Source of the DNA: Acinetobacter pragensis
Lineage (GTDB): Bacteria; Pseudomonadota; Gammaproteobacteria; Pseudomonadales; Moraxellaceae
Length of the DNA: 64,000 bases
Direction of reading: 5' to 3'
Assembly (NCBI RefSeq): GCF_001605895.1
Contig: NZ_LUAW01000016.1
Coordinates: 1-64,000, forward strand
Shown here: one piece after another, positions 1 to 64,000 of the stretch
Numbering within the stretch: the first letter of the stretch is position 1
Layout: each line of letters begins with the position of its first letter
The notes under the pieces: model-generated
Seen by the model: the letters and a program-made list of their open reading frames with translations, nothing else
Databases searched by the model: none
What the model was told of the DNA's origin: nothing
Made by a program: the position numbers and the translations under genes

Positions 1-10
1 TCCTTATCAA

Positions 11-30
11 AGGGGGATTTAGGGGGATTT
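11..30. repeat. Two tandem copies of a 10-bp unit at the window edge
   Basis: AGGGGGATTT occurs twice in direct succession. G-rich repeats of this kind are scattered between genes in Acinetobacter (recollection, not checked). It may be the end of a longer interspersed repeat cut by the window start. Confidence 0.45.
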
Positions 31-50
31 ATAAAATTAAGGATTTTAAA

Positions 51-830
51 ATGCCAACATTTACTTCAAATGATGCTGAAATCAATTACGCAACCTTTGG
101 CGATGCCAGCAAACCTGCGATTATTTTTTCCAATTCTTTGGGAACCAATTATCAAATGTGGCAGCCGCAGATAAATTTCTTTAAAAAAGATTATTTTATA
201 ATTTGCTATGACACCCGCGGTCATGGCGCATCATCGGCACCGCAAGGGCCTTACAGCTTAGAACAGCTGGGAACGGATGTCGTCAATCTGCTGGATCATC
301 TGAATGTTGCAAAAGCCAGTTTCTGCGGTATTTCAATGGGCGGCTTAACGGGCCAATGGCTGGCAATTCATCATCCTGAACGCTTTAACCATGTGGTTGT
401 CTGCAATACAGCAGCAAAGATTGGTCAAGAACAGGCTTGGAATGACCGAGCTGCTTTAGTGAGAGAGCAAGGTTTAAAATCGATTGCCGATACAGCAGCA
501 TCGCGCTGGTTTACCGAACCCTTTATCCGAAGCAACGCAGCAACTGTAGAATCTTTGAGTAACGGCCTAGGCGCTGGCAGCCCAGAAGGTTATGCAAGCT
601 GCTGTGAAGCTTTGGCTAAAGCGGATGTCCGTGAACAGCTTAAAAACATTACTGTGCCAACTTTGGTGGTTGCAGGTCAAAAAGATCCAGTTACGACTGT
701 CGCTGATGCGCAGTACATTATCAATCATGTCCGCAGCAGCGCTTTGTATGAAATCAATGCGTCGCATATTTCAAATCTGGAACAGCCAAAAGCTTTTAAC
801 CAAGCGGTGCAGAGTTTCTTACAGCAATAA
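51..830 (+). CDS. pcaD: 3-oxoadipate enol-lactonase (beta-ketoadipate pathway)
   Basis: An alpha/beta hydrolase of 259 residues, the usual length for PcaD/CatD. It hydrolyses 3-oxoadipate enol-lactone to 3-oxoadipate in the cytoplasm, where the catechol and protocatechuate branches converge. The nucleophile elbow G-I-S-M-G-G puts the serine near residue 95. An acid is visible in G-Q-K-D-P near 212 and the histidine in N-A-S-H-I near 239. The oxyanion region S-N-S-L-G-T near residue 28 is typical of this family. The start is preceded by AAGGA. No other pca or cat gene is visible downstream, and what lies upstream is outside the window, so pcaD versus catD cannot be decided. A strong terminator follows. 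Confidence 0.85.
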   Translation: MPTFTSNDAEINYATFGDASKPAIIFSNSLGTNYQMWQPQINFFKKDYFIICYDTRGHGASSAPQGPYSLEQLGTDVVNLLDHLNVAKASFCGISMGGLTGQWLAIHHPERFNHVVVCNTAAKIGQEQAWNDRAALVREQGLKSIADTAASRWFTEPFIRSNAATVESLSNGLGAGSPEGYASCCEALAKADVREQLKNITVPTLVVAGQKDPVTTVADAQYIINHVRSSALYEINASHISNLEQPKAFNQAVQSFLQQ

Positions 831-865
831 GCAGCTCAACGGATTCAATCCAATATTAATTTTTA

Positions 866-899
866 AATAAAGCCTTACTTTCATGTAAGGCTTTATTTC
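866..899 (+). terminator. Rho-independent terminator after pcaD
   Basis: The inverted repeat AAATAAAGCCTTAC / GTAAGGCTTTATTT surrounds a 6-nt loop and ends in a T-rich tail. Confidence 0.85.
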
Positions 900-954
900 A
901 TTTCAAGACTTTGTTTTAATGGCGGCGTAAAAAACAAACAGGATAATTAAAATA

Positions 955-1344
955 ATGACTGCCAAATATCAAAAAAATGGATTGATACTGCTTTTTAGTT
1001 TAGCTCTGGGCTTAAGTTCTGCGGTTTACAGTGCAAATGTCACGACTCAGCGCGCTGCGGATATTAAAGCCTATACTCTCATCAATGGCGGTGGTATTGA
1101 TGATCTTTCAATAGAGCTAAAAGATGTTAAAAATAGGCATATATATGCTTATTGCATACATCAATGCGGTGATTGGTTTGCTTATGACCCAGAATCGGAT
1201 GGTTATGCGTTAAAGAAAAAATACCAAGGCGCTAAAGTATGGGCTTCACTTTCATATGAAGAAAATCATGACCGTATTGTTGGTCCAAGCCATGATGAAG
1301 AACTTTATTTTGTGAAAAAAATTAAAATTGAAAGTATTCGCTGA
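955..1344 (+). CDS. Small secreted or periplasmic protein of unknown function
   Basis: 129 residues. The first 27 or so form a signal peptide (K-rich start, hydrophobic L-I-L-L-F-S-L-A-L-G-L core, cleavage likely after Y-S-A). The mature part is about 100 residues with two cysteines in C-I-H-Q-C, which could form a disulfide or bind metal, and no domain I recognise. It stands alone between two terminators, so the context gives no function. The start is the first ATG after AGGATAATTAAA. Confidence 0.6.
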   Translation: MTAKYQKNGLILLFSLALGLSSAVYSANVTTQRAADIKAYTLINGGGIDDLSIELKDVKNRHIYAYCIHQCGDWFAYDPESDGYALKKKYQGAKVWASLSYEENHDRIVGPSHDEELYFVKKIKIESIR

Positions 1345-1368
1345 ATTAATCTTGCAGTCAGAATAAAA

Positions 1369-1400
1369 AAGGCCGAAGTATTGGAGTCCTTCGGCCAAAA
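1369..1400. terminator. Bidirectional terminator
   Basis: GGCCGAAG / CTTCGGCC arms (1371-1378 and 1389-1396) with A/T-rich flanks. It separates the small secreted protein from the converging CoA-transferase gene. Confidence 0.75.
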
Positions 1401-1447
1401 CAGGAACTTAGAAAATAAATTGATTTAAATCAATGCCTCATAATATG

Positions 1448-2677
1448 CTATGCCACCTGTCCATCAATAATCCCCTGCGCTTTTAATGCTTTTAATTCAT
1501 CTGATGTTTTAAAACGCGATAAAATCTGCGCTGTGTGCTCACCTAATTGCGGCGGCGCATGCCGATATTCCACAGGGGTATCCGACAACTTCATTGGTGA
1601 GCCAATGACTTTAAAGTTGCTGTTTAAGCGGTGTGGAAGATTGACCACCATGTTTCGGTGCTGAATTTGCGGTTCATGCAAGGCATCTTCAACAGAGTTG
1701 ATTACACCGACGGGCACTTTTACCGCATGGATGGCATCTACCCATTCTTCCGCTGTTTTATGCAAAAAATATTCAGACAGCAAAGGAATTAACTTATCAC
1801 GGTGTTTGACCCGATCCTGATTGCGCAAATAATGCGGATTATCCAGAAGTTCAGGATAACCGATCGCGATGCATAAATCTTTGAACTGTTTATCGTTGCC
1901 GCAAGCGATAATAAACTCTTTGTCTTTTGCTTTAAATGTTTGATATGGAACAATATTTGGATGATTGTTTCCCATACGTACCGGCGCTTTGCCAGACGTT
2001 AAATAATTCATGCCCTGATTGGCCAGTGCCGCCACCTGTACATCCAGCAAAGACATATCTATGTATTGCCCGCGCCCAGTATGCTGGCGCGCCAATAAAG
2101 CCGCCTGAATGGCAATGGTTGAATACAGTCCTGTCTGAATATCCACCACAGCCACACCGACTTTCTGCGCTCCGCCGCCAGCTGCACCATCCGGTTCACC
2201 GGTAATGCTCATTAGGCCAGACATGCCTTGAATAATAAAGTCATAGCCCGGCTCTTCGGCGCGCGGGCCATCTTGGCCAAAACCAGTGATTGAACAATAG
2301 ACTAAGTTTGGATTTATAGCGCTCAGCGCTGCATAATCCAGTCCATATTTGACCAATGAACCAGCTTTATAATTTTCAATGACGACATCGGCCGTTTTAG
2401 CAATTTCATAAATTAGGGATTGGCCTTCTTCGCTTGAAATATCAATCGCAACTGAATATTTATTGCGGTTGGCACATTGAAAATACCCAGATTCACGTGT
2501 TGGGTTGCCCTGCCGATCCGGCATCCAAGGCGGGCCCCACATGCGGGTGTCATCACCGGCTTGCGGGCGTTCAATCTTAATCACTTCAGCGCCTAAGTCC
2601 GCCAAAATCTGTCCGCACCACGGTCCGGCCAATACACGGCTTAAATCCAATACTCTGATTCCTTGCAATGCACCCAT
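1448..2677 (-). CDS. Family III CoA-transferase (CaiB/BaiF), probably glutarate CoA-transferase
   Basis: About 409 residues, full length for the family. It opens with G-I-R-V-L-D-L-S-R-V-L-A-G-P, the standard N-terminus of family III enzymes, and carries the expected catalytic aspartate in E-P-G-Y-D-F and the G-R-G-Q-Y-I-D-M-S-L-L-D segment. These enzymes move CoA from an acyl-CoA such as succinyl-CoA to a dicarboxylic acid. I placed the start at the ATG eight bases after AAGGAG (2677), not at 2698. It lies in a set with a glutaryl-CoA dehydrogenase and an MFS carrier, so activation of glutarate (GcdG role) is the best inference. The acceptor acid is not proven by sequence. Confidence 0.8.
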   Translation of the reverse strand: MGALQGIRVLDLSRVLAGPWCGQILADLGAEVIKIERPQAGDDTRMWGPPWMPDRQGNPTRESGYFQCANRNKYSVAIDISSEEGQSLIYEIAKTADVVIENYKAGSLVKYGLDYAALSAINPNLVYCSITGFGQDGPRAEEPGYDFIIQGMSGLMSITGEPDGAAGGGAQKVGVAVVDIQTGLYSTIAIQAALLARQHTGRGQYIDMSLLDVQVAALANQGMNYLTSGKAPVRMGNNHPNIVPYQTFKAKDKEFIIACGNDKQFKDLCIAIGYPELLDNPHYLRNQDRVKHRDKLIPLLSEYFLHKTAEEWVDAIHAVKVPVGVINSVEDALHEPQIQHRNMVVNLPHRLNSNFKVIGSPMKLSDTPVEYRHAPPQLGEHTAQILSRFKTSDELKALKAQGIIDGQVA

Positions 2678-2692
2678 TCGCTTACTCCTTAT

Positions 2693-2722
2693 CGCCATGA
2701 AGATTTCAGATTCTTCATGGCG
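2693..2722. other. Intergenic hairpin before the CoA-transferase
   Basis: A perfect 11-bp inverted repeat (CGCCATGAAGA / TCTTCATGGCG) with an 8-nt loop. It sits between the MFS stop and the ribosome binding site of the CoA-transferase. There is no U-tract on the minus strand, so it looks more like an RNA-processing or stability element than a terminator for this operon. Confidence 0.6.
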
Positions 2723-2731
2723 TTTAATTTT

Positions 2732-4153
2732 TTATTTTGCAGTGACTGTGTTTGAACTGGCTTTGCTTTGAGCATCGTGAAACGGTGTATCCAGCTGGCC
2801 CTGATTTTCCTGCGGCTCTGCAGAAAGTGTGGCTTGCTGCGGATCATACTGACGTTCGCGAATGAACAAACCGGGTATCACCCCTGCAATAAAGTACGCA
2901 GCGCCCATTACAATAAATGCCATGGTAAAAGAACCGCCGGCGGCAATAAAACCAATGGTGGCTGGCGCAATTGCAGCACCCAGGCGTCCCATGTTGTAGG
3001 CTCCGCCAATAGCTGTTCCGCGGACATCGGTAGAAAAGCTTTCTGCCATATAAGTTGCATTCACGCCATATGGAATGCCGTAAAGAAAACCAAAAGTCAC
3101 CAGCATGTATGCAATATTGTCCGGCGTATTATAAAAAATGATGATAGGTAAAAAGGCTGCTGTAGCGACTGTTCCAAAAACAAAAGTAACACGGCGCCCC
3201 AGCTTGTCAGCAGCATAGCCTGATAAAATTTTACCAAGAATCATTGCCGTATAAGCGCCAACCATATAGCCCGTCATGGCTTTAAAGTTCATGCCCAGCT
3301 CTGTTTCCAAATACGTTGGCATCCAGTTGTTTACGCCGTAATAGCCGAATTGCAGAAAAGCGGCTGTACTCATCCAAAGCAGGAACATTTTGCGGTGATT
3401 GCTATGTCCAAAAATACGTTTATAAATGCTTTCAGATGGCGCAGATTCTTTGAATGCCGCTTGAGGCGCAACCTCTAAATTCAATTCGCGGCGTTTGATC
3501 TGTTCAATTTTAGCTTCCTGCCAAGAAGCTGGCTCTGGAACAAAACGCATGAAGATTAAAGCGAATGCAGCCGGCACTATGGTCACATAGAACAGCATGC
3601 GCCAGCCATGATCCGGGATAATTGAGCCAGCCAATAAGGTTGCAACAATGTAGCCTACGGTTTGTCCTGTTTGCAGAGTGCCCAACACCGTTGTCCGGTA
3701 TTTAGTCGGTACATACTCTGCCATTAATGTATTGCATGCCATATAAAGCGAACCTAGGCCAAATGCGCCGACAAAACGCAGAATCAGAAATTGTTCATAG
3801 CTTTGGGTCATGCCTAAAATGCAGGTCATAAGAGAGAAAAATACTACCGACCACGCAATGATTTTAACACGGCCGAATTTGTCGCAAGCCCACCCGCCGG
3901 ATATGCCGCCTAGCGCCATGCCCGCTAAAGAAGCACTGCCCAGCATGCCTGCCTGAAAAGACGATAGGCCAAATTCTGCTTTTAAACTGGTTAAGCTGAA
4001 TGACAGCAGCATAATATCGACGCCGTCTATCACCAGCGACACAAAGGCGAAAATAAACGCCATTTTCCATGTATTGCTGTTAATGCGGTGCATTGTCCCG
4101 ACATTTTTTGGCAGTTTCAGCGTTCCAGCGCCACTTTGCATTTCATTGCTCAT
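2732..4153 (-). CDS. MFS transporter, aromatic/organic acid:H+ symporter type
   Basis: 473 residues with 12 predicted membrane segments. The N-terminal D-G-V-D-I-M-L-L-S-F-S-L segment and the G-G-W-A-C-D-K-F-G-R-V loop between helices 2 and 3 are typical of the acid:H+ symporter group. A second D-K-L-G-R-R loop follows helix 8, with a long cytoplasmic linker at about 215-255. The start follows GAGGTAAATGGATA. It lies between glutaryl-CoA dehydrogenase and the CoA-transferase on the same strand, so uptake of glutarate or a similar dicarboxylate is likely. The substrate is inferred from context only. Confidence 0.8.
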   Translation of the reverse strand: MSNEMQSGAGTLKLPKNVGTMHRINSNTWKMAFIFAFVSLVIDGVDIMLLSFSLTSLKAEFGLSSFQAGMLGSASLAGMALGGISGGWACDKFGRVKIIAWSVVFFSLMTCILGMTQSYEQFLILRFVGAFGLGSLYMACNTLMAEYVPTKYRTTVLGTLQTGQTVGYIVATLLAGSIIPDHGWRMLFYVTIVPAAFALIFMRFVPEPASWQEAKIEQIKRRELNLEVAPQAAFKESAPSESIYKRIFGHSNHRKMFLLWMSTAAFLQFGYYGVNNWMPTYLETELGMNFKAMTGYMVGAYTAMILGKILSGYAADKLGRRVTFVFGTVATAAFLPIIIFYNTPDNIAYMLVTFGFLYGIPYGVNATYMAESFSTDVRGTAIGGAYNMGRLGAAIAPATIGFIAAGGSFTMAFIVMGAAYFIAGVIPGLFIRERQYDPQQATLSAEPQENQGQLDTPFHDAQSKASSNTVTAK

Positions 4154-4387
4154 TATCCATTTACCTCATTTTCCCAAATGAGTCATCGACATTCCTATGT
4201 CTCTGCTTCTGCCTGATATTTTTGTTCTTTTTATGGTTTCACACTTAAATTCAGTTCAGTCAAAATGCAGATTTACAAGAGTATTTCACGATGAATCCTT
4301 TATATATTGACTGTTATTCACGGTTAATTTTTTGCATAAAAACTCTTAAGATGCTCCCGGAAGAGCATCTGAGTGAGTTCATTTAAA

Positions 4388-5608
4388 TTAGTTGCCGAAT
4401 GCCGCGATGCCTGTTTGCGCACGGCCTAAAATCAGTGCATGCACATCATGTGTACCTTCATAGGTATTTACGACTTCAAGGTTAACCAGATGGCGCGCCA
4501 CGCCGAATTCATCTGAAATGCCATTGCCGCCGAGCATGTCACGGGCTACACGGGCAATATCCAGAGCCTTGCCGCAGTTATTGCGTTTAATCAGTGATGT
4601 GCCTTCAACCGCGGCAATGCCTTCATCCTTCATGCGGCCAAAACGCAATGCCACCTGCAAGCCAAGTGCAATTTCTGTTTGCATATCGGCTAATTTCTTT
4701 TGGATTAACTGATTTGCAGCCAATGGACGGCCAAACTGCTTGCGGTCCATCGTGTATTGATGCGCCGTATGCCAGCAGAATTCAGCTGCGCCCATTGCGC
4801 CCCATGCAATGCCGTAACGCGCACTGTTCAGGCAAGTGAAAGGCCCTTTTAAACCGCGTACTTCAGGAAAAGCATTTTCTTCAGGAACAAAGACATTGTC
4901 CATCACAATTTCACCTGTGATTGATGCACGCAGGCCCACTTTGCCATGAATTGCCGGTGCAGATAGCCCTTCCCAGCCTTTTTCCAAAATAAAGCCGCGG
5001 ATGTCTCCGACATTGCCTTCTGTTGAAACTTCTTTTGCCCACACCACAAAAACATCAGCAATAGGACTGTTGGTAATCCACATTTTTGCACCGGTCAGGC
5101 GGTAACCGCCTTCCACTTTCTTGGCGCGGGTAATCATGCTGCCCGGATCTGAACCATGATCTGGTTCGGTCAGGCCGAAACAGCCAATGTATTCACCGGT
5201 TGCAAGTTTTGGCAGGTATTTCTGCTTTTGCTCTTCTGAACCAAATTCGTTAATTGGCACCATTACCAAAGAGCTTTGCACGCTTGCCATAGAGCGGTAG
5301 CCGGAGTCGACATATTCAATTTCACGCGCCACCAGACCATAGCTGACATAATTCAAGCCCGCACCGCCGTATTGCTCTGGAATAGTTGGCCCTAATAGGC
5401 CAAGTTCGCCCATTTCACGGAAAATGGCTGGATCTGTCTGTTCATGACGGAATTGCTCCAGCACACGCGGCTGCAAGCGGTCTTGACAGTAAGCATGCGC
5501 TGTATCACGGATCATGCGCTCTTCTTCTGTCAATTGCTTCTCTAATAAAAACGGATCTTGCCAGTTGAATTGAACTTTTGCTTTTTTCACATTAACCATT
5601 TGATTCAT
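4388..5608 (-). CDS. gcdH: Glutaryl-CoA dehydrogenase
   Basis: 406 residues, the usual size. This FAD enzyme oxidises and decarboxylates glutaryl-CoA to crotonyl-CoA in lysine, pipecolate and glutarate breakdown. Visible features are the [10 protein letters not shown] segment typical of GCDH, the acyl-CoA dehydrogenase signature [12 protein letters not shown] near 145-157, and the catalytic glutamate in T-Y-E-G-T-H near 384. AGAGGA precedes the start. It is the first gene of a minus-strand group (gcdH, MFS, CoA-transferase) and diverges from the LysR gene at 5855, which probably controls it. Confidence 0.9.
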
Positions 5609-5694
5609 CGCTTCCTCTGCTTAATCAGGCTTTGTTTGTTTTCACTGATGCTATGTGTGAAAAGCGCCCCAATCAAACGATTAATTTGCATGCA

Positions 5695-5715
5695 GTTATG
5701 CGATTACCGCATAAC
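5695..5715. promoter_or_regulatory. Palindromic candidate LysR operator between gcdH and its regulator
   Basis: GTTATGCG-ATTAC-CGCATAAC is a perfect 21-bp palindrome containing a T-N11-A core. It lies in the 246-bp divergent intergenic region, 87 bp upstream of gcdH and 140 bp upstream of the LysR gene. Confidence 0.6.
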
Positions 5716-5854
5716 TTAAACGATAAGACCCTAAGTTAAGCATTTCAGCCACTCTGTTATGCCTCACAATGCACTATGTTTAGACGATGGTCTGATATTT
5801 AATTTATGCTTATATGACATTTTGTGATACCTATCGATAAAAAGGACTTTATCT

Positions 5855-6802
5855 ATGCGGCGTAATATTCCATCTTTGCAAAGCCTGATTTGCTTTGAAT
5901 CCGCAGCCAAGCACTCCAGTTATACCCATGCATCGCAGGAACTGTTTATTACTCAAAGCGCTGTTTCAAGGCAAATCCAGCAGCTGGAAGAATACTTGGG
6001 TGTCAATCTGTTCAGCCGGACACGCCACGGCGTAGAATTGACCGAAGCCGGCAAGCAATATGCAAAAAGCATTAAGCCTTATTTGCAGGGTATTGAAAAA
6101 AGCACAGCAGACATCATGACGCATAAAGGTCTGGGCGGAACGCTGAAATTAGGTGTGGTCCCAACATTTGCAACACGCTGGCTGTTGCCTAAACTGCATA
6201 AGCTGAATACGCTTCATCCTGAAATTACTGTGCATTTAGAAACCAGCACCAAGCCTTTTTTATTTAATGAAAATGTATTTGATGCGGCTATTTTTGCTGG
6301 AACCCAGCAGCAGATAGAGCACTGGCCGGGTATTCAGGCACATTACCTTATGGATGAAGAAGTGGTTCCCGTCTGTTCGCCTGCGCTCATTCAAAACCGT
6401 TTTCCAGCGGCGGTCATGCAAAATGAATACAGCTATGACCTGAGTGATGAAGAACTGCTTTTAATGCCGCTGCTGCAGCAAACCACCCGTCCGAGTATTT
6501 GGCAAGAGTGGTTTCAGGCGCATCAGATTCAGCATCCTAAGCCTTTCGATGGACAGCGCCATGAACTGTTTTCCATGCTTGCTGTCGCGGCCAGTCATGG
6601 CATGGGCATGGCGCTGATTCCGCAAATGCTGATTGAATCCGAACTGAGAAAAAAGGAGTTGGTCATTGCATCAAGTAAAAAACTGCAAGGCAGCCGCAAA
6701 TATTACTTAGTTCACTCCAGTCAGGACAGTTCGCCGCAAATACAGAAATTTGTAGATTGGGTGATGCAGGAATTAAAATTTTCTGCACATGTTCAAAATT
6801 AG
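5855..6802 (+). CDS. gcdR: LysR-family regulator, GcvA-like, probable glutarate regulator
   Basis: 315 residues. An N-terminal winged helix-turn-helix (S-Y-T-H-A-S-Q-E-L-F-I-T-Q-S-A-V-S-R-Q-I near 21-40) is followed by a substrate-binding domain from about 90. The phrase L-F-I-T-Q-S-A-V-S-R-Q-I-Q-Q-L-E marks the GcvA/AmpR subgroup. It diverges from gcdH across a region with a perfect palindrome, the usual arrangement for a LysR activator of the facing operon. AAGGACTTTATCT precedes the ATG. The symbol is given by analogy with Pseudomonas GcdR; the inducer is not visible. Confidence 0.72.
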   Translation: MRRNIPSLQSLICFESAAKHSSYTHASQELFITQSAVSRQIQQLEEYLGVNLFSRTRHGVELTEAGKQYAKSIKPYLQGIEKSTADIMTHKGLGGTLKLGVVPTFATRWLLPKLHKLNTLHPEITVHLETSTKPFLFNENVFDAAIFAGTQQQIEHWPGIQAHYLMDEEVVPVCSPALIQNRFPAAVMQNEYSYDLSDEELLLMPLLQQTTRPSIWQEWFQAHQIQHPKPFDGQRHELFSMLAVAASHGMGMALIPQMLIESELRKKELVIASSKKLQGSRKYYLVHSSQDSSPQIQKFVDWVMQELKFSAHVQN

Positions 6803-6830
6803 CTCTTCGTTTTTAAAGGATCAATTCATC

Positions 6831-7529
6831 ATGCAAAAACTTGTTGTATTTTCAGGCGCCGGCATGAGTGCGGAAAGCGGAATCAATACGTTTCGGGACA
6901 GTGATGGCTTGTGGGAGCAGCACCGCATAGAAGATGTGGCAACGCCGGAAGCATGGACGCGTGACCCGCAGCTTGTACAGCGGTTCTACAATATGCGCCG
7001 TAAAAATATTTTAAATGCCCTGCCGAATCTTGCGCATCAGCTGATTGCGCAATTGGAACAGCGGTATGATGTACATGTCATCACTCAAAATATTGATGAT
7101 CTGCACGAGCGCGCCGGCAGCAGTCAAGTTTTACATCTGCATGGCAATATCCGTTTGGCAAAAACATCTGGGCCAACGGCGCAGTACACACAAGAGTTTT
7201 TCCCTATTGAGGGTACAGCGCTGGACATTGCCCAAGATAAATGCCCAAACGGATATCCTTTGCGTCCACATGTGGTTTGGTTTGGCGAAGCTGTGCCCGC
7301 CTATGAAGAAGCCTGCAATTTAGCAAAACATGCGGAAATTTTTATTGTGATTGGCACCAGTCTGGCAGTTTATCCTGTTGCTGGACTAATACATGAAATC
7401 CCATCATCTTGTCAGGCCTATTATATAGACCCTCAGGCGGACTATCTGCGGGTACCGCATCAGTATCAGCTCATTGCAGAGACGGCAGTTGCAGGCATGC
7501 AAAAACTCGCAGATTTACTGCTGCATTGA
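6831..7529 (+). CDS. cobB: Sir2-family NAD-dependent lysine deacylase with a reduced zinc site
   Basis: About 232 residues from the ATG after AAAGGA (6831); an earlier in-frame codon at 6789 overlaps the LysR gene. It removes acetyl or succinyl groups from lysines using NAD. Visible are G-A-G-M-S-A-E-S-G-I-N-T-F-R-D, the catalytic N-I-D-D-L-H and L-H-G-N, and R-P-H-V-V-W-F-G-E. The F-Y-N-M-R pair (Y-x2-R) is the class III signature for acidic acyl groups. The zinc module between L-H-G-N and R-P-H keeps only one cysteine (D-K-C-P-N-G) instead of three or four. A zinc-poor version occurs in other bacterial sirtuins. It follows the LysR gene by 28 bp. Confidence 0.85.
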   Translation: MQKLVVFSGAGMSAESGINTFRDSDGLWEQHRIEDVATPEAWTRDPQLVQRFYNMRRKNILNALPNLAHQLIAQLEQRYDVHVITQNIDDLHERAGSSQVLHLHGNIRLAKTSGPTAQYTQEFFPIEGTALDIAQDKCPNGYPLRPHVVWFGEAVPAYEEACNLAKHAEIFIVIGTSLAVYPVAGLIHEIPSSCQAYYIDPQADYLRVPHQYQLIAETAVAGMQKLADLLLH

Positions 7530-7656
7530 TTCATACTGAATCACGCTGCACTTTTTTCGAACAGAAAATATTGCTTTTATAGATTTATCTTCAATATCCT
7601 ACCGCTTTTACCTTGCCTAGGCGGAAAATCCAGCTAATTTAGCATTTGATTCATTC

Positions 7657-7672
7657 TGGCATCATAGTTGCT
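7657..7672 (+). promoter_or_regulatory. Sigma-54 promoter of the ABC importer/oxygenase operon
   Basis: TGGCATCATAGTTGCT matches TGGCAC-N5-TTGCW with one mismatch and keeps ten bases between GG and GC. The predicted start of transcription is near 7683, giving a leader of about 37 nt. RpoN dependence fits nitrogen control. Confidence 0.75.
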
Positions 7673-7677
7673 TAACA

Positions 7678-7705
7678 GTATTACGTTTTAGAAAAATAGT
7701 AATAT
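7678..7705. promoter_or_regulatory. NikR-geometry operator 1
   Basis: GTATTA-N16-TAATAT spans 28 bp, the same overall length as the E. coli NikR operator GTATGA-N16-TCATAC. It covers the predicted sigma-54 start site (about -5 to +23), a position that suits repression. Two similar sites occur at 15514 and 24419. Confidence 0.7.
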
Positions 7706-7719
7706 TGGGGCTGGCAAAT

Positions 7720-8664
7720 ATGAGTTACGCTGCAAAACCGCTTACGCCAAAAAGCAAACTGCTGCTTGGGTTCGGGTCATTTTTAATTCCAATCCTCATT
7801 TGGTGCGCTGTCAGCTATTTACCTTTTATTTGGCATCCGCAAGTTCAAATTACTCAGTCTGGCAGCGTGGCATATCTGCAAACCGGCAGCCGTGTAGACA
7901 AAGCCGTGTTCTATGCCGAAGCTCAAAATGCTGTAAATGCCGGCGCTGAACCGCCTCAAGGCAAACTGGTTAACCCGATTTATCTGCCTGCGCCGCATGA
8001 AGTGGCGAAGGCATTAGTGACCGCGTTTATTACACCGCCAGCACAGCCGGATGCCCCATGGTTTCATCAAAGCCTGTGGCACAGCATTAAAATTGTCTTT
8101 ACAGCGTTTTTCATCGCTTCATTGATAGGCATTCCCTTAGGCATTCTTTGCGGCTTTTCACAAAAAATATCTCAGCTGACTGAACCTTTTGTTGAATTTT
8201 TCCGCTATTTGCCTGCACCGGCTTTTGGCGCATTGGCTGTCGCGATTTTAGGCATTAATGATGCGCCCAAAATTGCCATCATTGTGGTAGGCACGCTGTT
8301 CCAGCAAATTCTGATTATTGCGAATACCACCCGAATGGTTGACAGAGGCTTGATTGAAGCTGGCTACACACTCGGTACCAATAAACTGAAAAGCCTATTC
8401 AATGTGGTCATTCCCGCAGCGCTGCCTGACATCTACCGTGATTTGCGTGTACTGCTCGGATGGGCGTGGACATACCTCATTGTTTCAGAACTGATTGGCA
8501 CAACCACCGGGATTACATGGTTTATTACTCAGCAAGCGCGTTACCAAAACTTTGACAATGTCTATGCCGCTATCCTGATTGTCGGTGTGATCGGTCTGGT
8601 CTGTGATGTCATTTTAATGAAACTTGGCGAACACTTCTTTAAATGGAAAGCAGGAGCAAAATAA
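7720..8664 (+). CDS. ABC transporter permease, NitT/TauT type (guanidine/urea-carboxylase-associated)
   Basis: About 314 residues from the ATG at 7720, which sits nine bases after GGGG; an upstream TTG at 7705 falls inside the operator. A single N-terminal membrane segment is followed by a periplasmic stretch of about 80 residues, then five or six helices. The cytoplasmic E-A-A loop reads E-A-G-Y-T-L-G-T-N-K-L near 215. This family imports nitrate, taurine, cyanate and similar small molecules. Its partners are the ATPase that overlaps it by one base and, probably, the binding lipoprotein at 12097. Context with a guanidine riboswitch suggests guanidine or a guanidino compound as cargo. Confidence 0.8.
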   Translation: MSYAAKPLTPKSKLLLGFGSFLIPILIWCAVSYLPFIWHPQVQITQSGSVAYLQTGSRVDKAVFYAEAQNAVNAGAEPPQGKLVNPIYLPAPHEVAKALVTAFITPPAQPDAPWFHQSLWHSIKIVFTAFFIASLIGIPLGILCGFSQKISQLTEPFVEFFRYLPAPAFGALAVAILGINDAPKIAIIVVGTLFQQILIIANTTRMVDRGLIEAGYTLGTNKLKSLFNVVIPAALPDIYRDLRVLLGWAWTYLIVSELIGTTTGITWFITQQARYQNFDNVYAAILIVGVIGLVCDVILMKLGEHFFKWKAGAK

Positions 8665-9545
8665 TGAAAGCAACCGAATTTAATCCGTCAGAGTATTTCG
8701 ATTCTATTTATGCCCGCCCTGTTATTTTAGAAGCAAAAAAACTCAGTCAAGTATTTAAGCATGGCAAAAATGAACGCACTGTTTTAAATCAGCTGGATCT
8801 AAAAATTCATAAGCGGGAATTTATCTGCGTGATTGGCCCATCGGGCTGCGGTAAATCAACTTTCAGCCGGATTGTAGCCGGACTTGACCCTTACAGCAGC
8901 GGGGCGCTTTTGGTCGATGGCAAAGCCATTGAAGGCCCAAGTCCTGAACGCGGTATGGTCTTTCAAGGCTATACCCTATTTCCATGGAAAACAGTCAAAG
9001 AAAATGTGATGTTCGGCCCTTTAATGAAAGGCGCCAGCAATGCTTCTGCCGAAGCCAGCGCCCGTGAATGGATTGACATTATTGGCTTGGAAAAGTACGA
9101 AAATCAGTATCCGCATCAGCTGTCTGGCGGTATGAAGCAGCGTGTCGCCATTGCCCGCGCGCTGGTGAATGAGCCAAAAATTTTGCTGATGGATGAACCA
9201 TTTGGCGCGCTTGATCCGCATACCCGCCAGAAGATGCAAAAGCATCTCATGGATCTTTGGCAAAACATTGATATCACCATTATTTTTGTAACGCATGATA
9301 TGGATGAAGCCATTCTTTTGGCAGACCGTATTGTCGCACTGAAAGCGAACCCTGGTGAAATTAAAGAAATTATTGAAGTTGACTTGCCGCGCCCGCGCAA
9401 CGCAGAACTGATGCTGACGCCTGAATTTAAACGTCTGCGTGACCGAGTCGATTTCTTGGTGCATGCACAGGAAGATGAACGGGATCCGGCACTTGAGAAT
9501 TTGCCTAAAATTCCGCGCATGACTCAAGTGAGCACCAGTAAATAA
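8664..9545 (+). CDS. ABC transporter ATP-binding protein, NitT/TauT type
   Basis: About 293 residues, starting at an ATG that shares a base with the permease stop (TAATG), so the two are translationally coupled. Walker A is G-P-S-G-C-G-K-S-T near 62, the Q-loop lies in F-Q-G-Y-T-L-F-P-W, the signature is L-S-G-G-M-K-Q-R and Walker B is I-L-L-M-D-E-P-F-G-A-L-D. The roughly 30-residue extension before the nucleotide-binding domain and the 40-residue tail are longer than in TauB or SsuB. It energises the neighbouring permease. Confidence 0.85.
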   Translation: MKATEFNPSEYFDSIYARPVILEAKKLSQVFKHGKNERTVLNQLDLKIHKREFICVIGPSGCGKSTFSRIVAGLDPYSSGALLVDGKAIEGPSPERGMVFQGYTLFPWKTVKENVMFGPLMKGASNASAEASAREWIDIIGLEKYENQYPHQLSGGMKQRVAIARALVNEPKILLMDEPFGALDPHTRQKMQKHLMDLWQNIDITIIFVTHDMDEAILLADRIVALKANPGEIKEIIEVDLPRPRNAELMLTPEFKRLRDRVDFLVHAQEDERDPALENLPKIPRMTQVSTSK

Positions 9546-9628
9546 TTAGCTTGATATTTTTTGACTGCACATCTTTGGGACGGCCCAAATGATGCCATAC
9601 AGCGTTGGACGGCCAATAGAGGAAAAGA

Positions 9629-10639
9629 ATGATGGATGAGCAATATGTATTGCCATTGGTAGATATCTCTCTGTTGAATAGCATGAATGCAGAAGATCGG
9701 CAGCAAGTTGCAAATAAGCTGAATCAGGCCTGCAAAGACGTCGGATTTTTATATATTCGCGGTGAGCAATTTCAGCCAGAACTGTTCAGCAATTTACTAA
9801 AAGTGACGCAATCTTATTTCTCTCAGCCTTTAGAGAAAAAAATGCAGAACTATATCGGCCAATCCTTAAATCATAGCGGCTATGTTCCTGTCGGCGAGGA
9901 GCAATTTACCGAATCCAGTATTGACCTGAAAGAAGCCTATGACATTAACTATGACTATCAAGGCGCAGCGTTAAAATTCCCGCTGCTCGGCCCGACGCAA
10001 TGGCCTGAAGATACAGCGTTTAAACAGCATGTATTGTCCTATTATCAGCACTTAAAAGCCATTGGCCAGCAAATTTTTCAGGCGATTGCAGTTGCATTAA
10101 ATTTAGATGAGCATCATTTTGATGCCTATATTTCCCATGCGCCCAGCCAGCTTCGGCTTCTGCATTATCCATTCAATCCTGCCGCACAGGATGCTGAGGG
10201 CATTGGCGCGCACACAGACTATGAATGCTTTACCCTGCTTTTGCCCACCGCGCCGGGCTTGCAAGTACTGAGCAAACAAGGTGAATGGATTGATATTCCA
10301 TTACTGAAAAATACGCTGGTCATGAATATTGGCGATATGATGGAAATCCTGTCCAATGGGCGCTGGCTGGCGACCAAACACCGCGTTAAAAAAGTGCAAC
10401 AGGAACGCTATTCTTTTCCGCTATTTTTCTCTTGCGATTATGACTATGTCATTCAGCCCGTTATTCCGAATGAACAGCCGCGCTACCCTGCGCTTAAAAG
10501 CGGTGAGCATTTGTTTAACCAAACGGCGCAAATCTTCAGTTACCTGAAAAAGAAAGTCGCCTCAGGTGAAATCGTCCTGCAAAATGCCCGCCCGCTATCT
10601 TCATTCGGCATGCCTGAAAACCCAATGGAGCCAAAATAA
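9629..10639 (+). CDS. Fe(II)/2-oxoglutarate-dependent oxygenase, isopenicillin N synthase-like
   Basis: 336 residues. The double-stranded beta-helix carries the iron ligands H195-x-D197 and H251 and the 2-oxoglutarate-binding R260-x-S262, all intact. The N-terminal D-x-G-F-L-Y segment near 37-42 is typical of the plant/bacterial IPNS-like group. It lies between the importer ATPase (84 bp upstream) and an unknown gene that overlaps its stop, in an operon with a sigma-54 promoter and the NikR-type operator. Known enzymes of this superfamily (ethylene-forming enzyme, plant homoarginine 6-hydroxylase) release guanidine from arginine derivatives. I infer a similar guanidine-releasing or guanidino-hydroxylating role. 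The substrate is unknown. Confidence 0.8.
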   Translation: MMDEQYVLPLVDISLLNSMNAEDRQQVANKLNQACKDVGFLYIRGEQFQPELFSNLLKVTQSYFSQPLEKKMQNYIGQSLNHSGYVPVGEEQFTESSIDLKEAYDINYDYQGAALKFPLLGPTQWPEDTAFKQHVLSYYQHLKAIGQQIFQAIAVALNLDEHHFDAYISHAPSQLRLLHYPFNPAAQDAEGIGAHTDYECFTLLLPTAPGLQVLSKQGEWIDIPLLKNTLVMNIGDMMEILSNGRWLATKHRVKKVQQERYSFPLFFSCDYDYVIQPVIPNEQPRYPALKSGEHLFNQTAQIFSYLKKKVASGEIVLQNARPLSSFGMPENPMEPK

Positions 10640-11541
10640 TGAATTTATTTGAAGCGCTCAAGTTAATTCCAACTCAGCCTGCTGAAGATGCTGTAATTCC
10701 AGCATCGTTATTTGGCGCTTTCCGCCGTAAAAGCATCAGTTTCTTTAATGGGCTCACTGATGAAAAAACCATTGTGTACTGGTTTCAGTCAAAAACCTTC
10801 ACTATTGATTTACGTCTAAAAAACCAGCGGGATACCCCATTGACAGAACGCCAAGGCTGGATTGGTGAAACATTGTGGGAGCCTGAAGCTGAACTGCTGT
10901 CTTGGTGCGTTGCAAAGAACGGTAATTTTCAGAATCACATACAGTGGCCAGAACCTGCCAAACTCCATACGGTCGGCAATTGTATTTTAGAGTTCTCCCC
11001 AAATAACACTTATGTCGAAGACTGGCGGCAACAGGCCGACTCTGGCGTCTTCCTTGGTCTGCGCATTCAGTCAGCCCAGCATCTTGCAACTGGAAAACAG
11101 ATTGCCTTAGACGGCGGGCTGATTATTTGTGGTCAATACATGGCCTATGCACAGTCGCGCTTGCCCGAATTACAGAATCAGTTATCTGAATACTCAAATT
11201 TAAATGAGGCTGTGCAGCTGAGCGCTGATACTAGCGCAACAGTGAAAGCAATTGAAAATTTTGAAGTGTCAATTTCTTTAGCGAACCAGAAAATTGATTA
11301 CAGCACCCAAAGTTTTAAAACCGGTCAGCAAATGCTTCTGGATGACTTTGAGGTTCTGGATGCTCAGACGTTAAGCCAGCAGAAAATGATTAATGGTGAA
11401 CCTTATACCGTGCTGTTTAAGGTGGATACCTATGCCCCGCATTATGAATTTCAGCGCAGTACCTCTGCAAGTTCTGCATGTGAAAATTGGTATGCCGCAG
11501 AACAGAATCATTTGGCTTTTCATGCTGCAGCAGTCAAATAA
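10639..11541 (+). CDS. Unknown protein encoded with the guanidine-locus oxygenase
   Basis: 300 residues with no signal peptide or membrane segment and no domain I recognise. The start ATG overlaps the oxygenase stop (TAATG), so the two are almost certainly made together. Isolated aromatic and acidic patterns (V-E-D-W-R-Q, W-I-G-E-T-L-W-E) suggest a beta-rich cytoplasmic protein. A product-binding or accessory enzyme role in the same step as the oxygenase is possible but only inferred from the overlap. Confidence 0.7.
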   Translation: MNLFEALKLIPTQPAEDAVIPASLFGAFRRKSISFFNGLTDEKTIVYWFQSKTFTIDLRLKNQRDTPLTERQGWIGETLWEPEAELLSWCVAKNGNFQNHIQWPEPAKLHTVGNCILEFSPNNTYVEDWRQQADSGVFLGLRIQSAQHLATGKQIALDGGLIICGQYMAYAQSRLPELQNQLSEYSNLNEAVQLSADTSATVKAIENFEVSISLANQKIDYSTQSFKTGQQMLLDDFEVLDAQTLSQQKMINGEPYTVLFKVDTYAPHYEFQRSTSASSACENWYAAEQNHLAFHAAAVK

Positions 11542-11550
11542 AAGGAAAAT

Positions 11551-11880
11551 ATGTCTTTTTTATATTTAGTTATTGCTGTCATTGCAGAAGTCCTCGCAAC
11601 CTCTGCTTTAAAGGCATCCAATGGATTTACAGAACTTTGGCCCGTCATTTTGATGATTGCCGGCTATGCCATTGCACTTTTCTTTTTAGGCCTGACGTTT
11701 AAATCTATTCCGATGGGCTTGGCATATGCGCTGTGGTCAGGTGCCGGCATTATTTTGATTTCATCCGTCGGCTGGATTTACTTTAAGCAGCAGCTGGATA
11801 TGGCGGCAATGATTGGGTTAGCTTTTATGATTTTAGGCATTGTCATTATCAATGTTTTTTCTAAAAGTACCCATCTTTAA
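11551..11880 (+). CDS. abeS: SMR-family multidrug efflux protein, AbeS/EmrE-like
   Basis: 109 residues and four membrane helices. The essential membrane glutamate is E13 in I-A-E-V, and the loop A-Y-A-L-W-S-G-A-G-I and helix-4 pattern I-V-I-I-N-V-F-S-K-S-T-H-L match A. baumannii AbeS closely (from memory). It exchanges protons for lipophilic or quaternary cations and belongs to the Qac/EmrE branch, not the Gdx guanidinium-exporter branch. AAGGAAA precedes the ATG. It starts only nine bases after the 300-residue gene, so it may be co-transcribed with the importer operon. Confidence 0.82.
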   Translation: MSFLYLVIAVIAEVLATSALKASNGFTELWPVILMIAGYAIALFFLGLTFKSIPMGLAYALWSGAGIILISSVGWIYFKQQLDMAAMIGLAFMILGIVIINVFSKSTHL

Positions 11881-12052
11881 CATTTACACCCTGTTTTACT
11901 CATTTTTATTTGCATCAGAACTTCGTTTTGCGGTTTTTTTCGCTTGCAGGGTTTAGCCATTCTGTTTTAATGGCGGCTCAGCCTGTTTGAAAACCCAAGC
12001 CTGCATGCAGAAAACGGTATTTAAGATTTTATTGGCTGTATGTATTTGACAC

Positions 12053-12082
12053 AAAAAATCCCAAGATATCTTGGGATTTTTT
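12053..12082. terminator. Terminator of the allophanate hydrolase operon
   Basis: A perfect palindrome with AAAAAATCCCAAG / CTTGGGATTTTTT arms. It lies 15 bp past the stop of the binding-protein gene on the minus strand and probably also stops transcripts coming from the left. Confidence 0.85.
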
Positions 12083-12096
12083 CAAATGCGCTTTAC

Positions 12097-13119
12097 TTAT
12101 TTCAGCTCTTCAACCAATGCTGGATAAATCGAGCCGTCTACATCCATTTCTGTTTTATAAATGCCATTAGCCACGTTGAATTTATTGACATGATAGCTTG
12201 AACCATACAAAGAATCAAAACCCTCACCCTTGCTAAACACTTTCTTATTCGCTTCTAAATCCAGCAAGTGTGTTCCGCCAATAAATTGTTCATACTGCGC
12301 AGGATCTACACCTACACGGGTTGACATAATTTTCACTGCATCGGCATGCGTTGCAGGGTCATTAATATATTTAACAGTTTTGTCCCAAACCTGAATAATC
12401 TTTTTCCATTCTTCTTTATTGGCCGATAAATGGGCCATATTGACGGTTAAGGTGTCATAAATTAAGCCGGGCTTATCCTTTGAAGTATAGATAATTTTAG
12501 ACCCAGCAACAGTTTTTAAGGCTTGATTCGCCACTGGCTGCCAGACCGCAATCGCTGAAATATCCGGGCTGGCAAATACTTGCGGCAATTCATTGGTCAT
12601 GGTATTGACCAGTTTTACATCCGATAGCTTAATTTTGGCATCTGTTAAAGCAGTGGACAGCAGTAAGTGATCAACCAGTCCTTTTTCAGTCGCAATATTT
12701 TTGCCTTTCAGCTCACTGATATTATTAATGCCAGCCTTGGCAATAATCACATCGTTGCCCGCCGAATAATCTGTCGCCATAATCATGACACCTTTGGTGC
12801 CGCCAGAACCTGTCACCAGATTATCGCCATTGGTTACTAAAACGGCATCCAGCTGATTAGCGGCAAAAGCAGATAAAGACGCGGAATAATCGAACCATTT
12901 AAAATCTGCATTAACTCCTGCTTCTTTCAGCCAGCCCTTTTCAATTGCAACCTGCCATGCGACAAAACCGGGCCAGTCACTATAGCCAATGGTGATGGTT
13001 TTTTCAGAAGTCTGTCCTTCTGCTTTCGCGTTCGGTTCTGGCGCCTTGGCGGTATTGTCACAGCCGCTCAGCAGAATTGCGGTAACTACAGATGCGGATA
13101 ACAGCGCTTTTTTGATCAT
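12097..13119 (-). CDS. ABC transporter substrate-binding lipoprotein, NMT1/NrtA type
   Basis: About 340 residues from the ATG at 13119, which overlaps the allophanate hydrolase stop by four bases (ATGA); an in-frame codon further upstream is unlikely. The signal sequence ends in the lipobox L-L-S-G-C near residue 20. The binding fold begins with I-G-Y-S-D-W-P-G-F-V-A-W, typical of the taurine/nitrate/thiamine-precursor class. It is probably the missing periplasmic partner of the permease/ATPase pair at 7720-9545, although it belongs to a different operon on the opposite strand. The shared operator type supports that pairing. Confidence 0.82.
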   Translation of the reverse strand: MIKKALLSASVVTAILLSGCDNTAKAPEPNAKAEGQTSEKTITIGYSDWPGFVAWQVAIEKGWLKEAGVNADFKWFDYSASLSAFAANQLDAVLVTNGDNLVTGSGGTKGVMIMATDYSAGNDVIIAKAGINNISELKGKNIATEKGLVDHLLLSTALTDAKIKLSDVKLVNTMTNELPQVFASPDISAIAVWQPVANQALKTVAGSKIIYTSKDKPGLIYDTLTVNMAHLSANKEEWKKIIQVWDKTVKYINDPATHADAVKIMSTRVGVDPAQYEQFIGGTHLLDLEANKKVFSKGEGFDSLYGSSYHVNKFNVANGIYKTEMDVDGSIYPALVEELK

Positions 13120-14927
13120 GATGCGATTTCCCCTATGCCAGAGCATTTGAATTTGGTATTTGTGGATTGGATGGATTGAATATAGTCACGCCAGCCGCCA
13201 AAATGGCTGATATCTAAGGCGTCTTCCAAGGCATGGCCTTCGCAAATAAAGCCTTTGGCCCAGCTGCCGTCTGCCAGCTGCACATTGCCAATGCCTAAAG
13301 GTGCTGGAACTTCCACAACAATGTGACCGAAATTGGCTAAGGGAATATCCCAAACTTCGACATCAATGGCTTGACCGCCTTTACTGGCGTACTGCAGCCC
13401 TGGTTTTGGCGGCGCGGTGTTTTTCAAGGCATATAATTTGTAATTTGGCGCCGTTTTAGTGGCTTTGAGCAAAGTGCCGCAGCGTGTGCTTAACTGAAAA
13501 TTCAGCGGCATGCCTGTCAAATGCGCGCCCACCACCGCCAGCTGCACTGAATGGGCTGATGTTATTTTGTCAGAAGGTTCATAGCTGATTTCAGAGGTGC
13601 CCAAAGGCAAATCCGCTGCTTGCTGCCAAGCCTGAGCAAAATTTGCCAGCGCTTGATCCATCCATGCAGAAGCAATAAATGTCACCCCTGTCGGAAGGCC
13701 ATCTGCTCGAATGGCATTCGGCAATGCGATAGCAGATAAATCTGCAAAATTGACAAAATTGGTATAAGCGCCCATATGGCTGTTTTTCACAAGCGGGTCG
13801 GCTTCAACTTCGCTGATTTTATAAATAGTCGGTGCAGTCGGTACCATTAAGGCATCGAAAGGCGCCAGTGCTAGGTTAATTTTCCGTGCCAAATCTGCAC
13901 GTTCATATTCTGCCTGCATGGCATCTACTGCAGAAAATTGATCCGCTTGCGCGATAATTTGACGAATCACAGCATGCGTCTGTTCACGCTTAACCATTTT
14001 TTCTACAGCGCTGGTGCGCTCTGCCACCCAAGATTTATTGTAAAGCGCAGAGGCCAATTGATTAAAAACCGTAAAATCGATTGATTCCACTGTATAGCCC
14101 AATGCTTTTACACGTTCCACAGCCTCAAAAAATGCCTTTTCTGACGCGGTATCACCATAAAACTCCAGCTGTTGCGGTATTGCAATTTTTGCTTTAGAAA
14201 ATTGAGTCGGCACATTTGCAGGATGCTGGCGAGAGTATTCATCTGCTGCGTCATAGCCTTGCATCACCTGTGCTGCCTGCCATGCATCGTCTGCGCTTAA
14301 AGCGAAAACTGAAATCACGTCTATGGTGCGGCACGCAGGAATTAAGCCGGCAGTAGAAAACCAGCCTTTGGTCGGCTTTAAACCGACAATATTATTATGG
14401 CCTGCCGGCACACGGCCTGAACCGGCAGTATCTGTGCCCAATGAAAATGGCACAATGCCTTTAGCGACAGCGACTGAAGAGCCTGAGCTTGAACCTCCGC
14501 TGATATATTCGGGGTTAAAACTGTTTTTAACCGCGCCATAAGGTGAACGCACACCCACTAAGCCCGTTGCAAACTGATCTAAATTGGTTTTCCCTAATAC
14601 AATTGCGCCAGCTGCTTTAAGTTTAGCCACGACAGCAGCATCGGTTTCTGCCAAATAGCAAGCTTCTTTGCATGCAGCTGTAGTATGAAAACCAGCAGCA
14701 TCAATATTATCCTTAACGGCAAACGGAATGCCGTACAGCGGCAAATCTGCTGGAGAAAGGCCATTCAAGGCAGAAAACTGCATTTGCAGCTGCGCATCAT
14801 TGGCGATTTCAATCCATACATGGCCATCGTTCTGAATGGCGGCTGCATAGGCCTTCAGGTCTTGCAGTTGAATGCTTCCAGAGGCATAGGCCTGTTTCCA
14901 GTCTTGTATAGTCCATAGGTCTTTCAC
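13116..14927 (-). CDS. atzF: Allophanate hydrolase
   Basis: 603 residues, full length. It hydrolyses allophanate to two ammonia and CO2. The amidase core carries the Ser-cisSer-Lys triad: the lysine in K-D-N-I-D near 70 and the serines in G-G-S-S-S-G-S-S near 145-150. A C-terminal domain of about 150 residues (from about 450) is typical of AtzF. The start is GTG after AGGAG, three bases past the NikR-like gene; the next gene overlaps by four bases. In this locus it finishes guanidine or urea breakdown; the carboxylase lies 4.3 kb away. Confidence 0.92.
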   Translation of the reverse strand: MKDLWTIQDWKQAYASGSIQLQDLKAYAAAIQNDGHVWIEIANDAQLQMQFSALNGLSPADLPLYGIPFAVKDNIDAAGFHTTAACKEACYLAETDAAVVAKLKAAGAIVLGKTNLDQFATGLVGVRSPYGAVKNSFNPEYISGGSSSGSSVAVAKGIVPFSLGTDTAGSGRVPAGHNNIVGLKPTKGWFSTAGLIPACRTIDVISVFALSADDAWQAAQVMQGYDAADEYSRQHPANVPTQFSKAKIAIPQQLEFYGDTASEKAFFEAVERVKALGYTVESIDFTVFNQLASALYNKSWVAERTSAVEKMVKREQTHAVIRQIIAQADQFSAVDAMQAEYERADLARKINLALAPFDALMVPTAPTIYKISEVEADPLVKNSHMGAYTNFVNFADLSAIALPNAIRADGLPTGVTFIASAWMDQALANFAQAWQQAADLPLGTSEISYEPSDKITSAHSVQLAVVGAHLTGMPLNFQLSTRCGTLLKATKTAPNYKLYALKNTAPPKPGLQYASKGGQAIDVEVWDIPLANFGHIVVEVPAPLGIGNVQLADGSWAKGFICEGHALEDALDISHFGGWRDYIQSIQSTNTKFKCSGIGEIAS

Positions 14928-14930
14928 GGC

Positions 14931-15383
14931 TTAAGCTCCTTCTGTCTGTATGTTGTTTTGCGGAATTGGCGGCATGACCGCATTCATTAATTCCAGATGC
15001 CCTTTGGTCACACCTTTTAAGACAATAAAATGCTGGCTAATGGCTTTCAGCTCACTACTCAGCCCTTGCAGGATCATGACTTCTAAAATTTTTTTATCAT
15101 CAAGCTGAATATGCAATGAGCTGACGACTTGTTCTAAAAACTGCTGCTGCAAATCTAAAAGCTGCATCCGCAGCGCGGCTACACTCGCGTCATACAGCAA
15201 GGTAAAGGTGCCGACCATGACTGCATTGCGCTGTTCCTGATCGGCAATCAGATGTTTATTAATCATGTCCACAATGGCTTGCGAGCGGCTTTCGTAATGC
15301 TGATCAACAATCTTTTGATCCAGCGCATTGACCGTCATTTCCGGTACAGTGATGCTGATACGCGCCAATTTCTGCTTAGGCAC
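14931..15383 (-). CDS. NikR-like ribbon-helix-helix regulator lacking most nickel ligands
   Basis: About 150 residues from the GTG at 15383, which follows AAGGA by seven bases. An N-terminal ribbon-helix-helix (R8-I-S10-I-T12, then helices to about 50) is followed by an ACT-like C-terminal domain, as in NikR. Compared with E. coli NikR, R8, S10 and T12 align with the base-contacting R3, T5 and T7. Of the nickel ligands only His87 is kept (H91); His76, His89 and Cys95 align with Q80, Q93 and I99. It is first in an operon with allophanate hydrolase and the binding protein. It probably represses three guanidine-locus promoters in response to something other than nickel. Confidence 0.8.
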   Translation of the reverse strand: MPKQKLARISITVPEMTVNALDQKIVDQHYESRSQAIVDMINKHLIADQEQRNAVMVGTFTLLYDASVAALRMQLLDLQQQFLEQVVSSLHIQLDDKKILEVMILQGLSSELKAISQHFIVLKGVTKGHLELMNAVMPPIPQNNIQTEGA

Positions 15384-15513
15384 GGCTTTATCCTTTTTTT
15401 GACTCTTGCTTAATATAAAAACCGGCACGTGCGCTAAGCAATTCAATTAAAAATGTCTTAAACAGATGCAGTATTTTTGCTGAACGGCTGCTGATCATGT
15501 GCATCTCCTTCGA

Positions 15514-15541
15514 GTAATACAAAAAATTCATTTGGTAATAC
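15514..15541. promoter_or_regulatory. NikR-geometry operator 2
   Basis: GTAATA-N16-TAATAC, 28 bp. It covers the predicted sigma-54 start site of the NikR-like/atzF/binding-protein operon (about -1 to +27), which would give autorepression. Confidence 0.68.
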
Positions 15542-15550
15542 CATTAGAAA

Positions 15551-15566
15551 TGCAGAATCTGTGCCA
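15551..15566 (-). promoter_or_regulatory. Sigma-54 promoter of the NikR-like/atzF operon
   Basis: TGGCACAGATTCTGCA on the minus strand has a perfect -24 element, C in place of the first T of the -12 element, and correct GG-GC spacing of ten bases. The predicted start is near 15540. Confidence 0.65.
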
Positions 15567-15821
15567 AGGTTTAAAATCATCAAAAACAGCAATGCCGTGC
15601 CAATTTGATATTTTTTGTGCGAAAAATGTGCAGAAAATTGCACTTTAATGTGCGTGCTGCACCACCGACGTTACTTTTATAGTTTTGTTATTTTTTAAAT
15701 TTTTCTTTACGGCTCACGGCATATCACCATATAAGCAGTTCATTTGAAACCATCAACGCGCGCCACAAAAAAATAAACATCATTTATAATGCTATTGATC
15801 GGCCTAATGTCAAATAAGCTT

Positions 15822-16904
15822 ATGAAGTACTTCAGTTGCGCTGTATGCTGCAATCAGGTGTTTTTTGCCAATTCATACTGTATGAACTGTCAAACCGCAT
15901 TAGGTTATATCGCCTCTGAAAAAGTGATGGGCTGCTTTGAAAAACACAATGCGACACTTTGGCTGGCGCTCAACCATAGCATTCATGGAATGCGCTATAA
16001 GCCTTGCCATAATTATCAGCACCATCAAGTATGCAATTGGATGATTCCCGCAGAAAGTGATGAGATTTATTGTGAATCGTGTTTGCTTACTCACACCATT
16101 CCCAACTTGGATAATCCCGATCATATTGTTTATTGGGCGCGGCTTGAACATGCCAAAAGGCGGTTTTTGTATTTAATGCAGCAGCTCAACATTATGCCTC
16201 ACCCCAAACGCAGCGAAGATGACCGTTTTGGACTGCGTTTTGACTTTTTAATGCCGACTGAAACTGAACCTGTTATGACTGGGCATGCCAACGGCATTAT
16301 TACCTTAAATGCCAGTGAAGCGGATGTCATTTACCGTGAAACTACCCGTATAAAAATGGGTGAAAACTATCGGACGCTTTTAGGCCATTTCCGCCATGAA
16401 AGCGGGCATTATTATTTTGATTTGATTAAGCATTTCCGGCCTGAATTAATTGATGAATTCCGTGTTTTATTTGGAGATGACAGGCAAGATTACCGTGAAG
16501 CGCTTAAACGCCATTACAACGATGGCGCACCGCTCAATTGGTCAGAATCTTTTGTCAGCTCTTATGCAAGCACACACCCATGGGAAGATTGGGCGGAAAC
16601 ATGGGCGCATTATCTGCATATGATGGATACTTTAGAAACAGCCTATCATGCAGGCTTGTCGGTTAAAACCGATAAAATTGGTTTAAATAATTTAGAATTG
16701 AAGGAAAATCCTATTGGCGCTCAAGATTTTGATGTGCTGTTGCAGCATTGGATGACGCTGACTTTTAACCTGAATGCCCTAAACCGCAGCATGGGCTTAG
16801 ATGATGCTTATCCTTTTACCTTATCTGATCCAGTACTGGAAAAATTGAGATTTATCCATCATAAATTGCTGAAATTATCTTTTAATCATAAAAATAGCGC
16901 TTAA
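15822..16904 (+). CDS. Putative zinc metallopeptidase with N-terminal zinc ribbon
   Basis: About 360 residues. The N-terminus carries C-A-V-C-C and C-M-N-C pairs (zinc ribbon), with further C/H pairs to about residue 110. The active-site motif F-R-H-E-S-G-H-Y (H-E-x-x-H) lies near 208, and a downstream E in W-A-E-T-W-A-H could be the third ligand. This is the layout of the putative zinc-binding metallopeptidase family (PF15887 type). The start is uncertain: ATGs at 15789, 15807 and 15822 are in frame. A TATAAT at 15785 overlaps the first one, so I prefer 15822. It has no evident link to the guanidine genes around it. Confidence 0.75.
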   Translation: MKYFSCAVCCNQVFFANSYCMNCQTALGYIASEKVMGCFEKHNATLWLALNHSIHGMRYKPCHNYQHHQVCNWMIPAESDEIYCESCLLTHTIPNLDNPDHIVYWARLEHAKRRFLYLMQQLNIMPHPKRSEDDRFGLRFDFLMPTETEPVMTGHANGIITLNASEADVIYRETTRIKMGENYRTLLGHFRHESGHYYFDLIKHFRPELIDEFRVLFGDDRQDYREALKRHYNDGAPLNWSESFVSSYASTHPWEDWAETWAHYLHMMDTLETAYHAGLSVKTDKIGLNNLELKENPIGAQDFDVLLQHWMTLTFNLNALNRSMGLDDAYPFTLSDPVLEKLRFIHHKLLKLSFNHKNSA

Positions 16905-16905
16905 A

Positions 16906-16937
16906 CTTCAAACTGTTCTTGATTTGAAGGTTTTTTG
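16906..16937 (+). terminator. Terminator after the metallopeptidase
   Basis: CTTCAAA / TTTGAAG arms followed by GTTTTTT. Confidence 0.75.
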
Positions 16938-17134
16938 ATTCATAAGGGCTTCCTATCTCAAGCGTTACCTAACATATATTTAACATAGATCCTGTTGCTA
17001 AATAGAGCACGCTCTAAACACACAGACCAACAATTATTTGAAATGCACCCAATAGCTGATTTTATGCTCTTTTTTTGACAATTTATTTCAGCCGCAATCA
17101 GGTAAAATGAATCAAAGATTTTTGAGTTCATATC

Positions 17135-19102
17135 ATGTTAGCGTTAGCACGCAACCAATTCATATTGATCAGTTTATTCAGCATGAGCCTGCTTCAAGGA
17201 TGTCAATTGGTCACATTAAAGGAGGATAGACTTAGTTCATCTTTAAACAATAAAACAGATAATATTTTAACCAATCAGCAGCTCAGTTCTGCCAGTCAGC
17301 ATTTACTGTTAATGGTCAATGAAACGGGCGCATCTTGCTTGAGCCAGCTGGAAAACTGCATTGCCAAATTGCGCAGCAATGAAACTTTAGATTCAGAACA
17401 GATTTATGCAGCCGCGAGTGAACTTTATTTAGCCCGCGCCTTAGGTGCAGACCAGCATCATGAATGCAAAAAAGATTTGACACAGCAGTTAAGCAAACTG
17501 CCTCCAACTAAAATGAAACTGTGTCTGGATCAGCAGCTGGCTGACTTTGATTTAAGCCTGCGCTACAGCTATGTTTACTTGTTTAAATCTGAACAGCCGC
17601 CAGAATCACGCTTATTTGATTTGCGTCAGGGACAAGTCCGCACCTTTTATAATGTCGCGCTTTCCCGCCTCATTACCACTTCATATACCCGATTTAACTT
17701 TCAGCAGCTGCCGGAAAGCCTGATGCTCGGCGCTTCACAATATAATTTCGACTATCAATACTACCCAGCCCTTGAGCATGCTGCGATTGAAAAACTTCAA
17801 TCCAGCTACAATTTAAATTTTTCAGGCTTGAATGTAATTAACCGGCAAGAAGGCATCGGGTCAGAGTTTGTATTGGTCAAAAAGCCAAAGGTACAAGGCA
17901 TAAACCAGCGCTTTATTTTAGACCCTGAACATTATTATCAAGATAAAGCTAACCCCAATATTCATGAAGCGCGCTATTTATCCATCAGCGCAACAGCTGC
18001 GCCAAGTGCCGGCAGCAATATTGATGAAACCCTTTCTTTGAAAGCGCCATTGAATATCACGCTCTACAATCCTTATCAGTACAAAACAGCAGACATTAAT
18101 TCCCGGACTTATACCCTAACAGCCAACTACTCTGTACCTTATGGTTTGTGGCTTTCTGAAAATAAACTCGGAAAATCGGGCTACTGGACGCTGCTGAACA
18201 AGGAAGATAACCTGCGTATGCCGCATATATTTATGCTGGAACCCTATCAGCCAAATAAAAAAGTGATTGTCATGATTCATGGCCTTGCCAGCAGCCCAGA
18301 AACATGGATTTCATTAACCAATAATATTATGGGTGATCAGAAACTGCGGGATAATTACCAAGTTTGGCAGGTATTTTATTCCACCAATATGCCAATATTT
18401 GAAAGCAGATTCCAAATTAATGCCTTGCTTAAGCAAGCTTTTGCAGCGGTGCAGCCGAATACTCCTTCTGCGAAAGACGCCGTACTGATTGGGCACAGTA
18501 TGGGCGGCATTATCAGCCGGCTGCTGGTGAGTGATGCCGACATTTCTGCGCAAGCCATACCTCTAATGAATTATGAGCAAAATATGCAGCTGCAGCGGAA
18601 TCCGATTATTCGCGAGCGTTTTGTATTTAAACCGATTCAGCCGATCAGCCGCGCCATTTTTATTGCTGCTCCACATCACGGCACGGCGTATGCTGACCGC
18701 TGGTTTACGAATTTAGCTAAAAAAATGGTGGTGCTTCCGCTCAGTTTTTTAAACGATGTGAATGTGCAGATTCCAAATTCAAATAATTCTACAGCCGGAT
18801 TAGTCAAAACAGGGCCTGCAGATTTAAGTCAAAAATCACGTTTTATGCTGCTGACCAGCAATGTTTTGCCCAGCTCGTCTGTTCCATATCACTCCATTAT
18901 GGGAAATCAGGCTAAAAGCCATTTAATTGATCAAATGTCAGATGGTATTGTGCCTTATCAAAGTTCTCACCTTGATGGTGCTGTATCAGAAAAAGTGATT
19001 ACTGGAGGTCATTCTATTCATGAATCCCCTGATGCGATTTTAGAATTGCGACGGATTTTGCGGGAACATCTGGAACAGAATAAATCGGCTAATAATCAAT
19101 AG
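17135..19102 (+). CDS. Alpha/beta-hydrolase lipoprotein (lipase/esterase-like)
   Basis: 655 residues. An N-terminal signal with lipobox L-L-Q-G-C near 22 predicts an outer-membrane or periplasmic lipoprotein. The first 370 residues or so are a helical/beta region I do not recognise. The hydrolase domain starts at V-I-V-M-I-H-G-L-A-S-S near 380, with the nucleophile in G-H-S-M-G-G near 454, an acid in D-G-I-V-P near 611 and the histidine in G-G-H-S-I-H near 628. It probably cleaves lipid or ester bonds outside the cytoplasm. It is a single gene between its own terminator and the converging carboxylase. Confidence 0.8.
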   Translation: MLALARNQFILISLFSMSLLQGCQLVTLKEDRLSSSLNNKTDNILTNQQLSSASQHLLLMVNETGASCLSQLENCIAKLRSNETLDSEQIYAAASELYLARALGADQHHECKKDLTQQLSKLPPTKMKLCLDQQLADFDLSLRYSYVYLFKSEQPPESRLFDLRQGQVRTFYNVALSRLITTSYTRFNFQQLPESLMLGASQYNFDYQYYPALEHAAIEKLQSSYNLNFSGLNVINRQEGIGSEFVLVKKPKVQGINQRFILDPEHYYQDKANPNIHEARYLSISATAAPSAGSNIDETLSLKAPLNITLYNPYQYKTADINSRTYTLTANYSVPYGLWLSENKLGKSGYWTLLNKEDNLRMPHIFMLEPYQPNKKVIVMIHGLASSPETWISLTNNIMGDQKLRDNYQVWQVFYSTNMPIFESRFQINALLKQAFAAVQPNTPSAKDAVLIGHSMGGIISRLLVSDADISAQAIPLMNYEQNMQLQRNPIIRERFVFKPIQPISRAIFIAAPHHGTAYADRWFTNLAKKMVVLPLSFLNDVNVQIPNSNNSTAGLVKTGPADLSQKSRFMLLTSNVLPSSSVPYHSIMGNQAKSHLIDQMSDGIVPYQSSHLDGAVSEKVITGGHSIHESPDAILELRRILREHLEQNKSANNQ

Positions 19103-19152
19103 GGATCAGTTTTCTAAAGCGGGTTAATCAGTCCTGTAAACATCTTTAAATT

Positions 19153-19179
19153 AAAAACTGCCTCTATAGGCAGTTTTTT
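19153..19179. terminator. Bidirectional terminator between lipase and carboxylase
   Basis: AAAAACTGCC / GGCAGTTTTTT arms with a short loop serve both converging genes. Confidence 0.85.
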
Positions 19180-19215
19180 CTGGGTTTATTGCTTAAGCAC
19201 GGTTTGGCAAAACTG

Positions 19216-22200
19216 TTAAGCCACAGGCGCCAACGTAAATAACACCTGCCCCGTTTTTACCGTTTGCCCTTTTTCAATGGTAATGGCATCTACACGCATC
19301 CGCTCAGGGGCAATAATTGGAATTTCGATCTTCATCGCTTCAATCACGGCAAGTGTTGCACCTTCTTCCACAATATCGCCTGAAGCGCATTCGATTTTCC
19401 AAATTGAACCCGGCATATGTGATTCCACTGCACAGCCTCCATCTGGAATCGCCACTGCTTCGCCATCATCCACTGCATCTAAGCTTTCAGAGACGTACTC
19501 TGCCAAACCGGCTTCATGCCAGCGGCGGCGCTCATCATCAAAATTGGCTTGCTGCACCGCTTTAAATTCAGCAATTGAGCTTTGATGTTCATCTAAAAAA
19601 TCATTGTATTCTTTAAGATTCAGCACACCTTCTTTAATACGCAGTTTTAAACGGCCCGCTTTAAAGTCTTCACGCATCTGCATCAGTTCATCTTCAGACA
19701 CTTCATAAAACTTAATCTGATCAAAAAAGCGCAGCAGCCACGGCATTCCCTGTTCAAAATCAGGATTTTTGCGGTAGCGTGACCACATTTGTGTGGTACG
19801 GCCCACAAACTGATAGCCGCCAGGGCCTTCCATGCCGTATACGCACATATATGCACCGCCAATACCTACGGCATTTTCAGGTGTCCATGTCCGTGCTGGG
19901 TTGTATTTGGTGGTCACCAAACGCTGACGCGGATCCAGCGGTGTCGCCACCGGCGCTCCCAAATAGACATCGCCTAAGCCCATCACCAAATAATTGGCGT
20001 TATAGACCACATCTTTTACGGCCTGTTTATCTTTTAATCCATTAATACGGCGGATGAATTCGATATTGTCGGGACACCACGGCGCATCACTGCGCACAGT
20101 TTGTACATAACGCTCAGTCGCCAATTGCGTTTGCGAGTCTTCCCAAGCCAGCGGCAAATACACGGTACGTGACGGTACTTGCATTTGCGTGACATCCGGC
20201 AGTTCAGTTTCAGCCACTTGCAGCAAACGCAGCAAATCAATTTGATCCAGTTGAATCGAGTTAAAATGAATTTGCAGCGACCGAATGCCCGGTGTCAGGT
20301 CAATTATACCGCTGATGTTTTGATCTTTGACCCATTGCATCAGCGCATGAATACGGAAACGCAGATTTAAATCTAAAACTAGCTCACCATATTCCACCAA
20401 TAAATAGTTGTTTCCTGCAGGACGGTACACTACATCTGGCGTCCCATTCTGACCTTTTAATGTATCTAAAATGGCAGATTTTAAGGTGCTGTTTTCAGAA
20501 TAGAATGCGTCATTAAAACAAACTGCTTGAGTACTATTGGCTTGAATTCCTGCATGATATTTTTGATTCAGCAATTTGGCCTGATGATAGCTGACAGGGA
20601 CAAATTTAACTTTATCGCCTGCTTTCAGCTGACCAAGTTTCCAAAGCTCAGAATGGATCACCACCGCAGGACAGACAAAACCGCCTAGGCTTGGCCCATC
20701 TGGCCCAAGAATAATAGGCATATCGCCAGTAAAGTCGATTGCGCCAATGGCATAGGCATTGTCATGAATATTGGACGGATGCAGCCCCGCTTCACCGCCA
20801 TCCTCACGCGCCCATTCAGGTTTAGGGCCAATCAGGCGAATACCGGTACGGCTAGAGTTAAAGTGAATCTCAAAGGTATTCGCAAAGAAAGTATCAATAT
20901 CATTTTTGGTAAAAAAATCCGGCGCGCCATGCGGCCCGTACATTACGGCTATTTCCCATTCATGGCTAAAAGCAGGTATTTGATCAGGGTTTAGGGCAAC
21001 CGTCTCAGTGGATGCATGCGCCGTAATAGGCAGCATATCACCTATCAGCAAGTTTCGTCCGGCATGGCCGCCAAACTGGCCAAGGGTAAAAGTTGCCTGC
21101 GAACCTAAATATTCAGGCACATTCAGACCGTTTTTAATACCGATATAACTGCGGCAGCCTGTGGTTATTTTCCCGCATTTTAAAATTTGGCCTTTGCGCA
21201 CGTTGACTGTTTGCCACATGGGTACAGCGATGCCATCCAATGTTGAAGGCATATCTCCGCCAGTGATTGCAATTTGACTGTCGCAATGGAACTTTAAGGC
21301 TGGGCCTTGCAGAGTGCATTCTAAACCAGCTGTATTTGACGCATTTCCAAGCAGCTGATTAGCGACATTTAAAGATAACGGGTCAATAGCGCCGGATGGC
21401 GGAACACCAACATCCCAATAACCCAAACGGCCTGTGACATCTTGCACTGCGGTTTGAATGCCGGCTTGCAGTACTTCAATCTTTTGTGTTTTCCATTCAA
21501 AAGTATTCAGAAACCGTGTCGTTTGCGTGCCCGCTTTAAATACGTCACCGTCTATGATGTTTTGCAGATATTCAAGATTGGTTTCTATACCGGCAACAGA
21601 TGTTTTCGCCAATGTATTGGTCATGGCTTGAATTGCAGCCTCTCGGTCATCAGCAGTGACAATGATTTTTGCAATCATCGGATCATAAAATGACGATACC
21701 GTGGAGCCTGTTTCTACCCAAGTTTCATTGCGCGCGTTTTCATCAAATTCGACATGGGTAAGAAGCCCAGCGCTTGGCTGAAAGTTTTTGATTGGATCTT
21801 CTGCATAGAGCCGCACTTGAATTGAGTGGCCTTTAGATTCCAGTTTCTGAGCTGGCGCGCTCCAAGTGCCTGCCGCCAAAGTCACCATCCATTCGACCAA
21901 GTCCACACCAAAGACTTGCTCGGTCACGCCGTGTTCCACTTGCAGACGGGTATTGACCTCTAAGAAATAGAATTCTTGCGTGTCCGTATCCATAACAAAT
22001 TCAACTGTGCCAGCAGAACGGTAATTGACTGATTGCATCAGCTGAATCGCGACAGTTTGGATATAGGTGCGCTGTTCATCATTAATGTGCGGCGCAGGTG
22101 TTTCCTCAATCACTTTTTGATTGCGGCGCTGCACGGAACAGTCCCGTTCCCCCAATGCCAATACTTGCCCTTGCCCATCCCCGAAAATTTGCACTTCGAT

Positions 22201-22827
22201 ATGACGTGCATTTTGCACAAATTTCTCTAAATACAAGCCGGCATCTTTAAAATTGGCTTGCGCCAAATATGAAACAGTTGCGTAAGCATCTTTCAGTTCG
22301 GTTTCATTCCACACTAAGCGCATGCCAATGCCGCCGCCGCCGGCAGTGCTTTTCAGCATCACTGGATAGCCAATCCGCGCAGCTTCAGTCAGCGCTTCGG
22401 CTTCATCAGCCAGCAGGCCGCTTCCCGGCAAGAGCGGAACATTGGCTTGGATTGCCAATTCACGCGCAGTATGCTTTAAACCAAATTCGCGCATTTGATT
22501 CGAGTTCGGCCCAATAAAGGCAATACCTTGCGCTTCACACAGATCACAAAACTCTGCATTTTCAGACAAGAAGCCGTAACCGGGATGAATGGCTTGCGCC
22601 CCAGTTTGTTTGGCTACGTCTAAGATTTTTTCGACATTCAAATAACTTTGGCTGGCCGGCGCTGCGCCAATATAAACGGCTTCATCGGCCAAGGTAACAT
22701 GCAAGGAATCTCGATCTGCTTCGGAATATACGGCAACAGACTGAATGCCTAATTTTTTAAGCGTACGAATTACTCGGCAGGCAATTGCACCGCGGTTGGC
22801 AATTAAAACTTTAGTTAATGCTGTCAT
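19216..22827 (-). CDS. Biotin-dependent guanidine (urea-type) carboxylase
   Basis: 1203 residues. Domains in order: biotin carboxylase (1-450, starting K-V-L-I-A-N-R-G with G-G-G-G-I-G-M near 167), carboxyltransferase made of the allophanate-hydrolase-subunit-2-like (about 470-760) and subunit-1-like (about 800-1040) domains, and a biotin carrier domain with E-A-M-K-I (biotinyl lysine K1166). This is the urea carboxylase architecture. The operon opens with a guanidine-I riboswitch and two DUF1989 genes, which identify guanidine carboxylases: guanidine plus bicarbonate and ATP gives carboxyguanidine. It starts three bases after the preceding gene. The residue that separates the two substrates was not aligned here. 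Confidence 0.88.
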   Translation of the reverse strand: MTALTKVLIANRGAIACRVIRTLKKLGIQSVAVYSEADRDSLHVTLADEAVYIGAAPASQSYLNVEKILDVAKQTGAQAIHPGYGFLSENAEFCDLCEAQGIAFIGPNSNQMREFGLKHTARELAIQANVPLLPGSGLLADEAEALTEAARIGYPVMLKSTAGGGGIGMRLVWNETELKDAYATVSYLAQANFKDAGLYLEKFVQNARHIEVQIFGDGQGQVLALGERDCSVQRRNQKVIEETPAPHINDEQRTYIQTVAIQLMQSVNYRSAGTVEFVMDTDTQEFYFLEVNTRLQVEHGVTEQVFGVDLVEWMVTLAAGTWSAPAQKLESKGHSIQVRLYAEDPIKNFQPSAGLLTHVEFDENARNETWVETGSTVSSFYDPMIAKIIVTADDREAAIQAMTNTLAKTSVAGIETNLEYLQNIIDGDVFKAGTQTTRFLNTFEWKTQKIEVLQAGIQTAVQDVTGRLGYWDVGVPPSGAIDPLSLNVANQLLGNASNTAGLECTLQGPALKFHCDSQIAITGGDMPSTLDGIAVPMWQTVNVRKGQILKCGKITTGCRSYIGIKNGLNVPEYLGSQATFTLGQFGGHAGRNLLIGDMLPITAHASTETVALNPDQIPAFSHEWEIAVMYGPHGAPDFFTKNDIDTFFANTFEIHFNSSRTGIRLIGPKPEWAREDGGEAGLHPSNIHDNAYAIGAIDFTGDMPIILGPDGPSLGGFVCPAVVIHSELWKLGQLKAGDKVKFVPVSYHQAKLLNQKYHAGIQANSTQAVCFNDAFYSENSTLKSAILDTLKGQNGTPDVVYRPAGNNYLLVEYGELVLDLNLRFRIHALMQWVKDQNISGIIDLTPGIRSLQIHFNSIQLDQIDLLRLLQVAETELPDVTQMQVPSRTVYLPLAWEDSQTQLATERYVQTVRSDAPWCPDNIEFIRRINGLKDKQAVKDVVYNANYLVMGLGDVYLGAPVATPLDPRQRLVTTKYNPARTWTPENAVGIGGAYMCVYGMEGPGGYQFVGRTTQMWSRYRKNPDFEQGMPWLLRFFDQIKFYEVSEDELMQMREDFKAGRLKLRIKEGVLNLKEYNDFLDEHQSSIAEFKAVQQANFDDERRRWHEAGLAEYVSESLDAVDDGEAVAIPDGGCAVESHMPGSIWKIECASGDIVEEGATLAVIEAMKIEIPIIAPERMRVDAITIEKGQTVKTGQVLFTLAPVA

Positions 22828-22830
22828 TGC

Positions 22831-23484
22831 TTATGCCTCCCCGCCTTCATGCACCACCAGCTGAATCGGTGTCGGGTTATAGCCGCTGCACGGATTGTTC
22901 AACTGCGGGCAATTTGAAATCAGAACAATCAGATCCATCTCTGCTTTAATTTCGACAAATTTACCTGGCGCCGAAATACCGTCATCAAATTTCAATGCGC
23001 CTTCGGCAGTTACCGGCACATTCATGAAAAAATTAATATTGGGACCAATATGGCGGACATTTAAGGCGTGCTTTTGCGCAACCGGGTGTTTTGCCAAAGC
23101 ATACATAAAGTTGTTGCGGCAGCTGTGCATCGGATATTTATCATGTGCATAGCGCACCGTATTGCTTTCACATGAACAGGCACCGCCCAAAGTGTCGTGT
23201 CGGCCGCAGTTATCATCATTGATGACGGCGATAGGCTGCCCGAAATTGCTGTACAGCACGGTGCCTTTTTCAAGGTAAATTTGCTGATTGATCGCTAATG
23301 TGTCGGTTGCGCTGTAACGCTCTTCTGGATTGCAGGCAGAGATAAACAATGTATCTACTGCTTGATTGCCTTCAAGATCAATGATGCGGAAATACTGGCC
23401 CTTTTTTACTTCGCACATCCATGCTTCACCTGCAGGGCATACTTCGCTTAAAACTGATTTCGTAAATGTTTGCAATACAGTCAT
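22831..23484 (-). CDS. DUF1989 protein, probable carboxyguanidine deiminase subunit (UAAP2/CgdB)
   Basis: 217 residues, a single DUF1989 domain. Cysteine-rich G-G-A-C-S-C-E and M-H-S-C-R-N-N-F segments mark the likely metal or active site, and F-F-M-N-V-P-V and G-Y-N-P-T-P-I are typical family motifs. Pairs of such proteins next to a guanidine carboxylase form carboxyguanidine deiminase, which turns carboxyguanidine into allophanate and ammonia. Older annotation calls them urea amidolyase-associated proteins. It is the middle gene of the riboswitch operon, 15 bp after the first. Which paralogue is subunit A or B is assigned by size and order. Confidence 0.82.
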   Translation of the reverse strand: MTVLQTFTKSVLSEVCPAGEAWMCEVKKGQYFRIIDLEGNQAVDTLFISACNPEERYSATDTLAINQQIYLEKGTVLYSNFGQPIAVINDDNCGRHDTLGGACSCESNTVRYAHDKYPMHSCRNNFMYALAKHPVAQKHALNVRHIGPNINFFMNVPVTAEGALKFDDGISAPGKFVEIKAEMDLIVLISNCPQLNNPCSGYNPTPIQLVVHEGGEA

Positions 23485-23499
23485 GATGCTTCTCCTGCC

Positions 23500-24246
23500 T
23501 TAAAATGATGAAAGTGCGTAATAACGGGCATTATTTTGAAATGCGCGCTGATTTTGCGGACAAGAATCACGGCAGATGTCATTGCCGCTGAGCGCATTGG
23601 CTTTGAATAAAGACAATTGAATATTTGAAGGCTGATAAGATGCGCTATTGTCCAAGCCATGCGGCGCAGCAGACAGAAAGACTAAGCAGTCCATTTCAAA
23701 ACGCAGTTCAATGATTTGATCTGTGTTGTCAGAAGCGGCATAAGACAAAGCGCCTGCATCATTTGGCGTCACTTTTGAAAATAGGTTTACTGTTGCGCTT
23801 AAGTCAGTCTGGCTTAAAGAAAATTTAGCCATTTCTACCAGCAATCCATCTAAACCGCTTTGCTGCATGTCATTGCGCGCATCTTGAAAGGCGCAGACAC
23901 CATATTTTTTTTCGATTTGTTCAGGCCGGCTTGCACCGCAAAAAGTATCATTCCATGCATGGTCATCTTTAACAATGGATGCCATAACACGGCCTAAGTC
24001 TGAATACAGCACATTGCCTGCAGTAAGATAGGCTGTATGCTGGCCTTTTAAACTGTCAGGCATGTTGTAGCGTTCTAATTTATCTTCTGCATTTACACAG
24101 AACAGGGAAACATTGGCATTTTGGCTGAGTGCCTTAAGCTGTAAAATTGCGCCTTTGCGGATGCGTCCAGACCAATGATGCCCGCCCGGCAGCGTTTCAG
24201 TCCAAAGAGTTTGGTTGTCGTGGTATGTTTGTTCAAGTTCGCCCAT
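23500..24246 (-). CDS. DUF1989 protein, probable carboxyguanidine deiminase subunit (UAAP1/CgdA)
   Basis: 248 residues, homologous to the next gene (shared Y-N/A-x-D-x-x-K or T-D-T-L segment, T-x-x-V-L-Y-S-x-x-G, D-x-C-G). The equivalent of the cysteine segment here is T-F-C-G-A-S. A C-terminal tail with C-R-D-S-C resembles a metal or disulfide site missing from its paralogue. It is the first gene after the guanidine-I riboswitch, 32 nt from the aptamer, with AAGAGGT as ribosome binding site. The two paralogues probably form one enzyme acting after the carboxylase. Confidence 0.82.
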   Translation of the reverse strand: MGELEQTYHDNQTLWTETLPGGHHWSGRIRKGAILQLKALSQNANVSLFCVNAEDKLERYNMPDSLKGQHTAYLTAGNVLYSDLGRVMASIVKDDHAWNDTFCGASRPEQIEKKYGVCAFQDARNDMQQSGLDGLLVEMAKFSLSQTDLSATVNLFSKVTPNDAGALSYAASDNTDQIIELRFEMDCLVFLSAAPHGLDNSASYQPSNIQLSLFKANALSGNDICRDSCPQNQRAFQNNARYYALSSF

Positions 24247-24253
24247 GCGCTCT

Positions 24254-24280
24254 ACCTCTTAAGGTTGCTATATTTAACCT
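24254..24280 (-). promoter_or_regulatory. Candidate riboswitch expression platform at the ribosome binding site
   Basis: Downstream of the aptamer, AGGTT (24280-24276) can pair with AACCT (24266-24262), while the same ACCT can instead pair with AGGT of the ribosome binding site (24257-24254). The two pairings exclude each other, which would allow control of translation. This is inferred from pairing only. Confidence 0.4.
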
Positions 24281-24373
24281 CCCGGGCTTTTATCCCTCCG
24301 TGCAGTTCTTGCGAACCGTGAACTCTCGGTCTCAGGCACAGCTGCTGCTAAAATCAGACTGTCGGAACCCTAG
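24278..24373 (-). ncRNA. Guanidine-I (ykkC-yxkD) riboswitch aptamer
   Basis: On the minus strand the conserved blocks occur in order: CTAGGGTTCCG (24373-24363), then ACCGAGAG (24330-24323), then ACGGAGGGATAAAAGCCCG and GGAGG (24302-24278). These match the ykkC class consensus, including the AAAGCCCGGGAG core that binds guanidinium. It lies in the leader of the deiminase/carboxylase operon, about 14 nt after the predicted sigma-54 start. Riboswitches of this class switch genes on when guanidine binds. Confidence 0.93.
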
Positions 24374-24397
24374 ATCACTTTATGTTATTGAGGTAAA

Positions 24398-24413
24398 TGC
24401 AAATGACGTGCCA
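24398..24413 (-). promoter_or_regulatory. Sigma-54 promoter of the guanidine carboxylase operon
   Basis: TGGCACGTCATTTGCA matches the sigma-54 consensus TGGCACG-N4-TTGCW perfectly. The predicted start near 24387 places the whole riboswitch in the transcript. Confidence 0.83.
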
Positions 24414-24418
24414 ATTTA

Positions 24419-24446
24419 GTATTACGTTTTTACGTATTGGTAATAC
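24419..24446. promoter_or_regulatory. NikR-geometry operator 3
   Basis: GTATTA-N16-TAATAC, a perfect inverted repeat (8-bp arms AGTATTAC / GTAATACT when extended by one or two bases). It lies just upstream of the -24 element (about -32 to -59), unlike the other two copies, which cover their start sites. Confidence 0.75.
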
Positions 24447-24514
24447 TTAAATATGATTTTTCTGTACAAATTCAGTGCAGTTTTCAGAAAGTGCCTTAAA
24501 AATGCACCAAAATT

Positions 24515-24541
24515 AAAAATCCCCGCAATGGCGGGGATTTA
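24515..24541 (-). terminator. Terminator after the LysR gene
   Basis: AAATCCCCGC-AATG-GCGGGGATTT separates the upstream LysR gene from the guanidine operon promoter. It shows that the operon is not read from the LysR promoter. Confidence 0.85.
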
Positions 24542-24605
24542 ATTTTTAAACTTAATGAAGGCAATGCCGCTGGCAAAGTTTCAGCTGATGAATGAGAAAT
24601 AAGGC

Positions 24606-25523
24606 TTACTTTACTAAAATGTCATGAAACATATGCCGAAGCCACTGATGGCTGGTTTTATGATGGCATGACATATGCCAATACTGCTTCACCCCATAGC
24701 TGGGGAATGCAATTGGCGCATCAAAAATTTTTAGATTGCCACGGGAAAGCAGCACTTCACTTAAATAATACGGTACGGTAGCAATTGCATCTGTATCTTG
24801 CACAACAAGGCCGACCCCTAAATAACTGGGCAGGCGCATTAAAATATTGCGTTTCAGTTCAAGATTCAGTAGCTCATTTTCAATATGGTAATGCCCCATT
24901 CCTGCATCAATATCGATATGCGATTCAGTTAAGTACTGTTCAGCCGTTATGCTGTCACCTGTCAGGCGCGGATGATCTTTGGCCGCAATAACCACATAAT
25001 ATTGTTCAAATAATTTTTGCTGATAAAAACCATTTTCTAAATGCGGTAAAAAGCCCAAAGCTAAGTCGATTTCGCCATTCGCCATTTGATAGCTGGTTTC
25101 TGAGGTAATCGGACGCACATTCAGCCGTACATGCGGCGCATTTTTTTTCAAATATTGCGAAATTTTAGGCAGCAGTACCAAGTGTGAAACATCCGTCATT
25201 GCCAATGTAAACTGCTGATGCGAGACAGCCTGATCAAAATCAATGGTGAAATTATTGATAATCTCGACTTTGCTTAACGCTTCGCTGACTAAGGGAAACA
25301 GCTGTTTCGACAATTCTGTCGGCACCATTTCATTGCCGATCCGTAAAAAAAGCGGGTCATTATAGTGCTGACGAATTTTATTTAAAATATTGCTGACCGT
25401 TGGCTGGCTCATGTCTAAATGTTCAGCCGCCAGCGAGACGCTTTTAAATTTATAAACGTAAAAAAAGATACTGAGTAACTTACAGTCCAGCTCAAACACG
25501 AAGGATAATTTCCTATTTTTCAA
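24606..25523 (-). CDS. LysR-family regulator, target unknown
   Basis: 305 residues. The winged helix-turn-helix (S-V-S-L-A-A-E-H-L-D-M-S-Q-P-T-V-S-N-I-L near 29-48) and the opening F-E-L-D-C-K-L-L-S-I-F-F resemble the NodD/LeuO/PnpR-like branch. The effector domain runs from about 95 to the end. A terminator cuts it off from the guanidine operon downstream, and it diverges from a HAD phosphatase gene across about 300 bp with no obvious T-N11-A palindrome. It might act on the guanidine locus or on an unlinked target; the sequence does not decide. Confidence 0.75.
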   Translation of the reverse strand: MKNRKLSFVFELDCKLLSIFFYVYKFKSVSLAAEHLDMSQPTVSNILNKIRQHYNDPLFLRIGNEMVPTELSKQLFPLVSEALSKVEIINNFTIDFDQAVSHQQFTLAMTDVSHLVLLPKISQYLKKNAPHVRLNVRPITSETSYQMANGEIDLALGFLPHLENGFYQQKLFEQYYVVIAAKDHPRLTGDSITAEQYLTESHIDIDAGMGHYHIENELLNLELKRNILMRLPSYLGVGLVVQDTDAIATVPYYLSEVLLSRGNLKIFDAPIAFPSYGVKQYWHMSCHHKTSHQWLRHMFHDILVK

Positions 25524-25824
25524 TCATTAACGGCAAATAATCCATTAAATGCCAATAAATAAACGGTTCCAAGGCTTAAATATTACTGCTAAAGGCTTAA
25601 AGTTTCTAGAGCGGTTATTCTAGTTTTATCCATTCTGCCGCTTTTTAAACAGTTGTTGCAGCCTGTTAAAATATTTTTGCCGTCTGCTGTTCGTGCGTTC
25701 TTTCACTCTATATGCTTTTTATGTCACGGTTTTATTTGAATTATTCTGCCGTCTTCTGGCTATAGCCTTTATTTTAGAGGCCCCTCGCCGCATAATTCAT
25801 CCACCTACTACCGGATATTGATTT
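25524..25824. other. Divergent intergenic region without a recognised feature
   Basis: This 301-bp, AT-rich region must contain the promoters of the LysR and HAD genes. I saw no convincing operator, RNA gene or gene remnant. Confidence 0.5.
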
Positions 25825-26538
25825 ATGCTGCACAATAAAAAATTGGTCTGCTTTGATTTAGATGGAACACTGATTGATTCTGTAGGGATTTGGAATCAAG
25901 TCGATGCCAAGCTGATAGAAGATTTGTCTGGTCAGCAGGCTGATTTAGCGCTGATCCAGCAGCAGCGGGATCTGCAGCTTAAAAAATTTAAACATTGCGC
26001 TGATCCCTATCTAGAATACTGTGGCTATCTAAAAGATAGTTATGGAATTGAAAGCTTAAGCCAAGATGACATTAAGAAACACCGCTACAGTATTTCGCAC
26101 TACTTTTTAGACCATGTTATTCAGCTTAAGCCTCAGGCTGAAATGTTTGTGCAGAAGCTGCAGCAGTCCGGCATTCAAACCGCCATTACCACCACAACCA
26201 GTTTCAGCAATATTCAGCGCTATCAGCAAAACAACAGCCTCATTAACAGTAAATTGAATTTTGCCAAGGACTTTAATTTAATTTTAACTCGTGAAAATGT
26301 ACAAAATATCAAACCGCATCCCGAAGTGTATTTAAAAGCTTTAGAATTTTTTAATCTTCAGCCCGAAGAGTGTTTAATTATTGAAGATTCAATTATTGGC
26401 ATAGAAGCAGCAAATCAGGCAGGGATTCAGGTTGCTGCAATTTATGATCAGTATTCAGAACATGAAATGACAGAAATTAAAGCTAAAGCAGATTATTTTG
26501 TACAGGATTTTAAAACTTTATTGAATTTTATCACCTAA
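25825..26538 (+). CDS. HAD-superfamily phosphatase, beta-phosphoglucomutase/Gph-like
   Basis: 237 residues. Motif I is C-F-D-L-D-G-T-L-I-D (nucleophile D11), motif II the T-T-T-T of I-T-T-T-T-S-F, motif III the K in K-P-H-P-E-V-Y-L, and motif IV I-I-E-D-S-I-I-G. A helical cap (about 20-95) of subfamily I lies between motifs I and II. It is a soluble phosphatase or mutase for a small sugar or nucleotide phosphate; the substrate is not evident. It is monocistronic with its own terminator. Confidence 0.8.
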   Translation: MLHNKKLVCFDLDGTLIDSVGIWNQVDAKLIEDLSGQQADLALIQQQRDLQLKKFKHCADPYLEYCGYLKDSYGIESLSQDDIKKHRYSISHYFLDHVIQLKPQAEMFVQKLQQSGIQTAITTTTSFSNIQRYQQNNSLINSKLNFAKDFNLILTRENVQNIKPHPEVYLKALEFFNLQPEECLIIEDSIIGIEAANQAGIQVAAIYDQYSEHEMTEIKAKADYFVQDFKTLLNFIT

Positions 26539-26576
26539 AAAAAGATGCCTTGAATTCAATTCAAAACATCTTTTTC
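26538..26576 (+). terminator. Terminator after the HAD gene
   Basis: AAAAAGATG / CATCTTTTT arms enclose a GAATTC-rich loop region. It also ends the converging lipoprotein gene. Confidence 0.6.
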
Positions 26577-26584
26577 TTCAATCC

Positions 26585-26923
26585 TTATTGAACTTTTTTG
26601 TAGATTGAACCAGAGCCGACCAGATTTCCGGTTTTTTCATCTATGGCAAAATTAATTGCGCCAGTGCCTGTATTGACCTGCAGCAATCCGCTTTCATTTA
26701 CAGAGGCCGGAACTGGATTTTTCTTTTCAGTTTTACCGCTGGCTTTATCTTTTAAAGTATTGCTGATGAAATATGTCTCACCATTTGGGGTAATCACCAG
26801 CGCGTTTTCAAGCTTTGGATCTTCTAAGGTGTTTTTCCAAGTTCCTTGGTAATCCGGCGCTTTAGTACAGGCAGTTAAAAGCAGTAAAAGTGTGATTCCT
26901 GACAAATATTGAATATATTTCAA
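26585..26923 (-). CDS. Small lipoprotein of unknown function
   Basis: 112 residues with a lipoprotein signal (L-L-L-L-L-T-A-C, lipid-modified Cys near 19). The remaining 90 residues look like a small beta domain beginning Y-Q-G-T-W-K-N, a pattern common in META- or lipocalin-like stress lipoproteins; no certain family. No operon partner is visible. Confidence 0.65.
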   Translation of the reverse strand: MKYIQYLSGITLLLLLTACTKAPDYQGTWKNTLEDPKLENALVITPNGETYFISNTLKDKASGKTEKKNPVPASVNESGLLQVNTGTGAINFAIDEKTGNLVGSGSIYKKVQ

Positions 26924-27079
26924 AATTTTGACCTTGCGTGTTGCGAAGCAGGCATTATAAAAATAATTGTTTTTGGATTAAGCGGCTTCTTGTTGTCCAA
27001 GCGTTTCGGCTGAATCAGCAATGTTTTTCTTTTGTCTGTTTTTTGAAAGCTATGTACATCTTTAATGACGTGCAACTAA

Positions 27080-27102
27080 AAAACCCATCTGATGATGGGT
27101 TT
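27080..27102 (-). terminator. Terminator after the CoA-transferase gene
   Basis: AAACCCATC / GATGGGTTT hairpin with a T-tract on the minus strand, 35 bp past the stop. Confidence 0.8.
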
Positions 27103-27136
27103 CCAGCGGCTTTGTACCATTTAACCCACAGTACAG

Positions 27137-28642
27137 TTAACCTGCAGCTGTGTTCCGCATTGTGCCATTTTCTTCAAATTCGGCATGCCAAGACAGCGCT
27201 TCCGCTAAAATATGCGGCGTCTGACCGCCATGCTCACAAGCGCGTTCAAAATAGTTTAAAAGCGCAGCACGGTAATCTGGGTGCGCGCAAATTTCAATAA
27301 CCTTGCGCGCCCGTTCACGCGGCGCAAGTCCGCGTAAATCCGCTAATCCCTGTTCTGTGACCAAAATATCCACGTCATGATCGGTATGGTCTGTATGGCT
27401 GACCATAGGCACAACCGATGAAATAGCGCCACCCTTTGCAATTGATTTGGTTACAAAAATCGCAATATGCGCATGACGGGTAAAATCGCCGGAACCGCCG
27501 ATGCCGTTCATCATTTTAGTGCCCGCAACATGGGTGGAATTTACGTTGCCATAAATATCAAATTCAAGCGCAGTATTGATGGCAATAATGCCTAATCGGC
27601 GAATAATTTCGGGATTGTTTGACAGTTCCTGCGGACGCAGCATGATTTTATCTTTGTATTGATCAAAGTTTTTCATCACATGAGCCGCGCAAGGCTCAGA
27701 CAACGTCATTGAACAGCCAGATGCAAATTTCATTTTTCCAGAATCAATCAGCTGGAAAGTACAGTCCTGAAGCACTTCTGAATACATTTCCAAATCATGA
27801 AAATTTGAATGTTCAAAGCCTGAAAATACAGCATTGGCAATAGAACCGACACCTGATTGCAGCGGACCTAAATTTTCAGGTAAACGCCCTGCTGCCACTT
27901 CACCTTCAAAAAAAGTAATCAAATGCTGCGCGATCGCTAAAGTTTCTGCATCAGGCTCATCCATTTTAAAAGATGTATCCGGCACATCATTCAGGACAAT
28001 AGCAGAAATTTTTTCTGGACTGACATTAATGCCAATAGTGCCAATGCGGTCACCAGCCTGCGTCAGCGGAATCGGATCACGGTTTGGACGCGGCTTAGGT
28101 ACATAAATATCGTGAACGCCTTCTAAAACCGGGTTAATCGTATTGTCAATTTCCACAATCACATGATCAGCCATTTCAATAAAATTCGCTGAATTGCCGC
28201 ATGAACCTGTCGGAATGATTTGCCCATCTTCGGTAATTGCCGTAGCGGCAACCACAGCAACAGTGATGCGCGGTAAATTATGATGACGGAGGTTATCTGC
28301 CATTTCAGACAAGTGCTGGTCAATGTACATGACTTCACCAGCGTTGATTGACTTACGCAAGCCGGGATCGGCCTGATATGGAAACCGGCGCTCAATCGCA
28401 TGCGCCTGATTCAAACGCCCATCAATGCTGTTGCCCAGACTTGCGCCAGTGGCCAGTGTAATTTTTAAAGGATGCTTTTCTGCATAATCAGCCAATACTA
28501 GCGGTACTGTTTTTGCTTCACCTGCACCGCCAAAACCGCTTAAACCAACGACAGAACCGTCTTTAATTAATTGAATCGCTTCTAATGGCGACATGACTTT
28601 ATCGCGTAGGGAGACTAAGCGAATACGTTCTAAACCGTTCAT
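27137..28642 (-). CDS. Acetyl-CoA hydrolase/transferase family, probable succinyl-CoA:acetate CoA-transferase
   Basis: 501 residues, the typical size for the Cat1/AarC type. The N-terminal half carries G-S-V-V-G-L-S-G-F-G-G-A-G and I-P-T-G-S-C-G-N; the C-terminal half holds the catalytic glutamate in M-Y-S-E-V-L-Q-D near 300 and the G-I-G-G-S-G-D-F and V-T-E-Q-G-L-A-D-L-R-G motifs. It moves CoA between succinyl-CoA or acetyl-CoA and a free acid. Thiolase and an acyl-CoA dehydrogenase lie upstream on the same strand, which fits short-chain acid breakdown. Exact acyl specificity is not shown. Confidence 0.83.
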   Translation of the reverse strand: MNGLERIRLVSLRDKVMSPLEAIQLIKDGSVVGLSGFGGAGEAKTVPLVLADYAEKHPLKITLATGASLGNSIDGRLNQAHAIERRFPYQADPGLRKSINAGEVMYIDQHLSEMADNLRHHNLPRITVAVVAATAITEDGQIIPTGSCGNSANFIEMADHVIVEIDNTINPVLEGVHDIYVPKPRPNRDPIPLTQAGDRIGTIGINVSPEKISAIVLNDVPDTSFKMDEPDAETLAIAQHLITFFEGEVAAGRLPENLGPLQSGVGSIANAVFSGFEHSNFHDLEMYSEVLQDCTFQLIDSGKMKFASGCSMTLSEPCAAHVMKNFDQYKDKIMLRPQELSNNPEIIRRLGIIAINTALEFDIYGNVNSTHVAGTKMMNGIGGSGDFTRHAHIAIFVTKSIAKGGAISSVVPMVSHTDHTDHDVDILVTEQGLADLRGLAPRERARKVIEICAHPDYRAALLNYFERACEHGGQTPHILAEALSWHAEFEENGTMRNTAAG

Positions 28643-28741
28643 AATAAAAATCTCAAAATAAACATCAATATATTTCCTCCATCCCAGCGTGCTGAAATGA
28701 AGCTAGTTATTGCTTATCTAAAAATTAAAATTGAGTTTGAA

Positions 28742-29911
28742 TTAGACTAATTCAACTGCAATTGCTGTCGCTTCACCGCCGCCGATGCACAGCGCAGCAA
28801 TGCCTTTTTTACCGCCTGTGCGCTTTAATGCATGAATCAGCGTCACAATAATGCGTGAACCCGATGAGCCCAAAGGATGGCCCAATGAACACGCGCCGCC
28901 GTTTACATTGACTTTAGCTTCGTCCAAGTTAAAGCCATCAATTGCCAGCATCGTCACCATAGCAAAGGCTTCATTCACTTCCCAAAGATCGACGTCTTTT
29001 GCATCCCAGCCGGCTTTTTTCAGCACTTTTTCAATTGCACCTACCGGAGCAATAGTGAATTCTGAAGGATGCTGTGAATTTGTCGCATAAGCTGCGACTT
29101 TTGCCAGCGGCTTCAGACCGCGCTTATTGGCAATTTCTGCTGATGTAATCACCAAAGCAGAAGCGCCATCAGAAATTGAGCTGGCATTGGCGGCTGTAAT
29201 GGTGCCGTCTTTTTTGAATGCAGGACGCAATGTTGGAATTTTTTCCGGTTTTGCGCTTAAAGGCTGTTCGTCAGTATCGACAACAATATCGCCTTTGCGT
29301 GTTTTAACCGTGACAGGTGTAATTTCGTCTTTAAAGAAACCGCTTTGAATGGCTGCTACCGCTTTGTTCAATGAGTTGATGGCAAAAGCGTCCTGCTGCT
29401 CACGGGTATAGCCTTTTTTATCGGCCATATCTTGTGCAAGAATGCCCATAGACAGGCCAGTTTCTGCATCTTCCAAACCTTCTTGGAACATATGGTCTGT
29501 GGTTTTACCATGCCCCATGCGGTAGCCGGCACGGGCTTTTTCCAGTAAATACGGTGCATTTGACATCGACTCCATGCCGCCTGCCACCACAATTTCTGCA
29601 GAACCGGCTTTAATTGCATCGGCTGCCTGCATGACGGCTTTCATGCCAGAGCCGCAAATTTTATTAATCGTTGTCGCGCCAGCTGAATCCGGCAAACCTG
29701 CCTGACGCATGGCCTGACGCGCTGGGCCTTGTTTTAAACCTGCGGGCAATACGCAGCCAAAAATCACTTCATCAATATCTGCAGGCACTAATCCAGCGCG
29801 CTCAACAGTGGCTTTAATCACCGCAGCGCCTAAATCGGGGGCAGTACACGATGAAAGTGAACCCTGAAAACCGCCCATTGCTGTACGAACACCATCTACA
29901 ATTACAATCAT
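28742..29911 (-). CDS. Acetyl-CoA C-acyltransferase (thiolase)
   Basis: 389 residues, standard length. All catalytic residues are present: acylated Cys in K-I-C-G-S-G-M-K near 87, His in G-H-P-L-G-S-S-G near 347 and Cys in L-C-I-G-G-G-E-A near 377. It condenses or cleaves acetoacetyl-CoA or 3-ketoacyl-CoA. The lack of a partner FadB-type gene nearby suggests an acetoacetyl-CoA (AtoB-like) role. It lies about 100 bp from the neighbouring genes on each side, on the same strand. Confidence 0.88.
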   Translation of the reverse strand: MIVIVDGVRTAMGGFQGSLSSCTAPDLGAAVIKATVERAGLVPADIDEVIFGCVLPAGLKQGPARQAMRQAGLPDSAGATTINKICGSGMKAVMQAADAIKAGSAEIVVAGGMESMSNAPYLLEKARAGYRMGHGKTTDHMFQEGLEDAETGLSMGILAQDMADKKGYTREQQDAFAINSLNKAVAAIQSGFFKDEITPVTVKTRKGDIVVDTDEQPLSAKPEKIPTLRPAFKKDGTITAANASSISDGASALVITSAEIANKRGLKPLAKVAAYATNSQHPSEFTIAPVGAIEKVLKKAGWDAKDVDLWEVNEAFAMVTMLAIDGFNLDEAKVNVNGGACSLGHPLGSSGSRIIVTLIHALKRTGGKKGIAALCIGGGEATAIAVELV

Positions 29912-29945
29912 TTTTTATTACATCCTATTTATACATTTTGTATGC

Positions 29946-29971
29946 CCCAAGAAGCATAAGCGCTTCTTGGG
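29946..29971. other. Intergenic hairpin before the thiolase
   Basis: CCCAAGAAGC / GCTTCTTGGG arms with a 6-nt loop, between the acyl-CoA dehydrogenase stop and the thiolase start. It has no U-tract for the minus strand, so it may be a weak attenuator or processing site. Confidence 0.55.
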
Positions 29972-30008
29972 ACTTTTCCATCATTTTGAAAAAGCTTATG
30001 CCTTAGAC

Positions 30009-31787
30009 TTAAGACTGAGCGGTGAAATATTCAGCTGGAAGCTGCATAATCAATTCAGCGCCGGCTTTAATGCGCTGCGCGCGCGCAGCTAAATCCGGCA
30101 GCACTTTGGCAACGTAATAATCTGCCAGCACCAGTTTGTTTTGGTAGAACGGCTCTGGTTTCGCTGCCGCCGCTTGGCTGATGCGTGCAAACATATACAC
30201 AAAACTGAGCAAGCCTACCGCATGTAAGTAATCTACTGCCACGGCATTGCTGAAATCAGGCGCTGTTTTAGACTGTTCAACAATAAATTGAGTTAAGCCT
30301 TCAACGTCGCTGCACACCTGAACCGCAGCGGCTTTTACTTTAGAATCGGACATTGAGGCTGCAAATTCACGGATTTCAGCAATATATTCAGCAATAAATG
30401 CGCCGCTGCATTTCGTGGTTTTACGGCCAATCAAATCAATGGCCTGAACTCCGTTGGTGCCTTCGTAAATCTGAGAAATACGCAAGTCACGGATGCATTG
30501 TTCCATGCCCCATTCACGGATATAGCCATGGCCGCCAAAGCACATTTGCGCTTCCAAAGCAGAATCCAGCGCTTTATCTGTCAAATAAGCTTTCGCAATC
30601 GGTGTTAACAGCGCTACACGGTCATTGGCCTTGCGTACGGCCTCTTCATCTGTAGAGAATTTGGTAATGTCCAGCTGCTGGCCCACATAGACTGCAAAAG
30701 CGCGCGATGCTTCGTTATTGGCGCGGATATTCAGCAGCATGCGGCGCACGTCTCCATGCACTAAAATTGAATCTGCCGGTTTTTCAGGTGATTGAACACC
30801 TGTGGCTGAGCGCCCCTGCAAGCGGTCTGTAGCGTATTGCGCTGCATTTTGATAGGCAAATTCTGCTGCGCCAATACCTTGAATACCCATCGACAGGCGT
30901 TCATAGTTCATCATGACAAACATGGCGGCTAGGCCTTCATTTTCTTTGCCTACGATAAAGCCTTTCGCGCCATCAAAGTTCATCACGCAGGTTGCAGAAC
31001 CTTTAATACCCATCTTATGTTCAATTGAACCAGCTGCGACGGCATTGCGTTCACCAATTGAACCATCCGCATTGACATGGAATTTCGGCACAATAAACAG
31101 TGAAATGCCGCGTGAACCCGCAGGCGCATTCGGCGTTTTTGCCAGAACCAAGTGAATAATGTTTTCACTTAGGTCATGTTCACCGCTGGTAATGAAGATT
31201 TTAGTGCCGCTAATGCTGAACGAGCCGTCTGCATTCGGTTCGGCTTTGGTTTTAATAAGGCTTAAATCAGTTCCTGAATGCGGTTCTGTCAGGCACATGG
31301 TGCCCGACCATTCCCCTGTATAAAATTTTGGCAGGTATGTTTCTTTTTGCTCTTGCGATGCGCGGTCATTGATGGCCATGCCTGCACCAACGGTCAGTAA
31401 GGGGTACAGCATAAATGACGGATTGGTACTCCAGATCATTTCATCTGCCAGCACAGTCAGCATTTTTGGCATGCCTTGGCCGCCAAACTCTTCAGAAGCG
31501 CCTAATCCCACCCACCCGCCTTCAGCAAATTGCTTGAATGCTTCTTTAAAGCCTGCTGGCGTTTTAACTTCACCATGATTAAATTCTGCACCGCCGCTTT
31601 CATCCGAACTGCGGTTTAAATCCAAAATGACATTTTTAGAAAACTTGGCCATTTCTTCTAAAATTGCATTGGCAGTCGCCATATCAACATGTGCAAGATT
31701 TTCATTGGCCTGCCAGAATTCGTCTGCCTTGAAAACATCATTTAAAATGAAGTCCATGTCTTTGAGCGGCGCGTTATAAATTGGCAT
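30009..31787 (-). CDS. Long acyl-CoA dehydrogenase (DmdC/AcdB-like, about 590 residues)
   Basis: 592 residues, longer than ordinary acyl-CoA dehydrogenases because of a C-terminal domain from about 470. The N-terminal M-P-I-Y-N-A-P-L-K-D-M and the signature C-L-T-E-P-H-S-G-T-D-L are typical of this branch, and the base lies in Y-E-G-T-N-G-V-Q-A-I-D-L near 437. It introduces a double bond into an acyl-CoA with electron transfer to ETF. With thiolase and CoA-transferase downstream it probably serves fatty or methylthio-acyl chains; the substrate is not determined. Short inverted repeats in the upstream region may be regulatory. Confidence 0.83.
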   Translation of the reverse strand: MPIYNAPLKDMDFILNDVFKADEFWQANENLAHVDMATANAILEEMAKFSKNVILDLNRSSDESGGAEFNHGEVKTPAGFKEAFKQFAEGGWVGLGASEEFGGQGMPKMLTVLADEMIWSTNPSFMLYPLLTVGAGMAINDRASQEQKETYLPKFYTGEWSGTMCLTEPHSGTDLSLIKTKAEPNADGSFSISGTKIFITSGEHDLSENIIHLVLAKTPNAPAGSRGISLFIVPKFHVNADGSIGERNAVAAGSIEHKMGIKGSATCVMNFDGAKGFIVGKENEGLAAMFVMMNYERLSMGIQGIGAAEFAYQNAAQYATDRLQGRSATGVQSPEKPADSILVHGDVRRMLLNIRANNEASRAFAVYVGQQLDITKFSTDEEAVRKANDRVALLTPIAKAYLTDKALDSALEAQMCFGGHGYIREWGMEQCIRDLRISQIYEGTNGVQAIDLIGRKTTKCSGAFIAEYIAEIREFAASMSDSKVKAAAVQVCSDVEGLTQFIVEQSKTAPDFSNAVAVDYLHAVGLLSFVYMFARISQAAAAKPEPFYQNKLVLADYYVAKVLPDLAARAQRIKAGAELIMQLPAEYFTAQS

Positions 31788-32383
31788 AGTTGCTTCCCTT
31801 ATACATTGAATGCTGACTGTTAAATGAAGCCATCATTTTTTAAGATAAAAGTATCCTAAGTGAAACCTGCAAGGCGATTTCAACTGAGTAAAATATGTAA
31901 AATTTTCGTTCAATGTTCGGCATAATTTATCACTAAAAAACATTGAAATAGCACAAAATGACCTGTGCAGCGGCGGGTTTATTAGAGCTGCGATCGGGCA
32001 GATAAAAATTGGATAAAGCGGATTAAGCTTATAAATTGATTTTGCATAGAACCGTACATATAAAACCTGAAACCCTGACCAAGTGGCCTGTCCATCTAAA
32101 TCACAACAATGAATTTCCGAACATGACCGCTGTTTTTGTACTCATTGACAATAGAATAAAAAATTTAAAAAAGGAATTTTATTTGCTGGAAATGACCTCT
32201 AGGGTTCACTTTTCTTGACTTTAAGCTTCGACTTATGAAAAACAGTAAAATTCCAATAAATTTCGAATGTTTATTTTTAAATCAAAATTGAGTACTTTGC
32301 TCGACCATAGTGTTATTTTAGATGAGATAGAAAAACCGTAATCTAAAATTACGTTCTCCATTGATGTATTTGGAACAATAAAG
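31788..32383. other. Long intergenic region with two inverted repeats
   Basis: 596 AT-rich bases between divergently transcribed acyl-CoA dehydrogenase and TetR genes. It holds an inverted repeat TTCAATGTT / AACATTGAA at 31909-31947 and CGTAAT-CTAAA-ATTACG at 32337-32353. A 60-codon open frame at 32036-32218 has no ribosome binding site and no recognisable product. I see nothing else. Confidence 0.5.
32337..32353. promoter_or_regulatory. Candidate TetR operator
   Basis: The perfect inverted repeat CGTAAT-CTAAA-ATTACG lies 31 bp upstream of the TetR start, a usual place for autoregulation. Confidence 0.45.
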
Positions 32384-32992
32384 ATGACTACAGTACGCCA
32401 ACAGAATTTTCTAATCCGCAAAGAGAAAATTTTAGCGATGGCAGAAACGTTGTTGCTTGATAATAATCAGGATATTACGTTAAGTGAATTGGCCAGTGAG
32501 CTGGACATTGCGAAAGGGACGATTTACAAACATTTTAAAAGCAAAAACCAGCTGTATTTAGAACTGATTATTTTGAATGAAAAGCGCTTATTGGACATTT
32601 CTAAAAAATTTAATCACGATATTAAAACCTATGTTTCGCAATACATGCTGTACAACATGCTCAACTCTAACCGCACCATTTTGCTGCATGTCATTGAAGA
32701 ACGCTTAACCAACAATGAGCGCAAACTGAAAGATTTATTTGAAGAGCTTTACGACATTCGTGAACAGCGGATTTTAGCCATTAAAGACTTATTTTCAGAT
32801 TATCTCAAAGCATCAAACAGCATTATGTCCATACGCGATTATCTGTCTTATATTTGGACAGTAACCTATGGCGCTTCCCTGCTGCTGAATTCAACGCACT
32901 ATCAAAAATCTATCGGTTCGCGGGAACGGCTGATTAAGCTTTATGTCAATCAGGCACTGATGACGCCAGATAAAATTTCAACACACAACTAA
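32384..32992 (+). CDS. TetR-family transcriptional regulator
   Basis: 202 residues. The helix-turn-helix (I-T-L-S-E-L-A-S-E-L-D-I-A-K-G-T-I-Y-K-H near 29-48) ends in the canonical Y-K-H-F-x-S-K. The C-terminal ligand domain has no recognised signature. It diverges from the acyl-CoA dehydrogenase gene across 596 bp and converges with the copper genes, so the fatty-acid block is the more likely target. Ligand unknown. Confidence 0.8.
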   Translation: MTTVRQQNFLIRKEKILAMAETLLLDNNQDITLSELASELDIAKGTIYKHFKSKNQLYLELIILNEKRLLDISKKFNHDIKTYVSQYMLYNMLNSNRTILLHVIEERLTNNERKLKDLFEELYDIREQRILAIKDLFSDYLKASNSIMSIRDYLSYIWTVTYGASLLLNSTHYQKSIGSRERLIKLYVNQALMTPDKISTHN

Positions 32993-33004
32993 TGTTTCAA
33001 TAAA

Positions 33005-33034
33005 ATAAAAGCCTAGGGTTGTCTAGGCTTTTAT
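33005..33034. terminator. Bidirectional terminator between the TetR gene and copZ
   Basis: ATAAAAGCCTAG / CTAGGCTTTTAT, 12-bp arms. Confidence 0.85.
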
Positions 33035-33055
33035 GATTCAGAGGTTCAGATGCGT

Positions 33056-33250
33056 TTAAAGCTGAACTGCTGGAAATCCATCTTCCGATAAAGCCTCTAA
33101 AATCTTTTGCTGATCCTGAACAGACTCAACTTCAACCACTTTAGACGCGACATCAATTTCAACTTTTGCATTCGGATCCACATCTTTAATTGTTGCTGTC
33201 ACACTCCGTGCACAGCCGCCGCAAGTCATTGCATCAATACGTAATTTCAT
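33056..33250 (-). CDS. copZ: Copper chaperone with one heavy-metal-associated domain
   Basis: 64 residues, a single HMA domain with the metal-binding M-T-C-G-G-C (C-x-x-C) at about 9-14 and the usual beta-alpha-beta pattern. It delivers Cu(I) to the CopA ATPase. It has its own CueR-type promoter at 33283-33313 rather than relying on the copA-cueR transcript. Confidence 0.88.
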   Translation of the reverse strand: MKLRIDAMTCGGCARSVTATIKDVDPNAKVEIDVASKVVEVESVQDQQKILEALSEDGFPAVQL

Positions 33251-33282
33251 ACTGTTTCGTCCTATTATCTGGATATGCGTGC

Positions 33283-33313
33283 ACTATAAAGCTTCCCATG
33301 ATATCAAGGTCAA
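33283..33313 (-). promoter_or_regulatory. CueR-type promoter of copZ
   Basis: On the minus strand, TTGACC and TATAGT are separated by 19 bp, the overlong spacing typical of MerR-family activation. An ACCTTG-N9-GAAGCT partial dyad fills the spacer. Confidence 0.75.
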
Positions 33314-33346
33314 GCACGGATAGCTGCACCCTATCTGTTGAAAATT

Positions 33347-33760
33347 TCAACTTGAATGAGGGTTTTTAGACGGCCCTAATTCTATCTGATTTAAAATTTC
33401 ACAATCGGCCTGCTGATTTCCAGCGCAGCAGTCTACTGAGTGCTGCAAAGAACTGACCATGGTCTGCAAATCGGCAATTTTTTGATTCAATGCATTAATA
33501 TGCTTTTGCGCAAGCTGTTTGACTTCTGCGCTTTGCCGATCCTGATTTTTCCATAAGCCCAGCAGCTCTTTCATTTGCTCTGTAGAAAATCCTAATTCAC
33601 GAGAGTGATGAATGAATTTCAGCATTTTAATATCTGATTCGCTGTACATTCGGTAGCCTGCGTCAGTCCGCTTAGATGCAGGCAGCAAGCCAATGTCTTC
33701 ATAATAGCGGATCATCTTGGCGGAAATGCCGGATTGCTTTGCCGCTTGCCCAATATTCAT
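33347..33760 (-). CDS. cueR: Cu(I)-responsive MerR-family regulator
   Basis: 137 residues. The MerR winged helix begins M-N-I-G-Q-A-A-K-Q-S-G-I and contains M-I-R-Y-Y-E-D-I-G-L. A dimerisation helix follows, and the metal loop contains two cysteines separated by seven residues (C-A-G-N-Q-Q-A-D-C), as in CueR. It should activate copA and copZ when Cu(I) binds. The gene starts one base after copA and is probably co-transcribed with it. Confidence 0.88.
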   Translation of the reverse strand: MNIGQAAKQSGISAKMIRYYEDIGLLPASKRTDAGYRMYSESDIKMLKFIHHSRELGFSTEQMKELLGLWKNQDRQSAEVKQLAQKHINALNQKIADLQTMVSSLQHSVDCCAGNQQADCEILNQIELGPSKNPHSS

Positions 33761-33761
33761 C

Positions 33762-36440
33762 TTAGCTCTCCTGTTTCATCCAAGTCGGCTGGTAGCGTTT
33801 TAAACGCAGTGCGTTGCTGATTACAAATACCGATGATAACGCCATCGCTGCTGCCGCAAATATCGGGGACAGCAATATGCCGAACATTGGATACAATGCG
33901 CCAGCCGCGACAGGAATTAACGCCGCGTTATAAACAAACGCCCAAAAGAGGTTTTGACGGATATTATTCATCGTGGCGGTACTCAGCCCAATTGCTGTAG
34001 GTACAGCCTGTAAATTACCGGACATTAAAACAACATCCGCAGCTTCTATAGCAATATCCGTTCCGGTGCCAATGGCAAGGCCGACATCCGCTTGAGCCAA
34101 AGCTGGCGCATCATTGATGCCGTCCCCAACAAAAGCTGTACAGCCATATTGCTGCTGGAGCTTTTTCACCGATGCAACTTTTTCATCCGGCAATACTTCG
34201 GCAATGACTTCATCAATATGCAGCTGTTTTGCAATGGCTTGCGCCGTATGTCGATTATCGCCTGTAATCATTGCAACTTTTAAGCCTTGATCATGCAGGG
34301 CTTGAATCGCGCTGAATGTGGTTTCTTTAATCGGGTCAGCTACAGCAATAATAGCGGCCAGCTGCTGATCTATAGAAATATACAGCGGTGTCTTGCCTTG
34401 TTCGCCTAAAGCGGCAGCCGCTGCTGTGAATGCGTCGGTATTTAAGCCCAACTCATGCATTAAGCGCGCTGCGCCAATATGCACCTGCTGGCCGTTCACT
34501 TTGGCTTGAATGCCTGCTCCTGTAATGGAGTCAAACTCTTCAACTTCGAGAAATTCCAAACCCAATTCCTGAGCCGCTTGCACAATCGCATAGGCTATAG
34601 GATGCTCAGATTTTGCTTCTACGGACGCAATAAGGCTTAAAACGTCCTGTTCATGAAACTGCTCAGTGACTTGAAAATCCGTCAGTTTAGGTTTGCCTTC
34701 GGTCAATGTACCGGTTTTGTCGACCGCAACAACTTGAGTCTCTTTCAGCAGCTGCAGTGCTTCACCTTTACGGAACAGCACGCCCAGCTCAGCACCGCGC
34801 CCTGTACCGACCATAATTGATGTCGGCGTTGCCAACCCCATAGCGCATGGGCAGGCAATAATCAGCACAGCCACGGCATTCACTAAGGCATATGTCAGAC
34901 TTGGTTCCGGCCCAACAAAATACCAGACAGTAAACGTCAGTGCAGCCAGCAGCATTACGATAGGTACAAACCATAACGTCACCTTATCGACCAAGGTTTG
35001 AATTGGCAGTTTAGCGCCTTGCGCCTGTTCAACCAGCTGAATAATCTGCGACAGTACCGAATCCTGTCCAACCGCTGTTGCTCGTACAGTCAAACTGCCA
35101 TTTTGGTTCACTGTACCGCCGACTACAGCGTGTCCTGCCGATTTTTCAACAGGAACGGGTTCGCCGCTGATCATCGATTCGTCAATATAGCTGCTGCCTG
35201 AAATAACTTCACCATCCACAGGAACACGTTCGCCGGGACGAATTTCCAAATGCATGCCGGACTGAACCTGATCTATGCTTAACTCGACATATTGCCCATT
35301 CTGTTCTACACGAGCCGTTTTAGGCTGCATGCCTACCAAGTATTGAATCGCTTGCGAAGTCCGGCCTTTAGCCTTAGCTTCCAAATAGCGGCCCAATAAA
35401 ATTAAAGCAATAATGACTGCTGCGGCTTCATAATATACATGCACAGTGCCTTCGGGCAGCACCTGCGGCATAAATGTTGCGACGCAAGAAAAAACATAAG
35501 CAGAGAATGTTCCGACTGCAACCAAGGAGTTCATATCTGGTGCGGCACGCAGTAAAGCAGGAACACCATGCTGATAAAAGCGCCGGCCCGGCAACAGTAA
35601 AATCAGCGTTGTCAGTGCAAACTGGATATACCAGCTGTTCTGCATGCCAATGCTGCTATGAATAAAATGATGGAAGGCCGGAATCATATGCCCGCCCATT
35701 TCCAAAACAAATACAGGAACCGCAAGAACTAACGCAATGATTAAGTCACGTTTTAAAACCGCTTGCTCCTGCTGTTTTTTCTCTTCATGCGTTTGATTTG
35801 ACGAATGCGACAATTGCGCGATGTAGCCGGCTTTTTTAACAGCCGCAATAAGTTCCGCCAACTCACCGCCCTGTACAAATGCTTTTTCTGCAGCCAGATT
35901 CACAGTAGCGGACTGAACGCCCTGAACTTGCTTCAATGCCTTTTCAACCCGAGCAACACAAGAAGCGCAGGTCATGCCGTCAATATCCAGCTCAAAACTT
36001 TTGGCTGCTGCTGAAAATCCAGCTTTTTCAATGGCCGTTCTTAATGCTGAAATATCAGTTGAATCAAGGGCTTTTACCGTTGCCTTTTCTGTAGCTAAAT
36101 TTACCGCAACATCAATCACCCCTGGCGTTTTCTTTAAGGCTTTTTCAACCCTTGCCACACAAGAAGCGCAGGTCATGCCTTCAATTTGCAAGTCTATTGT
36201 TTTCACAGGAACGTCATAGCCTGTTTTTTTTACAGCCTGAATAACGGCCTGCACATCAATAGCCTGTGAACTGCTCACGGTCGCTTTTTCTGTCGCCAAA
36301 TTTACTGACGCATCGTCAATGGTTTCAATTTTTTTTAATGCTTTTTCAACTCTGGCAACGCAAGAGGCACAGGTCATGCCTTCAACATTAAAACTGAGCT
36401 GATTTTTTACTGTAGGTTTTGTGACTGATGAGCCCGACAT
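33762..36440 (-). CDS. copA: Cu(I)-exporting P1B-type ATPase with three metal-binding domains
   Basis: 892 residues. Three HMA domains (about 15-80, 82-147 and 150-215) each carry M-T-C-A-S-C. Eight membrane helices follow; the ion site is C-P-C in helix 6 (I-I-A-C-P-C-A-M-G). The phosphorylated aspartate is in D-K-T-G-T, the actuator loop is S-G-E-P, and the hinge is G-D-G-I-N-D-A-P. It pumps Cu(I) out of the cytoplasm. Three HMA domains rather than the common one or two is notable; the copies are similar enough to suggest internal duplication. Confidence 0.93.
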
Positions 36441-36476
36441 GCTTCTTTGCTCCTCGTGAATTACACGTTATTTTAC

Positions 36477-36507
36477 AGCTTAAACATTCCCACATTGGTA
36501 AGGTCAA
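36477..36507 (-). promoter_or_regulatory. CueR-type promoter of copA-cueR
   Basis: TTGACC and TAAGCT on the minus strand are 19 bp apart, with ACCTTACC ... GGGAATGT filling the spacer. It closely resembles the E. coli copA promoter (from memory). Confidence 0.8.
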
Positions 36508-36661
36508 GCGGAATTTTCTAAATTCAATCCGCCTCAGATTTGATGATCAGTTTTAATGATTAACTGTTAGGCAGTTAAATCTTTTCATTGATATTATCAT
36601 TATAAAATGGTGTATAAATATTAGATATCAACTGCCGTTTTTCATCTGTTTTAGATCTCCA

Positions 36662-36880
36662 ATGCTCAAGCTTTCAAACTTCTTTTTAAATACAGGCCTT
36701 TTTATTCTTTTAATTTTCATTTCCTTATGCTGGGCCTTAGACAACATAGAGATTTGGGTGCGTTATGTGCTTATTCCCGCTTTAGCTGCATGCACTGGTC
36801 TAGGTGTACTTTTTAAATATTTGGCAAAAAAGTTTAAACAGGCAGAAAATCCGTCTTTCGTTAAATATAAAAAAGATTGA
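36662..36880 (+). CDS. Small two-helix membrane protein, unknown
   Basis: 72 residues with two hydrophobic segments (about 8-26 and 33-52) and a basic C-terminal tail (K-K-F-K-Q-A ... K-Y-K-K-D). No family recognised. It is monocistronic, with an AT-rich promoter region upstream and a good terminator downstream. Because it is short, coding status is probable rather than certain. Confidence 0.55.
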   Translation: MLKLSNFFLNTGLFILLIFISLCWALDNIEIWVRYVLIPALAACTGLGVLFKYLAKKFKQAENPSFVKYKKD

Positions 36881-36891
36881 ACTTGAATATA

Positions 36892-36927
36892 AAAAATCGG
36901 ATGCAGCTATAGCGGCATCCGATTTTT
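36892..36927. terminator. Bidirectional terminator
   Basis: AAAAATCGGATGC / GCATCCGATTTTT arms with a 10-nt loop, between the small membrane protein and cysK. Confidence 0.85.
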
Positions 36928-36956
36928 AAAAATTGAAACAGTCCGCCTCAATTTAT

Positions 36957-37955
36957 TTAATCTGCTGAAATATCTTCAAACAATACAGAAGATAAATAAC
37001 GCTCCCCGCCATCAGGCAGAATAACCACAATAGTTTTGCCAGAGTTTTCTGGACGCGCCGCCAATTGAGCCGCTGCCGCCATAGCTGCGCCGCTGGAAAT
37101 ACCGACTAAAATGCCTTCATGGGTCGCTGTTTTACGCGCCCACTGAATTGCTTCGGCGCTTTCGATGGCAATCACTTCATCAACTAAATCCAAATCTAAA
37201 TTTTTTGGAATAAAGTTTGCGCCAATGCCCTGAATTTTATGCGGACCAGGCGTCAGTGTTTCACCGCGTTTCGCCTGACCGATAATTGGAGATTCGGCCG
37301 GTTCTACAGCGACAGAATAAATTGGCTGATTTTTTACTTTTTCAAAGTAGCTTGAAATACCGGAGATAGTACCGCCAGTGCCGACACCAGCAACTAAAAT
37401 ATCAACTTTACCGCCCGTGGCCTCCCAAATTTCAGGGCCAGTGGTTAATTCATGAATTTTAGGATTGGCTGGATTTTCAAACTGCTGCGGCAAATAATAT
37501 GTTTCAGGATGCTCTGATGCCAAACGCACGGCTTCATCTACAGCGCCTTTCATTCCTTTTGCCGGCTCGGTCAACACCAAGTTCGCGCCAAAAGATTTTA
37601 AAACTTTACGGCGCTCTATGCTCATGCTGGACGGCATTGTTAAAGTAATATCATAACCTTTGGCAGCGGCTACAAATGCCAATGCAATTCCTGTATTGCC
37701 GCTGGTTGGTTCAACAATATGCATGCCGGGCTTTAATAATCCCTTTTCTTCTGCATCAGCAACCAAAGCAGCGCCAATACGGCACTTTACAGAAAAAGCA
37801 GGATTGCGGCTTTCGATTTTAGCCAATACTGTCGCCCCGCCTTCAATTGAACGGTTAATACGAACAAGCGGCGTGTTGCCAATGGCCTCTGCATTGTTGC
37901 TGTATACGGCAATGCCTAAATTTGCAGGTGCTGGAAAAGCTGAATCTGTTGTCAT
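36957..37955 (-). CDS. cysK: Cysteine synthase A (O-acetylserine sulfhydrylase)
   Basis: About 332 residues from the ATG after AAGGAAAGACTC (37955). This PLP enzyme makes cysteine from O-acetylserine and sulfide. The PLP lysine lies in S-V-K-C-R near 50, the substrate loop is T-S-G-N-T-G near 82, and the G-x-G-T-G-G phosphate cup is near 190. CysK rather than CysM is favoured by the [12 protein letters not shown] motif. Neighbouring ArsR and SulP genes also suggest sulfur metabolism. Confidence 0.9.
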
Positions 37956-38244
37956 GAGTCTTTCCTTGATATTTTTTACATCAAAAAGTACATTGAACAT
38001 CATACATTTATTTCATTATTAGGGTGTAAAATTTAGTATTTGAAATTGCAGTGCCGCCCCATTTTTGATTATTTTTTGCACCAATACTGCGCAATAAGAA
38101 TATCTGATGCATCATTAAATCATATATCAATAAAAGCAATAATTATGTTCACTAAAAACCATAAAAAATCTATGATTAATTCAATGTATTCAAGCCTGAT
38201 AACCGTATACTAAGCGCGTTGCATAAGCAGAATGGACCCCCTGA

Positions 38245-38568
38245 ATGAATAGCGATATAGAGATCACCAGCATGCGTGATTCTGCGGATTTAGTGGTTGG
38301 CGTTTTAAAGTCGCTGGCAAATACTGATCGATTACTGATTTTATGCCATTTGGCTCAAAAGGAATTGAATGTCTCTCAAATTGAGCAGATTACGCAAATC
38401 AATCAGCCGACGCTTTCTCAACAGCTGATGATGCTGCGAAAAAGTGATGTGGTGACCACTCGCCGTGACGGCAAGCAAATTTACTACTCTATTAAAGATC
38501 AAAACTTAGTCACTGTTTTACAGACACTCTATGAGCTGTATTGCAACAAAGCATTAAACGCTGTTTAA
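38245..38568 (+). CDS. ArsR-family repressor of the persulfide-sensing BigR/SqrR type
   Basis: 107 residues, a compact winged helix. Two cysteines, C34 (L-I-L-C-H-L) and C100 (L-Y-C-N-K), are 66 residues apart, exactly as C41 and C107 in SqrR; both pairs sit at corresponding helices. There is no metal-site C-V-C motif. Proteins of this type lift repression when reactive sulfur forms a disulfide or polysulfide bridge. It lies between cysteine synthase and a SulP transporter, so a sulfur role fits. Targets could be the SulP gene downstream (280 bp away) or an unlinked sulfide-oxidation operon. Confidence 0.8.
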   Translation: MNSDIEITSMRDSADLVVGVLKSLANTDRLLILCHLAQKELNVSQIEQITQINQPTLSQQLMMLRKSDVVTTRRDGKQIYYSIKDQNLVTVLQTLYELYCNKALNAV

Positions 38569-38848
38569 CCCGCACTGGCTTATGCTGACAGCAGAAACTT
38601 ATAATTAAACGCTGACAGCTTGCATTCTATTTTTAAATCAATTCAATACACCCTTCACTTTAAATAAATTCCTCATAAATTCGTTCTTACTCCCTCCTTC
38701 CTATTAATATTTATTTTTTGATTTCATTGGCTTTAATATTTTCTGAAAGCAAAGTTAATTACGCCATAAAAAAACTCATTTGAGTTCTTCGAGACTTCTT
38801 ATCATTTTTTATGCATAATATATATTAAATTGTGATTTAGATTTTTTT

Positions 38849-40585
38849 ATGCCAGATTCAAAACTCCGTATTGTGCAGCTGATTCCTGCTTGGCAATGGC
38901 TTCAGGACTACAGCGCTGGCAAATTTAAATCTGACTTGCTGGCTTCCCTCATTGTTATTGCAATGCTGGTGCCTCAGGGCATGGCCTATGCCATGCTTGC
39001 CGGTTTGCCGCCTATTATGGGCTTATATGCAAGCATGATCCCGATGATTATGTATGCAATCATCGGCGGCAGCACCACTTTGTCGATCGGCCCAGTGGCC
39101 ATCATTTCCATGATGACCTTTGCCACTTTAAATCCGCTTTTTGAAGCTGGTTCTCCTGTTTATATTGAAGCCGCTATGCTGCTGGCGCTTATGGTTGGCA
39201 TCATTTCATTGCTTTTGGGCATGCTGCGTTTTGGCTTTCTGATTCAGCTGATCAGCCATCCCGTCATTAAGAGCTTTATTATTGCGTCTGCGCTATTGAT
39301 TGCGCTTGGCCAATTCAAATTTCTGGTGGATGTCCCGCTTAACGGCAACAATATTCCTGAATTTATCGTGAGCCTTTGGCAATATTTATCTCTGGCTCAT
39401 TTTGCCTCATTCGTATTTGGCATCGCTTCTATATTGTTTCTGATTTATGTACCGAAACTGCTGCATAGCCAGTCAGTAAGAAGCAAAATCGGTTCAACCA
39501 ATTTTATAATCAAAGCTGTGCCTTTAATTTTGGTGGTGATTTCAATTACGCTCACTCTGAGCCTTGGGCTAAAAGAGATAGGAATAAAAACCGTTGGCGA
39601 AATACCGTCGGGCTTCCCGCCAGTGCGCATTCCGCACTGGAACTGGGATTTAGTCATCAAGCTGCTGCCCGGCGCAGCCATGATAGCCATGATCAGTTTT
39701 GTCGAATCGCTGTCGATTGCTCAAGCCACAGCCTTACAGCAAAGAAGCAACTTAAACAGCAATCAAGAACTGATTGCGTTAGGGGTCGCAAATCTCAGCG
39801 CAGGCTTAACCTCCGCTTTTCCAGTGACAGGAAGTTTATCGCGCACAGTGGTCAATGCTGATGCTGGAGCGAAAACTCCCATGGCCGGCGTGTTTTCATC
39901 CTTGCTGATTATCGTTGTTACTCTATTTTTCACAGGATTTTTTAAAGACCTGCCTTTAGTAATTTTGGCTGCGACCATTATTGTTTCTATTTGGAAGCTG
40001 GTCGATTTTAAACCGTTTTTGGATACTTGGCGCTATTCCAAAGCTGATGGAATTGCGATGTGGGTTACGTTTTTTGGGGTCATTTGCATTGATATTTCAA
40101 CAGGCTTAATCATTGGCATTATCTCTACTTTTATTTTAATGCTTTGGCGTATCAGCCGCCCGCACATGGCTGTAATCGGCCTTGTTGAAGGTACACAGCA
40201 TTTTCGCAACATACAGCGCCATCATGTCATTACCACGCCAGAAATTTTGTCTGTGCGCATAGATGAAAATTTAACATTCTTGAATGCCAATGCGCTCAAA
40301 GGCTTTTTAATCAATGAAATTAGCCAGCAGCCCCAGCTGCAGCACGTCATTATCAATTGTTCAAGTGTCAGCAGTATCGATTTCAGCGCTTTAGAAATGC
40401 TGGAAGATATTAATAGTGAACTGACTAAACTGGGCATCCGCCTGCATTTTTCTGAAGTTAAAGGCCCCGTTATGGATAAATTGCAGCAATCCAAATTACT
40501 GAAGCATTTGAGCGGGCAAATTTATTTAACACACTTTAAAGCAATTCAAAGCTTGTCGCCAAAAGTGTTTGAATATCAAATATAA
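38849..40585 (+). CDS. SulP-family anion transporter with STAS domain
   Basis: 578 residues. The membrane part (about 25-430) contains the family signature Q-G-M-A-Y-A-M-L-A-G-L-P-P near 46, and the cytoplasmic STAS domain (about 455-560) carries the V-I-I-N-C-S-S-V-S-S-I-D-F-S-A turn with a phosphorylatable serine region. Members import sulfate, bicarbonate or related anions. The neighbouring sulfur genes favour sulfate, but bicarbonate is equally possible on sequence alone. Confidence 0.85.
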   Translation: MPDSKLRIVQLIPAWQWLQDYSAGKFKSDLLASLIVIAMLVPQGMAYAMLAGLPPIMGLYASMIPMIMYAIIGGSTTLSIGPVAIISMMTFATLNPLFEAGSPVYIEAAMLLALMVGIISLLLGMLRFGFLIQLISHPVIKSFIIASALLIALGQFKFLVDVPLNGNNIPEFIVSLWQYLSLAHFASFVFGIASILFLIYVPKLLHSQSVRSKIGSTNFIIKAVPLILVVISITLTLSLGLKEIGIKTVGEIPSGFPPVRIPHWNWDLVIKLLPGAAMIAMISFVESLSIAQATALQQRSNLNSNQELIALGVANLSAGLTSAFPVTGSLSRTVVNADAGAKTPMAGVFSSLLIIVVTLFFTGFFKDLPLVILAATIIVSIWKLVDFKPFLDTWRYSKADGIAMWVTFFGVICIDISTGLIIGIISTFILMLWRISRPHMAVIGLVEGTQHFRNIQRHHVITTPEILSVRIDENLTFLNANALKGFLINEISQQPQLQHVIINCSSVSSIDFSALEMLEDINSELTKLGIRLHFSEVKGPVMDKLQQSKLLKHLSGQIYLTHFKAIQSLSPKVFEYQI

Positions 40586-40587
40586 AA

Positions 40588-40620
40588 GCGTAAAAACCGT
40601 GCTGAGTGCGGTTTTTATGC
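40588..40620 (+). terminator. Terminator after the SulP gene
   Basis: GCGTAAAAACCG / CGGTTTTTATGC hairpin. Confidence 0.85.
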
Positions 40621-40792
40621 GGGATTTATTTATTTTTACAAAAAAACAGGCTGCAATTTTTTAGAATATCAATTGTAAAAATAAGCACTTAATTTTTATA
40701 TTTAATTTTTTTTCGAGGCGGAAAGATTTTCAGTATAAAATGTCCGGCTTATTTTCCACATTTTGTCATCGTAATTCTGACAAGGCCCTTCT

Positions 40793-41989
40793 ATGTTCTC
40801 TGCTTTCACGCGTTTGAGTTTAGTAACCCGAATTATTATTGCCATTATTTTAGGTATATTGGTTGCTGTTCTGTTTCCAAACGCTGCGCCGTATTTAAGC
40901 CTGCTGGGTGATCTGTTCATTAAAGCGCTAAAATCTGTCGCTCCTATTCTTGTATTTGTTTTAGTTCTGTCATCTATTGCAAACTTTAAAGTCGGCAGCA
41001 GCAACGCGTACATTAAACCTATCATGCTGATGTATGCTGTAGGCATGTTCTTGGCGGCCTTAAGTTCTGTGCTTTCAAGCGTAATTTTTCCAAGTACGCT
41101 TTTTTTAGATGCGCCGGCTCAAGGTGAGCTTAGCCCCCCTGGCAGCTTGGCTGAAATTTTAAAAAATTTATTGCTCAGTTTTGTCGCCAACCCTGTCACT
41201 GCTATTGGTGAAGCAAATTTCATTGGTATTTTGGCTTGGGCTGTTGCTTTAGGTATTGCATTCCGCCACGCGTCCGATCACACAAAAACCTTTTTGTCTG
41301 ATGCAGCCGATGCGGTCAATAAAGTAATTCGCTTAGTGATCAGCTTTGCGCCATTAGGTATTTTTGGCTTAGTTGCTGTGACATTTGCAGAAGCCGGTTT
41401 AAGCACATTGGCAGGCTATGCGCATTTATTGGCTGTTTTATTGGGAACCATGCTGTTTGTCGCACTGGTCATCAACCCAATTATGGTTGGTTGCGTAATC
41501 CGTGCAAACCCGTACCCTTTGGTGCTGCAGTGCCTGCGTGAAAGCGGTATTACCGCGTTTTTCACCCGCAGCTCAGCGGCCAATATTCCTGTAAACCTAG
41601 ACCTTGCAAAACGCCTCGGCATTCCAGAATCTACAGCAAGTGTAGCTATTCCATTGGGCGCTACAGTCAACATGGCTGGCGCTTCAGTCACCATTACGGT
41701 GCTCACTTTAGCGGCTGTCAATACTCTAGGTATTTCAGTTGACTTTACCACTATGCTGATTTTATCTGTGGTTGCGACTATTTCAGCTTGCGGCGCATCC
41801 GGTGTAGCTGGCGGGTCATTGCTGCTGATTCCAGTGGCTTGCGGTTTATTTGGCATTTCATCTGATATCGCGATGCAAGTTGTGGCTATCGGCATGGTCA
41901 TCAGCGTTTTGCAGGATTCTACTGAAACTGCTTTAAACTCTTCGACTGATGTATTATTTACTGCAGCTGTAGACCGTGGTTTAAGATAA
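40793..41989 (+). CDS. sstT: Na+/serine-threonine symporter
   Basis: 398 residues of the dicarboxylate/amino acid:cation symporter family. It has eight to nine membrane helices, the serine-rich re-entrant loop T-R-S-S-A-A-N-I-P near 260, and the N-M-A-G-A motif near 300. Length and the N-terminal [14 protein letters not shown] segment match SstT. It imports serine and threonine with sodium. It appears to be a single gene. Confidence 0.9.
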
Positions 41990-42025
41990 TATACTGATAA
42001 ACGTATATTAATTATTCGATGCGCT

Positions 42026-42700
42026 ATGCCTTTTTATAGATTGCCCCTTTGGGTTCAATTGGGTGCGTTCTTTCTCGCAATTAATGCGGGCATGATCAAC
42101 GTGCTTGGACTGGTGACGGTTTTGCACCAGTCCGTTTCTCATATGACGGGCAATGTCAGTATGCTGGCTTTGGCTGTAGTTCATTGGCAGCCAGCATCGA
42201 TTCTCTATCTTTTTCTGATTGTTGTGTCTTATGTGATTGGTTCATTTTATAGCGGACTGATTTTAGGCAGCAGTCAATTCAGCTTTAGCCGGCTGTATGG
42301 CATCCCATTAAGCCTTATCGCTTTATTTATCTTCCTATGCTGGCTTTTACTGCCCTATTTTCCTCGCTATGCTCTATTATGGGCCTGTGTTGCGATGGGG
42401 GTGCAAAATGCCATGGTCAGCCACTACAAAGGCACTATTATCCGGACTACACACTTATCTGGTGTACTCACAGATTTAGGCTTGGCTTTAGGATACCGCG
42501 TGCGGGGCTTAGAAATAGAGCCGAAGCGTGTCATTCTGCATGTTTTAATTCTAATTGGATTTTTTATTGGCGGAATTCTTGCCAGCTTGGTTTATCCTTT
42601 ATTAAAATTAAACTCATTTCTGGTACCAGCAGTATTCAGCTTGACCTTAAGCATTTTATACTGGGCCGTTTATTTACGTTATCGACATCGTCAAAATTAA
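42026..42700 (+). CDS. DUF1275 (YoaK-family) membrane protein
   Basis: 224 residues with six predicted membrane helices. The opening A-I-N-A-G-M-I-N-V-L-G and M-T-G-N-V-S segments and the later H-L-S-G-V-L-T-D motif are the DUF1275 hallmarks. Function unknown. It follows sstT by 36 bp on the same strand. Confidence 0.82.
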   Translation: MPFYRLPLWVQLGAFFLAINAGMINVLGLVTVLHQSVSHMTGNVSMLALAVVHWQPASILYLFLIVVSYVIGSFYSGLILGSSQFSFSRLYGIPLSLIALFIFLCWLLLPYFPRYALLWACVAMGVQNAMVSHYKGTIIRTTHLSGVLTDLGLALGYRVRGLEIEPKRVILHVLILIGFFIGGILASLVYPLLKLNSFLVPAVFSLTLSILYWAVYLRYRHRQN

Positions 42701-42714
42701 GTTTGGAATATCTT

Positions 42715-43251
42715 ATGGTCAAAAATGCATTACAAGCCCAGCTGCTCAAAGCAGGTTTAGTCGATAACAAAAAAGCCAAGAAACTGTCTAAGCAAGCAGT
42801 GCATGAACAGCGTACTGGACAAAACAATGACGCTGAAATGAAAGCTAAAATTGCGCAGGATCAGCAGCAGAAACAAGCGCGGGATCAAGTGATTGAACAA
42901 GAGAAAAAAGCTGTTTTGCATGAAAAAGAGTTAAAGGCTACGATTGTACAGATGATCAGCCAGCATAAAATTCGAGAAACGGATGGAGATGCCGTTTATC
43001 AGTTTATTGATGATTCGAAAATTAAAAAACTCTATATCAACCAGCAAATTTATAATGCTTTGGTTGCCGGCAGCTTGGTTATTGCCAAGGACAAAGAAGG
43101 TTACGCCTTTTTACCGAAGGCTTTGGCTGACCGCATTAATGCAAAAATGGAAGGCTTTATCATCGTGAATAATTCTGAACAGAATGAGCAATCGACAGAT
43201 GAAGAAGATCCATACGCAGCCTACGTTATTCCAGATGATTTAATGTGGTAA
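42715..43251 (+). CDS. yaiL: DUF2058 family protein (YaiL-like)
   Basis: 178 residues from the ATG at 42715; an earlier in-frame opening at 42337 overlaps the previous gene and is not real. The N-terminal N-A-L-Q-A-Q-L-L-K-A-G-L is followed by a charged coiled coil (about 20-95) and a C-terminal domain. It is a nucleoprotein-like family with poorly defined function. It starts 14 bases after the previous stop. Confidence 0.85.
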   Translation: MVKNALQAQLLKAGLVDNKKAKKLSKQAVHEQRTGQNNDAEMKAKIAQDQQQKQARDQVIEQEKKAVLHEKELKATIVQMISQHKIRETDGDAVYQFIDDSKIKKLYINQQIYNALVAGSLVIAKDKEGYAFLPKALADRINAKMEGFIIVNNSEQNEQSTDEEDPYAAYVIPDDLMW

Positions 43252-43301
43252 TTGCAGTGATATATAAAGCGGTTAATTGAGGTTAAGTAATCTCATTAAA
43301 C

Positions 43302-43341
43302 TAAAAACCAGCTATAAGCATGCCTTAAAGCTGGTTTAATT
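43302..43341. terminator. Terminator between the DUF2058 gene and the GntR gene
   Basis: AAACCAGCT / AGCTGGTTT arms with T-rich flank on either strand. Confidence 0.75.
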
Positions 43342-43353
43342 TTATTCTGCTTA

Positions 43354-44067
43354 TTATTGTCTAAATTTCTTAATGCTTTTAGACAAATGAGCGCGCATCA
43401 TTTGACGCGCCAGCAACCCGTCTTGATCCACAATAGCACTGTAAATATTCATGTGATCATGATGTACTGCACGCAAATATTCTTCTAAATTAACTGTGCT
43501 TTTTTGCACTGAATTCACACGCGCCCGCGGAATAATTTTTTCGCCCAAGTACTTTAAAAAATCCACAAAGTATTGGTTTTCTGACGCTTCCGCAATGGCA
43601 ATATGAAAATCATAATCTGCTTTTACGGTTCCATCATTTGCGCTAGCTGAGATATGAGATTCAAAATCATCTAATGCTGCTTTCATTTTTTTAATATGCG
43701 CATCTTTACGGCGTTCCGATGCTAGAAAAACGGCCTCAGACTCTAAACTAATGCGCAGCTCTAAAAGAGAAACAATATCATTGATTGTTTCTAAACTTGC
43801 ATTCGACAATAAAAAGCTTTGTTCTTCTTGATGCTCTTTAACAAAAGTGCCAATGCCATGTCTGGTTTCAACATATCCCAAAGAGCGCAATTCTGTAATC
43901 GCCTCCCGAATAACAGAGCGGCTCACATCAAAAAGGTCTATTAACTCCAATTCAGTTGGAATTTTATCACCGACTTGGTACTCATTTGATTGAATTTTTT
44001 CAATCAAATTTTCAACAATATTCTGGCTTAATTTTTTTGTAGATCTAGATCTAAGAGGACTAGACAT
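43354..44067 (-). CDS. FadR-subfamily GntR regulator, probable hexarate-cluster regulator
   Basis: 237 residues. A GntR winged helix (about 20-85, with S-R-S-V-I-R-E-A-I-T-E-L-R-S-L-G) is followed by an all-helical FCD domain (about 95-225) whose D-x4-H and two later histidines bind a metal and sugar-acid ligand in this family. It lies at the left end of the galactarate/glucarate cluster and is the best candidate for binding the three similar sites at 46997, 47262 and 51704. Confidence 0.82.
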   Translation of the reverse strand: MSSPLRSRSTKKLSQNIVENLIEKIQSNEYQVGDKIPTELELIDLFDVSRSVIREAITELRSLGYVETRHGIGTFVKEHQEEQSFLLSNASLETINDIVSLLELRISLESEAVFLASERRKDAHIKKMKAALDDFESHISASANDGTVKADYDFHIAIAEASENQYFVDFLKYLGEKIIPRARVNSVQKSTVNLEEYLRAVHHDHMNIYSAIVDQDGLLARQMMRAHLSKSIKKFRQ

Positions 44068-44171
44068 ATATAAAAATGCTCAATAATCAACCTTTAATAT
44101 AGCTATTATTATAACAGAAATAAATATAGTAAATAGATTTTGGTGGAGATTGAATAAATCAAAATAACTAT

Positions 44172-44370
44172 TTAATACATTGCTTTAACTTTATCAGCAT
44201 ATCGCAGCATCTGCTTTTGATCAGCAGATTCCATATTGCGATACTTTTCAGATGCCCGCTGATTGACAAGGGCCTCTTCGCTCCTATTTGGCAATTTCAA
44301 ATGCTCGCTCTGCACTGTTTTTATCTAAAATTTGTGACAAAAATGCTCGGGCATTATGTAATTGATAATT
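44172..44370 (-). pseudogene. Possible frameshifted remnant of a small gene
   Basis: Two consecutive minus-strand frames read as ordinary protein. One gives N-A-R-A-F-L-S-Q-I-L-D-K-N-S-A-E-R-A-F-E-I-A-K, then a stop at about 44288. The other runs ...E-A-L-V-N-Q-R-A-S-E-K-Y-R-N-M ... Y-A-D-K-V-K-A-M-Y to a stop at 44172. A one-base shift would join them. There is no ATG at the 5' end, so this would be decayed DNA. Family not recognised. Confidence 0.3.
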
Positions 44371-44386
44371 CCTTTTTTAAATACCA

Positions 44387-44422
44387 AAACTCGACTCAGG
44401 GACTGTGCACTGAATCGAGTTT
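44387..44422 (-). terminator. Terminator after the ketoglutarate-semialdehyde dehydrogenase gene
   Basis: AAACTCGACTCAG / CTGAATCGAGTTT arms lie 16 bp past the stop. Confidence 0.7.
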
Positions 44423-44437
44423 GCATGCTTTAAAAAC

Positions 44438-46024
44438 TTAAAGCGCCGCAGTACTTAACTGGCCATTCACTAAACGGTTTAAACCTAAAGGATTTTCATC
44501 CTTTAAAGCATCAGGCAGCAGTGCCTGAGGCGTATTTTGATAGCAAACAGGACGCAAGAAGCGATCAATAGCTGACGTACCGACTGATGTACCGCGCGCA
44601 TCACTTGTTGCTGGAAATGGACCGCCATGAACCATGGCATCGGAAACTTCCACCCCCGTTGGGAAACCATTAAACAGCACACGGCCCGCTTTCTTTGCAA
44701 AAAGATTCAATAAATCTTCGGCGCCTGCAAAGTCTGCATCATCACCAATGATGGTTGCTGTTAATTGGCCTCCAAGCTGATCAATACCTTTTAATAGAGT
44801 CGCTTCATCATCTACAGCAATCACAACAGACATTGGGCCAAATACTTCATGCTGTAATTTGGCATTGCCGGAAAGCAATACGCTTTGGTCTGCTTTGAAT
44901 AAATGTGCAGTTCCTTGGGAAATTAAAACGGCTTTTTCCCCAGTTGCTATTTTTTCAAAACCGGCCTCATTTTCCAGTTCATCAATGCCGGCTTTATAGC
45001 TTTTCAACGTCCCTGGATTCAGCATCACCTGTGGCGCTGCAGCCTGAGTAGCGCTAACCAGCCCCTCTATAAACTGTTCAAACTCTGGGCTTTTCACCCC
45101 CAGTATAAGACCTGGTTTTGTGCAGAACTGCCCGCATCCCATATTGAAAGATGCAACTGTATCCGCAGCAACTTGCTGGCCACGCGCAGCTAAGGCCTGA
45201 GGTAAAACGACTAATGGATTGACACTCGACATTTCTGCAAATACAGGGATTGGCTGCTGACGCTTTTGGACAATGTTATACAAGGCCATGCCGCCTTCTA
45301 ACGATCCTGTAAAACCAACTGCCTGAACAGCGGGATGTGCAACCAAGTCTGCACCAATACGACCGCCGAAGACCATATTGAATGTCCCAGCAGGCATAGC
45401 GCATTTTTCAACTGCTTTTTGAATTGCCGAAGCTACTAATTCAGCTGTTGCCATATGGCCCGAATGCGCTTTAAAGACTACAGGACAGCCTGCAGCAAGC
45501 GCAGCTGCTGTATCACCGCCAGCGGTTGAAAATGCCAGCGGAAAGTTGCTTGCCCCAAAAACCGCGACAGGCCCTACGCCAACTTTAGCTAAACGTAAAT
45601 CTACGCGCGGCATAGGTTTACGGTCTGGCATAGCTTGATCAATACGCGCTGAGAAGAAGTCGCCGCGGCGGACAACTTGCGCAAATAATCGAAGCTGACC
45701 AGTTACACGGCCTGTTTCACCTTGTAAACGGCCTAATGGCAAGCCCGTTTCAATAGACGCAATTTCTTGCAGTTGAGGACCAAGCGCTCCAATTTGCGCT
45801 GCAATTTCCTCTAGAAATTGCGCACGCAGTTCTGGTGCAGTCTGATTGTAGACTTTAAATGCCGCTTGCGCCGCCTGAGCTGCCTGATCCACTTCCTCTA
45901 AGGTTGCTTGGCTAAACAAAAAACCGGTTGGTTCATACGTTGCTGCATTAATACTTTCCAATGAAGGCGTATTTGCTGCAACGCGCTGACCATTGATAAA
46001 TTGTTTTCCAGTAATTTCGCTCAT
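44438..46024 (-). CDS. 2-ketoglutarate semialdehyde (2,5-dioxovalerate) dehydrogenase
   Basis: About 528 residues from the second ATG, seven bases after GGAGA; the first ATG is too close to the binding site. It oxidises 2,5-dioxopentanoate to 2-oxoglutarate with NAD(P). The catalytic cysteine lies in G-C-G-Q-F-C-T-K-P near 305 and the general base in F-A-E-M-S near 270. The sequence style matches the KGSADH group found in sugar-acid clusters. It completes the hexarate route started by GarD and KdgD. Confidence 0.87.
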   Translation of the reverse strand: MSEITGKQFINGQRVAANTPSLESINAATYEPTGFLFSQATLEEVDQAAQAAQAAFKVYNQTAPELRAQFLEEIAAQIGALGPQLQEIASIETGLPLGRLQGETGRVTGQLRLFAQVVRRGDFFSARIDQAMPDRKPMPRVDLRLAKVGVGPVAVFGASNFPLAFSTAGGDTAAALAAGCPVVFKAHSGHMATAELVASAIQKAVEKCAMPAGTFNMVFGGRIGADLVAHPAVQAVGFTGSLEGGMALYNIVQKRQQPIPVFAEMSSVNPLVVLPQALAARGQQVAADTVASFNMGCGQFCTKPGLILGVKSPEFEQFIEGLVSATQAAAPQVMLNPGTLKSYKAGIDELENEAGFEKIATGEKAVLISQGTAHLFKADQSVLLSGNAKLQHEVFGPMSVVIAVDDEATLLKGIDQLGGQLTATIIGDDADFAGAEDLLNLFAKKAGRVLFNGFPTGVEVSDAMVHGGPFPATSDARGTSVGTSAIDRFLRPVCYQNTPQALLPDALKDENPLGLNRLVNGQLSTAAL

Positions 46025-46058
46025 GAGCATTCTCCAAACTGCACCGATAACTTAAAAC

Positions 46059-46970
46059 TTATTGAGGACCTAATTTAGCGATTAAATCTGCCAGCATTTT
46101 CATTTCTTCAGCATCTAAATCACTTAATGGTGCACGTACTGGACCCGCATCATGACCGACAATCTTAGCGCCTGCTTTTACTATACTTACACCGTAGCCT
46201 GCTTTGCGGTCACGAATCTTAATATAAGGCAAGAAAAAGTCACTCAATAAACGGTCTACTGTGGCTGAATCATTGCTGCGTACAGCATTAAAGAATTCAA
46301 TAGCTGTTTTTGGAATAAAGTTGAATACAGCGGAAGAATAAACAGGCACCCCCAATGCTTTATAAGGCGCAGCAAAAAGCTCAGCTGTAGGCAAACCGCC
46401 GATATATGCTAAACGGTCACCCAGTGCATGCGTGATTTGTGTAATTGTATCAATTTGGCCCAAGCCGTCTTTAAACCCAACAAGGTTAGGACACATTTCT
46501 ACCAACTTGATTAAAGATTCCGGAGAAAGCTGTGAAACACTGCGGTTATAAAAAATTACACCGAAATTCACTGAATCGCACACTTGCTTCACATGTTCAA
46601 TCAGGCCTTCTTGGCTTGCTTCTGTCAGGTAATGCGGCATTAAAAGAATACCGTGTGCGCCTAAACGTTCAGCTTCTTGCGCATAAGCGATTGCTTGGCG
46701 TGTTGGACCGCCAGCACCGGCAATAATTGGCACTGTGCCGCGGCAGGTATCAACAGCTGTTTTAATCACTTCTGAATATTCATCGGCTGTTAAAGAGAAG
46801 AACTCCCCTGTACCGCCAGCTGCAAATAAAGCACTTGCGCCATATGGCGCTAACCATTCCAAACGTTTTTTATAAGATTCTTTATCAAAGTTACCCTTTT
46901 CATCAAAATCAGTTACTGGAAAAGATAGTAAACCATCAGAAATGATATTTTTAAGTACTGCTGCATCCAT
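46059..46970 (-). CDS. kdgD: 5-dehydro-4-deoxyglucarate dehydratase
   Basis: About 303 residues from the ATG after AAGGAG (46970). It belongs to the dihydrodipicolinate synthase/NAL family of class I TIM-barrel enzymes: Schiff-base lysine in V-G-F-K-D-G near 185 and the tyrosine in I-F-Y-N-R near 145. It converts 5-keto-4-deoxyglucarate to 2,5-dioxovalerate with loss of water and CO2. It is the first gene of the minus-strand pair with KGSADH and diverges from the MFS transporter; one of the candidate operators lies 27 bp upstream. Confidence 0.88.
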
Positions 46971-46996
46971 GAGAAAACTCCTTGCTGTGTATGTTG

Positions 46997-47015
46997 TATG
47001 ACATCTTATATCATA
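46997..47015. promoter_or_regulatory. Candidate hexarate-regulator operator A
   Basis: TATGAC-N7-ATCATA is upstream of kdgD. With flanking bases, 18 of 21 positions match the site at 51701-51721. Confidence 0.6.
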
Positions 47016-47261
47016 AAACTCATCATGCAAGAAAAAATTTCCTAAAATGCTATTTTATAAGCAGAAATAATTATAAACCACTGTAATTTAAAGTTATTTA
47101 AATCAATAAAACTCTTAAAGAATAATGATATGCCGTAATCTTCCCTAATCAATTTTTTAAAAAATTGCATTTTAGAATTACAAGACATTGAAATTAGGAT
47201 GTTTATTTTTTTATTTCTAAATTTTTATACAAAGCAATTGCAATTCATAGAATGTTAGTCA

Positions 47262-47280
47262 TATGATGTCTCATGACAAT
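47262..47280. promoter_or_regulatory. Candidate hexarate-regulator operator B
   Basis: TATGATGTCTCATGACA is similar to the site at 51704 (TATGATGTCTAAT) and lies about 125 bp upstream of the MFS gene, between the divergent units. Confidence 0.5.
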
Positions 47281-47404
47281 TCAATATCTAAGTATCCTTT
47301 TGCTAAGCAAGCTCAGCTGTCTTTACGGGCGAGCCAGTGCAAAGGTATCATCATAAACCACCTGCTTTACGGAATTTAAGCAGGTTTGAAATTTGAGTTT
47401 ATAT

Positions 47405-48784
47405 ATGGAAGATTCTCAAGTAAGGCATACTACGGCCGGCATCAGTTCGGTGAGTAAAAAAACGGCGACTCATACCAAAACACGGTTTTATATTTTAGCC
47501 ATGATCTTTCTGATCACCGCGCTAAATTATGGTGATCGTGCAACGCTTTCAATGGCCGCCTCTCCTATGTCGCAAGATTTAGGACTGGACACCATTACAA
47601 TGGGTTATATCTTTTCTGCATTTTCTTGGGCTTATGTCATAGGGCAAATCCCTGGCGGGTGGCTGCTTGATAAGTACGGCGCTAAAAGAATTTACTTTTG
47701 GAGTATTTTTCTTTGGTCCCTTTTCACTGTATTTATTGGGTTCACTCATTACCTAGGCAATACTGGGCTTATTATCAGCTCTTTATTTCTGCTGCGCTTT
47801 TTAGTCGGTCTTGCCGAAAGCCCTGCTTTTCCAGGCAATAGCCAAGTTGTCGCGGCATGGTTTCCAACAAAGGAACGCGGTACTGCCGCCGCAGTTTTCA
47901 ACTCAGCGCAATATTTTGCAACTGTAATATTTGCGCCATTCATGGGCTGGCTGGTTTCTCAAGTTCATTGGCAATCCATCTTCTGGGTGATGGGCGGTCT
48001 TGGTATTGTGATTTCTTTTATTTGGTTAAAAGTCATTTACAGTCCTGTCAATCATCCAACAGTTAATCCCAAAGAACTGGAATTAATTAAGGATGGCGGC
48101 GGTTTGGTGAATATGGGGCAAAACCTGCAAGAAAACCAGAAGTCTAAAACCAAATTTTCCGATATTAAACAGCTGCTTTCTTCGCGCATGCTGCTGGGTA
48201 TTTTCATTGCCCAATACTGTATTAACTGCTTGACTTATTTCTTCTTAACCTGGTTCCCTGTTTACCTTGTAAAAGAAAGAAATATGACTATTTTACAGGC
48301 TGGTTTTGCAGCGGTTGCTCCTGCGCTGTGCGGCTTTATTGGCGGAATTTTAGGTGGATTGATTTCAGACCGCTTAATCAAAATGAATAAATCTTTAACC
48401 TTTGCCCGTAAATTGCCTATCATTTTAGGTATGCTGCTCTCCACCAGTATTGTGGTTTGCAACTATGTAGACTCTCAAACGGCAATTATTTTCTTCATGT
48501 CTCTAGCGTTCTTTGGTAAAGGCTTCGGTTCTCTTGGCTGGGCGGTTATGTCAGATGTAGCGCCGAAAGAAATGATTGGTTTAAGCGGCGGATTATTCAA
48601 TACTTTTGGCAATACCGCCGGCATTGTCATTCCAATTGTCATTGGCTATATCCTAAGCACCACAGGCTCATTCAATGGAGCATTGGTCTTCGTCGGCATT
48701 CATGCCCTCATTGCCTTATTTAGCTACATTTTCTTAGTTGGCAAAATTGAACGTTTCCAGCTTAAAACAACTTCATCTCATTAA
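47405..48784 (+). CDS. MFS hexarate transporter (GudP-like, ACS family)
   Basis: About 459 residues from the ATG at 47405, 12 membrane helices. It has the [11 protein letters not shown] segment after helix 1 that marks the anion:cation symporter family of glucarate and galactarate carriers, and the D-K-Y-G-A-K loop after helix 2. A 7-bp hairpin (CCTGCTT / AAGCAGG, 47361-47384) lies just before the gene. It heads the plus-strand half of the hexarate cluster and is followed by galactarate dehydratase. Confidence 0.85.
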
Positions 48785-48843
48785 CCTTCGGCGCGCTGGC
48801 TTTTATTAAATTAAAAGTCAGCCTACTTAAACAAGGATGCATT

Positions 48844-50391
48844 ATGCAAAGACCTCTTTTGATTAAAATCAACCCATTAGATAATGTTGCTATTGTCGTG
48901 AATGATGGTGGTCTTCCTGCTGGAACTTATGTTGAAGATCAGAACATTCATTTGATTGAATATGTACCGCAAGGCCATAAAGTTGTTTTATTCGATTTAA
49001 AAGAAAATGACCCTATTTACCGCTATGGTGAAATTATAGGATATGCCAATAAAGCTCTCGCTGCAGGTTCATGGGTGAATGAAGCTGTAACTCAAATGCC
49101 TGACGCACCTGAACTTGATTCTTTAGAAATGGCAACCCGTCCTGCGCCAACACTTGAACCTTTAACCGGCTATACATTCAAAGGCTACAAAAATAAAGAT
49201 GGTACTGTCGGGACAAAAAATGTTCTGGCCATTAGCACCAGTGTTAACTGCGTAGAAGGCATTGTAGATTTTGTTGTAAAAATTATTGAAAGGGATTTAT
49301 TGCCTAAATATCCAAATGTCGATGGTGTTGTCGGTTTGAACCATCTTTACGGATGCGGTGTGGCTATTGATGCGCCTGCGGCAATCGTGCCTATCCGTAC
49401 CATTCACAACTTGGCGCTTAACCCGAATTTTGGCGGTGAAATCATGGTTGTGAGTTTGGGATGCGAGAAAATGCAGCCTGAACGCTTATTGAACATCCCA
49501 GTTGAAAACAAACGCATTCCTTTAGAAGATGATGACATTATTCAGTTGCAAGATGAAAAACATAATGGCTTCCAAAGCATGGTTGACCATATATTGGCTG
49601 TTGCTGAAATCCATCTGGAAAGACTTAATCAGCGTCAGCGTGAAGTCGTTTCTGCCGAACATCTCGTTGTTGGCATGCAATGCGGCGGCAGTGATGCTTT
49701 TTCGGGTGTAACCGCGAACCCTGCTGTAGGCTTTGCTTCAGATTTAATCATTCGCTGCGGCGGAACAGTCATGTTTTCTGAAGTGACAGAAGTCCGTGAT
49801 GGCATTCACCTTCTAACCCCTCGTGCAGAAAATGAGAAAGTCGCGCAAGATCTCATCCGTGAGATGAAATGGTATGACAATTATTTAGCATCAGGTCATG
49901 TCGATCGCAGTGCGAATACGACACCCGGCAATAAAAAAGGCGGATTGAATAATATTGTCGAAAAAGCGATGGGCTCAATTGCTAAATCAGGAAGCTCTGC
50001 AATTGTAGAAGTATTATCGCCTGGACAAAAGCCGACCAAAAAAGGACTGATTTTTGCAGCGACCCCTTCCAGTGACTTTATTTGCGGGACTCAGCAAATG
50101 GCTTCTGGCATTACTTTGCAGGTCTTTACAACTGGACGCGGCACACCATATGGATTAGCTGCTGTTCCTGTCATCAAAATGGCGAGCCGCAATAATATTG
50201 CCAACCGCTGGTACGACTTAATTGATATCAGTGCTGGAGATATCGCCATTGGTAAAAAAACGATTGAACAGGTTGGCTGGGAACTATTTGAATTAATTCT
50301 CGCTGTTGCAAGCGGTGAAAAAAACACATGGTCAGATCATTGGGGATTGCGTAATTCACTTGCAGTATTTAATCCAGCGCCTGTGACCTAA
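48844..50391 (+). CDS. garD: Galactarate dehydratase
   Basis: 515 residues, usual length. An N-terminal SAF-type domain (about 1-100) is followed by the UxaA/GarD catalytic region with [15 protein letters not shown] near 168-176 and [11 protein letters not shown] near 279. It removes water from galactarate to form 5-keto-4-deoxyglucarate. It lies 59 bp behind the transporter. The product is the substrate of KdgD. Confidence 0.9.
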
Positions 50392-50413
50392 GGCCAATCT
50401 ATTTGCTTTGAAG

Positions 50414-50448
50414 ATGGAACCAATATAAATGACGTATGCTGGTTCCAT
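50414..50448 (+). terminator. Terminator after garD
   Basis: ATGGAACCA / TGGTTCCAT arms with a 17-nt loop. Confidence 0.6.
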
Positions 50449-50610
50449 TTCAGACGCTGAAAAGTTCAATAAACAGTAAAATTTCAATCTGTTTCTATCT
50501 TATTCATTACATCGAAAATGTCTCTAAAAAGTGCTAAGATACCTACTCATCAGACATCTGCACTGCCATTTTCAGAGCTGTATTTAGATAACCTCAATTG
50601 AAGCATTCTT

Positions 50611-51504
50611 ATGGATATCACTCAAAACCCGTCCAACCTAAGCAAAGCATTAATGTACCTCATGATGTCTGCTTTGCTTTTTTCAATTATGGGCGTTTGC
50701 ATTCGCTATGTTTCAACAACTGTAGACAACTATACCGTTGTTTTCTTTAGAAATGCTGTTGGACTGCTAATTTTCATTCCTATGCTTTTTAAGAAAGGTC
50801 TATCTTTTGCAAAGACAGATAAACTCTGGATGCATACATGGCGGAGTATTGTCGGCCTATGTGCAATGTATGGTTTTTTCTATGCCATTGCGCACTTAAA
50901 GCTTTCAAATGCGATGGTTTTTAGTTATTCATCACCTATTTTTATTCCTTTAATTGCATGGTTCTTTTTAAAAGAAAAAATTACATCGGCTATGATTTTA
51001 GCGGCCGCTATTGGCCTATGCGGTGTCCTTATGGTTGCAAAACCGGATGAGGGGCTATTCAACAGCATGTCTATTATTGGATTAAGCTCATGTTTTTTAT
51101 CCGCTTTAGCTTTCGTTACTGTCCGTGCGCTAACCAGCACTGAACCTCCTGAGCGTATTGTTTTCTATTTCTGTATTTTTGGCACCGTCATTTCAGGCAT
51201 TCCCATGTTTTGGCATTTCAGATGGTACAATTTATATGAACTCAGCCTGCTTATTTCTATTGGTTTGCTTGCAAACGTCAGCCAAATTTTTATGTCCTAT
51301 GCATACAGTTTAGCGCCTGCTGGTCAAATTGGGCCAATGAATTATATTGCCATTATACTTGCAGGAATTTGGGGCTTTATTTTTTGGAGTGAAGTGCCTG
51401 ATATTTACAGCATTGCCGGTTTCTGCATCATCTTGCTCGCCATTATTTTATGCAATCCATTTGCCTTGCAGAAAATTGCTAAACTATTCCATACAGTCAA
51501 ATAA
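50611..51504 (+). CDS. EamA/DMT-family transporter
   Basis: 297 residues, ten predicted membrane helices in two EamA repeats (about 10-140 and 155-285). The drug/metabolite transporter superfamily covers exporters of amino acids and small metabolites. Its place between garD and the enolase-family gene suggests a sugar-acid or related metabolite, but the substrate is not visible. It has its own upstream region of about 200 bp. Confidence 0.8.
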   Translation: MDITQNPSNLSKALMYLMMSALLFSIMGVCIRYVSTTVDNYTVVFFRNAVGLLIFIPMLFKKGLSFAKTDKLWMHTWRSIVGLCAMYGFFYAIAHLKLSNAMVFSYSSPIFIPLIAWFFLKEKITSAMILAAAIGLCGVLMVAKPDEGLFNSMSIIGLSSCFLSALAFVTVRALTSTEPPERIVFYFCIFGTVISGIPMFWHFRWYNLYELSLLISIGLLANVSQIFMSYAYSLAPAGQIGPMNYIAIILAGIWGFIFWSEVPDIYSIAGFCIILLAIILCNPFALQKIAKLFHTVK

Positions 51505-51703
51505 TGCAGATTGATTCGATCGTTCAAAACACATCATAATTGTTTTACTTGAGAATATGGATATTCTCTTTACCCCGCAACTGCTTCAACTTCCATGAAC
51601 TGATTTCTAATTTTACCTATCTATTAAATTCTCTTATTTGAATCATAAAAAATATTCTTGGATTGCCCCCTATGTTAGGGTTCATCAAAAAAACAAAATG
51701 TTG

Positions 51704-51722
51704 TATGATGTCTAATATCATA
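51704..51722. promoter_or_regulatory. Candidate hexarate-regulator operator C
   Basis: TATGAT-N7-ATCATA, a perfect inverted repeat 41 bp upstream of the enolase-family gene; closely similar to the site at 46997. Confidence 0.62.
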
Positions 51723-51762
51723 TCATGATAATAAATTGGCTCTTTATAGCAGGATGCTATTA

Positions 51763-52905
51763 ATGGAAATCACTAGAATAGAAATAATCCGTATTGCGAT
51801 CCCCTTTACTGCTGGCAGAAATGAAGCAGAAAATTCTGGGCAAGATTTCAATGCTGCCTCGCCTAACCTCAATAAAATGGAAAGCTTAATTGTTAAAATT
51901 CACACTGATAATGGACGCATTGGCTGGGGAGAAGCATTTGGTCATTTAGTTAATGCTGTTTGTTATGCCGCTTTAGAAAAGTTTGTTGCTCCATTTTTCT
52001 TAAACAAGCAAATTGAAACTCAACATGATTTAGCAGCGTTAATGAAAAGCGCCGAATATGCCTTTCATGGCTTTGGCCGCACAGGCCCCATCCGCTATGC
52101 ATTATCTGCAATAGATATTGCCCTTTGGGATTTAATTTCTCAGCATGCAGGTCTCCCCCTTTGGAAAATGCTGGGGGCTGAACGGCAAAAAATTTCAATT
52201 TATCCGAGTTTAGTCAGCTACGGAAATGATCCGGACTTAGTTCATAAAAAAGTCAAAGAGGTTGTTGATCTCGGGTTTAAACAAATCAAATTGCATGAAA
52301 CAACCTTTGAAGCAGTTGCTGCCGCTAAAAATGCTTTGAATGAAAATTGTAGCCTTATGGTTGATGTTAATTGCTGCTGGAATAAAGAAGATGCTGCGGC
52401 TGAGATTGCAAAACTTAAAACGTTAAATTTGAAATGGCTGGAAGAACCTGTTTGGCCTGTAGATGATTTCGATGCACTGCAAGAATTAAATCAGCAAGGG
52501 ATTTCAATTTCTGCTGGTGAAAATACTGCCGGTGAACTGGATGCGATTCATCTGATTAAAAATAAAATTGTCGATATTGTTCAGCCCAGCGTAGCCAAAA
52601 TAGGCGGTGTAAGTTCCGCAGTGCAGGTCATTAATGCGGGTTCAGAACACTCGGTCACCGTTGTTCCGCATTGCTTCTACTATGGTCCGGGCATGCTGGC
52701 TACAGCTCATCTTGTGGCATTGCTTCCTGACGATATTTATTTAGAAGTGCCATACATTCAATTCAAAGAGCATTTGCATGTTCTTACTCAATACCAGCCA
52801 GAAATCATTTTACCTGAAACGCCAGGACTCGGCTTTCAAATCAACGAAGACATTCTTAAAAAATATACCGTTGTATCCAGCACATGTATGAATCAAGGAG
52901 TATAG
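51763..52905 (+). CDS. Mandelate racemase/muconate lactonizing (enolase-superfamily) protein
   Basis: About 380 residues from the ATG eight bases after AGGA (51763). The N-terminal capping domain (about 1-125) and barrel are complete. Metal ligands are D in M-V-D-V-N near 195, E in W-L-E-E-P near 221 and E in S-A-G-E-N near 247. The base motif is K-L-H (Q-I-K-L-H near 171), not the common K-x-K, and V-P-H-C-F near 298 offers a histidine. This group includes acid-sugar dehydratases and D-galactarolactone cycloisomerase. The cluster suggests a hexarate or its lactone as substrate; the exact reaction is unknown. An MFS gene follows after five bases. Confidence 0.8.
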   Translation: MEITRIEIIRIAIPFTAGRNEAENSGQDFNAASPNLNKMESLIVKIHTDNGRIGWGEAFGHLVNAVCYAALEKFVAPFFLNKQIETQHDLAALMKSAEYAFHGFGRTGPIRYALSAIDIALWDLISQHAGLPLWKMLGAERQKISIYPSLVSYGNDPDLVHKKVKEVVDLGFKQIKLHETTFEAVAAAKNALNENCSLMVDVNCCWNKEDAAAEIAKLKTLNLKWLEEPVWPVDDFDALQELNQQGISISAGENTAGELDAIHLIKNKIVDIVQPSVAKIGGVSSAVQVINAGSEHSVTVVPHCFYYGPGMLATAHLVALLPDDIYLEVPYIQFKEHLHVLTQYQPEIILPETPGLGFQINEDILKKYTVVSSTCMNQGV

Positions 52906-52909
52906 ATTC

Positions 52910-54187
52910 ATGTTCAAAAATAGGTATCGATTAGTAGTTGCCATACTGCTTTTCCTTGCAGGGATTTTAAACTATTTAGACCGGGCCGCATTGTCTGTGA
53001 TGGCCCCTTTAATTAAAACAGATTTACATTTAGATGATGCGCAGATGGGGCTGCTATTCAGTGCATTCTTTATCGGCTACTGTGTCTTCTGCTTTTTAGG
53101 GGGCGTAGCGGCAGATAAATTCGGGCCGCGGCGCGTATTCGCTTCAGCCGCATCTGTTTGGTCAGTTTTTTGCGGTGCGACCGCACTTGTTGGTTCATTT
53201 ACGCAGCTTCTATTTGTACGGGTTTTATTTGGCATGGGCGAAGGGCCTATGGGCACAACGACCAATAAATCGATTTCTAATTGGTTTCCTAAAAAGGAAG
53301 TCGGCCGCGCTGTTGGTTTTACCAATGCGGGGCAACCTTTAGGCGCCGCAATCGCTGCGCCATTAGTCGGCTTAATTGGTCTTCATTATGGATGGAGAAT
53401 TTCATTCATTATTGTCGGTATATTAGGCTTAGTGTGGGTTGCAGTTTGGTGGTGCCTTTTCCGAGATAAACCAGAAGATCATCATTTGGTTTCGGAAGCA
53501 GAACAGAAAGAAATTGTAGAAAACCGCCCTGCAGCCATTATTTATGATGACAGCGCGCAACAGGATCAAAAAAGCATTTGGCACTATATTTTTTCTGCGC
53601 CAGTTATTGGTATCGCTGCCGCATTTTTCTGCTTTAACTATATTCAGTTTTTCTTTTTATCTTGGCTGCCAAGCTATCTCATTGATTATCAGCATCTTGA
53701 TATTAAAAGCATGAGTATTATCGGCATGTTGCCATGGTTAGGCGCAACGGTCGGATTTTTAGGCGGCGGGATTATTTGTGATTTTATCTTCAAAAAGTCA
53801 CAAAACTTTCTCTTCTCACGCAAGCTGATTATTTTCATTGGCTTAGCTATTGCAGCTGTGTCTGTATTTGCCGCTGCGTATGCAAAGTCATTAGGTGTTG
53901 CTGTTACATGTATTACGGTTGCGACTATTTTTGCATATATGACACCGCAAGCATGCTGGTCATTGCTGCAGGATATTGTTCCTGCAAATAAAATTGGCAG
54001 TGCTGGCGGCTTTGTACATTTGCTTGCCAACTTGGCTGGCATTATTTCCCCAGCGCTTACTGGCTTTATTATTCAGTATGGCGGGGGGTATAACACAGCA
54101 TTTATTCTTGCGAGCGGCTTTGCCTTCATTGGCATTATTGCGCTTTTAGGGATGGTGAAAAGTCAAAAATCCATGGCTGTATGCTGA
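52910..54187 (+). CDS. MFS transporter, ACS family (sugar-acid type)
   Basis: 425 residues, 12 helices. It has the L-N-Y-L-D-R-A-A-L-S segment and A-D-K-F-G-P-R-R loop of the anion:cation symporter family. It starts five bases after the enolase-family gene, so the two probably form a unit that imports and converts one compound. It is a second transporter of the same family in the cluster, so the two presumably differ in substrate. Confidence 0.85.
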   Translation: MFKNRYRLVVAILLFLAGILNYLDRAALSVMAPLIKTDLHLDDAQMGLLFSAFFIGYCVFCFLGGVAADKFGPRRVFASAASVWSVFCGATALVGSFTQLLFVRVLFGMGEGPMGTTTNKSISNWFPKKEVGRAVGFTNAGQPLGAAIAAPLVGLIGLHYGWRISFIIVGILGLVWVAVWWCLFRDKPEDHHLVSEAEQKEIVENRPAAIIYDDSAQQDQKSIWHYIFSAPVIGIAAAFFCFNYIQFFFLSWLPSYLIDYQHLDIKSMSIIGMLPWLGATVGFLGGGIICDFIFKKSQNFLFSRKLIIFIGLAIAAVSVFAAAYAKSLGVAVTCITVATIFAYMTPQACWSLLQDIVPANKIGSAGGFVHLLANLAGIISPALTGFIIQYGGGYNTAFILASGFAFIGIIALLGMVKSQKSMAVC

Positions 54188-54193
54188 AAAATA

Positions 54194-54233
54194 AAGGGAA
54201 ATGATATTGCTATAGCAATATCATTTCCCTTTT
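54194..54233. terminator. Long perfect terminator palindrome
   Basis: Two 18-bp arms (AAAGGGAAATGATATTGC and its complement) around TATA, starting seven bases past the MFS stop. It should work on both strands. Confidence 0.88.
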
Positions 54234-54446
54234 TAGGGTAACGCTATAAAAAGCTGCTATATGAGTGTAAATTGAAAAAAGCGACGGCATCAATAAAACA
54301 GGAATTATCAAGTTTCTATTTTTATTATAAACAACTGATTTTTTTAAAAATATTTACCTAGGTTTAAGCACTGTTATCTTAAATTATTTATTATAAAAAT
54401 ACGGCACGCATTCCGCTCTGTTGCAACTTATCTCTAACTGAAAAAT
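54234..54446. other. AT-rich spacer without a recognised gene
   Basis: This region lies between two terminators. No coding sequence, RNA gene or repeat was found. Confidence 0.5.
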
Positions 54447-54480
54447 AGGCGTTATCATTGAAATGACAATCATAACGCCT
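54447..54480 (-). terminator. Terminator of the czc operon
   Basis: AGGCGTTAT / ATAACGCCT arms, 22 bp after the czcA stop. Confidence 0.8.
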
Positions 54481-54502
54481 GAAATAAAAATGTTTAGAAG
54501 AT

Positions 54503-57500
54503 TTAGTGTTTTACAGCTTTCAGACTGTTCATCCATCGGTACAGCACAGGCAATAACACCAAAGTCAGCAATGTCGATGAAATAATCCCGCCAATAACCA
54601 CCGTAGCCAATGGCCTTTGCACTTCTGCCCCTGTTCCTGTGGCTAGCGCCATAGGTAAAAACCCTAAAGAAGCCACACATGCAGTCATTAAAACTGGCCT
54701 TAAGCGCAATATGGCCCCGTGCCAAACTGCGTCATGAACACTATGTTTTTCACGAAGTTCTTTAATAAATGTCAGCATCACCAAACCATTGAGCACCGCC
54801 ACGCCAGATAAGGCAATAAAGCCGATTCCCGCTGACATGGACAATGGAATATCTCGTAGCCACAGGAACAGTACTCCGCCCGTTAATGCAAAAGGCACCC
54901 CAGTAAAGACCAATAAGCTTTCTTTGACATTGCGGAATACCGCCATTAATAAAACAAAAATCGTCAGCAGTGCAAAAGGAATGACAAGCTGCATGCGTGC
55001 TTTTGCAGATGCCAAATTTTCAAATTGACCGCCGTATTCAATCCAATAGCCGCTTGGCAGTTCATAAGCATCTAGCTGCGTTTGCAGATCGGAAACAAAT
55101 GAACCTAAGTCACGGCCTTCGACATTGGCCGTGATAACCATCCTGCGCTTGCCATTTTCTCGGCTGACTTGATTAACTCCATTTATTTGAGTCACTGCAG
55201 CAATGTCGGATAATAAAATACTGCCGCCATTCGCAAGCTGTATAGGCAGCTGAGAAAGAGTTTCTGCTATTCTGTCCTGATCGCTTAAACGTACCACAAA
55301 ATCAAAACGCCGGTCTCCTTGCAGAATTTCACCGACACTTTGACCGCCTATGCTGGCAGCCACTAAATTTTGAACAGTATTTACACTGATGCCGTATTGA
55401 GCCGCCAATGCTTTGTCAACGTCAACATTCAGCAAGGGTAAACCCGAAGTCTGTTCAACTTTTACCGCACTGCTGCCCGCGATTTGCTGCATAATCTTGG
55501 CAATTTTGACAGCCTCTGCATTCAGCACCTGCATATCATCGCCAAAGATTTTAACCCCGACATCATTGCGGATTCCTGAAATCAGCTCATTAAAGCGCAG
55601 TTCAATCGGCTGCGAAAACTCACTGTTATTGCCCGGCATTTCTGCAAGATAGGCCTGCATGCGTCTGCGCAATACATCAAGCGGTTCTTTAGGATTAGGC
55701 CATGCCTCACGCGGTTTCAACATGATGTATGAATCTGAAATATTTGGCGGCATCACATCTGTTGCCACCTCCGCCGTACCCGTACGGGCAAATACAGCTT
55801 GAACCTCAGGGAAATTTTTAAGAAGCAGCTTTTCTGTATTTTCCTGAATTTTTAAAGATTCTTCTAAGCCTGTGCTTGGTGAGCGCAGCAGCTGTACAGC
55901 AAAATCGCCTTCGCTGAGCTGTGGCGAAAATTCACTGCCGATACGGGTGGCAAGCAGCCCTGTGATCAACAATAAGCATAAAGCAAAGGTTAAAACTGCG
56001 GCTTTATACTGATATGCTGTATCTAAGATTTTCTCATAAGATGTTTTCAGCCATTGCATCCAGCGGCTTTCGGTTTCCTTGATATCCCCTTTTACCCATA
56101 AAGCAACGGCTGCTGGCACAAAGGTAATAGACAGAATAATGGCCGCAACTAAAGCCAAGACAACCGTCAGCGCCATAGGATGGAACATTTTTGCTTCGAC
56201 GCCGGTTAAGGCAAAAATAGGCAGATAAACCACCAAAATAATCAGCTGGCCGAATATTAATGGGCGTCTGGCTTGCCGCGCAGCCAAGAATACTTCTTTA
56301 AAGCGTTCTGTACGCGACAAAGGACGCTTTAATATGTGCTGTGCATTCGCTAAACGGCGAATGCAGTTTTCGACTATCACCACTGCGCCATCGACAATAA
56401 TGCCAAAATCAAGCGCGCCTAAACTCATTAAGTTTGCACTTATATTTTTCTGCGCCATGCCTGTTAAGGTAAATAGCATCGACAATGGAATGACACAGGC
56501 TGTAATCAAAGCCGCACGGATATTCCCCAGAAATAAAAAGAGAATGACAATGACCAGTATTGCGCCTTCCAGTAGATTTTTTTGTACTGTTTGAATTGCT
56601 TTTTCAACCAATACCGTCCGGTCATAGACCGTTTCAATTGTTACGCCTTTTGGCAAACTGCTCTGAATCTGCTGAATTTTGGCATCGACCGCTTTTGAAA
56701 CGGTGCGGCTATTTTCACCCATCATCATCATGGCAATGCCCAGAACTGTTTCTTCACCATTATAGGTCGCACCGCCAGTTCTCAGGTCATGGCCAACTGA
56801 AACTTGCGCAATATCAGCGACACGGATCGGGCTGCCATTCGGACTGCTGACCATCGTGTTTTCGATATCCGCCAGTGTATTCAGTGTGCCTGGAACACGT
56901 ACGGTAAGCTGCTGACCATTTTCTTCAATAAACCCTGCTCCACGGTTCTCATTATTCAGCATCAGGGCTTGCTGCAGCTGTTCTAGCGGAATTTTCAGCT
57001 GCTGCATGCGGTTTAAATCCGGTGAAACCACATAGGTTTTATTAAACCCGCCAATACTGTTAATTTCTGCAACGCCAGCAACCCGCTGAAGCTGCGGACG
57101 AACAATCCAGTCTTGAATTTCCCGCAAATCCATTGCGCTATATGCTGTACCGTCAGGCTTTTTCGCTTCAGGATCAGCCTTAAGCACCCACTGATAAATT
57201 TCTCCTAACCCTGTCGATACAGGGGACATTTCTGGTGAAATTTGAGCAGGCAATTCAGATTTCACCTCTTGTACGCGCTGGCTGATCTGCTGGCGCGCCC
57301 AATAAATATCTGTACCATCTTTAAAAATAATAGTGACCTGCGACAAGCCATAGCGGGAGATAGAGCGTGTCAATTGAAGGTCTGGAATACCGGCCAGCGC
57401 ATTTTCAATTGGATAGGTGATGCGCTGTTCAACCTCTAAAGCCGTAAAACCGCTGGCTTGAGTATTGATTTGCACTTGCACATTGGTAATATCCGGCACA

Positions 57501-57649
57501 GCATCAATGGGGAGTTTTTGATAGCTGTAGACTCCGACTGCGATCCATGTCAAAGCAAACAGCAGAACCCAAATGGCATTTTGAATAGAAAAATGAATGA
57601 TGCGTTCAAAGACGCCTTCAGGTTTGGGCAAATCATTATTAATGCTCAT
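54503..57649 (-). CDS. czcA: CzcA-type heavy-metal RND efflux pump
   Basis: About 1048 residues from the ATG that overlaps the czcB stop by 11 bases (GAGGCAGG upstream). Twelve membrane helices and two large periplasmic domains. The helix-4 motif D-F-G-I-I-V-D-G-A-V-V-I-V-E-N is the signature of the Co/Zn/Cd-transporting group, unlike the copper/silver CusA pattern. It is the inner-membrane engine of a three-part efflux system with CzcB and CzcC. Confidence 0.9.
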   Translation of the reverse strand: MSINNDLPKPEGVFERIIHFSIQNAIWVLLFALTWIAVGVYSYQKLPIDAVPDITNVQVQINTQASGFTALEVEQRITYPIENALAGIPDLQLTRSISRYGLSQVTIIFKDGTDIYWARQQISQRVQEVKSELPAQISPEMSPVSTGLGEIYQWVLKADPEAKKPDGTAYSAMDLREIQDWIVRPQLQRVAGVAEINSIGGFNKTYVVSPDLNRMQQLKIPLEQLQQALMLNNENRGAGFIEENGQQLTVRVPGTLNTLADIENTMVSSPNGSPIRVADIAQVSVGHDLRTGGATYNGEETVLGIAMMMMGENSRTVSKAVDAKIQQIQSSLPKGVTIETVYDRTVLVEKAIQTVQKNLLEGAILVIVILFLFLGNIRAALITACVIPLSMLFTLTGMAQKNISANLMSLGALDFGIIVDGAVVIVENCIRRLANAQHILKRPLSRTERFKEVFLAARQARRPLIFGQLIILVVYLPIFALTGVEAKMFHPMALTVVLALVAAIILSITFVPAAVALWVKGDIKETESRWMQWLKTSYEKILDTAYQYKAAVLTFALCLLLITGLLATRIGSEFSPQLSEGDFAVQLLRSPSTGLEESLKIQENTEKLLLKNFPEVQAVFARTGTAEVATDVMPPNISDSYIMLKPREAWPNPKEPLDVLRRRMQAYLAEMPGNNSEFSQPIELRFNELISGIRNDVGVKIFGDDMQVLNAEAVKIAKIMQQIAGSSAVKVEQTSGLPLLNVDVDKALAAQYGISVNTVQNLVAASIGGQSVGEILQGDRRFDFVVRLSDQDRIAETLSQLPIQLANGGSILLSDIAAVTQINGVNQVSRENGKRRMVITANVEGRDLGSFVSDLQTQLDAYELPSGYWIEYGGQFENLASAKARMQLVIPFALLTIFVLLMAVFRNVKESLLVFTGVPFALTGGVLFLWLRDIPLSMSAGIGFIALSGVAVLNGLVMLTFIKELREKHSVHDAVWHGAILRLRPVLMTACVASLGFLPMALATGTGAEVQRPLATVVIGGIISSTLLTLVLLPVLYRWMNSLKAVKH

Positions 57650-58874
57650 GGCCTGCCTCATCTTTTTCCAGTTCAGATTTCAGCAAAAAACTGCCTTGGC
57701 TGATATATTTTTGACCAGAAGACAGTCCTGAAAGCACTTCTAGCCACTCACCGTCACTTGAACTTTGACCAATTTCGACTTGCTGAGGTTTAAGCTGGAT
57801 CTGCCCTTTTTGTTCAGACGCAATAAGAAAAACCGTTTTTTTACTATCGATGTCCTGTACAGCAGATCTCATAATGCGCAATGCATTTTTAGCTGCAGGC
57901 TGAACTATAAGCACATTGACCAAAACATTCGGGCGCAATTCTTTGGCCTGAGACAGCAGTTTTGCCCGCACGACCAAACGGCCCGTTTGTACATCTGCCT
58001 GCGAAGTCAGGCTCTGTACTTGAGCAGTGTAATCTTGTGTTGCGCCATTTACTCTAAAATGAATCAATTGCTCAGCCTGCAGCTGTCCAGCCAGCTGCTG
58101 CGGCAAATTAAATTCAAGCCACAGTTCTTTTAATTGTTCAATGACAAATAACTGATCGGCCAGCTGTACGTTTTCACCGACAACTATATCTTTTTGGCTG
58201 ATGACACCGGACATCGGTGCACGTATGATAAATCGTCCATTATTTCCAGCACTGGCACCTAACGCATTTAAACGGCTTTGGGCAGCCTGAATGCTGATTT
58301 GGGCTTGACGGTAGTAATTTTCAGCCCGCTGATAATCCTGTTTCGCAGAAATTCCTTGTGACCATAGCTGCTTTTCACGCAAATAATCTTGCTGGGCTAA
58401 GTTCAGATTTTCTTGCGCTATGCGCAAATTGGCCTGCTGATCAATTAATTCCGGCACGGACAGGACAGCAAGCGGCTGCCCTTTCGTAACTGTTTGCCCC
58501 AAAGCTACATTGACTTGTTCTACGTGGCCGCTAAAGTTGGGCGATACATGTGCCTGCTGGTCTGTATTAACAACTAATTTTCCGGATAAGGCCGTTACTT
58601 GATCGACAGGCCCTGCGGCAACCGTTCCAATCTTCAGCCCTTGCTCGGCTAATTGCTGTGCAGTCAGCGTAATTTTTTCCTCTTCATGTTCATGGCCTTC
58701 GTCTGCCTTGTCATCAGCTTCATGTTCACCATGTGTTTCATGTTCTTCTTCATGAGCACCCTCTGATGTTTTCGTGGCGCTCAATAAAATTGCAGCGCAT
58801 ATTGCTAAAGTCAGCGCAATAAAAACAGCAATCATTTTGGGTTGAGTGACCTTTAGGATCTGCTTGAAATTCAT
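57639..58874 (-). CDS. czcB: CzcB-type periplasmic adaptor with His/Glu-rich N-terminus
   Basis: About 411 residues from the ATG after GGGGGAG (58874), one base from the czcC stop. An N-terminal membrane anchor is followed by a histidine/acid-rich metal-binding stretch (about 37-66), lipoyl and coiled-coil hairpin regions and a beta-barrel; the C-terminus ends G-H-E-H. It links CzcA to CzcC. Confidence 0.88.
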   Translation of the reverse strand: MNFKQILKVTQPKMIAVFIALTLAICAAILLSATKTSEGAHEEEHETHGEHEADDKADEGHEHEEEKITLTAQQLAEQGLKIGTVAAGPVDQVTALSGKLVVNTDQQAHVSPNFSGHVEQVNVALGQTVTKGQPLAVLSVPELIDQQANLRIAQENLNLAQQDYLREKQLWSQGISAKQDYQRAENYYRQAQISIQAAQSRLNALGASAGNNGRFIIRAPMSGVISQKDIVVGENVQLADQLFVIEQLKELWLEFNLPQQLAGQLQAEQLIHFRVNGATQDYTAQVQSLTSQADVQTGRLVVRAKLLSQAKELRPNVLVNVLIVQPAAKNALRIMRSAVQDIDSKKTVFLIASEQKGQIQLKPQQVEIGQSSSDGEWLEVLSGLSSGQKYISQGSFLLKSELEKDEAGHEH

Positions 58875-58875
58875 A

Positions 58876-60225
58876 TTATTGTGCTCCCCCGCCAATTAAA
58901 TTATATGTCTGTTCTAAAGCTGTCTTATTCAATTGCGTATAAGCATCCGAGCTGCTGATTTGCTCATAGCTGGTTCCTATGCTTAAAGCTTCCGCCGTCA
59001 AAGCCGCCTTCCAGGCTTGACGCAATGTCTGCAATTGCCCCAACCGAATCGTCAGCAGCTGATCAGTGGCTTGCTGTACATCCGTAATGGCAAGTTTTCC
59101 TGCCTGAAAGCCTTGGAGTGTCCGGCTTTGTACTTTTTCCGCCAGACTGATTTGATTGCTGGCGGCAGCAAACTGAGTTCTTAAACCCTGCAACTGATGC
59201 ATGCTGTTGGCAATATCTAAAATTTGCTGTTTCAGTTCCCGCTGCTGCTGTTGGTTCAGCAATATTTGCTGGCGCTGTGTGATTGGAATGGAATATTGCT
59301 GACGGTTAAATAAACTGAGCGGAATATCTACCCCTAGGGCTAGAACAGTATCGTCTTGCTCATTCAGCGCTTTTGTTCGAGTGATTCCTGCATTTAAGGT
59401 CAGATTGGGCCGCGACTTTATTTTGAGACGTTCAATTTGCTGATTGGATTGCAGAATATTCAAGGCATACAGCTTTTCCAGCCATCCCGCGGCAATATAG
59501 CGCTGGACGTTTTCATTGCTTTGTTCCGGCCATGACATAACATTATTTTTCAACTGAATGGATGCAGCGGATTCTCCCCAAAGATTTGAAAGCAAGCGTT
59601 GGGAAGCCTGCTGGTTTAATAAAGCTTGCTCATATAAGCGCTGAGCTTCTAAAGCTTCAATTTGACTGCGCTCATAGTCAACTAAGGCAATACTGCCGGC
59701 CTGATATCGCTTATGGGCACTGTCCAAATTGCTCTGACTGATTTTTAATTGCGCGGCATAAACCTGCTGTTCAGCGTCTGCCAGTGCAAAATTGGACCAA
59801 GCAAATCGAACGATTAACTGGCTTTTCGCCTCCCACAGCGGCTGAAGCAATTGCATTTGCTGTCTTGCAGTTTGGGCAATTTTTTGATCAAGCTTCCTTT
59901 GTCCAAAAATATCCAGAGGCTGGCTGATTCCGATACTGAGCTCCTGATCTTGGTTTGATCCAAAACCATCTTGCTCAATGCTTAAAGTCGGATTTTGCCA
60001 AAGTTTGCTTTGCTTAACATTCAGTTCTGATATTTGCTGACGCTGCTGCCAAAGCTGGTTTTGTTCCTGATAATTTTCGACCTTTAATAAAACTGTACTA
60101 AAATCATCAATGATATTGATACGTTTTGAGCTGGCTTGCTGCTCGGCATTCGCCAATTGCACGATGACCGCAGCAAAGCATACAGCAAGCGTTGGGCGTA
60201 TATACGCCGTAATTTTAAAAGACAT
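58876..60225 (-). CDS. czcC: CzcC-type outer-membrane factor
   Basis: About 449 residues from the second in-frame ATG (60225). A signal peptide (V-C-F-A-A-V-I-V-Q-L-A-N-A) precedes two outer-membrane-efflux-protein repeats rich in helical Q/L/E segments. It is the TolC-like exit duct of the Czc pump. It is 45 bp downstream of the CzcI gene and one base before czcB. Confidence 0.87.
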   Translation of the reverse strand: MSFKITAYIRPTLAVCFAAVIVQLANAEQQASSKRINIIDDFSTVLLKVENYQEQNQLWQQRQQISELNVKQSKLWQNPTLSIEQDGFGSNQDQELSIGISQPLDIFGQRKLDQKIAQTARQQMQLLQPLWEAKSQLIVRFAWSNFALADAEQQVYAAQLKISQSNLDSAHKRYQAGSIALVDYERSQIEALEAQRLYEQALLNQQASQRLLSNLWGESAASIQLKNNVMSWPEQSNENVQRYIAAGWLEKLYALNILQSNQQIERLKIKSRPNLTLNAGITRTKALNEQDDTVLALGVDIPLSLFNRQQYSIPITQRQQILLNQQQQRELKQQILDIANSMHQLQGLRTQFAAASNQISLAEKVQSRTLQGFQAGKLAITDVQQATDQLLTIRLGQLQTLRQAWKAALTAEALSIGTSYEQISSSDAYTQLNKTALEQTYNLIGGGAQ

Positions 60226-60270
60226 GATTGTTCCCACTAATTTAAGAAAAAGCGGTGGGAAATATTTAGG

Positions 60271-60687
60271 CTACCCCACCATTAGCAGGGATAATTCGGG
60301 AGGCGGACTAAGCTGAAATAAATCGGGACTTTGATAGCGGTTATTCCAGACAAAATGCGGAATCACTGCGGCTTCAAAAATGGGGAATATTTGATAATTT
60401 TTTTCTTTTTGAACCAGTAAATGCGCCATAGAAGGCACATGGTCCTGATGGTCTTCACCTATTTCAAAATCAGACGGCTGTTGATTTAAGTCACTTTTAT
60501 GCTGTGGATTGTGTTCATGCTGAAGCTGCTCACTTACACAAAGTGTATTTTGGTGATGACCGAAATGAGAAATCTGCTGAGTTTGTATGCGGGTTTCTTC
60601 ATGCACGCAAAAAGCTGCCGCCACATTCCAAAGGCTTTGGAATATGAACAAGCTGGCTAAGACTGTAACCCATGCAACAGAACGCAT
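60271..60687 (-). CDS. czcI: CzcI-like small periplasmic metal-response protein
   Basis: 138 residues with a signal peptide (about 1-25). Several H/C-containing segments (F-C-V-H-E, H-F-G-H-H, N-T-L-C) suggest metal binding, and it ends with S-P-P-P-E, a CzcI family mark. CzcI proteins open czc operons and are thought to affect pump regulation. First gene of this operon. Confidence 0.8.
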   Translation of the reverse strand: MRSVAWVTVLASLFIFQSLWNVAAAFCVHEETRIQTQQISHFGHHQNTLCVSEQLQHEHNPQHKSDLNQQPSDFEIGEDHQDHVPSMAHLLVQKEKNYQIFPIFEAAVIPHFVWNNRYQSPDLFQLSPPPELSLLMVG

Positions 60688-60877
60688 AATGTGTTCAGAA
60701 AGATTAAATTGAGCAAGATTATAAAACGAGGAGCCAGTCGAAGGTCAAGCTGTATTTGTTATTCTTCAATATCATTGTCCCCCTTTTCATAAGTGCCATG
60801 GCTTTAAAATATCCATACATAAGGAGTGCAGCATGGTCATTATTTTCTATTTAAAACATTGATCAATTATTTATTGC

Positions 60878-61513
60878 TTAGCTTATTTTGCCTTTTTCCA
60901 TGCACATAACCTGTGCGTTTAAATAAGCCAATTCTTCAGGATGATGCGTGACATAAATCATCGGCAGGCATGTCTGTTCCTTCACTATATTTAAAAAAGG
61001 CAATATTTGATCTTTTAGCCTTTGGTCCAGTCCAGCTAAGGGCTCATCCAGCAACAATAAATCGGGTGAGGACAATAAAGCCCGGCCGATCGAAACCCGC
61101 TGCGCTTCGCCGCCTGACAGCTGATAAGCTTGGCGCCGCAGCAGTGTTTTCAATTCAAGCAAATCAACTACCTGATGGAATGAAAACTTCCGATTTGCAC
61201 TTGTGCATACGTGTTCTGCATAACGCAGGTTTTGCTGCACATTCATATGAGGAAAAAGCCAAGCCTTTTGAAAAATCAATGCAACTCTGCGCTTATACAT
61301 CGGAACATTGATACGCTGCTGATCATCAAAAAGGCTGTATTGATTTAACACAATAGAACCTTTAAACGGCTGCAGCACGCCCGCAATATTCTTAAGCAGT
61401 GTAGATTTTCCGCTGCCAGAAGCCCCCATAATGCCAAGCAATTGATCTTGCATATTCAATTCTGCAGTCAAATTAAAATCTGCATACTGAAATTGAAAAT
61501 TACACTGCAGCAT
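60878..61513 (-). CDS. modC: Molybdate ABC transporter ATPase lacking the TOBE/Mop domain
   Basis: 211 residues with only the nucleotide-binding domain: Walker A G-A-S-G-S-G-K-S-T near 29, signature L-S-G-G-E-A-Q-R and Walker B L-L-L-L-D-E-P-L-A-G-L-D. Classical ModC has about 350 residues with a C-terminal molybdate-binding regulatory domain; that part is absent, with no sign of a frameshift nearby. It overlaps modB by 14 bases. Confidence 0.82.
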   Translation of the reverse strand: MLQCNFQFQYADFNLTAELNMQDQLLGIMGASGSGKSTLLKNIAGVLQPFKGSIVLNQYSLFDDQQRINVPMYKRRVALIFQKAWLFPHMNVQQNLRYAEHVCTSANRKFSFHQVVDLLELKTLLRRQAYQLSGGEAQRVSIGRALLSSPDLLLLDEPLAGLDQRLKDQILPFLNIVKEQTCLPMIYVTHHPEELAYLNAQVMCMEKGKIS

Positions 61514-62201
61514 TTTTCCCTCCTAATTTCTGCTGATATTTCTGCAGAATATAAGTATTGGCAATTAAAGCGCCAAAGGCCAACAGCAGAGAAAGCACCA
61601 CCAGACGCATTGCCGCCTGTTCACCATCGGGCTGCTGAATGAGCGAATATATAGCGATCGGTATGGTTCTTGTTTCGTTAGGAATGTTGCCCACAAAGGT
61701 AATTGTGGCGCCAAACTCGCCAAGGCTGCGGCTGAAACACAATATGCTGCCGATTAAGATACCCGGCAAGGCTAAGGGTAAGCTGATACTGCAAAACACA
61801 TACAATGGGCTGGCGCCAAGTGAACCTGCAACCTGCTCCAACTGCTGATTTATCATTTGAAAAGATAAGCGGATGGGCTGCACCATTAATGGAAAGGCCA
61901 CAACCATAGAGGCCAGCACAGCGCCTTTCCAGTTAAAGACCATTTGTATGCCGAACTGGTTCAAATATTGTCCAAGCCAGCCATTCGTTCCAAATAGGAT
62001 CAGCAGCAAATAGCCTAAAACTACAGGCGGCAGCACCATCGGCATTTGCAAAAGCGCCTCAACCATAAATTTGAACCGAAACTCATATCGAGCAAGCAGC
62101 CAGGCAAGCGCTATAGCAAACGGCAGGCAAAAGAACGTGGCAAACCCTGCAACTTTTGCAGACAGATACAAAGCGCTCAGTTCTTCTGGGTTCAGCATCA
62201 T
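61500..62201 (-). CDS. modB: Molybdate ABC transporter permease
   Basis: 233 residues, five to six membrane helices, standard length for ModB. The cytoplasmic loop reads Q-V-A-G-S-L-G-A-S near 145, and S-R-S-L-G-E-F-G-A-T-I-T-F-V-G-N-I-P is typical of the molybdate/sulfate permease family. It starts after AAGGCAAGTGA and lies 12 bp from modA. Confidence 0.9.
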   Translation of the reverse strand: MMLNPEELSALYLSAKVAGFATFFCLPFAIALAWLLARYEFRFKFMVEALLQMPMVLPPVVLGYLLLILFGTNGWLGQYLNQFGIQMVFNWKGAVLASMVVAFPLMVQPIRLSFQMINQQLEQVAGSLGASPLYVFCSISLPLALPGILIGSILCFSRSLGEFGATITFVGNIPNETRTIPIAIYSLIQQPDGEQAAMRLVVLSLLLAFGALIANTYILQKYQQKLGGKNAAV

Positions 62202-62213
62202 TCACTTGCCTTT

Positions 62214-62972
62214 TCAATTAAGTTGAAAGCCATAATTTTTAAAAACCTGACGCGCTTGTGCGCTGGTTTTCATGTATTGATTCAATTTCACCGCATCCGC
62301 ATTTTTTTTGCCAAGTTCAGTCAAAGCGATTGGATAAACAATGGGACTGTGGCTATTGCTTGGGAATACACCGGAAATTTTGACTTTTTTGCTGATGAGC
62401 GCATCTGTTTTATAAACAATACCGACTTGGCATTCGCCGCGTTCCACAAACGCCAACGCTGAACGCACATCATCTGTTCCGACAATTCTGCCATTCAAAC
62501 TGTTCAGCCAATTCAGCTTAATCAGGCTCTGTTTGGCATATTTTCCGACTGGTACAGATTCCATTTGCCCTGTACATAAATGGCCTTGAAAAGATTGCGC
62601 TAAATTAAACTGCGACACAGCTTTAAATTGCTGCTTGCTGTCGATTGGGCTAATAAGCACCAGTTGGTTAAACAGCAAAGGCTTTACCTGACTGGCCTGA
62701 ATTTTTTGTTTTTGCACCAAATAATTCATCCAGTCTTGATCAGCAGAAAAATAGATATCGCCTGGCGCGCCTGCTTCAATTTGTTTGGCTAACGCTGATG
62801 AAGCGCCAAAAATGGGCACAATTTCTACATTAGGGTTTTGTTTTTGATACAGTTTGGCTATATCAGATACTGCATTTGTCAGGCTTGCCGCCGCATAGAT
62901 TTTAACAGTATCGGCCTGAGCCATAGAGCTGACAAAACATAGGCCAAATATTGTTTTAGTGATGAGATGCAT
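62214..62972 (-). CDS. modA: Molybdate-binding periplasmic protein
   Basis: 252 residues. A signal peptide ends near M-A-Q-A (residue 20). The mature protein opens V-K-I-Y-A-A-A-S-L-T-N-A, the usual ModA motif with the oxyanion-binding serine, and has F-G-A-S-S-A-L-A-K-Q-I-E-A-G-A-P near 54-70. It captures molybdate or tungstate for ModBC and lies 12 bp after moeA. Confidence 0.92.
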   Translation of the reverse strand: MHLITKTIFGLCFVSSMAQADTVKIYAAASLTNAVSDIAKLYQKQNPNVEIVPIFGASSALAKQIEAGAPGDIYFSADQDWMNYLVQKQKIQASQVKPLLFNQLVLISPIDSKQQFKAVSQFNLAQSFQGHLCTGQMESVPVGKYAKQSLIKLNWLNSLNGRIVGTDDVRSALAFVERGECQVGIVYKTDALISKKVKISGVFPSNSHSPIVYPIALTELGKKNADAVKLNQYMKTSAQARQVFKNYGFQLN

Positions 62973-62984
62973 TTTTTTTCGCTC

Positions 62985-64000
62985 CTAATTTTGAATAAAT
63001 AATGCTGGCAGCACCTGCCCTGCATGTATGGGTTCACCTGCAGGAACACGGACTATGCAATTGGCATGCATAAGATTGCTGAGCATGTGCGATTGCTGTT
63101 TGTCTAGACTGCTGAGCTGTAATCGGCCATTTTCAAAAACAGCATTCATTCTTAGAAAGCGTTCCCGCGCGTCAGGTTTAAGATCGTGCTGCATTGCACC
63201 GCTTCCCCACCGCAGATGTTTTTTTTGCCCTTGCAAGGCGGCCAATATAGTAGAAACATAAATTTGCATGCCCATGTAAACAGCCGCCGGATTACCCGGC
63301 AGCCCGATCAGTATGCAGCGGGTTTGATCTTCACGTTGAAACAAGGCAAAAAGCATCGGTTTCCCTGGTTTTTGCTTAACTTTCCAGAAAATTTGCTGAA
63401 ATCCTAATTTTAAAGCTGCTGGGCGGACAAAGTCGTAGTCGCCGACAGAAACCCCGCCTGTGCTGATCACTGCATCATATTGATCTTTAAGCTGATTAAA
63501 GAGTGCTGTGACCGCAAGGTGCGTATCTTCAACATGAAAGATATCAACTGAATGGCGGTGTGATTGGAACCAAGCCTGAATCAGCGGTGCATTGGCATCA
63601 AAAATTTTTCCTGAGCTTAAATCGTCAACTGTCTCAGCCACTTCATCCCCAGTAATGACAACCGCAATTTTAGGATAGCGGAATACCGTGACGTGCTTTA
63701 CTCCTGCCATGCTTAAGGAGGCTATAGCCCCGACGCTGAGCTGCTGCCCTGTTGATGCCAGCAATTGGCCTTGCGAAACTTCTTCGCCGATATCGCGGAT
63801 ATCTGAATGCAGGGCTAAATTTTTCACCACCACAATATGCTGAGGATGAAGCTGTATAATTTCCTGACGCGCTACCGTTGTTGTGCCTGCTGGGATTTTC
63901 GCGCCTGTAAATATTCGCAGAGCCTGGCCTTCTTTCAATTCAAGCTCGACCGGCTGACCTGCCCGTATTTCACCAATCAGCTCAAATGCCGTATTGGGCA
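62985..64000 (-). CDS. moeA: Molybdopterin molybdenumtransferase (5' part beyond the window)
   Basis: At least 338 codons, open to the window edge; a TTG near 63938 is not the true start because the frame continues with P-N-T-A-F-E-L-I. Visible MoeA motifs are F-T-G-A-K-I-P-A-G near 63905, T-G-D-E, S-T-G-G-V-S-V-G-D-Y-D and G-L-P-G-N-P-A-A. It inserts molybdenum into molybdopterin. Together with modABC downstream it forms a molybdenum uptake and cofactor unit. Confidence 0.9.
   Translation of the reverse strand, partial: PNTAFELIGEIRAGQPVELELKEGQALRIFTGAKIPAGTTTVARQEIIQLHPQHIVVVKNLALHSDIRDIGEEVSQGQLLASTGQQLSVGAIASLSMAGVKHVTVFRYPKIAVVITGDEVAETVDDLSSGKIFDANAPLIQAWFQSHRHSVDIFHVEDTHLAVTALFNQLKDQYDAVISTGGVSVGDYDFVRPAALKLGFQQIFWKVKQKPGKPMLFALFQREDQTRCILIGLPGNPAAVYMGMQIYVSTILAALQGQKKHLRWGSGAMQHDLKPDARERFLRMNAVFENGRLQLSSLDKQQSHMLSNLMHANCIVRVPAGEPIHAGQVLPALFIQN

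Follow-up and report, generated by a model that had tools for sequence, protein, structure and literature searches.

The nickel-responsive regulator NikR has a conserved square-planar His3Cys nickel site (PMC9860126), and in E. coli it recognizes the operator GTATGA-N16-TCATAC (PMC7055735; this and the other papers cited are represented here by excerpts). For guanidine, the excerpted part of a 2025 review says that, transporters and enzymes aside, riboswitches are the only receptors known so far, and mentions transcription factors that bind guanidine as a possible future discovery (PMC12186494). In the literature covered, which consisted of excerpts of open-licence full texts, no NikR-type protein linked to guanidine genes was found, and the excerpts of PMC2667541, which covers both NikR and urea carboxylase, contain no link between the two.

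The stretch of DNA analysed here (64 kb; the window) contains a guanidine riboswitch, the carboxylase, UAAP1 and UAAP2, and allophanate hydrolase, the gene set of a guanidine carboxylase locus (Table 1). We take UAAP1 to be one half of carboxyguanidine deiminase. No guanidine riboswitch match, weak ones included, lies near operators 1 and 2, and no genes for nickel uptake or nickel enzymes were seen among the scanned proteins of the locus. We propose, with good confidence, that a NikR-like protein without a nickel site represses three guanidine operons of this locus through three 28-bp operators, each situated at a sigma-54 promoter.

Table 1. Operators, promoters and genes of the guanidine locus, in window coordinates
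Feature	Position	Strand	Remarks
Sigma-54 promoter, importer operon, TGGCATCATAGTTGCT	7657..7672	+	TGGCAT-N5-TTGCT
Operator 1, GTATTACGTTTTAGAAAAATAGTAATAT	7678..7705	+	-5..+23 of importer operon; one mismatch to GTAWTAC-N14-GTAWTAC (last base T)
ABC permease	7720..8664	+	ORF listed from TTG 7705; ATG 7720 with upstream GGGG is the likelier start
ABC ATPase	8643..9545	+	
2OG-Fe(II) dioxygenase	9629..10639	+	MgdH-like by Pfam domains and placement beside the next gene (PMC12508155, excerpts), a label for domains and gene order, not for homology to MgdH itself
Protein placed like MgdL (N-(hydroxymethyl)guanidine lyase)	10639..11541	+	Gene order only; no family match in Pfam or NCBIfam
SMR-family exporter	11551..11880	+	PF00893
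Periplasmic substrate-binding protein	12097..13146	-	Best NCBIfam TIGR03427, 131.7 bits, under cut-off 333.9
Allophanate hydrolase AtzF	13116..14927	-	TIGR02713 above cut-off
NikR-like RHH regulator, 150 aa	14931..15383	-	GTG start, AAGGA upstream; listed ORF extends to TTG 15446
Small ORF, 36 aa	15388..15498	-	Between operator 2 and regulator gene; unannotated
Operator 2	15514..15541		-1..+27 of regulator's own operon
Sigma-54 promoter, regulator operon, TGGCACAGATTCTGCA	15551..15566	-	TGGCAC-N5-CTGCA
Urea/guanidine carboxylase	19216..22827	-	TIGR02712 above cut-off
UAAP2	22831..23484	-	TIGR03424 above cut-off
UAAP1	23500..24246	-	TIGR03425 above cut-off
Guanidine-I riboswitch aptamer	24277..24384	-	67.2 bits, gathering 63; start at about +4
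Sigma-54 promoter, carboxylase operon, TGGCACGTCATTTGCA	24398..24413	-	TGGCAC-N5-TTGCA
Operator 3	24419..24446		-59..-32 of carboxylase operon
LysR gene	24606..25523		Upstream of operator 3

A sequence-only reading of this DNA had described three sites of the form GTAWTA-N16-TAWTAY, each beside a sigma-54 promoter and together marking one regulon. In the window this pattern occurs without mismatch at the three operators and nowhere else, the promoter elements are found as described, and the E. coli operator given in the excerpts of PMC7055735 does have the same 28-bp geometry with a half-site one base apart. With up to two mismatches the pattern is non-specific (67 strand matches in the window against 38 expected, sd 7.6). 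In the 3.7-Mb genome it gives 9 strand matches at 7 places, as many as the 9 of the reversed pattern, and it was dropped as a genome-wide discriminator; because it does not separate locus from background, we adopted a sharper 7-bp half-site. The best notation is GTAWTAC-N14-GTAWTAC, of which the whole genome contains two perfect sites (15514 and 24419) and none for the control, so that the genome-wide scan, too loose in its original wording, succeeds in this one. The remaining four genomic places that match the looser pattern lack one or both GTAWTAC halves, and three of the four fall within open frames of 316-570 codons. When spacers of 4 to 30 were scanned in the window, matches with at most one mismatch occurred at N14 only (three).

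Conservation within the genus provides further insight into these sites. Among 175 genomes searched, 95 have an intact regulator gene, meaning a single match over most of the query; two with a broken regulator (G018 and G112) are left out of this number. All 95 regulator promoters and all 81 permease promoters counted (a further 14 lying outside the sequence obtained) have the operator with 0-2 mismatches, and all 95 carboxylase promoters have it with 0-3. (Partial starts at L207, permease, and L046, UAAP1, were dropped, and UAAP1 of the latter genome, G042, was taken from L216.) The reversed motif mostly shows 4-5 mismatches in those promoter regions, and reaches three or fewer in 5 of 95 carboxylase regions. 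Six carboxylase operators have three mismatches despite an intact regulator; for these the stronger sign is position, as the operator starts at -59 in 92 of the 95 genomes. Perfect palindromes in the 95 genomes lie at the three promoters in 153 of 161 cases, and genomes with a regulator match contain one in 90 of 97 cases, those without in 10 of 78, while the reversed-motif control gives 15 of 97 and 17 of 78 (Fisher p 4e-29 for the association, a value overstated by the relatedness of the genomes). Of 271 operators, 16 carry a half-site NTATGA like that of the E. coli NikR operator. Where the locus is broken, site retention is mixed: one genome (G112) keeps an intact permease operator beside a regulator pseudogene, and another (G052) lacks the regulator yet has a perfect carboxylase operator in a shortened locus, where the loss may be recent. 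The single regulon of three operons is thus upheld, with perfect sites of the sharper form almost confined to the locus and no loss of sites in relatives that keep the genes.

All three promoters fit TGGCAY-N5-YTGCW, and the genome encodes both sigma-54 (one match, 222 bits) and NtrC (736 bits against a cut-off of 558.6). Start sites are deduced from the -24/-12 positions alone, with operator coordinates set by T=-26 of the sigma-54 element; by this measure two operators cover the predicted start and one lies upstream of -24, as had been noticed before. GCAC/GTGC half-sites are in excess upstream of the promoters of UAAP1 (223 against 46 expected), the regulator (115 against 41) and the permease (78 against 39), the expectation being that of a single-base shuffle and the sequences being related. 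A search for a clean activator-site dyad upstream of the promoters gave the half-site excess only, and it is this excess that suggests NtrC sites.

It is very likely, judging from these patterns, that the sites are operators bound by the product of the gene at 14931-15383, and likely that this protein is a repressor. A tetramer with two ribbon-helix-helix dimers would read two GTAWTAC half-sites, 21 bp apart from centre to centre, much as NikR does. At the importer and regulator operons, a protein bound over the sigma-54 start site would keep the promoter from opening. Operator 3, at the carboxylase operon, abuts the sigma-54 site on its upstream side, with the GTGC-rich stretches that are possible activator sites beyond it, and a repressor bound there might hinder either the closed complex or activator contact. 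Nitrogen status would enter through sigma-54 and an activator, the ntrC gene being present, and the substrate would be sensed at two levels, in the carboxylase RNA through the riboswitch and at the riboswitch-free operons through the regulator.

The position of operator 3 had earlier been taken to indicate a different mode at the carboxylase operon, and one could suppose that the protein is a repressor at the importer operon and at its own but activates the carboxylase operon from -59..-32, either by touching the sigma-54 polymerase or by giving the DNA a shape that suits the activator. We consider this unlikely, although it deserves to be weighed. The spacing that is fixed at the carboxylase promoter drifts at the other two, where the first operator base ranges from -6 to -1 and from -6 to +4, and according to excerpts of PMC9860126 H. 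pylori NikR activates or represses depending on the target. However, activation from a site that touches the -24 element would in our judgement be unusual, and in another locus (L300), where no guanidine-I aptamer is found at the gathering score, the operator of the same gene, UAAP1, lies at the start site. The aptamer offers a simpler reason: it sits at the predicted RNA start across the genus, and the operator would be placed upstream because the aptamer fills the leader. This may be the sole reason, notwithstanding that the rigid -59 position, set against the looser spacing elsewhere, leaves room for the earlier claim and could reflect a protein contact, as in activation, over simple hindrance.

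Alternatively, the regulator might have no small-molecule effector and act as a brake under autoregulation, lifted by titration or by the product of the small ORF. This ORF, with the core ..FL.ELLSVRAG.YIKQ in relatives, is present in 95 of 95 intact loci, partly by construction as the search required an [RT]A[GR] motif, and in the window its stop lies 4 bases before the regulator start. Independent signs of it are its conserved position, Shine-Dalgarno-like leads, and the 52% of differences that fall at third codon positions. Its sequence is only loosely held, with non-synonymous changes in 731 of the 1317 codons that differ, and it has no match in Pfam or NCBIfam. We regard an effector-free brake as improbable: the small ORF was sought within this genus alone, and the former metal-binding domain of the regulator is retained as a conserved fold, which suggests a ligand.

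The regulator itself is related to NikR by domain (NikR_C, 64.5 bits against a cut-off of 22; RHH_1, 21.1 against 20.5) and by fold. All 50 matches listed in a structure search with a monomer model (pTM 0.54, used for fold only) are NikR, and the C-terminal domain of the model fits 1q5y and 2y3y at 0.8-1.2 A, although whole-chain superpositions are poor, with rmsd above 10 A. The positions of the nickel ligands, however, read Q-H-Q-I. The His3Cys set is found in 0 of 35 members of the regulator clade as against 23 of 23 NikRs, and in none of the 74 distinct intact proteins of the genus; this check covered all 78 distinct proteins (the 74, two broken ones, G087 and one true NikR). Five NCBIfam NikR models were tried on the regulator and none reached its cut-off (95.1/105, 81.4/111, 72.5/119, 70.3/83 and 68.2/175.45 bits). 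In a tree that took in 20 of the 78, the clade is set apart from NikR with support 100/99, and a C-terminal tail with PP is seen in the 13 rows of an alignment. The NikR of G059 (L067) adjoins genes read, from ORFs alone, as CbiM/CbiQ/ATPase-type. That the protein is an ordinary nickel-responsive NikR which happens to control guanidine genes is very improbable in spite of its domain match, fold and operator geometry, and nickel regulation was rejected because the ligands are absent from the clade and the genus proteins; moreover, the guanidine carboxylase route is biotin-dependent, not nickel-dependent. The earlier choice of this protein as the likely regulator stands as to NikR likeness and operator geometry, with the qualification that the nickel ligands are lost in the whole clade examined and, since they are, that the protein is by sequence not NikR in function: it would read DNA in the manner of NikR yet, by its sequence, is not a nickel regulator.

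Members of the clade outside the genus, methylotrophs among them, are 42-48% identical to the regulator, and the same site arrangement beside the same genes is seen in Methylovorus, Halothiobacillus, Alkanindiges and a Burkholderiales genome. The site occurs with 0-1 mismatch in seven of eight non-genus loci, each time upstream of the binding-protein gene; on the eighth contig the regulator is the sole query gene. Over 123 kb of the seven loci, spacer 14 gives 7 matches and the other 26 spacers together give 1. In four loci inspected by eye there is a sigma-54-like element (with one mismatch in L290) that places the operator start at -7 to +3. Within flanks of 1.5 kb or less, UAAP1/UAAP2 adjoin the regulator in six of seven further clade members versus 0 of 22 other NikR loci. 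Use of the sites by another protein, such as a sigma-54 activator or the LysR product encoded upstream of operator 3, whose close homologues (88-89%) occur in 3 of 31 loci, some of which end earlier, can be set aside as most unlikely, since the site tracks the NikR-like clade outside the genus and falls to background level in genomes without the regulator gene, and a 28-bp dyad suits a NikR tetramer.

To return to repression by the NikR-like protein, its clade accompanies guanidine-carboxylase genes in several proteobacterial groups and lacks the nickel site, and guanidine or a compound of its pathway is a possible inducer. We put forward tentatively, from comparison of sequences, that a NikR fold which once sensed metal has come to sense guanidine instead, or else methylguanidine or carboxyguanidine, which would make it the first transcription factor for guanidine, parallel to the riboswitches and serving just the operons without one, with a conserved small protein possibly modulating it in this genus. 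What the locus offers is a concrete candidate for a guanidine transcription factor, together with operators, promoters and a predicted geometry of the start sites; 95 of the 175 genus genomes have it, as do clade members beyond the genus. It suggests that a metalloregulator fold can lose its metal and still recognize the same kind of DNA, and that protein and riboswitch control can coexist in one pathway.

With the NikR proteins of E. coli, H. pylori and P. horikoshii the window regulator shares the RHH and NikR_C domains, the fold and the spacing of a 28-bp operator with two half-sites; it differs in the missing His3Cys set, its separate clade, the PP tail, the guanidine genes and the sigma-54 promoters. 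The NikR signal of delta-proteobacteria, GTGTTAC-N13/14-GTAACAC, differs from the present operator by one base in each half and, in the excerpts of PMC545781, marks nickel transporters and hydrogenases, unlike the guanidine genes here. The riboswitch-controlled guanidine carboxylase operons, as described in excerpts of PMC12186494 and PMC12508155, share with this locus the carboxylase, deiminase, allophanate hydrolase, ABC importer, dioxygenase with its partner, and the guanidine-I aptamer. Two of the three operons here differ from them in having no riboswitch match, and whereas the known operons are under guanidine-I or guanidine-II riboswitch control (same excerpts), here a DNA-binding regulator appears to stand over all three.

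The three operators lie where the sequence-only reading had placed them, and the sigma-54 promoter that it had put beside each is borne out, as an element fitting TGGCAY-N5-YTGCW adjoins every site; rpoN and ntrC are both present in the genome. With predicted starts numbered so that the T of TGGC is -26, two operators cover the start and one lies upstream of -24, again as claimed. A second TGGCAC..TTGCT element, its spacing one base short, lies upstream of the regulator promoter (15588-15602, reverse strand).

Features of the locus, in window positions; operon limits are drawn from gene spacing and strand
Feature	Position	Strand	Relative to predicted start	Operon or context
Operator 1	7678-7705		-5 to +23	permease-ATPase-dioxygenase-partner-SMR
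Operator 2	15514-15541		-1 to +27	NikR-like gene (the regulator), allophanate hydrolase, binding protein
Operator 3	24419-24446		-59 to -32	UAAP1-UAAP2-carboxylase
Guanidine-I aptamer	24277-24384		begins about +4	carboxylase leader
Unannotated 36-aa ORF	15388-15498	-		between operator 2 and regulator; ends 4 bases ahead of the GTG start
Regulator gene	14931-15383	-		150 aa

Within the 64-kb window, exact matches to the originally described pattern occur at these three sites alone. The loose form, with two mismatches, is common in this DNA (67 matches, 38 expected), and the claim therefore rests on the exact form. Comparison of the three sites gives a longer half-site, GTAWTAC, itself near-palindromic, with 14 bp between the halves; when gaps of 4 to 30 bp were tried in the window, matches with at most one mismatch were found at 14 bp only. 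It is in this sharper form that the sites stand out genome-wide: the genome has two perfect GTAWTAC-N14-GTAWTAC sequences, both at this locus, and none of the reversed motif.

Searches of 175 genus genomes gave a match to the regulator gene in 97 (broken in G018 and G112), to UAAP1 in 98 (split in G118, shortened in G001) and to the guanidine-I aptamer in 99, and the carriers form nearly identical sets. We take UAAP1/2 to be carboxyguanidine deiminase. All three sites are retained wherever the regulator is intact (95 genomes), at 95/95 regulator promoters (0-2 mismatches), 81/81 permease promoters examined (0-2) and 95/95 carboxylase promoters (0-3). The reversed motif, searched in the same regions, has its best matches mainly at 4-5 mismatches, with a tail at three or fewer in 15/81 permease, 6/95 regulator and 5/95 carboxylase regions. 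A perfect palindrome is present in 90 of the 97 genomes with the regulator gene versus 10 of the 78 without it, and the predicted regulon is essentially this locus, because 153 of the 161 perfect palindromes in intact genomes stand at the three promoters. Of the eight found elsewhere, one is a fourth operator, which with a sigma-54-like element precedes an extra binding-protein gene (L063 7999-8026, genome G014) and on its sequence is a predicted extension of the regulon, and another, in G019, may be that genome's permease promoter. Genome G165 has a guanidine-I aptamer (C1:1645269-1645376) and one palindrome, with no UAAP1 or regulator match.

UAAP1 occurs without an intact regulator in three genomes. 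In G100 UAAP1 itself is interrupted by stops, in G112 the regulator is a pseudogene, and in G052 the carboxylase match is shortened, and regulator, hydrolase, binding protein and permease were not seen within the 20 kb examined. Operator retention is mixed in genomes with a broken regulator. G112 and G100 each carry a carboxylase operator with three mismatches. No mismatch is present in the permease operator of G112 or in the carboxylase operator of G052. In G018, where no UAAP1 match was found, regulator gene and operator have both decayed, beside a metallopeptidase gene (L066 5860-6340).

Because operators 1 and 2 cover the start site, the usual reading is that they would repress the permease and regulator operons, as was also proposed from the sequence alone. 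No riboswitch match was found for either of these operons, which suggests that their response to substrate comes from the regulator, as that of the carboxylase operon comes from the aptamer; from this division of labour between protein and aptamer we infer that guanidine may be the inducer. In enterobacteria the importer itself is described as under guanidine-I control (PMC12186494, in its section 6).

At the carboxylase operon the sequence-only reading had envisaged a different mode, whereas we propose that operator 3 would likewise repress, from upstream. The first transcribed bases here are those of the aptamer, so that an operator at the start site would share bases with the RNA; CTAGGG is conserved at +13 to +18 of this leader in 97/98. 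Operator 3 may instead work by activation, with which its position still fits: the first base lies at -59 in 92/95 genomes (-58, -56 and -56 in the others), the range being -6 to -1 at the permease promoter and -6 to +4 at the regulator promoter, and this rigid spacing is the main fact that plain hindrance leaves unexplained. The upstream placement would, however, be explained by an aptamer that fills the transcribed leader, and at locus L300, where no guanidine-I aptamer was found at the gathering score, the UAAP1 operator lies at the predicted start, preceded by a sigma-54 element, a single case in favour of the proposed repression.

The best 80 of 172 relatives include eight from outside the genus (L289-L296), all of which were analysed; one, titled Verrucomicrobiaceae, is seemingly contig G087:C53 (same protein), placed in the window's order. 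Seven of the eight have importer genes together with at least one of UAAP1, UAAP2 and carboxylase; each of these seven has one operator-type site (0-1 mismatch) upstream of the binding-protein gene. Read by eye, L289, L290, L292 and L294 have a sigma-54-like element ahead of the site (with one mismatch in L290), and the site begins between -7 and +3. Four of the eight loci carry guanidine-I or -II aptamers (L290, L291, L294, L295). A class-wide search with the regulator matched 42/369 genomes at 1e-15; UAAP1/UAAP2 adjoin the homologue in 6/7 top matches (at least 130 bits, own genome excluded) and, within flanks of at most 1.5 kb, in 0/22 lower-scoring (NikR) loci. In L065 an ORF read as putative glutamine-synthetase-like (73-1107) ends just ahead of the regulator gene, and the end of such a gene also lies upstream in L290-L292 and L294.

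The small ORF probably encodes a genuine short protein and opens the regulator operon as its first gene. In 95/95 intact genus loci the interval from operator to regulator gene contains a counterpart of 35-55 aa with the core FL.ELLSVRAG.YIKQ, in a search that demanded the RAG-like motif; 52% of the differences fall at third codon positions, and 731/1317 changed codons are non-synonymous. It matches no Pfam or NCBIfam family.

The regulator has NikR_C and RHH_1 above Pfam cut-offs, and NikR structures are the top matches to its model (mean pLDDT 79.8). Its ligand positions, its scores against NikR models and its gene context all speak against a NikR nickel regulator. None of the NCBIfam NikR models reaches its cut-off. 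A tree of 58 proteins sets a guanidine-linked clade (35 rows, 20 from the genus) apart from NikR (23 rows) with support 100/99, row L304 being a long branch of unsure placement. The nickel ligands of H. pylori NikR are His88, His99, His101 and Cys107 (an excerpt of PMC9860126). HHHC occupies these four positions in 23/23 NikRs, 0/35 clade members and 0/74 distinct intact genus proteins: all 35 clade rows have I, V, T or M in place of the cysteine, and the 20 genus rows have Gln in place of the third histidine, while some members outside the genus retain the three histidines. Since the HHHC ligands are missing, nickel sensing in the known manner is excluded by sequence for the genus and is unlikely for the clade as a whole.

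Operator shape, half-site and protein fold are those already known from NikR, with GTAWTAC one base from the E. coli signal (PMC7055735) and from the delta-proteobacterial signal (PMC545781), each as given in part of its source; NTATGA halves occur in 16/271 operators, 14 of the 16 at the carboxylase promoter. Within the literature searched, the regulator clade and its regulon are new beside NikR, as are the sigma-54 promoters of that regulon and its pairing with riboswitches.
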